Source: Utricularia gibba
Lineage: Eukaryota; Streptophyta; Magnoliopsida; Lamiales; Lentibulariaceae
Reading direction: 5' to 3'
DNA length: 64,000 bases
Assembly (NCBI GenBank): GCA_002189035.1
Contig: NEEC01000061.1
Location: 1 to 64,000, forward strand
In this document: positions 1 to 64,000 of the stretch, in pieces
Position numbering within the stretch: position 1 is the stretch's first letter
Layout of the letters: each line of letters begins with the position of its first letter
Translations under genes and position numbers: made by a program
Notes under the pieces: model-generated
The model's input: only the letters and a program-made list of their open reading frames with translations
Told to the model about the DNA's origin: nothing
Database searches by the model: none

Positions 1-3000
1 AATATATGTCAAAATCTTGAATTTCGCGCATTCTCATGCGTTTCTACGGGTGTGCTCGGGCCCTGGGACTTCCTACACCAAGGGGTGGCCTCGCGCAGCC
101 TTCGCCATTGACGCCACATCGTCCAAACCGTTTAGAGTCACGCGACACACAGCATACCGTTTCGAAGCTCATTCCGAGACGGTCGTTTTTCGTGTTGGGA
201 GTTCGCCCATCCGAGGAAAGTTCGAAGCTCGACGGATGGCCCTATATAAGCCTTGAATGGTGTCACAAAATGGCCTAGCCATTGGGGACATCGCGACTCC
301 TTTGCTCGTTTTTATGCGAAAAATTATTCTCGGATTGCGAAACACGCGTGATTCGTTAATATATGTCAAAATCTTGAATTTCGCGGCATTCTCATGCGTT
401 TCTACGGGTGTGCTCGGGCCCGGGATTCCTACACCAAGGGTGGCCTCGCGCAGCCTTCGCCATTGACGCCACATCGTCCAAACCGTTTAGAGTCACGCGA
501 CACACAGCATACCGTTTCGAAGCTCATTCTGAGACGATCGTTTTTCGTGTTGGGAGTTTGCCCATCCGAGGAAAGTTCGAAGCTCGACGGATGGCCCTAT
601 ATAAGCCTTGAATGGTGTCACAAAATGGCCTAGCCATTGGGGACATTGGGACTCTTTGCTCGTTTTTATGCGAAAATTCTCGGATTGCGAAACACGCGTG
701 ATTCGTTAATATATGTAAAATCTTGAATTTCGCGGCATTCTCATGCGTTTCCGGTGTGCTCGGGGCCTGGGAATTTACACCAAGGGGTGGCCTCGCGCAG
801 CCTTCGCAATTGACGCCACATCGTCCAAACCGTTTAGAGTCACGCGACACACAGCATACCGTTTCGAAGCTCATTCTGAGACGATCGTTTTTCGTGTTGG
901 AGTTCGCCCATCCGAGGAAAGTTCGAAGCTCGAGGATGGCCCTATATTAAGCCTTGAATGGTGTCACAAAATGGCCTAGCCATTGGGGACATGCGACTCT
1001 TTGCTCGTTTTTATGCGAAAATTATTCTCGGATTGCGAAACACGCGTGATTCGTTAATATATGTCAAAATCTTGAATTTCGCGGCATTCTCATGCGTTTC
1101 TACGGGTGTGCTCGGGCCCTGGGACTTCCTACACCAAGGGTGGCCTCGCGCAGCCTTCGCCATTGACGCCACATCGTCCAAACCGTTTAGAGTCACGCGA
1201 CACACAGCATACCGTTTCGAAGCTCATTCCGAGACGGTCGTTTTTCGTGTTGGAGTTCGCCCATCCGAGGAAAGTTCGAAGCTCGAAGGATGGCCTTATA
1301 TTAGCCTTCAATGGTGTCCAAAATGGTCTAGCCATTGGGGACATGCGACTCCTTTGCTCGTTTTTATGCGAAAAATTATTCTCGGCTTGCGAAACACGCG
1401 TGATTCGTTAATATATGTCAAAATCTTGAATTTCGCGGCATTCTCATGCGTTTCTCCGGGTGTGCTCGGGCCCTGGGAATTCCTACATTAAGGGGTGGCC
1501 TCGCGCAGCCTTCGCCATTGACGCCACATCGTCCAAACCGTTTAGAGTCACGCGACACACAGCATACCGTTTCGAAGCTCATTCTGAGACGATCGTTTTT
1601 CGTGTTGGGAGTTCGCCCATCCGAGGAAAGTTCGAAGCTCGACGGATGGCCCTATATAAGCCTTGAATGGTGTCACAAAATGGTCTAGCCATTGGGGACG
1701 TTGGGACTCTTTGCTCGTTTTTATGCGAAAACTATCTCGGCTTGCGAAACACGCGTGATTCGTTAATATATGTCAAAATCTTGAATTTCGCGGCATTCTC
1801 ATGCGTTTCTCCGAGTGTGCTCGGGCCCTGGGAATTCCTACATTAAGGGGTGGCCTCGCGCAGCCTTCGCATTGACGCCACATCGTCCAAACCGTTTAGA
1901 GTCACGCGACACACAGCATACCGTTTCGAAGCTCATTCGAGACGTCGTTTTTCGTGTTTGGAGTTCGCCCATCCGAGGAAAGTTCGAAGCTCGATGGCCC
2001 TATATAAGCCTTGAATGGTGTCACAAAATGGCCTAGCCATTGGGGACGTTGGACTCGTTTGCTCGTTTTTATGCGAAAACTAATCTCGGCTTGCGAAACA
2101 CGCGTGATTCGTTAATATATGTCAAAATCTTGAATTTCGCGGCATTCTCATGCGTTTCTCCGAGTGTGCTCGGGCCCTGGGAATTCCTACATTAAGGGGG
2201 GCCTCGCGCAGCCTTCGCCATTGACGCCACATCGTCCAAACCGTTTAGAGTCACGCGACACACAGCATACCGTTTCGAAGCTCATTCTGACGTCGTTTTT
2301 CGTGTTGGGAGTTCGCCCATCCGAGGAAAGTTCGAAGCTCGACGGATGGCCCTATATAAGCCTTGAATGGTGTCACAAAATGGCCTAGCCATTGGGGACG
2401 TTGCGACTCCTTTGCTCGTTTTTATGCGAAAATTATTCTCGGATTGCGAAACACGCGTGATTCGTTAATATATGTCAAAATCTTGAATTTCGCGGCATTC
2501 TCATGCGTTTCTCCGGTGTGCTCGGGCCCTGGGAATTCCTACACCAAGGGTGGCCTCGCGCAGCCTTCGCATTGACGCCACATCGTCCAAACCGTTTAGA
2601 GTCACGCGACACACAGCATACCGTTTCGAAGCTCATTTGAGACGGTCGTTTTTCGTGTTGGAATCGCCCACGAGGAAAGTTCGAAGCTCGAAGGATGGCC
2701 CTATATTAGCCTTCAATGGTGTCACAAAATGGTCTAGCCATTGGGGACGGCGACTCTTTGCTCGTTTTTATGCGAAAACTAATCTCGGCTTGCGAAACAC
2801 GCGTGATTCGTTAATATATGTCAAAATCTTGAATTTCGCGGCATTCTCATGCGTTTCTCCGGGTGTGCTCGGGCCCTGGGATTCCTACACCAAGGGGTGG
2901 CCTCGCGCAGCCTTCGCCATTGACGCCACATCGTCCAAACCGTTTAGAGTCACGCGACACACAGCATACCGTTTCGAAGCTCATTCGAGACGGTCGTTTT

Positions 3001-6000
3001 TCGTGTTGGGAGCTTGCCCATCCGAGGAAAGTTCGAGCTCGAAGGATGGCCTTATATTAGCCTTCAATGGTGTCACAAAATGGTCTAGCCATTGGGGACG
3101 TTGCGACTCCTTTGCTCGTTTTTATGCGAAATTATTCTCGGCTTGCGAAACACGCGTGATTCGTTAATATATGTCAAAATCTTGAATTTCGCGGCATTCT
3201 CATGCGTTTCTCCGAGTGTGCTCGGGCCTGGGATTCCTACACCAAGGGGTGGCCTCGCGCAGCCTTCGCCATTGACGCCACATCGTCCAAACCGTTTAGA
3301 GTCACGCGACACACAGCATACCGTTTCGAAGCTCATTCGAGACGTCGTTTTTCGTGTTGGGAGTTCGCCCATCCGAGGAAAGTTCGAAGCTCGAGGATGG
3401 CCCTATATTAAGCCTTGAATGGTGTCACAAAATGGCCTAGCCATTGGGGACGTTCGCGACTCCTTTGCTCGTTTTTATGCGAAAATTATTCTCGGATTGC
3501 GAAACACGCGTGATTCGTTAATATATGTCAAAATCTTGAATTTCGCGGCATTCTCATGCGTTTCTCCGGTGTGCTCGGGCCCTGGGAATTCCTACACCAA
3601 GGGGTGGCCTCGCGCAGCCTTCGCCATTGACGCCACATCGTCCAAACCGTTTAGAGTCACGCGACACACAGCATACCGTTTCGAAGCTCATTCCGAGACG
3701 ATCGTTTTTCGTGTTGGGAAATCGCCCATCCGAGGAAAGTTCGAAGCTCGACGGATGGCCCTATATAAGCCTTGAATGGTGTCACAAAATGGCCTAGCCA
3801 TTGGGGACGTTGGACTCGTTTGCTCGTTTTTATGCGAAAATTATTCTCGGCTTGCGAAACACGCGTGATTCGTTAATATATGTCAAAATCTTGAATTTCG
3901 CGGCATTCTCATGCGTTTCTCCGAGTGTGCTCGGGCCTGGGAATTCCTACATTAAGGGGTGGCCTCGCGCAGCCTTCGCCATTGACGCCACATCGTCCAA
4001 ACCGTTTAGAGTCACGCGACACAGCATACCGTTTCGAAGCTCATTCTGAGACGATCGTTTTTCGTGTTGGAGTTTGCCCATCCGAGGAAAGTTCGAAGCT
4101 CGACGGATGGCCCTATATAAGCCTTCAATGGTGTCACAAAATGGCCTAGCATTGGGGACATTGGGACCTTTGCTCGTTTTTATGCGAAAATTGTTCTCGG
4201 CTTGCGAAACACGCGTGATTCGTTAATATATGTCAAAATCTTGAATTTCGCGGCATTCTCATGCGTTTCTACGGGTGTGCTCGGGCCTGGGAATTCCTAC
4301 ACCAAGGGTGGCCTCGCGCAGCCTTCGCCATTGACGCCACATCGTCCAAACCGTTTAGAGTCACGCGACACACAGCATACCGTTTCGAAGCTCATTCTGA
4401 GACGATCGTTTTTCGTGTTGGAGTTCGCCCATCCGAGGAAAGTTCGAAGCTCGACGGATGGCCCTATATAAGCCTTAAATGGTGTCACAAAATGGTCTAG
4501 CCATTGGGACATGCGACTCCTTTGCTCGTTTTTATGCGAAAATTTTCTCGGCTTGCGAAACACGCGTGATTCGTTAATATATGTCAAAATCTTGAATTTC
4601 GCGGCATTCTCATGCGTTTCTACGAGTGTGCTCGGGCCCGGGATTCCTACACAAGGGGTGGCCTCGCGCAGCCTTCGCCATTGACGCCACATCGTCCAAA
4701 CCGTTTAGAGTCACGCGACACACAGCATACCGTTTCGAAGCTCATTCTGAGACGTCGTTTTTCGTGTTGGGAGTTCGCCCATCCGAGGAAAGTTCGAAGC
4801 TCGAGGATGGCCCTATATAAGCCTTGAATGGTGTCACAAATGGTCTAGCCATTGGGGACATCGCGACTCCTTTGCTCGTTTTTATGCGAAAATTATTCTC
4901 GGCTTGCGAAACACGCGTGATTCGTTAATATATGTCAAAATCTTGAATTCGCGGCATTCTCATGCGTTTCTCCGGGTGTGCTCGGGCCCTGGGAATTCCT
5001 ACATTAAGGGTGGCCTCGCGCAGCCTTCGCCATTGACGCCACATCGTCCAAACCGTTTAGAGTCACGCGACACACAGCATACCGTTTCGAAGCTCATTCT
5101 GAGACGTCGTTTTTCGTGTTGGGAGTTCGCCCATCCGAGGAAAGTTCGAAGCTCGACGGATGGCCCTATATAAGCCTTGAATGGTGTCACAAAATGGCCT
5201 AGCCATTGGGGACGTTGGACTCGTTTGCTCGTTTTTATGCGAAAACTAATCTCGGCTTGCGAAACACGCGTGATTCGTTAATATATGTCAAAATCTTGAA
5301 TTTCGCGCATTCTCATGCGTTTCTCCGGGTGTGCTCGGGCCCGGGAATTCCTACACCAAGGGGTGGCCTCGCGCAGCCTTCGCATTGACGCCACATCGTC
5401 CAAACCGTTTAGAGTCACGCGACACACAGCATACCGTTTCGAAGCTCATTCCGAGACGTCGTTTTTCGTGTTGGGAGTTCGCCCATCCGAGGAAAGTTCG
5501 AAGCTCGAAGGATGGCCTATATTAGCCTTCAATGGTGTCACAAAATGGTCTAGCCATTGGGGACGTTGCGACTCCTTTGCTCGTTTTTATGCGAAAATTA
5601 TCTCGGCTTGCGAAACACGCGTGATTCGTTAATATATGTCAAAATCTTGAATTTCGCGGCATTCTCATGCGTTTCTACGGTGTGCTCGGGCCCGGGACTT
5701 CCTACACCAAGGGTGGGCCTCGCGCAGCCTTCGCCATTGACGCCACATCGTCCAAACCGTTTAGAGTCACGCACACACAGCATACCGTTTCGAAGCTCAT
5801 TCTGAGACGTCGTTTTTCGTGTTGGGAGTTCGCCCATCCGAGGAAAGTTCGAAGCTCGACGGATGGCCCTATAAGCCTTGAATGTGTCACAAATGGCCTA
5901 GCCATTGGGGACGTTGCGACTCCTTTGCTCGTTTTTATGCGAAAATTATTCTCGGCTTGCGAAACACGCGTGATTCGTTAATATATGTCAAAATCTTGAA

Positions 6001-9000
6001 TTTCGCGGCATTCTCATGCGTTTCTACGGTGTGCTCGGGCCCTGGGAATTCCTACATTAAGGGGTGGCCTCGCGCAGCCTTCGCCATTGACGCCACATCG
6101 TCCAAACCGTTTAGAGTCACGCGACACACAGCATACCGTTTCGAAGCTCATTCTGAGACGTCGTTTTTCGTGTTTGGAGTTCGCCCATCCGAGGAAAAGT
6201 TCGAAGCTCGAACGGATGGCCCTATATAAGCCTTGAATGTGTCACAAAATGGCCTAGCCATTGGGGACGTTGGGACTCTTTGCTCGTTTTATGCGAAAAC
6301 TAATCTCGGCTTGCGAAACACGCGTGATTCGTTAATATATGTCAAAATCTTGAATTTCGCATTCTCATGCGTTTCTCCGAGTGTGCTCGGGCCCTGGGAT
6401 TCCTACACCAAGGGGTGGCCTCGCGCAGCCTTCGCCATTGACGCCACATCGTCCAAACCGTTTAGAGTCACGCGACACACAGCATACCGTTTCGAAGCTC
6501 ATTCTGAGACGTCGTTTTTCGTGTTGGGAGTTCGCCCATCCGAGGAAAGTTCGAAGCTCGACGGATGGCCCTATATAAGCCTTGAATGGTGTCACAAAAT
6601 GGCCTAGCCATTGGGGACATCGCGACTCCTTTGCTCGTTTTTATGCGAAAATTATTCTCGGATTGCGAAACACGCGTGATTCGTTAATATATGTCAAAAT
6701 CTTGAATTTCGCGGCATTCTCATGCGTTTCTACGGGTGTGCTCGGGCCCTGGGATTCCTACACAAGGGGTGGCCTCGCGCAGCCTTCGCCATTGACGCCA
6801 CATCGTCCAAACCGTTTAGAGTCACGCGACACACAGCATACCGTTTCGAAGCTCATTCCGAGACGTCGTTTTTCGTGTTGGGAATTCGCCCATCCGAGGA
6901 AAGTTCGAAGCTCGAGGATGGCCCTATATAGCCTTGAATGGTGTCACAAAATGGTCTAGCCATTGGGACGTTGCGACTCCTTTGCTCGTTTTTATGCGAA
7001 AAATTCTCGGCTTGCGAAACACGCGTGATTCGTTAATATATGTCAAAATCTTGAATTTCGCGGCATTCTCATGCGTTTCTCGAGTGCTCGGGCCCTGGAA
7101 TTCCTACATTAAGGGGTGGCCTCGCGCAGCCTTCGCCATTGACGCCACATCGTCCAAACCGTTTAGAGTCACGCGACACACAGCATACCGTTTCGAAGCT
7201 CATTCTGAGACGATCGTTTTTCGTGTTGGGAGTTGCCCATCCGAGGAAAGTTCGAAGCTCGACGGATGGCCCTATATAAGCCTTTAATGGTGTCACAAAA
7301 TGGCCTAGCCATTGGGGACATTGGGACTCTTTGCTCGTTTTTATGCGAAAATTCTCGGATTGCGAAACACGCGTGATTCGTTAATATATGTCAAAATCTT
7401 GAATTTCGCGGCATTCTCATGCGTTTCTAGTGTGCTCGGGCCCTGGGAATTTCCTACACCAAGGGTGGCCTCGCGCAGCCTTCGCATTGACGCCACATCG
7501 TCCAAACCGTTTAGAGTCACGCGACACACAGCATACCGTTTCGAAGCTCATTCTGAGACGTCGTTTTTCGTGTTGGAGTTCGCCCATCCGAGGAAAGTTC
7601 GAAGCTCACGGATGGCCCTATATAAGCCTTAATGGTGTCACAAAATGGCCTAGCCATTGGGGACATGCGACTCCTTTGCTCGTTTTTATGCGAAAATTAT
7701 TCTCGGCTTGCGAAACACGCGTGATTCGTTAATATATGTCAAAATCTTGAATTTCGCGGCATTCTCATGCGTTTCTACGAGTGTGCTCGGGCCCGGGACT
7801 TCCTACACCAAGGGTGGCCTCGCGCAGCCTTCGCCATTGACGCCACATCGTCCAAACCGTTTAGAGTCACGCACACACATACCGTTTCGAAGCTCATTCT
7901 GAGACGTCGTTTTTCGTGTTGGAGTTCGCCCATCCGAGGAAAGTTCGAAGCTCGAGGATGGCCCTATATAAGCCTTGAATGGTGTCACAAAATGGTCTAG
8001 CCATTGGGGACATCGCGACTCCTTTGCTCGTTTTTATGCGAAAATTATTCTCGGATTGCGAAACACGCGTGATTCGTTAATATATGTCAAAATCTTGAAT
8101 TTCGCGGCATTCTCATGCGTTTCTACGGGTGTGCTCGGGCCCTGGGAATTCCTACAAAGGGGTGGCCTCGCGCAGCCTTCGCCATTGACGCCACATCGTC
8201 CAAACCGTTTAGAGTCACGCGACACACAGCATACCGTTTCGAAGCTCATTCTGAGACGTCGTTTTTCGTGTTGGGATTCGCCCATCCGAGGAAAGTTCGA
8301 AGCTCGAAGGATGGCCCTATATAAGCCTTGAATGGTGTCACAAAATGGTCTAGCCATTGGGGACGTTGCGACTCTTTGCTCGTTTTTATGCGAAAACTAA
8401 TCTCGGCTTGCGAAACACGCGTGATTCGTTAATATATGTCAAAATCTTGAATTTCGCGGCATTCTCATGCGTTTCTCCGGTGTGCTCGGGCCCTGGGACT
8501 TCCTACACCAAGGGGTGGCCTCGCGCAGCCTTCGCCATTGACGCCACATCGTCCAAACCGTTTAGAGTCACGCGACACACAGCATACCGTTTCGAAGCTC
8601 ATTCGAGACGTCGTTTTTCGTGTTGGGAGTTCGCCCATCCGAGGAAAGTTCGAAGCTCGACGGATGGCCCTATAAGCCTTGAATGGTGTCACAAATGGCC
8701 TAGCCATTGGGACGTTGCGACTCCTTTGCTCGTTTTTATGCGAAAATTATTCTCGGCTTGCGAAACACGCGTGATTCGTTAATATATGTCAAAATCTTGA
8801 ATTTCGCGGCATTCTCATGCGTTTCTCCGGGTGTGCTCGGGCCCTGGGATTCCTACACCAAGGGGTGGCCTCGCGCAGCCTTCGCCATTGACGCCACATC
8901 GTCCAAACCGTTTAGAGTCACGCGACACACAGCATACCGTTTCGAAGCTCATTCCGAGACGATCGTTTTTCGTGTTGGGAAATCGCCCATCCGAGGAAAG

Positions 9001-12000
9001 TTCGAAGCTCGAGGATGGCCCTATATAAGCCTTGAATGGTGTCACAAAATGGCCTAGCCATTGGGGACGTTGCGACTCCTTTGCTCGTTTTTATGCGAAA
9101 ATTATTCTCGGCTTGCGAAACACGCGTGATTCGTTAATATATGTCAAAATCTTGAATTTCGCGGCATTCTCATGCGTTTCTCCGAGTGTGCTCGGGCCTG
9201 GGAATTCCTACATTAAGGGGTGGCCTCGCGCAGCCTTCGCCATTGACGCCACATCGTCCAAACCGTTTAGAGTCACGCGACACACAGCATACCGTTTCGA
9301 AGCTCATTCTGAGACGTCGTTTTTCGTGTTGGGAGTTCGCCCATCCGAGGAAAGTTCGAAGCTCGACGGATGGCCCTATATAGCCTTAATGGTGTCACAA
9401 AATGGCCTAGCCATTGGGGACGTTGGGACTCGTTTGCTCGTTTTTATGCGAAAATCTCGGATTGCGAAACACGCGTGATTCGTTAATATATGTCAAAATC
9501 TTGAATTTCGCGGCATTCTCATGCGTTTCTACGGGTGTGCTCGGGCCCTGGGAATTCCTACACCAAGGGGTGGCCTCGCGCAGCCTTCGCATTGACGCCA
9601 CATCGTCCAAACCGTTTAGAGTCACGCGACACACAGCATACCGTTTCGAAAGCTCATTCTGAGACGATCGTTTTTCGTGTTGGAGTTCGCCCATCCGAGG
9701 AAAGTTCGAAGCTCGACGGATGGCCCTATATAAGCCTTCAATGGTGTCACAAAATGGCCTAGCCATTGGGGACATCGCGACTCCTTTGCTCGTTTTTATG
9801 CGAAAATTATTCTCGGCTTGCGAAACACGCGTGATTCGTTAATATATGTCAAAATCTTGAATTTCGCGGCATTCTCATGCGTTTCTACGGGTGTGCTCGG
9901 CCCCGGGATTCCTACACCAAGGGGTGGCCTCGCGCAGCCTTCGCCATTGACGCCACATCGTCCAAACCGTTTAGAGTCACGCGACACACAGCATACCGTT
10001 TCGAAGCTCATTCTGAGACGATCGTTTTTCGTGTTGGGAGTTCGCCCATCCGAGAAAGTTCGAAGCTCGACGGATGGCCCTATATTAAGCCTTGAATGGT
10101 GTCACAAAATGGCCTAGCCATTGGGGACGTTGCGACTCCTTTGCTCGTTTTTATGCGAAAATTATTCTCGGATTGCGAAACACGCGTGATTCGTTAATAT
10201 ATGTCAAAATCTTGAATTTCGCGGCATTCTCATGCGTTTCTACGGGTGTGCTCGGGCCCTGGGAATTCCTACACCAAGGGGTGGCCTCGCGCAGCCTTCG
10301 CCATTGACGCCACATCGTCCAAACCGTTTAGAGTCACGCGACACACAGCATACCGTTTCGAAGCTCATTCTGAGACGATCGTTTTTCGTGTTGGGAGTTG
10401 CCCATCCGAGGAAAGTTCGAAGCTCGACGGATGGCCCTATATAAGCCTTGAATGGTGTCACAAAATGGTCTAGCCATTGGGACGTTGGACTCGTTTGCTC
10501 GTTTTTATGCGAAAAACTAATCTCGGCTTGCGAAACACGCGTGATTCGTTAATATATGTCAAAATCTTGAATTTCGCGGCATTCTCATGCGTTTCTCCGA
10601 GTGTGCTCGGGCCCTGGAATTCCTACACCAAGGGGTGGCCTCGCGCAGCCTTCGCCATTGACGCCACATCGTCCAAACCGTTTAGAGTCACGCGACACAA
10701 GCATACCGTTTCGAAGCTCATTCTGAGACGTCGTTTTTCGTGTTGGAGTTCGCCCATCCGAGGAAAGTTCGAAGCTCGAATGGCCCTATATAAGCCTTGA
10801 ATGGTGTCACAAAATGGTCTAGCCATTGGGGACGTTGCGACTCTTTGCTCGTTTTTATGCGAAAACTAATCTCGGCTTGCGAAACACGCGTGATTCGTTA
10901 ATATATGTCAAAATCTTGAATTTCGCGGCATTCTCATGCGTTTCTCCGAGTGTGCTCGGGCCCTGGGAATTCCTACATTAAGGGGTGGCCTCGCGCAGCC
11001 TTCGCCATTGACGCCACATCGTCCAAACCGTTTAGAGTCACGCGACACACAGCATACCGTTTCGAAGCTCATTCTGAGACGATCGTTTTTCGTGTTGGGA
11101 GTTCGCCCATCCGAGGAAAGTTCGAAGCTCGAGGATGGCCCTATATAAGCCTTGAATGGTGTCACAAAATGGCTAGCCATTGGGGACGTTGCGACTCCTT
11201 TGCTCGTTTTTATGCGAAATTATTCTCGGCTTGCGAAACACGCGTGATTCGTTAATATATGTCAAAATCTTGAATTTCGCGGCATTCTCATGCGTTTCTC
11301 CGAGTGTGCTCGGGCCCTGGGAATTCCTACATTAAGGGTGGCCTCGCGCAGCCTTCGCCATTGACGCCACATCGTCCAAACCGTTTAGAGTCACGCGACA
11401 CACAGCATACCGTTTCGAAGCTCATTCTGAGACGTCGTTTTTCGTGTTGGGAGTTCGCCCATCCGAGGAAAGTTCGAAGCTCGACGAATGGCCTATATAA
11501 GCCTTGAATGGTGTCACAAAATGGCTAGCCATTGGGGACGTTGGGACTCGTTTGCTCGTTTTTTGCGAAAACTAATCTCGGCTTGCGAAACACGCGTGAT
11601 TCGTTAATATATGTCAAAATCTTGAATTTCGCGGCATTCTCATGCGTTTCTCCGAGTGTGCTCGGGCCCTGGGAATTCCTACATTAAGGGGTGGCCTCGC
11701 GCAGCCTTCGCCAATTGACGCCACATCGTCCAAACCGTTTAGAGTCACGCGACAAACAGCATACCGTTTCGAAGCTCATTCTGAGACGATCGTTTTTCGT
11801 GTTGGGAGTTCGCCCATCCGAGGAAAGTTCGAAGCTCGACGGATGGCCCTATATAAGCCTTGAATGGTGTCACAAAATGGCCTAGCCATTGGGGACGTTG
11901 CGACTCCTTTGCTCGTTTTTATGCGAAAATTATTCTCGGATTGCGAAACACGCGTGATTCGTTAATATATGTCAAAATCTTGAATTTCGCGGCATTCTCA

Positions 12001-12205
12001 TGCGTTTCTCCGAGTGTGCTCGGGCCCTGGGAATTCCTACATTAAGGGGTGGCCTCGCGCAGCCTTCGCCATTGACGCCACATCGTCCAAACCGTTTAGA
12101 GTCACGCGACACACAGCATACCGTTTCGAAGCTCATTCTGAGACGATCGTTTTTCGTGTTGGAGTTCGCCCATCCGAGGAAAGTTCGAAGCTCGACGGAT
12201 GGCCC

Positions 12206-12213
12206 TATATAAG
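12206..12213 (+). other. TATA-like octamer in E-class monomers
   Basis: The string tatataag within ccctatataagcc occurs in E-class monomers. Classes A, B, C, D and F have tatattag at the same column, which breaks the match. It resembles a plant Pol II TATA box and could support satellite transcription. The motif is short, AT-rich and multiplied by the array, and I see no other promoter element, so a regulatory role is only a possibility. Confidence 0.12.
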
Positions 12214-12231
12214 CCTTGAATGGTGTCACAA

Positions 12232-12246
12232 AATGGCCTAGCCATT
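12232..12246. other. Conserved dyad aatggcctagccatt in each monomer
   Basis: Six-base arms aatggc and gccatt flank cta in E-class units. Units with aatggtctagccatt keep five-base arms. Units that lost one base (for example near 11170, 13300, 51900 and 52965) read aatggctagccatt, a perfect 14-bp palindrome. It is one of the best conserved spots of the monomer and recurs about every 356 bp. A protein-binding or hairpin role is conjecture. Confidence 0.45.
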
Positions 12247-13790
12247 GGGGACGTTGCGACTCCTTTGCTCGTTTTTATGCGAAAATTATTCTCGGATTGC
12301 GAAACACGCGTGATTCGTTAATATATGTCAAAATCTTGAATTTCGCGGCATTCTCATGCGTTTCTACGGGTGTGCTCGGGCCCTGGGAATTCCTACATTA
12401 AGGGGTGGCCTCGCGCAGCCTTCGCCATTGACGCCACATCGTCCAAACCGTTTAGAGTCACGCGACACACAGCATACCGTTTCGAAGCTCATTCTGAGAC
12501 GATCGTTTTTCGTGTTGGGAGTTTGCCCATCCGAGGAAAGTTCGAAGCTCGACGGATGGCCCTATATAAGCCTTGAATGGTGTCACAAAATGGTCTAGCC
12601 ATTGGGGACGTTGGGACTCGTTTGCTCGTTTTATGCGAAAATTAATCTCGGCTTGCGAAACACGCGTGATTCGTTAATATATGTCAAAATCTTGAATTTC
12701 GCGGCATTCTCATGCGTTTCTCCGAGTGTGCTCGGGCCCTGGGAATTCCTACATTAAGGGGTGGCCTCGCGCAGCCTTCGCAATTGACGCCACATCGTCC
12801 AAACCGTTTAGAGTCACGCGACACACAGTATACCGTTTCGAAGCTCATTCTGAGACGTCGTTTTTCGTGTTGGGAGTTCGCCCATCCGAGGAAAGTTCGA
12901 AGCTCGACGGATGGCCCTATATAAGCCTTGAATGGTGTCACAAAATGGCCTAGCCATTGGGGACGTTGGGACTCGTTTGCTCGTTTTTATGCGAAAACTA
13001 ATCTCGGCTTGCGAAACACGCGTGATTCGTTAATATATGTCAAAATCTTGAATTTCGCGGCATTCTCATGCGTTTCTACGGGTGTGCTCGGGCCCTGGGA
13101 ATTCCTACATTAAGGGGTGGCCTCGCGCAGCCTTCGCCATTGACGCCACATCGTCCAAACCGTTTAGAGTCACGCGACACACAGCATACCGTTTCGAAGC
13201 TCATTCTGAGACGATCGTTTTTCGTGTTGGGAGTTCGCCCATCCGAGGAAAGTTCGAAGCTCGACGGATGGCCCTATATAAGCCTTGAATGGTGTCACAA
13301 AATGGCTAGCCATTGGGGACATCGCGACTCCTTTGCTCGTTTTTATGCGAAAATTATTCTCGGCTTGCGAAACACGCGTGATTCGTTAATATATGTCAAA
13401 ATCTTGAATTTCGCGGCATTCTCATGCGTTTCTACGGGTGTGCTCGGGCCCCGGGACTTCCTACATCAAGGGGTGGCCTCGCGCAGCCTTCGCCATTGAC
13501 GCCACATCGTCCAAACCGTTTAGAGTCACGCGACACACAGCATACCGTTTCGAAGCTCATTCTGAGACGATCGTTTTTCGTGTTGGGAGTTTGCCCATCC
13601 GAGGAAAGTTCGAAGCTCGACGGATGGCCCTATATAAGCCTTGAATGGTGTCACAAAATGGCCTAGCCATTGGGGACGTTGGGACTCGTTTGCTCGTTTT
13701 TATGCGAAAATTCTCGGATTGCGAAACACGCGTGATTCGTTAATATATGTAAAATCTTGAATTTCGCGGCATTCTCATGCGTTTCTCCGA

Positions 13791-16700
13791 GTGTGCTCGG
13801 GCCCTGGAAATTCCTACACCAAGGGTGGGCCTCGCGCATCCTTCGCAATTGACGCCACAACTCCAAACCGTTTAGAGTCACGTGGCATAAAGAAATTCGT
13901 TTCGAAGCTCATTCTGAGTCGGTCGTTTTTCGTGTTGCGAACTCGCCCATCTGAGGAAAGTTCGAAGCTCGAAGGATGGCCCTATATTAGCCTTCAATGG
14001 TGTCACAAAATGGTCTAGCCATTGGGGACGTTGGGACTCGTTTGCTCGTTTTTATGCGAAAACTAATCTCGGCTTGCGAAACACGCGTGATTCGTTAATA
14101 TATGTCAAAATCTTGAATTTCGCGGCATTCTCATGCGTTTCTACGGGTGTGCTCGGGCCCTGGGACTTCCTACACCAAGGGGTGGCCTCGCGCAGCCTTC
14201 GCCATTGACGCCACATCGTCCAAACCGTTTAGATTCACGCACACACAGCATACCGTTTCGAAGCTCATTCCGAGACGGTCGTTTTTCGTGTTGGGAGCTT
14301 GCCCATCCGAGGAAAGTTCGATGCTCGAAGGATGGCCTTATATTAGCCTTCAATAGTGTCCCAAAATGGTCTAGCCATTGGGGACATCGCGACTCCTTTG
14401 CTCGTTTTTATGCGAAAATTATTCTCGGATTGCGAAACACGCATGATTCGTTAATATATGTCAAAATCTTGAATTTCGCGGCATTCTCATGCGTTTCTCC
14501 GAGTGTGCTCGGGCCCTGGGAATTCCTACATTAAGGGGTGGCCTCGCGCAGCCTTCGCCATTGACGCCACATCGTCCAAACCGTTTAGAGTCACGCGACA
14601 CACAGCATACCGTTTCGAAGCTCATTCTGAGACGATCGTTTTTCGTGTTGGGAGTTCGCCCATCCGAGGAAAGTTCGAAGCTCGACGGATGGCCCTATAT
14701 AAGCCTTGAATGGTGTCACAAAATGGCCTAGCCATTGGGGACATCGCGACTCCTTTGCTCGTTTTTATGCGAAAATTATTCTCGGATTGCGAAACACGCG
14801 TGATTCGTTAATATATGTCAAAATCTTGAATTTCGCGGCATTCTCATGCGTTTCTACGGGTGTGCTCGGGCCCTGGGAATTCCTACATAAGGGGTGGCCT
14901 CGCGCAGCCTTCGCCATTGACGCCACATCGTCCAAACCGTTTAGAGTCACGTGGCACAAAGCATTTCGTTTCGAAGCTCATTCCGAGACGGTCGTTTTTC
15001 GTGTTGGGAGCTTGCCCATCCGAGGAAAGTTCGAAGCTCGAAGGATGGCCTTATATTAGACTTCAATAGTGTCACAAAATGGTCTAGCCATTGGGGACAT
15101 GCGACTCCTTTGCTCGTTTTTATGCGAAAATTATTCTCGGATTGCGAAACACGCGTGATTCGTTAATATATGTCAAAATCTTGAATTTCGCGGCATTCTC
15201 ATGCGTTTCTCCGAGTGTGCTCGGGCCCTGGGAATTCCTACACCAAGGGTGGGCCTCGCGCATCCTTCGCAATTGACGCCACAACTCCCAAACCGTTTAG
15301 AGTCACGTGGCATAAAGAAATTCGTTTCGAAGCTCATTCGGAGTCGGTCGTTTTTCGTGTTGCGAACTCGCCATCTGAGGAAAGTTCGAAGCTCGAAGGA
15401 TGGCCCTATATTAGCCTTCAATGGTGTCACAAAATGGTCTAGCCATTGGGGACATTGCGACTCCTTTGCTCGTTTTTATGCGAAAACTAATCTCGGCTTG
15501 CGAAACACGCGTGATTCGTTAATATATGTCAAAATCTTGAATTTCGCGGCATTCTCATGCGTTTCTACGGGTGTGCTCGGGCCCTGGGACTTCCTACACC
15601 AAGGGTGGCCTCGCGCAGCCTTCGCCATTGACGCCACATCGTCCAAACCGTTTAGAGTCACGCGACACACAGCATACCGTTTCGAAGCTCATTCTGAGAC
15701 GATCGTTTTTCGTGTTGGGAGTTTGCCCATCCGAGGAAAGTTCGAAGCTCGACGGATGGCCCTATATAAGCCTTGAATGGTGTCACAAAATGGCCTAGCC
15801 ATTGGGGACGTTGGACTCGTTTGCTCGTTTTTATGCGAAAATTTTCTCGGATTGCGAAACACGCGTGATTCGTTAATATATGTAAAAATCTTGAATTTCG
15901 CGGCATTCTCATGCGTTTCTCGAGTGTGCTCGGGCCCTGGAATTCCTACACCAAGGGTGGCCTCGCGCATCCTTCGCAATTGACGCCACAACTCCCAAAC
16001 CGTTTAGAGTCACGTGGCATAAAGAAATTCGTTTCGAAGCTCATTCTGAGACGGTCGTTTTTCGTGTTGCGAACTCGCCCATCTGAGGAAAGTTCGAAGC
16101 TCGAAGGATGGCCCTATATTAGCCTTCAATGGTGTCACAAAATGGTCTAGCCATTGGGGACGTTGGACTCGTTTGCTCGTTTTTATGCGAAAACTAATCT
16201 CGGCTTGCGAAACACGCGTGATTCGTTAATATATGTCAAAATCTTGAATTTCGCGGCATTCTCATGCGTTTCTACGGGTGTGCTCGGGCCCTGGGACTTC
16301 CTACACCAAGGGGTGGCCTCGCGCAGCCTTCGCCATTGACGCCACATCGTCCAAACCGTTTAGAGTCACGCGACACACAGCATACCGTTTCGAAGCTCAT
16401 TCGAGACGGTCGTTTTTCGTGTTGGGAGCTTGCCCATCCGAGGAAAGTTCGAAGCTCGAAGGATGGCCTTATATTAGCCTTCAATGTGTCCAAAATGGTC
16501 TAGCCATTGGGGACATCGCGACTCCTTTGCTCGTTTTTATGCGAAAATTATTCTCGGATTGCGAAACACGCGTGATTCGTTAATATATGTCAAAATCTTG
16601 AATTTCGCGGCATTCTCATGCGTTTCTCCGAGTGTGCTCGGGCCCTGGGACTTCCTACACCAAGGGGTGGCCTCGCGCAGCCTTCGCCATTGACGCCACA

Positions 16701-18055
16701 TCGTCCAAACCGTTTAGAGTCACGCGACACACAGCATACCGTTTCGAAGCTCATTCCGAGACGGTCGTTTTTCGTGTTGGGAGCTTGCCCATCCGAGGAA
16801 AGTTCGAAGCTCGAAGGATGGCCTTATATTAGCCTTCAATGGTGTCCAAAATGGTCTAGCCATTGGGGACATCGCGACTCCTTTGCTCGTTTTTATGCGA
16901 AAATTATTCTCGGATTGCGAAACACGCGTGATTCGTTAATATATGTCAAAATCTTGAATTTCGCGGCATTCTCATGCGTTTCTCCGAGTGTGCTCGGGCC
17001 CTGGGAATTCCTACACCAAGGGTGGCCTCGCGCATCCTTCGCAATTGACGCCACAACTCCCAAACCGTTTAGAGTCACGTGGCATAAAGAAATTCGTTTC
17101 GAAGCTCATTCGGAGTCGGTCGTTTTTCGTGTTGCGAACTCGCCTATCTGAGGAAAGTTCGAAGCTCGAAGGATGGCCCTATATTAGCCTTCAATGGTGT
17201 CACAAAATGGCCTAGCCATTGGGGACGTTGGGACTCGTTTGCTCGTTTTTATGCGAAAACTAATCTCGGCTTGCGAAACACGCGTGATTCGTTAATATAT
17301 GTCAAAATCTTGAATTTCGCGGCATTCTCATGCGTTTCTCCGAGTGTGCTCGGGCCCTGGGAATTCCTACACCAAGGGTGGGCCTCGCGCATCCTTCGCA
17401 ATGACGCCACAACTCCCAAACCGTTTAGAGTCACGTGGCATAAAGAAATTCGTTTCGAAGCTCATTATGATTCGGTCGTTTTTCGTGTTGCGAACTCACC
17501 CATCTGAGGAAAGTTCGAAGCTCGAAGGATGGCCCTATATTAGCCTTCAATGGTGTCACAAAATGGTCTAGCCATTGGGGACATTGCGACTCCTTTGCTC
17601 GTTTTTATGCGAAAACTAATCTCGGCTTGCGAAACACGCGTGATTCGTTAATATATGTCAAAATCTTGAATTTCGCGGCATTCTCATGCGTTTCTCCGGT
17701 GTGCTCGGGCCCTGGGAATTCCTACACCAAGGGTGGGCCTCGCGCATCCTTCGCAATTGACGCCACAACTCCCAAACCGTTTAGAGTCACGTGGCATAAA
17801 GAAATTCGTTTCGAAGCTCATTATGATTCGGTCGTTTTTCGTGTTGCGAACTCACCCATCTGAGGAAAGTTCGAAGCTCGAAGGATGGCCCTATATTAGC
17901 CTTCAATGGTGTCACAAAATGGTCTAGCCATTGGGGACATTGCGACTCCTTTGCTCGTTTTTATGCGAAAACTAATCTCGGCTTGCGAAACACGCGTGAT
18001 TCGTTAATATATGTCAAAATCTTGAATTTCGCGGCATTCTCATGCGTTTCTACGG
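13791..18055. repeat. Block 2: mosaic transition into the higher-order domain
   Basis: Unit starts and classes: 13791 B-like, 14147 A, 14503 E, 14860 F, 15215 B, 15571 A/E hybrid, 15924 B-like, 16278 A-like, 16632 A-like, 16988 B, 17344 C, 17699 C. B and C units differ from E over a whole segment, having catccttcgcaattgacgcc, acaactccc and gtggcataaagaaattcg in place of the E forms. The order is not periodic. All the parts of the downstream higher-order unit are present, so this may be its ragged edge or the pool from which it was amplified. The A unit at 14147 is followed by acgcatg, a variant seen again only after A units at 26590, 29433 and 33345. Confidence 0.85.
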
Positions 18056-18412
18056 GTGTGCTCGGGCCCTGGGACTTCCTACACCAAGGGGTGGCCTCGC
18101 GCAGCCATCGCCATTGACGCCACATCGTCCAAACCGTTTAGATTCACGCGACACACAGCATACCGTTTCGAAGCTCATTCCGAGACGGTCGTTTTTCGTG
18201 TTGGGAGCTTGCCCATCCGAGGAAAGTTCGATGCTCGAAGGATGGCCTTATATTAGACTTCAATAGTGTCCCAAAATGGTCTAGCCATTGGGGACATCGC
18301 GACTCCTTTGCTCGTTTTTATGCGAAAATTATTCTCGGATTGCGAAACACGCGTGATTCGTTAATATATGTCAAAATCTTGAATTTCGCGGCATTCTCAT
18401 GCGTTTCTCCGA
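18056..18412. repeat. Reference A-class monomer (357 bp)
   Basis: Class A is marked by tacggg before the head, gacttcctacaccaagg, cagccatcgcc (others ccttcgc), gtttagattcacg (others gagtcacg), ccgagacggtcg, gggagcttgccc, gttcgatgctcg (others gaagctcg), and tagacttcaatagtgtccc. Its tail is the acatcgcgactcc / attattctcggattg linker. These are derived states relative to E and make A the best phase marker for the HOR. Weaker A relatives without the gattcacg and gatgctcg states occur at 16278, 25171, 36571, 37971 and 39739. Confidence 0.85.
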
Positions 18413-18769
18413 GTGTGCTCGGGCCCTGGGAATTCCTACACCAAGGGTGGGCCTCGCGCATCCTTCGCAATTGACGCCACAACTCCCAAACCGTTTAGAG
18501 TCACGTGGCATAAAGAAATTCGTTTCGAAGCTCATTCGGAGTCGGTCGTTTTTCGTGTTGCGAACTCGCCTATCTGAGGAAAGTTCGAAGCTCGAAGGAT
18601 GGCCCTATATTAGCCTTCAATGGTGTCACAAAATGGTCTAGCCATTGGGGACGTTGGGACTCGTTTGCTCGTTTTTATGCGAAAACTAATCTCGGCTTGC
18701 GAAACACGCGTGATTCGTTAATATATGTCAAAATCTTGAATTTCGCGGCATTCTCATGCGTTTCTCCGA
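18413..18769. repeat. Reference B-class monomer (357 bp)
   Basis: Class B has tccgag before the head, gaattcctacaccaagggtggg, catccttcgcaattgacgcc, acaactccc, gtggcataaagaaattcg, cggagtcggtcg, tgcgaactcgcctatctgagg and tatattagccttcaatgg. Its usual tail is acgttgggactcg with aaaactaatctcggcttg. A subtype (B') at 26945 and 29789 has ctgagtcggtcg and gcccatctgagg. Another at 30498 and 34415 has the C-type attatgattcggtcg joined to a B body. Confidence 0.82.
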
Positions 18770-19126
18770 GTGTGCTCGGGCCCTGGGAATTCCTACACCA
18801 AGGGTGGGCCTCGCGCATCCTTCGCAATAGACGCCACAACTCCCAAACCGTTTAGAGTCACGTGGCATAAAGAAATTCGTTTCGAAGCTCATTATGATTC
18901 GGTCGTTTTTCGTGTTGCGAACTCACCCATCTGAGGAAAGTTCGAAGCTCGAAGGATGGCCCTATATTAGCCTTCAATGGTGTCACAAAATGGTCTAGCC
19001 ATTGGGGACATTGCGACTCCTTTGCTCGTTTTTATGCGAAAATTATTCTCGGATTGCGAAACACGCGTGATTCGTTAATATATGTCAAAATCTTGAATTT
19101 CGCGGCATTCTCATGCGTTTCTCCGA
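18770..19126. repeat. Reference C-class monomer (357 bp)
   Basis: Class C resembles B but has caatagacgcc in place of caattgacgcc, attatgattcggtcg, and aactcacccatctgagg. Its tail is acattgcgactcc. In five-monomer units the first C ends with attattctcggattg and the second (C') with aaaactaatctcggcttg, so the two C positions are distinct lineages. A sub-lineage carries ttgccaactc in place of ttgcgaactc (units at 20552, 24105, 25882, 28725, 32632). Confidence 0.82.
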
Positions 19127-19840
19127 GTGTGCTCGGGCCCTGGGAATTCCTACACCAAGGGTGGGCCTCGCGCATCCTTCGCAATTGACGCCACAACTCC
19201 CAAACCGTTTAGAGTCACGTGGCATAAAGAAATTCGTTTCGAAGCTCATTCGGAGTCGGTCGTTTTTCGTGTTGCGAACTCGCCTATCTGAGGAAAGTTC
19301 GAAGCTCGAAGGATGGCCCTATATTAGCCTTCAATGGTGTCACAAAATGGTCTAGCCATTGGGGACGTTGGGACTCGTTTGCTCGTTTTTATGCGAAAAC
19401 TAATCTCGGCTTGCGAAACACGCGTGATTCGTTAATATATGTCAAAATCTTGAATTTCGCGGCATTCTCATGCGTTTCTCCGAGTGTGCTCGGGCCCTGG
19501 GAATTCCTACACCAAGGGTGGGCCTCGCGCATCCTTCGCAATAGACGCCACAACTCCCAAACCGTTTAGAGTCACGTGGCATAAAGAAATTCGTTTCGAA
19601 GCTCATTATGATTCGGTCGTTTTTCGTGTTGCGAACTCACCCATCTGAGGAAAGTTCGAAGCTCGAAGGATGGCCCTATATTAGCCTTCAATGGTGTCAC
19701 AAAATGGTCTAGCCATTGGGGACATTGCGACTCCTTTGCTCGTTTTTATGCGAAAACTAATCTCGGCTTGCGAAACACGCGTGATTCGTTAATATATGTC
19801 AAAATCTTGAATTTCGCGGCATTCTCATGCGTTTCTACGG

Positions 19841-21620
19841 GTGTGCTCGGGCCCTGGGACTTCCTACACCAAGGGTGGCCTCGCGCAGCCATCGCCATTG
19901 ACGCCACATCGTCCAAACCGTTTAGATTCACGCGACACACAGCATACCGTTTCGAAGCTCATTCCGAGACGGTCGTTTTTCGTGTTGGGAGCTTGCCCAT
20001 CGAGGAAAGTTCGATGCTCGAAGGATGGCCTTATATTAGACTTCAATAGTGTCCAAAATGGTCTAGCCATTGGGGACATCGCGACTCCTTTGCTCGTTTT
20101 TATGCGAAAATTATTCTCGGATTGCGAAACACGCGTGATTCGTTAATATATGTCAAAATCTTGAATTTCGCGGCATTCTCATGCGTTTCTCCGAGTGTGC
20201 TCGGGCCCTGGGAATTCCTACACCAAGGGTGGGCCTCGCGCATCCTTCGCAATTGACGCCACAACTCCCAAACCGTTTAGAGTCACGTGGCATAAAGAAA
20301 TTCGTTTCGAAGCTCATTCGGAGTCGGTCGTTTTTCGTGTTGCGAACTCGCCTATCTGAGGAAAGTTCGAAGCTCGAAGGATGGCCCTATATTAGCCTTC
20401 AATGGTGTCACAAAATGGTCTAGCCATTGGGGACGTTGGGACTCGTTTGCTCGTTTTTATGCGAAAACTAATCTCGGCTTGCGAAACACGCGTGATTCGT
20501 TAATATATGTCAAAATCTTGAATTTCGCGGCATTCTCATGCGTTTCTCCGAGTGTGCTCGGGCCCTGGGAATTCCTACACCAAGGGTGGGCCTCGCGCAT
20601 CCTTCGCAATAGACGCCACAACTCCAAACCGTTTAGAGTCACGTGGCATAAAGAAATTCGTTTCGAAGCTCATTATGATTCGGTCGTTTTTCGTGTTGCC
20701 AACTCACCCATCTGAGGAAAGTTCGAAGCTCGAAGGATGGCCCTATATTAGCCTTCAATGGTGTCACAAAATGGTCTAGCCATTGGGGACATTGCGACTC
20801 CTTTGCTCGTTTTTATGCGAAAATTATTCTCGGATTGCGAAACACGCGTGATTCGTTAATATATGTCAAAATCTTGAATTTCGCGGCATTCTCATGCGTT
20901 TCTCCGAGTGTGCTCGGGCCCTGGGAATTCCTACACCAAGGTGGGCCTCGCGCATCCTTCGCAATTGACGCCACAACTCCCAAACCGTTTAGAGTCACGT
21001 GGCATAAAGAAATTCGTTTCGAAGCTCATTCGGAGTCGGTCGTTTTTCGTGTTGCGAACTCGCCTATCTGAGGAAAGTTCGAAGCTCGAAGGATGGCCCT
21101 ATATTAGCCTTCAATGGTGTCACAAAATGGTCTAGCCATTGGGGACGTTGGGACTCGTTTGCTCGTTTTTATGCGAAAACTAATCTCGGCTTGCGAAACA
21201 CGCGTGATTCGTTAATATATGTCAAAATCTTGAATTTCGCGGCATTCTCATGCGTTTCTCCGAGTGTGCTCGGGCCCTGGGAATTCCTACACCAAGGGTG
21301 GGCCTCGCGCATCCTTCGCAATAGACGCCACAACTCCCAAACCGTTTAGAGTCACGTGGCATAAAGAAATTCGTTTCGAAGCTCATTATGATTCGGTCGT
21401 TTTTCGTGTTGCGAACTCACCCATCTGAGGAAAGTTCGAAGCTCGAAGGATGGCCCTATATTAGCCTTCAATGGTGTCACAAAATGGTCTAGCCATTGGG
21501 GACATTGCGACTCCTTTGCTCGTTTTTATGCGAAAACTAATCTCGGCTTGCGAAACACGCGTGATTCGTTAATATATGTCAAAATCTTGAATTTCGCGGC
21601 ATTCTCATGCGTTTCTACGG
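19841..21620. repeat. HOR unit 2: A-B-C-B-C', five monomers, 1780 bp
   Basis: Monomers start at 19841 (A), 20195 (B), 20552 (C), 20908 (B) and 21264 (C'). It matches unit 1 monomer by monomer apart from a few small losses and the ttgccaactc substitution in the first C. Confidence 0.85.
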
Positions 21621-23389
21621 GTGTGCTCGGGCCCTGGGACTTCCTACACCAAGGGGTGGCCTCGCGCAGCCATCGCCATTGACGCCACATCGTCCAAACC
21701 GTTTAGATTCACGCGACACACAGCATACCGTTTCGAAGCTCATTCCGAGACGGTCGTTTTTCGTGTTGGGAGCTTGCCCATCCGAGGAAAGTTCGATGCT
21801 CGAAGGATGGCCTTATATTAGACTTCAATAGTGTCCAAAATGGTCTAGCCATTGGGGACATCGCGACTCCTTTGCTCGTTTTTATGCGAAAATTATTCTC
21901 GGATTGCGAAACACGCGTGATTCGTTAATATATGTCAAAATCTTGAATTTCGCGGCATTCTCATGCGTTTCTCCGAGTGTGCTCGGGCCCTGGGAATTCC
22001 TACACCAAGGGTGGGCCTCGCGCATCCTTCGCAATTGACGCCACAACTCCCAAACCGTTTAGAGTCACGTGGCATAAAGAAATTCGTTTCGAAGCTCATT
22101 CGGAGTCGGTCGTTTTTCGTGTTGCGAACTCGCCTATCTGAGGAAAGTTCGAAGCTCGAAGGATGGCCCTATATTAGCCTTCAATGGTGTCACAAAATGG
22201 TCTAGCCATTGGGACGTTGGGACTCGTTTGCTCGTTTTTATGCGAAAACTAATCTCGGCTTGCGAAACACGCGTGATTCGTTAATATATGTCAAAATCTT
22301 GAATTTCGCGGCATTCTCATGCGTTTCTCCGAGTGTGCTCGGGCCCTGGGAATTCCTACACCAAGGGTGGCCTCGCGCATCCTTCGCAATAGACGCCACA
22401 ACTCCAAACCGTTTAGAGTCACGTGGCATAAAGAAATTCGTTTCGAAGCTCATTATGATTCGGTCGTTTTTCGTGTTGCAACTCACCCATCTGAGAAAGT
22501 TCGAAGCTCGAAGGATGGCCCTATATTAGCCTTCAATGGTGTCACAAAATGGTCTAGCCATTGGGACATTGCGACTCCTTTGCTCGTTTTTATGCGAAAA
22601 TTATTCTCGGATTGCGAAACACGCGTGATTCGTTAATATATGTCAAAATCTTGAATTTCGCGGCATTCTCATGCGTTTCTCGAGTGTGCTCGGCCCTGGG
22701 AATTCCTACACAAGGGTGGGCCTCGCGCATCCTTCGCAATTGACGCCACAACTCCCAAACCGTTTAGAGTCACGTGGCATAAAGAAATTCGTTTCGAAGC
22801 TCATTCGGAGTCGGTCGTTTTTCGTGTTGCGAACTCGCCATCTGAGGAAAGTTCGAAGCTCGAAGGATGGCCCTATATTAGCCTTCAATGGTGTCACAAA
22901 ATGGTCTAGCCATTGGGGACGTTGGACTCTTTGCTCGTTTTTATGCGAAAACTAATCTCGGCTTGCGAAACACGTGATTCGTTAATATATGTCAAAATCT
23001 TGAATTTCGCGGCATTCTCATGCGTTTCTCCGAGTGTGCTCGGGCCCTGGGAATTCCTACACCAAGGGTGGGCCTCGCGCATCCTTCGCAATAGACGCCA
23101 CAACTCCCAAACCGTTTAGAGTCACGTGGCATAAAGAAATTCGTTTCGAAGCTCATTATGATTCGGTCGTTTTTCGTGTTGCGAACTCACCCATCTGAGG
23201 AAAGTTCGAAGCTCGAAGGATGGCCCTATATTAGCCTTCAATGGTGTCACAAAATGGTCTAGCCATTGGGGACATTGCGACTCCTTTGCTCGTTTTTATG
23301 CGAAAACTAATCTCGGCTTGCGAAACACGCGTGATTCGTTAATATATGTCAAAATCTTGAATTTCGCGGCATTCTCATGCGTTTCTACG
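21621..23389. repeat. HOR unit 3: A-B-C-B-C', five monomers, 1769 bp
   Basis: Monomers start at 21621 (A), 21977 (B), 22333 (C), 22684 (B) and 23034 (C'). Small losses cluster between about 22210 and 22980. The first C reads gttgcaactcaccc, exactly the string left if the g/c position distinguishing ttgcgaactc from ttgccaactc were omitted. An acacgcgtg loses two bases to acacgtg near 22970. Confidence 0.82.
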
Positions 23390-25170
23390 GTGTGCTCGGG
23401 CCCTGGGACTTCCTACACCAAGGGGTGGCCTCGCGCAGCCATCGCGCATTGACGCCACATCGTCCAAACCGTTTAGATTCACGCGACACACAGCATACCG
23501 TTTCGAAGCTCATTCCGAGACGGTCGTTTTTCGTGTTGGGAGCTTGCCCATCCGAGGAAAGTTCGATGCTCGAAGGATGGCCTTATATTAGACTTCAATA
23601 GTGTCCCAAAATGGTCTAGCCATTGGGGACATCGCGACTCCTTTGCTCGTTTTTATGCGAAAATTATTCTCGGATTGCGAAACACGCGTGATTCGTTAAT
23701 ATATGTCAAAATCTTGAATTTCGCGGCATTCTCATGCGTTTCTCCGAGTGTGCTCGGGCCCTGGGAATTCCTACACCAAGGGTGGGCCTCGCGCATCCTT
23801 CGCAATTGACGCCACAACTCCCAAACCGTTTAGAGTCACGTGGCATAAAGAAATTCGTTTCGAAGCTCATTCGGAGTCGGTCGTTTTTCGTGTTGCGAAC
23901 TCGCCTATCTGAGGAAAGTTCGAAGCTCGAAGGATGGCCCTATATTAGCCTTCAATGGTGTCACAAAATGGTCTAGCCATTGGGGACGTTGGGACTCGTT
24001 TGCTCGTTTTTATGCGAAAACTAATCTCGGCTTGCGAAACACGCGTGATTCGTTAATATATGTCAAAATCTTGAATTTCGCGGCATTCTCATGCGTTTCT
24101 CCGAGTGTGCTCGGGCCCTGGGAATTCCTACACCAAGGGTGGGCCTCGCGCATCCTTCGCAATAGACGCCACAACTCCCAAACCGTTTAGAGTCACGTGG
24201 CATAAAGAAATTCGTTTCGAAGCTCATTATGATTCGGTCGTTTTTCGTGTTGCCAACTCACCCATCTGAGGAAAGTTCGAAGCTCGAAGGATGGCCCTAT
24301 ATTAGCCTTCAATGGTGTCACAAAATGGTCTAGCCATTGGGGACATTGCGACTCCTTTGCTCGTTTTTATGCGAAAATTATTCTCGGATTGCGAAACACG
24401 CGTGATTCGTTAATATATGTCAAAATCTTGAATTTCGCGGCATTCTCATGCGTTTCTCCGAGTGTGCTCGGGCCCTGGGAATTCCTACACCAAGGGTGGG
24501 CCTCGCGCATCCTTCGCAATTGACGCCACAACTCCCAAACCGTTTAGAGTCACGTGGCATAAAGAAATTCGTTTCGAAGCTCATTCGGAGTCGGTCGTTT
24601 TTCGTGTTGCGAACTCGCCTATCTGAGGAAAGTTCGAAGCTCGAAGGATGGCCCTATATTAGCCTTCAATGGTGTCACAAAATGGTCTAGCCATTGGGGA
24701 CGTTGGGACTCGTTTGCTCGTTTTTATGCGAAAACTAATCTCGGCTTGCGAAACACGCGTGATTCGTTAATATATGTCAAAATCTTGAATTTCGCGGCAT
24801 TCTCATGCGTTTCTCCGAGTGTGCTCGGGCCCTGGGAATTCCTACACCAAGGGTGGCCTCGCGCATCCTTCGCAATTGACGCCACAACTCCCAAACCGTT
24901 TAGAGTCACGTGGCATAAAGAAATTCGTTTCGAAGCTCATTATGACGGTCGTTTTTCGTGTTGGAACTCACCCATCGAGGAAAGTTCGAAGCTCGAAGGA
25001 TGGCCCTATATTAGCCTTCAATGGTGTCACAAAATGGTCTAGCCATTGGGGACATTGCGACTCCTTTGCTCGTTTTTATGCGAAAACTAATCTCGGCTTG
25101 CGAAACACGCGTGATTCGTTAATATATGTCAAAATCTTGAATTTCGCGGCATTCTCATGCGTTTCTACGG
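23390..25170. repeat. HOR unit 4: A-B-C-B-C', five monomers, 1781 bp
   Basis: Monomers start at 23390 (A), 23748 (B), 24105 (C with ttgccaactc), 24462 (B) and 24819 (C'). The A unit has an odd catcgcgcattgacg near 23440. The last monomer is a C/B hybrid: it keeps caattgacgcc, then attatgacggtcg and ttggaactcacccatcgagg with several losses. This unit ends the five-monomer phase. Confidence 0.82.
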
Positions 25171-26589
25171 GTGTGCTCGGCCCTGGGACTTCCTACACCA
25201 AGGGGTGGCCTCGCGCAGCCTCGCCATTGACGCCACATCGTCCAAACCGTTTAGAGTCACGCGACACACAGCATACCGTTTCGAAGCTCATTCGAGACGG
25301 TCGTTTTTTGTGTTGGGAGCTTGCCCATCCGAGGAAAGTTCGAAGCTCGAAGGATGGCCTTATATTAGACTTCAATAGTGTCCCAAAATGGTCTAGCCAT
25401 TGGGGACATCGCGACTCCTTTGCTCGTTTTTATGCGAAAATTATTCTCGGATTGCGAAACACGCGTGATTCGTTAATATATGTCAAAATCTTGAATTTCG
25501 CGGCATTCTCATGCGTTTCTCCGAGTGTGCTCGGGCCCTGGGAATTCCTACACCAAGGGTGGGCCTCGCGCATCCTTCGCAATTGACGCCACAACTCCCA
25601 AACCGTTTAGAGTCACGTGGCATAAAGAAATTCGTTTCGAAGCTCATTCGGAGTCGGTCGTTTTTCGTGTTGCGAACTCGCCTATCTGAGGAAAGTTCGA
25701 AGCTCGAAGGATGGCCCTATATTAGCCTTCAATGGTGTCACAAAATGGTCTAGCCATTGGGGACATTGCGACTCCTTTGCTCGTTTTTATGCGAAAACTA
25801 ATCTCGGCTTGCGAAACACGCGTGATTCGTTAATATATGTCAAAATCTTGAATTTCGCGGCATTCTCATGCGTTTCTCCGAGTGTGCTCGGGCCCTGGGA
25901 ATTCCTACACCAAGGGTGGGCCTCGCGCATCCTTCGCAATAGACGCCACAACTCCCAAACCGTTTAGAGTCACGTGGCATAAAGAAATTCGTTTCGAAGC
26001 TCATTATGATTCGGTCGTTTTTCGTGTTGCCAACTCACCCATCTGAGGAAAGTTCGAAGCTCGAAGGATGGCCCTATATTAGCCTTCAATGGTGTCACAA
26101 AATGGTCTAGCCATTGGGGACATTGCGACTCCTTTGCTCGTTTTTATGCGAAAACTAATCTCGGCTTGCGAAACACGTGATTCGTTAATATATGTCAAAA
26201 TCTTGAATTTCGCGGCATTCTCATGCGTTTCTCCGAGTGTGCTCGGGCCCTGGGAATTCCTACCTTAAGGGTGGCCTCGCGCAGCCTTCGCAATTGACGC
26301 CACAACTTCCAAACCGTTTAGAGTCACGTGGCACAAGCAATTCGTTTCGAAGCTCATTCTGAGACGGTCAATTTTCGTGTTGCGAACTCGCCCATCCGAG
26401 GAAAGTTCGAAGCTCGAAGGATGGCCTTATATTAGCCTTCAATGGTTTCAGAAATGGTCTAGCCATTGGGACATTGCGACTCCTTTGCTCGTTTTTATGC
26501 GAAAACTAATCTCGGCTTGCGAAACACGCGTGATTCGTTAATATATGTGAAAATCTTGAATTTCGCGGCATTCTCATGCGTTTCTACGG
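25171..26589. repeat. HOR unit 5: A-B-C-D, four monomers, 1419 bp
   Basis: Monomers start at 25171 (A-like, with gagtcacgcg and gaagctcg), 25525 (B with acattgcgactcc tail), 25882 (C with ttgccaactc) and 26237 (D). This is the first unit with class D and the first of four monomers. It could derive from a five-monomer unit by losing the second B-C' pair and gaining D, or come from another HOR family. Confidence 0.8.
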
Positions 26590-28014
26590 GTGTGCTCGGG
26601 CCCTGGACTTCCTACACCAAGGGTGGCCTCGCGCAGCCATCGCCATTGACGCCACATCGTCCAAACCGTTTAGATTCACGCGACACACAGCATACCGTTT
26701 CGAAGCTCATTCCGAGACGGTCGTTTTTCGTGTTGGGAGCTTGCCCATCCGAGGAAAGTTCGATGCTCGAAGGATGGCCTTATATTAGACTTCAATAGTG
26801 TCCCAAAATGGTCTAGCCATTGGGGACATCGCGACTCCTTTGCTCGTTTTTATGCGAAAATTATTCTCGGATTGCGAAACACGCATGATTCGTTAATATA
26901 TGTCAAAATCTTGAATTTCGCGGCATTCTCATGCGTTTCTCCGAGTGTGCTCGGGCCCTGGGAATTCCTACACCAAGGGTGGGCCTCGCGCATCCTTCGC
27001 AATTGACGCCACAACTCCCAAACCGTTTAGAGTCACGTGGCATAAAGAAATTCGTTTCGAAGCTCATTCTGAGTCGGTCGTTTTTCGTGTTGCGAACTCG
27101 CCCATCTGAGGAAAGTTCGAAGCTCGAAGGATGGCCCTATATTAGCCTTCAATGGTGTCACAAAATGGTCTAGCCATTGGGGACATCGCGACTCCTTTGC
27201 TCGTTTTTATGCGAAAAATTATCTCGGATTGCGAAACACGCGTGATTCGTTAATATATGTCAAAATCTTGAATTTCGCGGCATTCTCATGCGTTTCTCCG
27301 AGTGTGCTCGGGCCCTGGGAATTCCTACACCAAGGGTGGGCCTCGCGCATCCTTCGCAATTGACGCCACAACTCCCAAACCGTTTAGAGTCACGTGGCAT
27401 AAAGAAATTCGTTTCGAAGCTCATTCGGAGTCGGTCGTTTTTCGTGTTGCGAACTCGCCTATCTGAGGAAAGTTCGAAGCTCGAAGGATGGCCCTATATT
27501 AGCCTTCAATGGTGTCACAAAATGGTCTAGCCATTGGGGACGTTGGGACTCGTTTGCTCGTTTTTATGCGAAAACTAATCTCGGCTTGCGAAACACGCGT
27601 GATTCGTTAATATATGTCAAAATCTTGAATTTCGCGGCATTCTCATGCGTTTCTCCGAGTGTGCTCGGGCCCTGGGAATTCCTACACCAAGGGTGGGCCT
27701 CGCGCATCCTTCGCAATGACGCCACAACTCCCAAACCGTTTAGAGTCACGTGGCATAAAGAAATTCGTTTCGAAGCTCATTATGATTCGGTCGTTTTTCG
27801 TGTTGCGAACTCACCCATCTGAGGAAAGTTCGAAGCTCGAAGGATGGCCCTATATTAGCCTTCAATGGTGTCACAAAATGGTCTAGCCATTGGGGACATT
27901 GCGACTCCTTTGCTCGTTTTTATGCGAAAACTAATCTCGGCTTGCGAAACACGCGTGATTCGTTAATATATGTCAAAATCTTGAATTTCGCGGCATTCTC
28001 ATGCGTTTCTACGG
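26590..28014. repeat. HOR unit 6: A-B'-B-C, four monomers, 1425 bp
   Basis: Monomers start at 26590 (A), 26945 (B' with ctgagtcggtcg), 27302 (B) and 27659 (C). The D-A junction just upstream has gtgaaaatc near 26547 where other units have gtcaaaatc; only the junction near 33302 shares it. The A tail has acgcatg, which destroys the acgcgt site. Confidence 0.8.
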
Positions 28015-29432
28015 GTGTGCTCGGGCCCTGGGACTTCCTACACCAAGGGTGGCCTCGCGCAGCCATCGCCATTGACGCCACATCGTCCAAACCGTTTAGA
28101 TTCACGCGACACACAGCATACCGTTTCGAAGCTCATTCCGAGACGGTCGTTTTTCGTGTTGGGAGCTTGCCCATCCGAGGAAAGTTCGATGCTCGAAGGA
28201 TGGCCTTATATTAGACTTCAATAGTGTCCCAAAATGGTCTAGCCATTGGGGACATCGCGACTCCTTTGCTCGTTTTTATGCGAAAATTATTCTCGGATTG
28301 CGAAACACGCGTGATTCGTTAATATATGTCAAAATCTTGAATTTCGCGGCATTCTCATGCGTTTCTCCGAGTGTGCTCGGGCCTGGGAATTCCTACACCA
28401 AGGTGGGCCTCGCGCATCCTTCGCAATTGACGCCACAACTCCCAAACCGTTTAGAGTCACGTGGCATAAAGAAATTCGTTTCGAAGCTCATTCGAGTCGG
28501 TCGTTTTTCGTGTTGCGAACTCGCCTATCTGAGGAAAGTTCGAAGCTCGAAGGATGGCCCTATATTAGCCTTCAATGGTGTCACAAAATGGTCTAGCCAT
28601 TGGGGACGTTGGGACTCGTTTGCTCGTTTTTATGCGAAAACTAATCTCGGCTTGCGAAACACGCGTGATTCGTTAATATATGTCAAAATCTTGAATTTCG
28701 CGGCATTCTCATGCGTTTCTCCGAGTGTGCTCGGGCCCTGGGAATTCCTACACCAAGGGTGGGCCTCGCGCATCCTTCGCAATAGACGCCACAACTCCCA
28801 AACCGTTTAGAGTCACGTGGCATAAAGAAATTCGTTTCGAAGCTCATTATGATTCGGTCGTTTTTCGTGTTGCCAACTCACCCATCTGAGGAAAGTTCGA
28901 AGCTCGAAGGATGGCCCTATATTAGCCTTCAATGGTGTCACAAAATGGTCTAGCCATTGGGGACATTGCGACTCCTTTGCTCGTTTTTATGCGAAAACTA
29001 ATCTCGGCTTGCGAAACACGCGTGATTCGTTAATATATGTCAAAATCTTGAATTTCGCGGCATTCTCATGCGTTTCTCCGAGTGTGCTCGGGCCCTGGGA
29101 ATTCCTACCAAGGGTGGCCTCGCGCAGCCTTCGCAATTGACGCCACAACTTCCAAACCGTTTAGAGTCACGTGGCACAAAGCAATTCGTTTCGAAGCTCA
29201 TTCTGAGACGGTCGTTTTTCGTGTTGCGAACTCGCCCATCCGAGGAAAGTTCGAAGCTCGAAGGATGGCCTTATATTAGCCTTCAATGGTTCAGAAATGG
29301 TCTAGCCATTGGGGACATTGCGACTCCTTTGCTCGTTTTTATCGAAAACTAATCTCGGCTTGCGAAACACGCGTGATTCGTTAATATATGTCAAAATCTT
29401 GAATTTCGCGGCATTCTCATGCGTTTCTACGG
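28015..29432. repeat. HOR unit 7: A-B-C-D, four monomers, 1418 bp
   Basis: Monomers start at 28015 (A), 28371 (B), 28725 (C with ttgccaactc) and 29082 (D). The D unit reads gaattcctaccaagg, has ggttcagaaatgg, and is followed by tttttatcgaaaac, a one-base loss shared with the other D tails near 33251 and 36480. The layout matches unit 5. Confidence 0.8.
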
Positions 29433-30854
29433 GTGTGCTCGGGCCCTGGACTTCCTACACCAAGGGGTGGCCTCGCGCAGCCATCGCCATTGACGCCACA
29501 TCGTCCAAACCGTTTAGATTCACGCGACACACAGCATACCGTTTCGAAGCTCATTCCGAGACGGTCGTTTTTCGTGTTGGGAGCTTGCCCATCCGAGGAA
29601 AGTTCGATGCTCGAAGGATGGCCTTATATTAGACTTCAATAGTGTCCCAAAATGGTCTAGCCATTGGGGACATCGCGACTCCTTTGCTCGTTTTTATGCG
29701 AAAATTATTCTCGGATTGCGAAACACGCATGATTCGTTAATATATGTCAAAAACTTGAATTTCGCGGCATTCTCATGCGTTTCTCCGAGTGTGCTCGGGC
29801 CTGGGAATTCCTACACCAAGGGTGGCCTCGCGCATCCTTCGCAATTGACGCCACAACTCCCAAACCGTTTAGAGTCACGTGGCATAAAGAAATTCGTTTC
29901 GAAGCTCATTCTGAGTCGGTCGTTTTTCGTGTTGCGAACTCGCCCATCTGAGGAAAGTTCGAAGCTCGAAGGATGGCCCTATATTAGCCTTCAATGGTGT
30001 CACAAAATGGTCTAGCCATTGGGACGTTGGGACTCGTTTGCTCGTTTTTATGCGAAAACTAATCTCGGCTTGCGAAACACGCGTGATTCGTTAATATATG
30101 TCAAAATCTTGAATTTCGCGGCATTCTCATGCGTTTCTCCGAGTGTGCTCGGGCCCTGGGAATTCCTACATTAAGGGGTGGCCTCGCGCAGCCTTCGCCA
30201 TTGACGCCACATCGTCCAAACCGTTTAGAGTCACGCGACACACAGCATACCGTTTCGAAGCTCATTCTGAGACGATCGTTTTTCGTGTTGGAGTTCGCCC
30301 ATCCGAGGAAAGTTCGAAGCTCGACGGATGGCCCTATATAAGCCTTGAATGGTGTCACAAATGGCCTAGCCATTGGGGACATCGCGACTCCTTTGCTCGT
30401 TTTTATGCGAAAATTATTCTCGGATTGCGAAACACGCGTGATTCGTTAATATATGTCAAAATCTTGAATTTCGCGGCATTCTCATGCGTTTCTCCGAGTG
30501 TGCTCGGGCCCTGGGAATTCCTACACCAAGGGTGGGCCTCGCGCATCCTTCGCAATTGACGCCACAACTCCCAAACCGTTTAGAGTCACGTGGCATAAAG
30601 AAATTCGTTTCGAAGCTCATTATGATTCGGTCGTTTTTCGTGTTGCGAACTCGCCCATCTGAGGAAAGTTCGAAGCTCGAAGGATGGCCCTATATTAGCC
30701 TTCAATGGTGTCACAAAATGGTCTAGCCATTGGGGACATTGCGACTCCTTTGCTCGTTTTTATGCGAAAACTAATCTCGGCTTGCGAAACACGCGTGATT
30801 CGTTAATATATGTCAAAATCTTGAATTTCGCGGCATTCTCATGCGTTTCTACGG
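29433..30854. repeat. HOR unit 8: A-B'-E-B/C hybrid, four monomers, 1422 bp
   Basis: Monomers start at 29433 (A with acgcatg tail), 29789 (B'), 30143 (an E-class unit with tatataagccttgaatgg) and 30498 (B body with the C-type attatgattcggtcg). A clean E monomer in an A/B/C setting shows that E and B lineages still interleave. The same order recurs at 33345-34770. Confidence 0.8.
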
Positions 30855-31563
30855 GTGTGCTCGGGCCCTGGGACTTCCTACACCAAGGGTGGCCTCGCGC
30901 AGCCATCGCCATTGACGCCACATCGTCCAAACCGTTTAGATCACGCGACACACAGCATACCGTTTCGAAGCTCATTCCGAGACGGTCGTTTTTCGTGTTG
31001 GGAGCTTGCCCATCCGAGGAAAGTTCGATGCTCGAAGGATGGCCTTATATTAGACTTCAATGTGTCCCAAAATGGTCTAGCCATTGGGGACATCGCGACT
31101 CCTTTGCTCGTTTTTATGCGAAAATTATTCTCGGATTGCGAAACACGCGTGATTCGTTAATATATGTCAAAATCTTGAATTTCGCGGCATTCTCATGCGT
31201 TTCTCCGAGTGTGCTCGGGCCCTGGGAATTCCTACACCAAGGGTGGGCCTCGCGCATCCTTCGCAATTGACGCCACAACTCCCAAACCGTTTAGAGTCAC
31301 GTGGCATAAAGAAATTCGTTTCGAAGCTCATTCGGAGTCGGTCGTTTTTCGTGTTGCGAACTCGCCTATCTGAGGAAAGTTCGAAGCTCGAAGGATGGCC
31401 CTATATTAGCCTTCAATGGTGTCACAAATGGCCTAGCCATTGGGGACATCGCGACTCCTTTGCTCGTTTTTATGCGAAAATTATTCTCGGATTGCGAAAC
31501 ACGCGTGATTCGTTAATATATGTCAAAATCTTGAATTTCGCGGCATTCTCATGCGTTTCTACG

Positions 31564-31920
31564 GTGTGCTCGGGCCCTGGGAATTCCTACATTAAGGGGT
31601 GGCCTCGCGCAGCCTTCGCCATTGACGCCACATCGTCCAAACCGTTTAGAGTCACGTGGCACAAAGCATTTCGTTTCGAAGCTCATTCCGAGACGGTCGT
31701 TTTTCGTGTTGGGAGCTTGCCCATCCGAGGAAAGTTCGATGCTCGAAGGATGGCCTTATATTAGACTTCAATGGTGTCACAAAATGGTCTAGCCATTGGG
31801 GACGTTGGGACTCGTTTGCTCGTTTTTATGCGAAAACTAATCTCGGCTTGCGAAACACGCGTGATTCGTTAATATATGTCAAAATCTTGAATTTCGCGGC
31901 ATTCTCATGCGTTTCTCCGA
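31564..31920. repeat. Reference F-class monomer, chimeric E/A type
   Basis: The left part is E-like (gaattcctacattaagg, cattgacgccacatcgtcc). After aaaccgtttagagtcacg it changes to gtggcacaaagcatttcg, ccgagacggtcg, gggagcttgccc and gttcgatgctcgaagg, followed by tagacttcaatgg. The right part is A-like except for gtggcacaaagc, which is close to class D. Units at 14860 and 35480 have the same join. The switch lies in the segment shared by all classes, so F looks like a recombinant. Confidence 0.7.
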
Positions 31921-32988
31921 GTGTGCTCGGGCCCTGGGAATTCCTACACCAAGGGTGGCCTCGCGCATCCTTCGCAATAGACGCCACAACTCCCAAACCG
32001 TTTAGAGTCACGTGGCATAAAGAAATTCGTTTCGAAGCTCATTATGATTCGGTCGTTTTTCGTGTTGCGAACTCACCCATCTGAGGAAAGTTCGAAGCTC
32101 GAAGGATGGCCCTATATTAGCCTTCAATGGTGTCACAAAATGGTCTAGCCATTGGGGACATCGCGACTCCTTTGCTCGTTTTTATGCGAAAATTATTCTC
32201 GGATTGCGAAACACGCGTGATTCGTTAATATATGTCAAAATCTTGAATTTCGCGGCATTCTCATGCGTTTCTCCGAGTGTGCTCGGGCCCTGGGAATTCC
32301 TACACCAAGGGTGGCCTCGCGCATCCTTCGCAATTGACGCCACAACTCCCAAACCGTTTAGAGTCACATGGCATAAAGAAATTCGTTTCGAAGCTCATTC
32401 GAGTCGGTCGTTTTTCGTGTTGCGAACTCGCCTATCTGAGGAAAGTTCGAAGCTCGAAGGATGGCCCTATATTAGCCTTCAATGGTGTCACAAAATGGTC
32501 TAGCCATTGGGGACGTTGGGACTCGTTTGCTTGTTTTTATGCGAAAACTAATCTCGGCTTGCGAAACACGCGTGATTCGTTAATATATGTCAAAATCTTG
32601 AATTTCGCGGCATTCTCATGCGTTTCTCCGAGTGTGCTCGGGCCCTGGGAATTCCTACACCAAGGGTGGGCCTCGCGCATCCTTCGCAATAGACGCCACA
32701 ACTCCCAAACCGTTTAGAGTCACGTGGCATAAAGAAATTCGTTTCGAAGCTCATTATGATTCGGTCGTTTTTCGTGTTGCCAACTCACCCATCTGAGGAA
32801 AGTTCGAAGCTCGAAGGATGGCCCTATATTAGCCTTCAATGGTGTCACAAAATGGTCTAGCCATTGGGGACATTGCGACTCCTTTGCTCGTTTTTATGCG
32901 AAAACTAATCTCGGCTTGCGAAACACACGTGATTCGTTAATATATGTCAAAATCTTGAATTTCGCGGCATTCTCATGCGTTTCTCCGA

Positions 32989-33344
32989 GTGTGTTCGGGC
33001 CCTGGGAATTCCTACCTTAAGGGGTGGCCTCGCGCAGCCTTCGCAATTGACGCCACAACTTCCAAACCGTTTAGAGTCACGTGGCACAAAGCAATTCGTT
33101 TCGAAGCTCATTCTGAGACGGTCAATTTTCGTGTTGCGAACTCGCCCATCCGAGGAAAGTTCGAAGCTCGAAGGATGGCCTTATATTAGCCTTCAATGGT
33201 TTCAGAAAATGGTCTAGCCATTGGGGACATTGCGACTCCTTTGCTCGTTTTTATCGAAAACTAATCTCGGCTTGCGAAACACGCGTGATTCGTTAATATA
33301 TGTGAAAATCTTGAATTTCGCGGCATTGTCATGCGTTTCTACGG
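32989..33344. repeat. Reference D-class monomer (356 bp)
   Basis: Class D has gtgttcggg in the head (at 32989 and 36191), gaattcctaccttaagg, cagccttcgcaattgacgcc, acaacttcc, gtggcacaaagcaattcg, gagacggtcaattttcg in place of gtcgtttttcg, tgcgaactcgcccatccgagg, gccttatattag and caatggtttcagaaaatgg. Its tail is acattgcgactcc, then tttttatcgaaaac lacking the usual g. D occurs at 26237, 29082, 32989 and 36191, and each time the next monomer is A. Confidence 0.78.
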
Positions 33345-34770
33345 GTGTGCTCGGGCCCTGTGACTTCCTACACCAAGGGTGGCCTCGCGCAGCCATCGCC
33401 ATTGACGCCACATCGTCCAAACCGTTTAGATTCACGCGACACACAGCATACCGTTTCGAAGCTCATTCCGAGACGGTCGTTTTTCGTGTTGGGAGCTTGC
33501 CCATCCGAGGAAAGTTCGATGCTCGAAGGATGGCCTTATATTAGACTTCAATAGTGTCCCAAAATGGTCTAGCCATTGGGGACATCGCGACTCCTTTGCT
33601 CGTTTTTATGCGAAAATTATTCTCGGATTGCGAAACACGCATGATTCGTTAATATATATCAAAATCTTGAATTTCGCGGCATTCTCATGCGTTTCTCCGA
33701 GTGTGCTCGGGCCCTGGGAATTCCTACACCAAGGGTGGGCCTCGCGCATCCTTCGCAATTGACGCCACAACTCCCAAACCGTTTAGAGTCACGTGGCATA
33801 AAGAAATTCGTTTCGAAGCTCATTCGGAGTCGGTCGTTTTTCGTGTTGCGAACTCGCCTATCTGAGGAAAGTTCGAAGCTCGAAGGATGGCCCTATATTA
33901 GCCTTCAATGGTGTCACAAAATGGTCTAGCCATTGGGGACGTTGGGACTCGTTTGCTCGTTTTTATGCGAAAACTAATCTCGGCTTGCGAAACACGCGTG
34001 ATTCGTTAATATATGTCAAAATCTTGAATTTCGCGGCATTCTCATGCGTTTCTCCGAGTGTGCTCGGGCCCTGGGAATTCCTACATTAAGGGGTGGCCTC
34101 GCGCAGCCTTCGCCATTGACGCCACATCGTCCAAACCGTTTAGAGTCACGCGACACACAGCATACCGTTTCGAAGCTCTTTCTGAGACGATCATTTTTCG
34201 TGTTGGGAGTTCGCCCATCCGAGGAAAGTTCGAAGCTCGACGGATGGCCCTATATAAGCCTTGAATGGTGTCACAATATGGCCTAGCCATTGGGGACATC
34301 GCGACTCCTTTGCTCGTTTTTATGCGAAAATTATTCTCGGATTGCGAAACACGCGTGATTCGTTAATATATGTCAAAATCTTGAATTTCGCGGCATTCTC
34401 ATGCGTTTCTCCGAGTGTGCTCGGGCCCTGGGAATTCCTACACCAAGGGTGGGCCTCGCGCATCCTTCGCAATTGACGCCACAACTCCCAAACCGTTTAG
34501 AGTCACGTGGCATAAAGAAATTCGTTTCGAAGCTCATTATGATTCGGTCGTTTTCGTGTTGCGAACTCGCCCATCTGAGGAAAGTTCGAAGCTCGAAGGA
34601 TGGCCCTATATTAGCCTTCAATGGTGTCACAAAATGGTCTAGCCATTGGGGACATTGCGACTCCTTTGCTCGTTTTTATGCGAAAACTAATCTCGGCTTG
34701 CGAAACACGCGTGATTCGTTAATATATGTCAAAATCTTGAATTTCGCGGCATTCTCATGCGTTTCTACGG
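33345..34770. repeat. HOR unit 10: A-B-E-B/C hybrid, four monomers, 1426 bp
   Basis: Monomers start at 33345 (A), 33701 (B), 34058 (E) and 34415 (B body with attatgattcggtcg). The order is that of unit 8. The A unit has private changes: gcattgtcatg upstream, cctgtgacttcc, acgcatg and atatatatc. The E unit has gctctttctgag, gatcatttttcg and cacaatatggcc, which look like ordinary point mutations. Confidence 0.8.
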
Positions 34771-36570
34771 GTGTGCTCGGGCCCTGGGACTTCCTACACC
34801 AAGGGGTGGCCTCGCGCAGCCATCGCCATTGACGCCACATCGTCCAAACCGTTTAGATTCACGCGACACACAGCATACCGTTTCGAAGCTCATTCCGAGA
34901 CGGTCGTTTTTCGTGTTGGGAGCTTGCCCATCCGAGGAAAGTTCGAAGCTCGAAGGATGGCCTTATATTAGCCTTCAATGGTGTCCCAAAATGGTCTAGC
35001 CATTGGGACATCGCGACTCCTTTGCTCGTTTTTATGCGAAAATTATTCTCGGATTGCGAAACACGCGTGATTCGTTAATATATGTCAAAATCTTGAATTT
35101 CGCGGCATTCTCATGCGTTTCTCCGAGTGTGCTCGGGCCTGGGAATTCCTACATTAAGGGGTGGCCTCGCGCAGCCTTCGCCATTGACGCCACATCGTCC
35201 AAACCGTTTAGAGTCACGCGACACAAGCATACCGTTTCGAAGCTCATTCTGAGACGATCGTTTTTTCGTGTTGGGAGTTCGCCCATCGAGGAAAGTTCGA
35301 AGCTCGACGGATGGCCCTATATAAGCCTTGAATGGTGTCACAAAATGGCCTAGCCATTGGGGACATCGCGACTCCTTTGCTCGTTTTTATGCGAAAATTA
35401 TTCTCGGATTGCGAAACACGCGTGATTCGTTAATATATGTCAAAATCTTGAATTTCGCGGCATTCTCATGCGCGTTTCCGTGTGCTCGGGCCCTGGGAAT
35501 TCCTACATTAAGGGGTGCCTCGCGCAGCCTTCGCCATTGACGCCACACATCGTCCAAACCGTTTAGAGTCACGTGGCACAAAGCATTTCGTTTCGAAGCT
35601 CATTCGAGACGGTCGTTTTTCGTGTTGGGAGCTTGCCCATCCGAGGAAAGTTCGAGCTCGAAGGATGGCCCTATATTAGCCTTCAATGGTGTCCCAAAAT
35701 GGTCTAGCCATTGGGGACATCGCGACTCCTTTGCTCGTTTTTATGCGAAAATTATTCTCGGATTGCGAAACACGCGTGATTCGTTAATATATGTCAAAAT
35801 CTTGAATTTCGCGGCATTCTCATGCGTTTCTCCGAGTGTGCTCGGGCCCTGGAATTCCTACACCAAGGGTGTGGCCTCGCGCATCCTTCGCAATTGACGC
35901 CACACTCCCAAACCGTTTAGAGTCACGTGCATAAAGAAATTCGTTTCGAAGCTCATTTATGATTCGGTCGTTTTTCGTGTTGGAACTCACCCATCTGAGG
36001 AAAGTTCGAAGCTCGAAGGATGGCCCTATATTAGCCTTCAATGGTGTCACAAAATGGTCTAGCCATTGGGGACATTGCGACTCCTTTGCTCGTTTTTATG
36101 CGAAAACTAATCTCGGCTTGCGAAACACACGTGATTCGTTAATATATGTCAAAATCTTGAATTTCGCGGCATTCTCATGCGTTTCTCCGAGTGTGTTCGG
36201 GCCCTGGGAATTCCTACAAAGGGGTGGCCTCGCGCAGCCTTCGCATTGACGCCACAACTTCCAAACCGTTTAGAGTCACGCACAACTTCCAAACCGTTTA
36301 GAGTCACGTGGCACAAAGCAATTCGTTTCGAAGCTCATTCTGAGACGGTCAATTTTCGTGTTGCGAACTCGCCCATCCGAGGAAAGTTCGAAGCTCGAAG
36401 GATGGCCTTATATTAGCCTTCAATGGTTTCAAAAGTGGTCTAGCCATTGGGGACATTGCGACTCCTTTGCTCGTTTTTATCGAAAACTAATCTCGGCTTG
36501 CGAAACACGCGTGATTCGTTAATATATGTCAAAATCTTGAATTTCGCGGCATTCTCATGCGTTTCTACGG
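34771..36570. repeat. HOR unit 11: A-E-F-C-D, five monomers, 1800 bp
   Basis: Monomers start at 34771 (A with gaagctcg and gccttcaatggtgtccc), 35127 (E), 35480 (F-like with gcgcgtttccgtgtgctc at its border), 35836 (C) and 36191 (D). The D monomer is 380 bp because of a 28-bp internal tandem duplication. One-base losses become frequent again from about 35120, so this unit marks the decay of the clean domain. Confidence 0.75.
36253..36308. repeat. 28-bp tandem duplication inside a D monomer
   Basis: Positions 36253-36280 and 36281-36308 are two identical adjacent 28-bp copies, running from cacaacttcc through aaaccgtttagagtcacg. The monomer is lengthened to 380 bp, the longest intact unit in the window. 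No other monomer has this duplication. The duplicated stretch contains the aaaccgtttagagtcacg core where E/B class switches occur elsewhere. Confidence 0.92.
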
Positions 36571-39500
36571 GTGTGCTCGGGCCCTGGGACTTCCTACACC
36601 AAGGGGTGGCCTCGCGCAGCCTCGCCATTGACGCCACATCGTCCAAACCGTTTAGAGTCACGCGACACACAGCATACCGTTTCGAAGCTCATTCCGAGAC
36701 GGTCGTTTTTCGTGTTGGGAGCTTGCCCATCCGAGGAAAGTTCGAAGCTCGAAGGATGGCCTATATTAGCCTTCAATGGTGTCCAAAAATGGTCTAGCCA
36801 TTGGGGACATCGCGACTCCTTTGCTCGTTTTTATGCGAAAATTATTCTCGGATTGCGAAACACGCGTGATTCGTTAATATATGTCAAAATCTTGAATTTC
36901 GCGGCATTCTCATGCGTTTCTCCGAGTGTGCTCGGGCCCTGGGAATTCCTACACCAAGGGTGGGCCTCGCGCAGCCTTCGCAATTGACGCCACATCCAAA
37001 CCGTTTAGAGTCACGTGGCCGTTTCGAAGCTCATTCGAGACGGTCGTTTTTCGTGTTGGAACTCGCCCATCCGAGGAAAGTTCGAAGCTCGAAGGATGGC
37101 CCTATATTAGCCTTCAATGGTGTCACAAAATGGTCTAGCCATTGGGGACGTTGGGACTCGTTTGCTCGTTTTTATGCGAAAATAATCTCGGCTTGCGAAA
37201 CACGCGTGATTCGTTAATATATGTCAAAATCTTGAATTTCGCGGCATTCTCATGCGTTTCTCCGAGTGTGCTCGGGCCCTGGGAATTCCTACATTAAGGG
37301 GTGGCCTCGCGCAGCCTTCGCCATTGACGCCACATCGTCCAAACCGTTTAGAGTCACGCGACACACAGCATACCGTTTCGAAGCTCATTCTGAGACGTCG
37401 TTTTTCGTGTTGGGAGTTCGCCCATCCGAGGAAAGTTCGAAGCTCGACGGATGGCCCTATATAAGCCTTGAATGGTGTCACAAAATGGCCTAGCCATTGG
37501 GGACATTGCGACTCCTTTGCTCGTTTTTATGCGAAAATTATTCTCGGATTGCGAAACACGCGTGATTCGTTAATATATGTCAAAATCTTGAATTTCGCGG
37601 CATTCTCATGCGTTTCTCCGAGTGTGCTCGGGCCCTGGGAATTCCTACACCAAGGGTGGCCTCGCGCAGCCTTCGCATTGACGCCACAACTCCCAAACCG
37701 TTTAGAGTCACGTGGCATAAAGCATTCGTTTCGAAGCTCATTCTGACGGTCGTTTTTCGTGTTGGAACTCGCCCATCCGAGGAAAGTTCGAAGCTCGAAG
37801 GATGGCCCTATATTAGCCTTCAATGGTGTCACAAAATGGTCTAGCCATTGGGGACATTGCGACTCCTTTGCTCGTTTTTATGCGAAAACTAATCTCGGCT
37901 TGCGAAACACGCGTGATTCGTTAATATATGTCAAAATCTTGAATTTCGCGGCATTCTCATGCGTTTCTCGGTGTGCTCGGGCCCTGGGACTTCCTACACC
38001 AAGGGGTGGCCTCGCGCAGCCTTCGCCATTGACGCCACATCGTCCAAACCGTTTAGAGTCACGCGACACACAGCATACCGTTTCGAAGCTCATTCCGAGA
38101 CGGTCGTTTTTCGTGTTGGGAGCTTGCCCATCCGAGGAAAGTTCGAAGCTCGAAGGATGGCCTTATATTAGCCTTCAATGGTGTCACAAAATGGTCTAGC
38201 CATTGGGGACATCGCGACTCCTTTGCTCGTTTTTATGCGAAAATTATTCTCGGATTGCGAAACACGCGTGATTCGTTAATATATGTCAAAATCTTGAATT
38301 TCGCGGCATTCTCATGCGTTTCTCCGAGTGTGCTCGGGCCTGGGAATTCCTACATTAAGGGGTGGCCTCGCGCAGCCTTCGCATTGACGCCACATCGTCC
38401 AAACCGTTTAGAGTCACGCGACACACAGCATACCGTTTCGAAGCTCATTCTGAGACGTCGTTTTTCGTGTTGGGAGTTCGCCCATCCGAGGAAAGTTCGA
38501 AGCTCGACGGATGGCCCTATATAAGCCTTGAATGGTGTCACAAAATGGCCTAGCCATTGGGGACATCGCGACTCCTTTGCTCGTTTTTATGCGAAAATTA
38601 TTCTCGGATTGCGAAACACGCGTGATTCGTTAATATATGTCAAAATCTTGAATTTCGCGGCATTCTCATGCGTTTCTACGGGTGTGCTCGGGCCCTGGGA
38701 ATTCCTACATTAAGGGGTGGCCTCGCGCAGCCTTCGCCATTGACGCCACATCGTCCAAACCGTTTAGAGTCACGCGACACAAGCATTCGTTTCGAAGCTC
38801 ATTCCGAGACGGTCGTTTTTCGTGTTGGGAGCTTGCCCATCCGAGGAAAGTTCGAAGCTCGAAGGATGGCCTATATTAGCCTTCAATGGTGTCACAAAAT
38901 GGTCTAGCCATTGGGGACATCGCGACTCCTTTGCTCGTTTTTATGCGAAAATTATTCTCGGATTGCGAAACACGCGTGATTCGTTAATATATGTCAAAAT
39001 CTTGAATTTCGCGGCATTCTCATGCGTTTCTCCGAGTGTGCTCGGGCCCTGGGAATTCCTACACCAAGGGTGGCCTCGCGCAGCCTTCGCATTGACGCCA
39101 CAACTCCCAAACCGTTTAGAGTCACGCGCACAAAGAAATTCGTTTCGAAGCTCATTCTGACGGTCGTTTTTCGTGTTGGAACTCGCCCATCGAGGAAAGT
39201 TCGAAGCTCGAAGGATGGCCCTATATTAGCCTTCAATGGTGTCACAAAATGGTCTAGCCATTGGGGACATTGCGACTCCTTTGCTCGTTTTTATGCGAAA
39301 ACTAATCTCGGCTTGCGAAACACGCGTGATTCGTTAATATATGTCAAAATCTTGAATTTCGCGGCATTCTCATGCGTTTCTCCGAGTGTGCTCGGGCCCT
39401 GGGAATTCCTACATTAAGGGGTGGCCTCGCGCAGCCTTCGCAATTGACGCCACAACTTCCAAACCGTTTAGAGTCACGCGGCACAAAGCATTCGTTTCGA

Positions 39501-42500
39501 AGCTCATTCTGAGACGGTCGTTTTTCGTGTTGGAACTCGCCCATCCGAGGAAAGTTCGAAGCTCGAAGGATGGCCTTATATTAGCCTTCAATGGTGTCAA
39601 AATGGTCTAGCCATTGGGGACATTGCGACTCCTTTGCTCGTTTTTATGCGAAAACTAATCTCGGCTTGCGAAACACGCGTGATTCGTTAATATATGTCAA
39701 AATCTTGAATTTCGCGGCATTCTCATGCGTTTCTACGGGTGTGCTCGGGCCCTGGGACTTCCTACACCAAGGGGTGGCCTCGCGCAGCCTTCGCCATTGA
39801 CGCCACATCGTCCAAACCGTTTAGAGTCACGCGACACACAGCATACCGTTTCGAAGCTCATTCCGAGACGGTCGTTTTTCGTGTTGGGAGTTGCCCATCC
39901 GAGGAAAGTTCGAAGCTCGAAGGATGGCCTTATATTAGCCTTCAATGTGTCAAAAATGGTCTAGCCATTGGGGACATCGCGACTCCTTTGCTCGTTTTTA
40001 TGCGAAAATTATTCTCGGATTGCGAAACACGCGTGATTCGTTAATATATGTCAAAATCTTGAATTTCGCGGCATTCTCATGCGTTTCTCCGAGTGTGCTC
40101 GGGCCCTGGGAATTCCTACACCAAGGGTGGCCTCGCGCAGCCTTCGCAATTGACGCCACAACTCCAAACCGTTTAGAGTCACGTGGCACAAAGCATTCGT
40201 TTCGAAGCTCATTCTGAGACGGTCGTTTTTCGTGTTGGAACTCGCCCATCCGAGGAAAGTTCGAAGCTCGAAGGATGGCCCTATATTAGCCTTCAATGGT
40301 GTCACAAAATGGTCTAGCCATTGGGGACGTTGGGACTCGTTTGCTCGTTTTTATGCGAAAACTAATCTCGGCTTGCGAAACACGCGTGATTCGTTAATAT
40401 ATGTCAAAATCTTGAATTTCGCGGCATTCTCATGCGTTTCTCCGAGTGTGCTCGGGCCCTGGGAATTCCTACATTAAGGGGTGGCCTCGCGCAGCCTTCG
40501 CATTGACGCCACAACGTCCAAACCGTTTAGAGTCACGGCACAAAGCATTCGTTTCGAAGCTCATTCTGAGACGATCGTTTTTCGTGTTGGGAGTTGCCCA
40601 TCCGAGGAAAGTTCGAAGCTCGAAGGATGGCCTTATATTAGCCTTCAATGGTGTCACAAAATGGTCTAGCCATTGGGGACATTGCGACTCCTTTGCTCGT
40701 TTTTATGCGAAAATTATTCTCGGATTGCGAAACACGCGTGATTCGTTAATATATGTCAAAATCTTGAATTTCGCGGCATTCTCATGCGTTTCTCGAGTGT
40801 GCTCGGGCCTGGGAATTCCTACACCAAGGGGTGGCCTCGCGCAGCCTTCGCCATTGACGCCACATCGTCCAAACCGTTTAGAGTCACGCGACACACAGCA
40901 TACCGTTTCGAAGCTCATTCCGAGACGGTCGTTTTTCGTGTTGGGAGTTCGCCCATCCGAGGAAAGTTCGAAGCTCGACGGATGGCCCTATATAAGCCTT
41001 GAATGGTGTCACAAAATGGCCTAGCCATTGGGGACGTTGGGACTCTTTGCTCGTTTTTATGCGAAAACTAATCTCGGCTTGCGAAACACGCGTGATTCGT
41101 TAATATATGTCAAAATCTTGAATTTCGCGGCATTCTCATGCGTTTCTACGGTGTGCTCGGGCCTGGGATTCCTACACAAGGGGTGGCCTCGCGCAGCCTT
41201 CGCCATTGACGCCACATCGTCCAAACCGTTTAGAGTCACGCGACACACAGCATACCGTTTCGAAGCTCATTCTGAGACGATCGTTTTTCGTGTTGGAGTT
41301 CGCCCATCCGAGGAAAGTTCGAAGCTCGACGGATGGCCCTATATAAGCCTTGAATGGTGTCACAAAATGGCCTAGCCATTGGGGACATCGCGACTCCTTT
41401 GCTCGTTTTTATGCGAAAATTATTCTCGGATTGCGAAACACGCGTGATTCGTTAATATATGTCAAAATCTTGAATTTCGCGGCATTCTCATGCGTTTCTC
41501 CGAGTGTGCTCGGGCCCTGGGAATTCCTACACCAAGGGTGGCCTCGCGCAGCCTTCGCATTGACGCCACATCTCCAAACCGTTTAGAGTCACGCGACACA
41601 CAGCACCGTTTCGAAGCTCATTCGAGACGGTCGTTTTTCGTGTTGGGAACTCGCCCATCCGAGGAAAGTTCGAAGCTCGAAGGATGGCCCTATATTAGCC
41701 TTCAATGGTGTCACAAAATGGCCTAGCCATTGGGGACGTTGGGACTCGTTTGCTCGTTTTTATGCGAAAACTAATCTCGGCTTGCGAAACACGCGTGATT
41801 CGTTAATATATGTCAAAATCTTGAATTTCGCGGCATTCTCATGCGTTTCTCCGAGTGTGCTCGGGCCCTGGGAATTCCTACATTAAGGGGTGGCCTCGCG
41901 CAGCCTTCGCCATTGACGCCACATCGTCCAAACCGTTTAGAGTCACGCGACACACAGCATACCGTTTCGAAGCTCATTCTGAGACGATCGTTTTTCGTGT
42001 TGGGAGTTCGCCCATCCGAGGAAAGTTCGAAGCTCGACGGATGGCCCTATATAAGCCTTGAATGGTGTCACAAAATGGCCTAGCCATTGGGGACATTGGA
42101 CTCTTTGCTCGTTTTTATGCGAAATTTTCTCGGATTGCGAAACACGCGTGATTCGTTAATATATGTCAAAATCTTGAATTTCGCGGCATTCTCATGCGTT
42201 TCTCGGTGTGCTCGGGCCCTGGGAATTCCTACACCAAGGGGTGGCCTCGCGCAGCCTTCGCCATTGACGCCACATCGTCCAAACCGTTTAGAGTCACGCG
42301 ACACACAGCATACCGTTTCGAAGCTCATTCTGAGACGATCGTTTTTCGTGTTGGAGTTCGCCCATCCGAGGAAAGTTCGAAGCTCGACGGATGGCCCTAT
42401 ATAAGCCTTGAATGGTGTCACAAAATGGCCTAGCCATTGGGGACATTGCGACTCCTTTGCTCGTTTTTATGCGAAAATTATTCTCGGATTGCGAAACACG

Positions 42501-44322
42501 CGTGATTCGTTAATATATGTCAAAATCTTGAATTTCGCGGCATTCTCATGCGTTTCTACGGGTGTGCTCGGCCCTGGGAATTCCTACATTAAGGGGTGGC
42601 CTCGCGCAGCCTTCGCCATTGACGCCACATCGTCCAAACCGTTTAGAGTCACGCGACACACAGCATACCGTTTCGAAGCTCATTCTGAGACGTCGTTTTT
42701 CGTGTTGGGAGTTCGCCCATCCGAGGAAAGTTCGAAGCTCGACGGATGGCCCTATATAAGCCTTGAATGGTGTCACAAAATGGCCTAGCCATTGGGGACG
42801 TTGGGACTCTTTGCTCGTTTTTATGCGAAAATTTTCTCGGATTGCGAAACACGCGTGATTCGTTAATATATGTCAAAATCTTGAATTTCGCGGCATTCTC
42901 ATGCGTTTCTCCGAGTGTGCTCGGGCCCTGGGAATTCCTACACCAAGGGTGGGCCTCGCGCAGCCTTCGCAATTGACGCCACATCTCCAAACCGTTTAGA
43001 GTCACGCGCACAAAGCGTTTCGAAGCTCATTCGAGACGGTCGTTTTTCGTGTTGGAACTCGCCCATCCGAGGAAAGTTCGAAGCTCGAAGGATGGCCCTA
43101 TATTAGCCTTCAATGGTGTCACAAAATGGTCTAGCCATTGGGGACGTTGCGACTCTTTGCTCGTTTTTATGCGAAAACTAATCTCGGCTTGCGAAACACG
43201 CGTGATTCGTTAATATATGTCAAAATCTTGAATTTCGCGGCATTCTCATGCGTTTCTCCGAGTGTGCTCGGGCCCTGGGAATTCCTACATTAAGGGGTGG
43301 CCTCGCGCAGCCTTCGCATTGACGCCACATCGTCCAAACCGTTTAGAGTCACGCGACACAAAGCATACCGTTTCGAAGCTCATTCTGAGACGGTCGTTTT
43401 TCGTGTTGGGAGTTTGCCCATCCGAGGAAAGTTCGAAGCTCGAAGGATGGCCTATATTAGCCTTCAATGGTGTCACAAAATGGTCTAGCCATTGGGGACA
43501 TTGCGACTCCTTTGCTCGTTTTTATGCGAAAACTAATCTCGGCTTGCGAAACACGCGTGATTCGTTAATATATGTCAAAATCTTGAATTTCGCGGCATTC
43601 TCATGCGTTTCTCCGAGTGTGCTCGGGCCCTGGGAATTCCTACATTAAGGGGTGGCCTCGCGCAGCCTTCGCCATTGACGCCACATCGTCCAAACCGTTT
43701 AGAGTCACGCGCACAAAGCAACGTTTCGAAGCTCATTCTGAGACGGTCGTTTTTCGTGTTGGGAGTCGCCCATCCGAGGAAAGTTCGAAGCTCGAAGGAT
43801 GGCCTTATATTAGCCTTCAATGGTGTCAAAATGGTCTAGCCATTGGGGACATTGCGACTCCTTTGCTCGTTTTTATGCGAAAACTAATCTCGGCTTGCGA
43901 AACACGCGTGATTCGTTAATATATGTCAAAATCTTGAATTTCGCGGCATTCTCATGCGTTTCTACGGGTGTGCTCGGGCCCTGGGAATTCCTACACCAAG
44001 GGGTGGCCTCGCGCAGCCTTCGCCATTGACGCCACATCGTCCAAACCGTTTAGAGTCACGCGACACACAGCATACCGTTTCGAAGCTCATTCCGAGACGG
44101 TCGTTTTTCGTGTTGGGAGTTGCCCATCCGAGGAAAGTTCGAAGCTCGAAGGATGGCCTATATTAGCCTTCAATGGTGTCACAAAATGGTCTAGCCATTG
44201 GGGACATCGCGACTCCTTTGCTCGTTTTTATGCGAAAATTATTCTCGGATTGCGAAACACGCGTGATTCGTTAATATATGTCAAAATCTTGAATTTCGCG
44301 GCATTCTCATGCGTTTCTCCGA

Positions 44323-44676
44323 GTGTGCTCGGGCCCTGGGAATTCCTACACCAAGGGTGGCCTCGCGCAGCCTTCGCAATTGACGCCACAACTCCCAAAC
44401 CGTTTAGAGTCACGCGACACACAGCATACCGTTTCGAAGCTCATTCCGAGACGTCGTTTTTCGTGTTGGGAGTTCGCCCATCCGAGGAAAGTTCGAAGCT
44501 CGACGGATGGCCCTATATAAGCCTTGAATGGTGTCACAAAATGGCCTAGCCATTGGGGACGTTGGGACTCGTTTGCTCGTTTTTATGCGAAAACTAATCT
44601 CGGCTTGCGAAACACGCGTGATTCGTTAATATATGTCAAAATCTTGAATTTCGCGGCATTCTCATGCGTTTCTCGG
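44323..44676. repeat. Chimeric B/E monomer
   Basis: The left part is B-like (gaattcctacaccaaggg, cttcgcaattgacgccacaactccc). After aaaccgtttagagtcacg it continues with E-class gcgacacacagcataccg, gggagttcgcccatccgagg and tatataagccttgaatgg. The class changes once, within or next to the shared core at about 44398-44415. It is the mirror of the F-class join. Confidence 0.75.
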
Positions 44677-47600
44677 GTGTGCTCGGGCCTGGGAATTCCT
44701 ACACCAAGGGGTGGCCTCGCGCAGCCTTCGCCATTGACGCCACATCGTCCAAACCGTTTAGAGTCACGCGACACACAGCATACCGTTTCGAAGCTCATTC
44801 CGAGACGGTCGTTTTTCGTGTTGGGAGTTCGCCCATCCGAGGAAAGTTCGAAGCTCGACGGATGGCCCTATATAAGCCTTGAATGGTGTCACAAAATGGC
44901 CTAGCCATTGGGGACGTTGGGACTCGTTTGCTCGTTTTTATGCGAAAAATTCTCGGCTTGCGAAACACGCGTGATTCGTTAATATATGTCAAAATCTTGA
45001 ATTTCGCGGCATTCTCATGCGTTTCCGAGTGTGCTCGGGCCCTGGGAATTCCTACACCAAGGGGTGGCCTCGCGCAGCCTTCGCCATTGACGCCACATCG
45101 TCCAAACCGTTTAGAGTCACGCGACACACAGCATACCGTTTCGAAGCTCATTCTGAGACGATCGTTTTTCGTGTTGGGAGTTCGCCCATCCGAGGAAAGT
45201 TCGAAGCTCGACGGATGGCCCTATATAAGCCTTGAATGGTGTCACAAAATGGCCTAGCCATTGGGGACGTTGGGACTCTTTGCTCGTTTTTATGCGAAAA
45301 CTAATCTCGGCTTGCGAAACACGCGTGATTCGTTAATATATGTCAAAATCTTGAATTTCGCGGCATTCTCATGCGTTTCTCCGAGTGTGCTCGGGCCCTG
45401 GGAATTCCTACACCAAGGGTGGCCTCGCGCAGCCTTCGCCATTGACGCCACATCTCCAAACCGTTTAGAGTCACGCGCACAAAGCATACGTTTCGAAGCT
45501 CATTCTGAGACGGTCGTTTTTCGTGTTGGAACTCGCCCATCCGAGGAAAGTTCGAAGCTCGAAGGATGGCCTATATTAGCCTTCAATGGTGTCACAAAAT
45601 GGTCTAGCCATTGGGGACGTTGGACTCTTTGCTCGTTTTTATGCGAAAATAATCTCGGCTTGCGAAACACGCGTGATTCGTTAATATATGTCAAAATCTT
45701 GAATTTCGCGGCATTCTCATGCGTTTCTCGAGTGTGCTCGGGCCCTGGAATTCCTACATTAAGGGGTGGCCTCGCGCAGCCTTCGCCATTGACGCCACAT
45801 CGTCCAAACCGTTTAGAGTCACGCGACACAAGCATACCGTTTCGAAGCTCATTCCGAGACGGTCGTTTTTCGTGTTGGGAGTTGCCCATCCGAGGAAAGT
45901 TCGAAGCTCGAAGGATGGCCTTATATTAGCCTTCAATGGTGTCACAAAATGGTCTAGCCATTGGGGACATGCGACTCCTTTGCTCGTTTTTATGCGAAAA
46001 TTATTCTCGGATTGCGAAACACGCGTGATTCGTTAATATATGTCAAAATCTTGAATTTCGCGGCATTCTCATGCGTTTCTCCGAGTGTGCTCGGGCCCTG
46101 GGAATTCCTACACCAAGGGTGGCCTCGCGCAGCCTTCGCATTGACGCCACATCGTCCAAACCGTTTAGAGTCACGCGACAAAGCATACCGTTTCGAAGCT
46201 CATTCTGAGACGGTCGTTTTTCGTGTTGGAACTCGCCCATCCGAGGAAAGTTCGAAGCTCGAAGGATGGCCCTATATTAGCCTTCAATGGTGTCACAAAA
46301 TGGTCTAGCCATTGGGGACATTGCGACTCCTTTGCTCGTTTTTATGCGAAAATTAATCTCGGCTTGCGAAACACGCGTGATTCGTTAATATATGTCAAAA
46401 TCTTGAATTTCGCGGCATTCTCATGCGTTTCTCGGGTGTGCTCGGGCCCTGGGATTCCTACACCAAGGGGTGGCCTCGCGCAGCCTTCGCCATTGACGCC
46501 ACATCGTCCAAACCGTTTAGAGTCACGCGACACACAGCATACCGTTTCGAAGCTCATTCCGAGACGGTCGTTTTTCGTGTTGGGAGCTTGCCCATCCGAG
46601 GAAAGTTCGAAGCTCGAAGGATGGCCTATATTAGCCTTCAATGGTGTCAAAATGGTCTAGCCATTGGGGACATTGCGACTCCTTTGCTCGTTTTTATGCG
46701 AAAATAATCTCGGCTTGCGAAACACGCGTGATTCGTTAATATATGTCAAAATCTTGAATTTCGCGGCATTCTCATGCGTTTCTACGGTGTGCTCGGGCCC
46801 GGGATTCCTACACCAAGGGGTGGCCTCGCGCAGCCTTCGCCATTGACGCCACATCGTCCAAACCGTTTAGAGTCACGCGACACACAGCATACCGTTTCGA
46901 AGCTCATTCTGAGACGATCGTTTTTCGTGTTGGGAGTTCGCCCATCCGAGGAAAGTTCGAAGCTCGACGGATGGCCCTATATAAGCCTTGAATGGTGTCA
47001 CAAAATGGCCTAGCCATTGGGGACGTTGGGACTCTTTGCTCGTTTTTATGCGAAAATATTCTCGGCTTGCGAAACACGCGTGATTCGTTAATATATGTCA
47101 AAATCTTGAATTTCGCGGCATTCTCATGCGTTTCTCGGTGTGCTCGGGCCTGGGAATTCCTACACCAAGGGGTGGCCTCGCGCAGCCTTCGCCATTGACG
47201 CCACATCGTCCAAACCGTTTAGAGTCACGCGACACACAGCATACCGTTTCGAAGCTCATTCCGAGACGGTCGTTTTTCGTGTTGGGAGTTGCCCATCCGA
47301 GGAAAGTTCGAAGCTCGAAGGATGGCCTTATATTAGCCTTCAATGGTGTCACAAAATGGTCTAGCCATTGGGGACATCGCGACTCCTTTGCTCGTTTTTA
47401 TGCGAAAATTTTCTCGGCTTGCGAAACACGCGTGATTCGTTAATATATGTCAAAATCTTGAATTTCGCGGCATTCTCATGCGTTTCTCGGGTGTGCTCGG
47501 GCCCGGGACTTCCTACACCAAGGGGTGGCCTCGCGCAGCCTTCGCCATTGACGCCACATCGTCCAAACCGTTTAGAGTCACGCGACACACAGCATACCGT

Positions 47601-50600
47601 TTCGAAGCTCATTCTGAGACGATCGTTTTTCGTGTTGGGAGTTTGCCCATCCGAGGAAAGTTCGAAGCTCGAAGGATGGCCTTATATTAGCCTTCAATGG
47701 TGTCACAAATGGTCTAGCCATTGGGGACATTGCGACTCCTTTGCTCGTTTTTATGCGAAAATAATCTCGGCTTGCGAAACACGCGTGATTCGTTAATATA
47801 TGTCAAAATCTTGAATTTCGCGGCATTCTCATGCGTTTCTCGGGTGTGCTCGGGCCCTGGGATTCCTACACCAAGGGTGGCCTCGCGCAGCCTTCGCCAT
47901 TGACGCCACATCGTCCAAACCGTTTAGAGTCACGCGACACACAGCATACCGTTTCGAAGCTCATTCCGAGACGGTCGTTTTTCGTGTTGGGAGCTTGCCC
48001 ATCCGAGGAAAGTTCGAAGCTCGAAGGATGGCCTTATATTAGCCTTCAATGGTGTCACAAAATGGTCTAGCCATTGGGGACGTTGCGACTCCTTTGCTCG
48101 TTTTTATGCGAAAACTAATCTCGGCTTGCGAAACACGCGTGATTCGTTAATATATGTCAAAATCTTGAATTTCGCGGCATTCTCATGCGTTTCTCGGGTG
48201 TGCTCGGGCCCGGGACTTCCTACACCAAGGGGTGGCCTCGCGCAGCCTTCGCCATTGACGCCACATCGTCCAAACCGTTTAGAGTCACGCGACACACAGC
48301 ATACCGTTTCGAAGCTCATTCTGAGACGATCGTTTTTCGTGTTGGGAGTTCGCCCATCCGAGGAAAGTTCGAAGCTCGACGGATGGCCCTATATAAGCCT
48401 TGAATGGTGTCACAAAATGGCCTAGCCATTGGGGACGTTGGGACTCGTTTGCTCGTTTTTATGCGAAAATATCTCGGCTTGCGAAACACGCGTGATTCGT
48501 TAATATATGTCAAAATCTTGAATTTCGCGGCATTCTCATGCGTTTCTCCGAGTGTGCTCGGGCCCTGGGAATTCCTACATTAAGGGGTGGCCTCGCGCAG
48601 CCTTCGCCATTGACGCCACATCGTCCAAACCGTTTAGAGTCACGCGACACACAGCATACCGTTTCGAAGCTCATTCCGAGACGGTCGTTTTTCGTGTTGG
48701 GAGCCCATCCGAGGAAAGTTCGAAGCTCGAAGGATGGCCTTATATTAGCCTTCAATGGTTCAAAATGGTCTAGCCATTGGGGACATCGCGACTCCTTTGC
48801 TCGTTTTTATGCGAAAATTATTCTCGGATTGCGATGATTCGTTAATATATGTCAAAATCTTGAATTTCGCGGCATTCTCATGCGTTTCTAGGTGTGCTCG
48901 GGCCCTGGGATTCCTACACCAAGGGGTGGCCTCGCGCAGCCTTCGCCATTGACGTTCCAAACCGTTTAGAGTCACGACACAAAGCATACCGTTTCGAAGC
49001 TCATTCTGAGACGGTCGTTTTTCGTGTTGGAGTTCGCCCATCCGAGGAAAGTTCGAAGCTCGACGGATGGCCCTATATAAGCCTTGAATGGTGTCACAAA
49101 ATGGCCTAGCCATTGGGGACGTTGGGACTCTTTGCTCGTTTTTATGCGAAAACTAATCTCGGCTTGCGAAACACGCGTGATTCGTTAATATATGTCAAAA
49201 TCTTGAATTTCGCGGCATTCTCATGCGTTTCTCCGAGTGTGCTCGGGCCCTGGGAATTCCTACATTAAGGGGTGGCCTCGCGCAGCCTTCGCCATTGACG
49301 CCACATCGTCCAAACCGTTTAGAGTCACGCGACACACAGCATACCGTTTCGAAGCTCATTCTGAGACGATCGTTTTTCGTGTTGGGAGTTCGCCCATCCG
49401 AGGAAAGTTCGAAGCTCGACGGATGGCCCTATATAAGCCTTGAATGGTGTCACAAAATGGCCTAGCCATTGGGGACGTTGGACTCTTTGCTCGTTTTTAT
49501 GCGAAAACTAATCTCGGCTTGCGAAACACGCGTGATTCGTTAATATATGTCAAAATCTTGAATTTCGCGGCATTCTCATGCGTTTCTACGGGTGTGCTCG
49601 GGCCCGGGACTTCCTACACCAAGGGGTGCCTCGCGCAGCCTTCGCCATTGACGCCACATCGTCCAAACCGTTTAGAGTCACGCGACACACAGCATACCGT
49701 TTCGAAGCTCATTCTGAGACGATCGTTTTTCGTGTTGGGAGTTCGCCCATCCGAGGAAAGTTCGAAGCTCGACGGATGGCCCTATATAAGCCTTGAATGG
49801 TGTCACAAAATGGCCTAGCCATTGGGGACGTTGGGACTCGTTTGCTCGTTTTTATGCGAAAATAATCTCGGCTTGCGAAACACGCGTGATTCGTTAATAT
49901 ATGTCAAAATCTTGAATTTCGCGGCATTCTCATGCGTTTCTCCGAGTGTGCTCGGCCCTGGAATTCCTACATTAAGGGGTGGCCTCGCGCAGCCTTCGCC
50001 ATTGACGCCACATCGTCCAAACCGTTTAGAGTCACGCGACACACAGCATACCGTTTCGAAGCTCATTCCGAGACGGTCGTTTTTCGTGTTGGGAACTTGC
50101 CCATCCGAGGAAAGTTCGAAGCTCGAAGGATGGCCTTATATTAGCCTTCAATGGTGAAAATGGTCTAGCCATTGGGGACATCGCGACTCCTTTGCTCGTT
50201 TTTATGCGAAAATTATTCTCGGATTGCGAAACACGCGTGATTCGTTAATATATGTCAAAATCTTGAATTTCGCGGCATTCTCATGCGTTTCTAGTGTGCT
50301 CGGGCCCTGGGATTCCTACACCAAGGGGTGGCCTCGCGCAGCCTTCGCCATTGACGCCACATCGTCCAAACCGTTTAGAGTCACGCGACACAAAGCATTC
50401 GTTTCGAAGCTCATTCTGAGACGGTCGTTTTTCGTGTTGGAGTTCGCCCATCCGAGGAAAGTTCGAAGCTCGACGGATGGCCCTATATAAGCCTTGAATG
50501 GTGTCACAAAATGGCCTAGCCATTGGGGACGTTGGACTCGTTTGCTCGTTTTTATGCGAAAATAATCTCGGCTTGCGAAACACGCGTGATTCGTTAATAT

Positions 50601-51689
50601 ATGTCAAAATCTTGAATTTCGCGGCATTCTCATGCGTTTCTCCGAGTGTGCTCGGGCCCTGGGAATTCCTACATTAAGGGGTGGCCTCGCGCAGCCTTCG
50701 CCATTGACGCCACATCTTCCAAACCGTTTAGAGTCACGCGACACACAGCATACGTTTCGAAGCTCATTCTGAGACGGTCGTTTTTCGTGTTGGGAGTTCG
50801 CCCATCCGAGGAAAGTTCGAAGCTCGACGGATGGCCCTATATAAGCCTTGAATGGTGTCACAAAATGGCCTAGCCATTGGGGACGTTGCGACTCCTTTGC
50901 TCGTTTTTATGCGAAAATCTCGGCTTGCGAAACACGCGTGATTCGTTAATATATGTCAAAATCTTGAATTTCGCGGCATTCTCATGCGTTTCTCCGAGTG
51001 TGCTCGGGCCCTGGGAATTCCTACATTAAGGGGTGGCCTCGCGCAGCCTTCGCCATTGACGCCACATCGTCCAAACCGTTTAGAGTCACGCGACACAAAG
51101 CATACCGTTTCGAAGCTCATTCCGAGACGATCGTTTTTCGTGTTGGGAGTTCGCCCATCCGAGGAAAGTTCGAAGCTCGACGGATGGCCCTATATAAGCC
51201 TTGAATGGTGTCACAAAATGGCCTAGCCATTGGGGACGTTGGGACTCTTTGCTCGTTTTTATGCGAAAACTAATCTCGGCTTGCGAAACACGCGTGATTC
51301 GTTAATATATGTCAAAATCTTGAATTTCGCGGCATTCTCATGCGTTTCTCCGAGTGTGCTCGGGCCCTGGGAATTCCTACATTAAGGGGTGGCCTCGCGC
51401 AGCCTTCGCCATTGACGCCACATCGTCCAAACCGTTTAGAGTCACGCGCACAGCATACCGTTTCGAAGCTCATTCTGAGACGGTCGTTTTTCGTGTTGGG
51501 AGCTTGCCCATCCGAGGAAAGTTCGAAGCTCGAAGGATGGCCTATATTAGCCTTCAATGGTGTCACAAAATGGTCTAGCCATTGGGGACATTGCGACTCC
51601 TTTGCTCGTTTTTATGCGAAAATCTCGGATTGCGAAACACGCGTGATTCGTTAATATATGTCAAAATCTTGAATTTCGCGGCATTCTCA

Positions 51690-51712
51690 TGCGTTTCTAA
51701 TTCCTACACCAA
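51690..51712. other. Loss of the gtgtgctcggg head from one monomer
   Basis: The sequence runs gcgtttctaattcctacacc, so about 20 bp that normally hold gtgtgctcgggccctggg are absent. The rest of the unit is present. The unit near 57574 (gcgtttccgaattcctac) lacks almost the same bases. Confidence 0.8.
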
Positions 51713-53799
51713 GGGGTGGCCTCGCGCAGCCTTCGCCATTGACGCCACATCGTCCAAACCGTTTAGAGTCACGCGACACACAGCATACCGTTTCGAAGCT
51801 CATTCTGAGACGTCGTTTTTCGTGTTGGGAGTTTGCCCATCCGAGGAAAGTTCGAAGCTCGAAGGATGGCCTATATAGCCTTGAATGGTGTCACAAAATG
51901 GCTAGCCATTGGGGACGTTGCGACTCCTTTGCTCGTTTTTATGCGAAAACTAATCTCGGCTTGCGAAACACGCGTGATTCGTTAATATATGTCAAAATCT
52001 TGAATTTCGCGGCATTCTCATGCGTTTCTCGGGTGTGCTCGGGCCCTGGGATTCCTACACCAAGGGGTGGCCTCGCGCAGCCTTCGCCATTGACGCCACA
52101 TCGTCCAAACCGTTTAGAGTCACGCGACACACAGCATACCGTTTCGAAGCTCATTCTGAGACGATCGTTTTTCGTGTTGGGAGTTCGCCCATCCGAGGAA
52201 AGTTCGAAGCTCGACGGATGGCCCTATATAAGCCTTGAATGGTGTCACAAAATGGCCTAGCCATTGGGGACGTTGGGACTCGTTTGCTCGTTTTTATGCG
52301 AAAAAATCTCGGCTTGCGAAACACGCGTGATTCGTTAATATATGTCAAAATCTTGAATTTCGCGGCATTCTCATGCGTTTCTCCGAGTGTGCTCGGCCCT
52401 GGGAATTCCTACATTAAGGGGTGGCCTCGCGCAGCCTTCGCCATTGACGCCACATCGTCCAAACCGTTTAGAGTCACGCGACACACAGCATACCGTTTCG
52501 AAGCTCATTCCGAGACGGTCGTTTTTCGTGTTGGGAGCTTGCCCATCCGAGGAAAGTTCGAAGCTCGAAGGATGGCCTTATATTAGCCTTCAATGGTGTC
52601 AAAATGGTCTAGCCATTGGGGACATTGCGACTCCTTTGCTCGTTTTTATGCGAAAATTATTCTCGGCTTGCGAAACACGCGTGATTCGTTAATATATGTC
52701 AAAATCTTGAATTTCGCGGCATTCTCATGCGTTTCTACGGTGTGCTCGGGCCCTGGGACTTCCTACACCAAGGGGTGGCCTCGCGCAGCCTTCGCCATTG
52801 ACGCCACATCGTCCAAACCGTTTAGAGTCACGCGACACAAAGCATACCGTTTCGAAGCTCATTCTGAGACGGTCGTTTTTCGTGTTGGAGTTCGCCCATC
52901 CGAGGAAAGTTCGAAGCTCGACGGATGGCCCTATATAAGCCTTGAATGGTGTCACAAAATGGCTAGCCATTGGGGACGTTGGGACTCGTTTGCTCGTTTT
53001 TATGCGAAAATAATCTCGGCTTGCGAAACACGCGTGATTCGTTAATATATGTCAAAATCTTGAATTTCGCGGCATTCTCATGCGTTTCTCCGAGTGTGCT
53101 CGGGCCCTGGGAATTCCTACATTAAGGGGTGGCCTCGCGCAGCCTTCGCCATTGACGCCACATCGTCCAAACCGTTTAGAGTCACGCGACACACAGCATA
53201 CCGTTTCGAAGCTCATTCTGAGACGATCGTTTTTCGTGTTGGGAGTTCGCCCATCCGAGGAAAGTTCGAAGCTCGACGGATGGCCCTATATAGCCTTCAA
53301 TGGTGTCACAAAATGGCCTAGCCATTGGGGACGTTGGGACTCTTTGCTCGTTTTTATGCGAAAACTAATCTCGGCTTGCGAAACACGCGTGATTCGTTAA
53401 TATATGTCAAAATCTTGAATTTCGCGGCATTCTCATGCGTTTCTACGGGTGTGCTCGGGCCCGGGACTTCCTACACCAAGGGGTGGCCTCGCGCAGCCTT
53501 CGCCATTGACGCCACATCGTCCAAACCGTTTAGAGTCACGCGACACAAGCATACCGTTTCGAAGCTCATTCCGAGACGATCGTTTTTCGTGTTGGGAGTT
53601 CGCCCATCCGAGGAAAGTTCGAAGCTCGACGGATGGCCCTATATAAGCCTTGAATGGTGTCACAAAATGGCCTAGCCATTGGGGACGTTGCGATCCGTTT
53701 GCTCGTTTTTATGCGAAAATTGTTCTCGGACTTGCGAAACACGCGTGATTCGTTAATATATGTCAAAATCTTGAATTTCGCGGCATTCTCATGCGTTTC

Positions 53800-53945
53800 T
53801 CCTCGGGCCCTGGGAGTGTCGCTCGGCGCCTGGGAATTCCTGATTAATTGGCTCTCGCGCAGCCTTCGCTCATGCGAAAATGGCTTGCGAAACACGCGTG
53901 ATTCGTTAATATATGTCAAAATCTTGAATTTCGCGGCATTCTCAA
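53800..53945. repeat. Truncated monomer, about 153 bp between repeat landmarks
   Basis: Two gaatttcgcggcattctc landmarks lie about 153 bp apart where 356 is expected. The head is partly doubled (ctcgggccctggg, then gctcggcgcctggg), then gattaattggctctcgcgcagccttcg jumps directly to atgcgaaaatggcttgcg. The middle of the monomer, from gacgccac to the dyad, is missing. Confidence 0.75.
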
Positions 53946-54104
53946 CTCGGGCCCTTTCCTAGGGGTGGCCTCGCGCAGCCTTCGCCATTGACGCCACATC
54001 GTCCAAACCGTTTAGAGTCACGCGACACACAGCATACCGTTTCGAAGCTCATTCGAGACGGTCGTTTTTCGTGTTGGGAGACGCCCATCCGAGGAAAGTT
54101 CGAA

Positions 54105-54240
54105 GCTCGAATTCGTGGTTGGGAGTTGCGCTCGTTTTTATGCGAAAATCTCGGCTTGCGAAACACGCGTGATTCGTTAAGTTCGAAGCGAAGCTCGAAG
54201 GATATATAGCCTTGAATGGTGGGGCCAATTGGACTCCTTT
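54105..54240. repeat. Back-jumping unit with duplicated ctcgtttttatgcg tail
   Basis: After gttcgaagctcga the sequence skips to an abnormal attcgtggttgggagttg, then the ctcgtttttatgcg...cacgcgtgattcgtta tail. It then jumps back to gttcgaagcgaagctcgaagg and tatatagccttgaatgg and repeats the tail at about 54240. The dyad is reduced to ggggccaattgg. Confidence 0.7.
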
Positions 54241-54837
54241 GCTCGTTTTTATGCGAAAATAATCTCGGCTTGCGAAACACGCGTGATTCGTTAATATATG
54301 TCAAAATCTTGAATTTCGCGGCATTCTCATGCGTTTCTCCGGTGTGCTCGGGCCCTGGGACTTCCTACACCAAGGGGCCTCGCGCAGCCTTCGCCATTGA
54401 CGCCACATCGTCCAAACCGTTTAGAGTCACGCGACACACAGCATACCGTTTCGAAGCTCATTCTGAGACGATCGTTTTTCGTGTTGGGAGTTCGCCCATC
54501 CGAGGAAAGTTCGAAGCTCGACGGATGGCCCTATATCCTTGAATGGTGTCACAAAATGGCCTAGCCATTGGGGACGTTGCGACTCTTTTGCTCGTTTTTA
54601 TGCGAAAATTAATCTCGGCTTGCGAAACACGCGTGATTCGTTAATATATGTCAAAATCTTGAATTTCGCGGCATTCTCATGCGTTTCTCGGTGTGCTCGG
54701 GCCCGGGACTTCCTACATTAAGGGGTGGCCTCGCGCAGCCTTCGCCATTGACGCCACATCGTCCAAACCGTTTAGAGTCACGCGACACACAGCATACCGT
54801 TTCGAAGCTCATTCTGAGACGGTCGTTTTTCGTGTTG

Positions 54838-54970
54838 GGATTGCCCATTTTCGCCTCGGTGTCTAGGGGGAAGCGTCCTTATGCGAAAATTATTCTCGGA
54901 TCCGCGATTCGTTACAAAATCTTGAATTTCGCATGCCACGGAGCCATTGACGGGTCGTTTTTCGAGTGTC
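54838..54970. repeat. Scrambled island 1
   Basis: From gttgggattgcccat the repeat gives way to tttcgcctcggtgtctagggg, then abbreviated tail words (atgcgaaaattattctcgg, cgattcgtta, caaaatcttgaatttcgc), catgccacggagccattgacgg and tcgtttttcgagtgtcgcccatcc. Normal sequence resumes at ccgaggaaagttcg. Nearly every piece is a satellite word with the connecting bases missing. Confidence 0.65.
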
Positions 54971-55787
54971 GCCCATCCGAGGAAAGTTCGAAGCTCGACG
55001 GATGGCCCTATATAAGCCTTGAATGGTGTCACAAAATGGCCTAGCCATTGGGGACGTTGGACTCGTTTGCTCGTTTTTATGCGAAAATAATCTCGGCTTG
55101 CGAAACACGCGTGATTCGTTAATATATGTCAAAATCTTGAATTTCGCGGCATTCTCATGCGTTTCTCCGAGTGTGCTCGGGCCCTGGGAATTCCTACATT
55201 AAGGGTGGCCTCGCGCAGCCTTCGCCATTGACGCCACATCGTCCAAACCGTTTAGAGTCACGCGACACACAGCATACCGTTTCGAAGCTCATTCTGAGAC
55301 GGTTTTTCGTGTTGGAGTTCGCCCATCCGAGGAAAGTTCGAAGCTCGACGGATGGCCCTATATAAGCCTTGAATGGTGTCACAAAATGGCCTAGCCATTG
55401 GGGACGTTGCGACTCGTTTGCTCGTTTTTATGCGAAAATAATCTCGGCTTGCGAAACACGCGTGATTCGTTAATATATGTCAAAATCTTGAATTTCGCGG
55501 CATTCTCATGCGTTTCTGAGTGTGCTCGGGCCCTGGGAATTCCTACATTAAGGGGCCTCGCGCAGCCTTCGCCATTGACGCCACATCGTCCAAACCGTTT
55601 AGAGTCACGCGACACACAGCATACCGTTTCGAAGCTCATTCTGAGACGATCGTTTTTCGTGTTGGGAGTTCGCCCATCCGAGGAAAGTTCGAAGCTCGAC
55701 GGATGGCCCTATATAGCCTTGAATGGTGTCACAAAATGGCCTAGCCATTGGGGACGTTGCGACTCGTTTGCTCGTTTTTATGCGAAA

Positions 55788-55875
55788 ATCTCGTTTGAAC
55801 GAATTTCGCGGCATTCTCATGCGTTTCTAAATGAGCACACACATACGTGATTCGGCGCAGATTCGTTTGCGCGCC
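55788..55875. repeat. Scrambled island 2, with a short unfamiliar stretch
   Basis: The tail shortens to gaaaatctcgtttgaacg, runs through gaatttcgcggcattctcatgcg, then has about 45 bases (taaatgagcacacacatacgtg, ggcgcagattcgtttgcgc) that do not align well to any monomer class. The satellite resumes at gccacatcgtcc. The stretch is too short to identify. Confidence 0.6.
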
Positions 55876-56139
55876 ACATCGTCCAAACCGTTTAGAGTCA
55901 CGCGACACACAGCATACCGTTTCGTCATTCTGAGACGATCGTTTTTCGTGTTGGGAGTTCGCCCATCCGAGGAAAGTTCGAAGCTCGACGGATGGCCCTA
56001 TATAAGCCTTGAATGGTGTCACAAAATGGCCTAGCCATTGGGGACGTTGCGACTCCTTTGCTCGTTTTTATGCGAAAATTGTTCTCGGATTGCGAAACAC
56101 GCGTGATTCGTTATATATGTCAAAATCTTGAATTTCGCG

Positions 56140-56160
56140 GCATAAGTGTGCTCGAATTCC
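56140..56160. other. Shortened monomer border
   Basis: Here gcggcataagtgtgctcgaattcc replaces the usual border and head, dropping about 20 bases (ttctcatgcgtttctcc and part of gggccctggg). The flanking satellite is normal. Confidence 0.65.
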
Positions 56161-56724
56161 TACATTAAGGGGTGGCCTCGCGCAGCCTTCGCCATTGACG
56201 CCACATCGTCCAAACCGTTTAGAGTCACGCGACACACAGCATACCGTTTCGAAGCTCATTCCGAGACGGTCGTTTTTCGTGTTGGGAGTTGCCCATCCGA
56301 GGAAAGTTCGAAGCTCGAAGGATGGCCTTATATTAGCCTTCAATGGTGTCACAAAATGGTCTAGCCATTGGGGAGCGACTCCTTTGCTCGTTTTTATGCG
56401 GGCTTGCGAAACACGCGTGATTCGTTAATATATGTCAAAATCTTGAATTTCGCGGCATTCTCATGCGTTTCTTGTGCTCGGGCCTGGGACTTCCTACACC
56501 AAGGGGTGGCCTCGCGCAGCCTTCGCCATTGACGCCACATCTTCCAAACCGTTTAGAGTCACGTCACAAAGCATGTTTCGAAGCTCATTCTGAGACGGTC
56601 GTTTTTCGTGTTGGAGTTCGCCCATCCGAGGAAAGTTCGAAGCTCGACGGATGGCCCTATATAAGCCTTGAATGGTGTCACAAAATGGCCTAGCCATTTG
56701 GGACTCGTTTGCTCGTTTTTATGC

Positions 56725-56940
56725 GAAAATCTCGGCTTGCGATCGCCATTGTGCTCGAATTCGGAATTGACGTCGTCCAATGAGTCTCCGAAGGAGAAAT
56801 TTCTCGAAGGATGGCCTTATATTAGCCTTCAATGGTGTCACAAAATGGTGTCACCATTGGCTCGGGCCCTCGGGGACATGCGAATTTGGTCTCGGCTATG
56901 CGAAATTTCGATTGACGGATTCCAAACGTCTTGAATTTCG
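56725..56940. repeat. Scrambled island 3
   Basis: After ctcggcttgcg come isolated words: atcgccattgtgctcgaattc, ggaattgacgtcgtccaatg, agtctccgaaggagaaatttctcgaagg. Then follow a near-normal tatattagccttcaatggtgtc, a distorted tgtcaccattggctcgggccctcgggg, and gaatttggtctcggctatgcg. Normal repeat returns at cttgaatttcgcggc. Word order broadly follows the monomer, but most spacers are missing. Confidence 0.65.
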
Positions 56941-57104
56941 CGGCATTCTCATGCGTTTCTAGTGTGCTCGGGCCCTGGGAATTCCTACACCAAGGGGGGG
57001 TGGCGCGCCTTCGCATTGACGCCACATCGTCCAAACCGTTTAGAGTCACGCGACACACAGCATACCGTTTCGAAGCTCATTCTGAGACGGTCGTTTTCGT
57101 GTTG

Positions 57105-57170
57105 GGAGTTCGCTCCATCCGAGGACAAAATGGCCTAGCCATTGGGGACGTTGGGACGCTCTTTTTATGC
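57105..57170. other. Monomer with internal loss of about 50 bp
   Basis: After gggagttcgctccatccgagga the sequence passes straight to caaaatggcctagccatt. This removes the second ttcgaagctc and the atggccctata segment. The following ctcgtttttatgcg is shortened to gctctttttatgcg. Confidence 0.75.
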
Positions 57171-58844
57171 GAAAACTAATCTCGGCTTGCGAAACACGCG
57201 TGATTCGTTAATATATGTCAAAATCTTGAATTTCGCGGCATTCTCATGCGTTTCTCCGAGTGTGCTCGGGCCCTGGGAATTCCTACATTAAGGGTGGCCT
57301 CGCGCAGCCTTCGCCATTGACGCCACATCGTCCAAACCGTTTAGAGTCACGCGACACAGCATACCGTTTCGAAGCTCATTCTGAGACGTCAGTTCGCCCA
57401 TCCGAGGAAAGTTCGAAGCTCGAAGGATGGCCTTATATTAGCCTTCAATGGTGTCACAAAATGGTCTAGCCATTGGGGACATGCGACTCCTTTGCTCGTT
57501 TTTATGCGAAAATATTGCGATGATTCGTTAATATATGTCAAAATCTTGAATTTCGCGGCATTCTCATGCGTTTCCGAATTCCTACACCAAGGGGTGGCCT
57601 CGCGCAGCCTTCGCCATTGACGCCACATCGTCCAAACCGTTTAGAGTCACGCGACACACAGCATACCGTTTCGAAGCTCATTCTGAGACGATCGTTTTTC
57701 GTGTTGGGAGTTCGCCCATCCGAGGAAAGTTCGAAGCTCGACGGATGGCCCTATTAAGCCTTGAATGGTGTCACAAAATGGCCTAGCCATTGGGGACGTT
57801 GCGACTCCTTTGCTCGTTTTTATGCGAAAATTGTTCTCGGATTGCGAAACACGCGTGATTCGTTAATATATGTCAAAATCTTGAATTTCGCGGCATTCTC
57901 ATGCGTTTCTCCGAGTGTGCTCGGCCCTGGGAATTCCTACATTAAGGGTGGCCTCGCGCAGCCTTCGCCATTGACGCCACATCGTCCAAACCGTTTAGAG
58001 TCACGCGACACACAGCATACCGTTTCGAAGCTCATTCCGAGACGGTCGTTTTTCGTGTTGGGAGCTTGCCCATCCGAGGAAAGTTCGAAGCTCGAAGGAT
58101 GGCCTTATATAAGCCTTCAATGGTGTCAAAATGGTCTAGCCATTGGGGACGTTGCGACTCCTTTGCTCGTTTTTATGCGAAAATTAATCTCGGCTTGCGA
58201 AACACGCGTGATTCGTTAATATATGTCAAAATCTTGAATTTCGCGGCATTCTCATGCGTTTCTCGAGTGTGCTCGGGCCCGGGAATTCCTACACCAAGGG
58301 GTGGCCTCGCGCAGCCTTCGCCATTGACGCCACATCGTCCAAACCGTTTAGAGTCACGCGACACACAGCATACCGTTTCGAAGCTCATTCCGAGACGATC
58401 GTTTTTCGTGTTGGGAGTTCGCCCATCCGAGGAAAGTTCGAAGCTCGACGGATGGCCCTATATAAGCCTTGAATGGTGTCACAAAATGGCCTAGCCATTG
58501 GGGACGTTGCGACTCCTTTGCTCGTTTTTATGCGAAAATTAATTCTCTTGCGAAACACGCGTGATTCGTTAATATATGTCAAAATCTTGAATTTCGCGGC
58601 ATTCTCATGCGTTTCTCCGAGTGTGCTCGGGCCCTGGAATTCCTACATTAAGGGGTGGCCTCGCGCAGCCTTCGCCATTGACGCCACATCGTCCAAACCG
58701 TTTAGAGTCACGCGACACACAGCATACCGTTTCGAAGCTCATTCTGAGACGGTCGTTTTTCGTGTTGGAGTTCGCCCATCCGAGGAAAGTTCGAAGCTCG
58801 AAGGATGGCCTTATATAGCCTTGAATGGTGTCACAAAATGGTAG

Positions 58845-59190
58845 CCATTGGGGAGCGACTCCTTTGCTCGTTTTTATGCGAAAATGGGGAAACACGCGTG
58901 ATTCGCAAAATCTTGAATTTCTCGCTCGGCCACGCGACACACAGCATACCGTTTCGAAGCTCATGAGACGGAGTCGCATTCTCATGAGGAAAGTTCCTTC
59001 TTGACGAGACCACATCTTCGATTAGCCTTCAGAGTCAATGCGAAAATTTTCTCGGAAGCGTGATTCGCGAATTTCGCGGGACTCGAGAGCCTTCGCCATT
59101 GTCGTTTTTCGTTTTTATGAGCGAATCCGAGGAAAGTTCGAAGCTCGAAGGATGGCCTCTTCGGCTTTCAACATGTCATGATTCGTTAAT
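58845..59190. repeat. Scrambled island 4, the largest (about 345 bp)
   Basis: From tagccattggggagcgactcc the sequence becomes a chain of short satellite words: atgcgaaaatgggg, aaacacgcgtgattcg, caaaatcttgaatttctcg, cacgcgacacacagcatacc, catgagacggagtcgcattctc, then ttgacgagaccacatcttcg, gattagccttcagagtcaatg and a second, still more reduced pass ending gaaagttcgaagctcgaagg. Normal repeat resumes at catgattcgttaatatatg. Its span is about one monomer but it holds fragments of two passes. Confidence 0.65.
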
Positions 59191-61579
59191 ATATGTCAAA
59201 ATCTTGAATTTCGCGGCATTCTCATGCGTTTCTCCGGGTGTGCTCGGGCCCTGGGATTCCTACACCAAGGGGTGGCCTCGCGCAGCCTTCGCCATTGACG
59301 CCACATCGTCCAAACCGTTTAGAGTCACGCGACACACAGCATACCGTTTCGAAGCTCATTCTGAGACGATCGTTTTTCGTGTTGGGAGTTCGCCCATCCG
59401 AGGAAAGTTCGAAGCTCGACGGATGGCCCTATATATAGCCTTGAATGGTGTCACAAAATGGCCTAGCCATTGGGGACGTTGCGACTCCTTTGCTCGTTTT
59501 TATGCGAAAAATTTTCTCGCGAAACACGCGTGATTCGTTAATATATGTCAAAATCTTGAATTTCGCGGCATTCTCATGCGTTTCTCCGAGTGTGCTCGGG
59601 CCCTGGGAATTCCTACACCAAGGGTGGCCTCGCGCAGCCTTCGCCATTGACGCCAATCGTCCAAACCGTTTAGAGTCACGCGACACACAGCATACCGTTT
59701 CGAAGCTCATTCGAGACGGTCGTTTTTCGTGTTGGGAGTTGCCCATCCGAGGAAAGTTCGAAGCTCGAAGGATGGCCTATATTAGCCTTTGGTGTCAAAA
59801 TGGTCTAGCCATTGGGGACATCGACTCCTTTGCTCGTTTTTATGCGAAAATTCTCGGATTGCGAAAACACGCGTGATTCGTTAATATATGTCAAAATCTT
59901 GAATTTCGCGGCATTCTCATGCGTTTCTCCGAGTGTGCTCGGCCCTGGGAATTCCTACATTAAGGGGTGGCCTCGCGCAGCCTTCGCCATTGACGCCACA
60001 TCGTCCAAACCGTTTAGAGTCACGCGACACACAGCATACCGTTTCGAAGCTCATTCCGAGACGTCGTTTTTCGTGTTGGGGCCCATCCGAGGAAAGTTCG
60101 AAGCTCGAAGGATGGCCTTATTAGCCTTCAATGGTTCAAAAATGGTCTAGCCATTGGGGACATGCGACTCCTTTGCTCGTTTTTATGCGAAAATTATCTC
60201 GGATTGCGAAACACGCGTGATTCGTTAATATATGTCAAAATCTTGAATTTCGCGGCATTCTCATGCGTTTCTAGTGTGCTCGGGCCCTGGGATTCCTACA
60301 CCAAGGGGTGGCCTCGCGCAGCCTTCGCCATTGACCCACATCGTCCAAACCGTTTAGAGTCACGCGACACAGCATACCGTTTCGAAGCTCATTCTGAGAC
60401 GGTCGTTTTTCGTGTTGGAGTTCGCCCATCCGAGGAAAGTTCGAAGCTCGACGGATGGCCCTATATAAGCCTTGAATGGTGTCACAAAATGGCCTAGCCA
60501 TTGGGGACGTTGCGACTCTTTGCTCGTTTTTATGCGAAAAAATCTCGGCTTGCGAAACACGCGTGATTCGTTAATATATGTCAAAATCTTGAATTTCGCG
60601 GCATTCTCATGCGTTTCTCCGAGTGTGCTCGGGCCCTGGGAATTCCTACATTAAGGGGTGGCCTCGCGCAGCCTTCGCATTGACGCCACATCGTCCAAAC
60701 CGTTTAGAGTCACGCGACACAAGCATGTTTCGAAGCTCATTCTTCGTTTTTCGTGTTGGGAGCTTGCCCATCCGAGGAAAGTTCGAAGCTCGAAGGATGG
60801 CCTATATTAGCCTTCAATGGTGTCAAAATGGTCTAGCCATTGGGGACATTGCGACTCCTTTGCTCGTTTTTATGCGAAAACTAATCTCGGCTTGCGAAAC
60901 ACGCGTGATTCGTTAATATATGTCAAAATCTTGAATTTCGCGGCATTCTCATGCGTTTCTAGTGTGCTCGGGCCCTGGGAATTCCTACATTAAGGGGTGG
61001 CCTCGCGCAGCCTTCGCCATTGACGCCACATCGTCCAAACCGTTTAGAGTCACGCGACACAAAGCATACCGTTTCGAAGCTCATTCTGAGACGATCGTTT
61101 TTCGTGTTGGGAGTTCGCCCATCCGAGGAAAGTTCGAAGCTCGACGGATGGCCCTATATAAGCCTTGAATGGTGTCACAAAATGGCCTAGCCATTGGGGA
61201 CGTTGCGACTCCTTTGCTCGTTTTTATGCGAAAATTGTTCTCGGATTGCGAAACACGCGTGATTCGTTAATATATGTCAAAATCTTGAATTTCGCGGCAT
61301 TCTCATGCGTTTCTACGGGTGTGCTCGGGCCCTGGGATTCCTACACCAAGGGGTGGCCTCGCGCAGCCTTCGCCATTGACGCCACATCGTCCAAACCGTT
61401 TAGAGTCACGCGACACACAGCATACCGTTTCGAAGCTCATTCTGAGACGTCGTTTTTCGTGTTGGGAGTTCGCCCATCCGAGGAAAGTTCGAAGCTCGAC
61501 GGATGGCCCTATATAAGCCTTGAATGGTGTCACAAAATGGCCTAGCCATTGGGGACGTTGGGACTCGTTTGCTCGTTTT

Positions 61580-61755
61580 TAATGGCGTGATTCGTTAATA
61601 TATGTCAAAATCTTGAATTTCGCGGCATTCTCATGCGTTTCTCCGAGTGTGCTCGGGCCCTGGGAATTCCTACACCAATTGACGGGTCATGTTTCGAAAT
61701 GCGAATTTCTTCCCAACGTGAAAAGTGTGTCGGGCATTCTCATAAATTCCTACAT
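61580..61755. repeat. Truncated and partly unfamiliar unit
   Basis: The tail is shortened (ctcgtttttaatggcgtgattcg). After a normal head at 61647, cctacaccaattgacgggtcatg leads into ttcgaaatgcgaatttcttccc and aacgtgaaaagtgtgtcgggcattctc, then aattcctacattaagg starts a normal monomer body. About 60 bases do not match any class closely. Confidence 0.65.
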
Positions 61756-62239
61756 TAAGGGGTGGCCTCGCGCAGCCTTCGCCATTGACGCCACATCGTC
61801 CAAACCGTTTAGAGTCACGCGACACACAGCATACCGTTTCGAAGCTCATTCTGAGACGTCGTTTTTCGTGTTGGGAGCTTGCCCATCCGAGGAAAGTTCG
61901 TCGAAGGATGGCCTATATTAGCCTTCAATGGTGTCAAAAATGGTCTAGCCATTGGGGACATGCGACTCCTTTGCTCGTTTTTATGCGAAAATTCTCGGAT
62001 TGCGAAACACGCGTGATTCGTTAATATATGTCAAAATCTTGAATTTCGCGGCATTCTCATGCGTTTCCGTGTGCTCGGGCCCTGGACTTCCTACACCAAG
62101 GGTGGCCTCGCGCAGCCTTCGCCATTGACGCCACATCGTCCAAACCGTTTAGAGTCACGCGACACACAGCATACCGTTTCGAAGCTCATTCTGAGACGAT
62201 CGTTTTTCGTGTTGGGAGTTCGCCCATCCGAGGAAAGTT

Positions 62240-62290
62240 CGCTCGACGGATGGGCCTCATGGCGTTTTGCTCCTTTGCTCGTTTTATGCG
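62240..62290. other. Monomer with internal loss of about 60 bp
   Basis: After gaggaaagttcgctcgacgg the sequence reads atgggcctcatggcgttttgctcc and rejoins at ctttgctcgttttatgcg. The tatataagcc segment and the dyad are missing. Confidence 0.7.
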
Positions 62291-64000
62291 AAAATTGTTC
62301 TCGGCTTGCGAAACACGCGTGATTCGTTAATATATGTCAAAATCTTGAATTTCGCGGCATTCTCATGCGTTTCTCCGAGTGTGCTCGGGCCCTGGGAATT
62401 CCTACATTAAGGGGTGGCCTCGCGCAGCCTTCGCATTGACGCCACATCGTCCAAACCGTTTAGAGTCACGCGACACACAGCATACCGTTTCGAAGCTCAT
62501 TCTGAGACGGTCGTTTTTCGTGTTGGGAGCTTGCCCATCCGAGGAAAGTTCGAAGCTCGAAGGATGGCCTATATTAGCCTTCAATGGTGTCACAAAATGG
62601 TCTAGCCATTGGGGACATTGCGACTCCTTTGCTCGTTTTTATGCGAAAATTTCTCGGCTTGCGAAACACGCGTGATTCGTTAATATATGTCAAAATCTTG
62701 AATTTCGCGGCATTCTCATGCGTTTCTAGTGTGCTCGGGCCCTGGGAATTCGGGGTGGCCTCGCGCAGCCTTCGCCATTGACGCCACATCGTCCAAACCG
62801 TTTAGAGTCACGCGACACACAGCATACCGTTTCGAAGCTCATTCTGAGACGTCGTTTTTCGTGTGGGAGTTCGCCCATCCGAGGAAAGTTCGAAGCTCGA
62901 GGATGGCCCTATATAAGCCTTGAATGGTGTCACAAAATGGCCTAGCCATTGGGGACGTTGCGACTGCTCGTTTTTATGCGAAAATTTTCTCGGATTGCGA
63001 AACACGCGTGATTCGTTAATATATGTCAAAATCTTGAATTTCGCGGCATTCTCATGCGTGGGTGTGCTCGGGCCCGGGACTTCCTACACCAAGGGGTGGC
63101 CTCGCGCAGCCTTCGCCATTGACGCCACATCGTCCAAACCGTTTAGAGTCACGCGACACACAGCATACCGTTTCGAAGCTCATTCTGAGACGTCGTTTTT
63201 CGTGTTGGGAGTTCGCCCATCCGAGGAAAGTTCGAAGCTCGAGGATGGCCCTATATAAGCCTTGAATGGTGTCACAAAATGGAGCCATTGGGGACGTTGG
63301 ACTCTTTGCTCGTTTTTATGCCTCGGCTTGCGAAACACGCGTGATTCGTTAATATATGTCAAAATCGAATTTCGCGGCATTCTCATGCGTTTCTCCGAGT
63401 GTGCTCGGGCCCTGGGATTCCTACATTAAGGGGTGGCCTCGCGCAGCCTTCGCCATTGACGCCACATCGTCCAAACCGTTTAGAGTCACGCGACACACAG
63501 CATACCGTTTCGAAGCTCATTCCGAGACGGTCGTTTTTCGTGTTGGAGCTTGCCCATCCGAGGAAAGTTCGAAGCTCGAAGGATGGCCTATATTAGCCTT
63601 CAATGGTGTCAAAATGGTCTAGCCATTGGGGACGTTGCGACTCCTTTGCTCGTTTTTATGCGAAAATTATTCTCGGATTGCGAAACACGCGTGATTCGTT
63701 AATATATGTCAAAATCTTGAATTTCGCGGCATTCTCATGCGTTTCTCCGAGTGTGCTCGGGGCCCTGGGAATTCCTACATTAAGGGGTGGCCTCGCGCAG
63801 CCTTCGCCATTGACGCCACATCGTCCAAACCGTTTAGAGTCACGCGACACACAGCATTCGTTTCGAAGCTCATTCTGAGACGGTCGTTTTTCGTGTTGGG
63901 AGTTGCCCATCCGAGGAAAGTTCGAAGCTCGAAGGATGGCCTATAAGCCTTGAATGGTGTCACAAAATGGTCTAGCCATTGGGGACGTTCGACTCCTTTG

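Follow-up and report, generated by a model that had tools for sequence, protein, structure and literature searches.

Directional single-base losses in a Utricularia gibba satellite array are very probably a consensus artefact of mixed repeat copies

The question raised by this locus is whether the single bases missing from many units of a Utricularia gibba satellite were lost by the genome or by its assembly. The window, the whole stretch of DNA analysed, is the first 64 kb of the 81.6-kb contig C410 in an assembly of 516 contigs (100.09 Mb). A satellite of ~356 bp occupies it, and likewise fills contig C74 (84.5 kb) and the sampled parts of C382. TRF reports 152 copies with a period of 356 over positions 1-53802 of the forward strand, and the array continues on the same strand, with many losses, over 59179-64000 (10% indels in TRF); a search of Rfam gave no match. 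The distribution of unit lengths has a sharp upper limit at 357-358 and a long tail of shorter units. A 2.63-Mb contig has at one end a further array of ~137 kb (C402:1-137000 as sampled), which turns divergent ahead of unique DNA, at ~137-140 kb. Given that the putative centromeres of U. gibba have been described as being without satellite repeats (PMC8333044), this array deserves a look in its own right.

Cutting the whole window at GATTCGTTAATATATG gave 168 units, and 622 units were cut from the four contigs C410, C74, C382 and C402, of which 561 well-behaved units were scored. Each unit was aligned to a degenerate profile in which a column accepts all of its common alleles, with all equivalent gap placements scored, and random base deletion within the same units served as the null. 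This realignment replaced a MAFFT alignment of the units, in which some gaps fell in the wrong column (for example 72 instead of 77). The original prediction held that single bases are lost where monomer classes disagree, and this is borne out: 1,054 of the 1,361 one-base losses (77.5%) lie at polymorphic columns against 21.2% under random deletion, a pattern present in all four contigs and in C410 alone, where polymorphic columns take 327 of 419. The comparison of gap rates that it proposed between polymorphic and invariant columns gives clearly unequal values, with 63 losses (4.6%) at invariant single columns against 43.0% under the null. A second class of losses in short homopolymers, likewise foreseen, does exist, with 244 losses (18%) inside invariant runs, which is below the 35.9% expected by chance. 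The short forms offered as examples are present (attcgag 14, cgcattg 17, gggattcc 19, actcttt 23, ctcgaggat 9 and tggctagcc 5 times), as is ccttaatgg, a weak example because it occurs only 2 times. The form gacgtcg is distributed as had been described, with 18 of its 29 occurrences up to ~12.9 kb, none between that point and ~37.3 kb, and the other 11 beyond. One such loss, of column 190, is found at 4741-4770 of the forward strand, where ...GAGACG(A/G)TCG... becomes GAGACGTCG (exact match CTCATTCTGAGACGTCGTTTTTCGTGTTGG).

The losses obey a narrower rule. Loss of a column requires that one of its alleles equals the preceding or the following base, so that two indels can stand in for the substitution. 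Polymorphic columns able to share a neighbour's base in this way account for 1,045 of the 1,361 losses (76.8%; null 19.2%), and polymorphic columns that are isolated, with no allele matching a neighbour, for 9 (0.7%; null 2.0%). The isolated columns 263 (G/C), 298 (G/A) and 341 (C/A), whose minor alleles stand at 0.36-0.37, were lost 2, 4 and 1 times in the 561 units, whereas columns 54, 190, 241, 250, 256, 282, 302 and 308, of comparable balance and with a neighbour-matching allele, were lost 82, 41, 20, 91, 41, 38, 46 and 43 times.

Furthermore, the losses have a direction. We class as L those columns with an allele matching only the base before, and as R those with an allele matching only the base after. 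L losses dominate C410:1-12.3 kb and C402:30-90 kb, and R losses dominate C74, C382 and C402:0-10 kb. Within the window, on the forward strand, the loss-rich stretch 1-12300 has L and R losses of 49:4, and the stretch 37300-53750 contains both types at 25:16. Over six stretches, partly picked after inspection of the data, the counts are 49:4, 25:16, 47:97, 3:12, 63:18 and 5:26 (chi-square 101, 5 df, p 2.6e-20), and the L columns 77, 190, 241, 300 and 308 and the R columns 54, 282 and 331 all switch together with the stretch. Columns 241 (L) and 282 (R) lie 41 bases apart and follow largely the same class split, yet their counts are 12:4 against 5:32 (Fisher p 2.6e-5), making local composition an unlikely cause of the stretch-dependent loss. 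When the order of L and R losses inside each contig was tested by counting switches, C402 and C74 gave a significant result and C410 and C382 did not; the directional claim therefore rests on differences between stretches. The direction holds for tens of kb, which exceeds the length of a read and would not obviously come from a consensus step acting purely read by read, and C410 is mixed at 37-54 kb; both points weigh against a consensus artefact. Column 72, the T in GGGCCCTGGG, is nearly invariant and often lost, mainly in C74, where 27 units contain GGGCCCGGG; its losses are an exception to the L/R rule, as they do not match the direction assigned to C74.

The losses are not inherited among units that are otherwise alike: where units are identical at all other polymorphic columns, a given loss is shared in 18% of cases, against a base rate of 10%. 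Private substitutions number 203 in the 561 units, ~7-fold fewer than deletions, a scarcity that would be expected if averaging had erased rare variants. In C402 an interior unit has 4.5-5.3 losses, and the figure drops to 3.7 and then to 1.6 over the last kb before unique sequence, the last bin holding 7 units only, which are also more divergent, and private substitutions rise there; both trends would be expected if mixing spares reads that are anchored in unique DNA or in divergent units. Losses are also few in the higher-order-repeat core of the window (12900-37300, forward strand), where copies are resolvable and polymorphic-column losses come to ~0.9 per unit against 2.45 elsewhere in C410. 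As observations on the monomer itself, the repeat of this core (13000-37300) spans ~1,785 bp, or ~five monomers, and its columns 93-241 carry class-specific substitutions that the flanks mostly lack. Across the 168 units of the window, columns 0-50, 95-105, 131-150, 166-181 and 309-330 form blocks almost free of substitutions and losses between variable blocks, which could reflect functional constraint or recent homogenisation.

We propose, with high confidence and on the basis of the assembled contigs together with a graph simulation, that the lost bases are a consensus artefact of mixed repeat copies in a long-read assembly. Different monomer copies would contribute the reads piled onto one array position. 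Where a substitution separates the classes and one of the alleles is the same as the adjacent base, the gap would be shifted, and the difference would become a one-base deletion paired with an insertion at another point of the short run. When it is the following base that the substituted base matches, this insertion would slide off and the edge that skips the seed's base would receive the full support of the other class; should neither class exceed half of the reads, the path omitting both alleles would win and the base would disappear. Where no allele matches a neighbour, the alleles would remain parallel alternatives and one of them would be retained. As gaps shift one way only, the direction of loss would depend on the strand processed, such that processing of one strand would lose following-base columns and processing of the other preceding-base columns. 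Graphs of the pbdagcon type recast each mismatch as a deletion together with an insertion, and push gaps to the right; Falcon and Canu use related consensus schemes. The program responsible likely belonged to PacBio's HGAP family, with pbdagcon; the step would be read pre-assembly, unitig consensus or polishing. U. gibba has been assembled with HGAP (PMC5793159).

A pbdagcon-like graph, re-implemented and run on noisy simulated reads with no fitting, does lose bases in this manner. In a simulated 50:50 mix the base was lost in 40 of 240 R contexts, 1 of 240 L contexts, 0 of 240 isolated contexts and 0 of 120 invariant CC contexts, and with gap pushing off the direction vanished. Simulations of whole units, with mixtures of real units, correlate with the observed losses at polymorphic columns at rho 0.73 for the forward orientation and R stretches and rho 0.69 for the reverse orientation and L stretches; the forward-minus-reverse difference correlates as well (rho 0.48, p 4e-4), and column 282 is lost in 5.9% of simulated units and 5.8% of observed units in R stretches. 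With the orientations swapped a somewhat lower correlation persists (rho 0.63-0.64), as several columns count as both L and R. The simulation recovers which columns are preferred, mirrors that preference when seeds lie on the reverse strand, and spares isolated columns and invariant CC; it falls short in yielding ~1 loss per unit against the ~5 seen, and in creating insertions that are rare in the real data.

Other explanations must be weighed against this one. The original prediction attributed the losses to a split-vote consensus, and its premise of mixed repeat copies is strongly supported, but its wording, by which every column without a majority base is dropped, fits poorly: although most losses do lie at balanced polymorphic columns, columns 263, 298 and 341 are balanced and kept (7 losses in total in 561 units) and simulated isolated columns were never lost, leaving this plain rule next to no credence. 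A split vote combined with gap shifting is the better and sharper rule. Ordinary long-read homopolymer error, affecting polymorphic columns only since one allele extends a run, is very improbable. It would account for the facts that every affected column has an allele making a run of at least 2 and that invariant runs hold their 18% of losses, but invariant two-base runs are scarcely affected (5.1% of losses, null 18.9%), which argues against simple homopolymer error, and five-base runs are not enriched but depleted as well; the loss rate did not rise with run length regardless of polymorphism. Such error should moreover ignore the side of the matching base, yet the side switches between stretches of the contigs.

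The same switch bears on real deletion in the satellite, by slippage or by heteroduplex mismatch repair during gene conversion between monomer classes. Heteroduplex repair would naturally target mismatched columns, and the losses do sit at between-class differences; against this, isolated mismatch columns are spared, one-base deletions exceed insertions ~14:1 (1,559 to 112) and private substitutions ~7:1, near-identical units do not share most losses as descent would have them do, and the losses fade toward unique DNA. Mutation gives no reason for the side of loss to depend on the stretch, whereas a gap-shifting consensus graph does, and we regard real deletion as scarcely credible. A repair process that is itself strand-polarised, removing mismatched bases during monomer exchange only where adjacent-base slippage is possible, seems to us just as far-fetched. 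Neither the choice of program and step, nor the long-range direction, nor column 72 revives a biological reading.

Four patches on the forward strand of the window are garbled: compressed monomer fragments at 53801-54200, where more than half of the bases lie in rare 12-mers, and further monomer fragments at 54801-55000, 56801-57000 and 58801-59200. Both these patches (53801-59200) and C402 at ~64-73 kb contain shortened pieces of monomer whose order is jumbled or has skips, are rich in rare 12-mers, and are probably the consensus of reads aligned out of register. Elsewhere in the assembly an intact rbcL lies on contig C516, and broken rbcL-like fragments off the plastid contig (C2:3012594-3013507, C2:3544311-3544720, C451:6448262 and C515:58344) are probably transferred plastid DNA.

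With its tandem ~356-bp monomers and a multi-monomer repeat in the core, the array is like plant satellites that have higher-order repeats, but its one-base losses do not belong to the variation of the satellite itself. They resemble the consensus errors of collapsed repeats in noisy long-read assemblies, which likewise average different copies into mosaics with missing bases, and differ in following a precise column rule with a direction, a combination that we did not find in limited searches of open-access text. They also resemble the working of pbdagcon, the DAG consensus in HGAP, which turns mismatches into indels, pushes gaps in a single direction and skips nodes of low support, and whose re-implementation matches the loss pattern. 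The switch between L and R directions is a cheap, read-free signature with which other public assemblies could be screened for mixed-copy consensus. The lost satellite bases are almost certainly assembly errors that need correction and not biology, and the monomer length, indel polymorphism, unit divergence and higher-order-repeat structure taken from arrays in older long-read assemblies are partly products of software.
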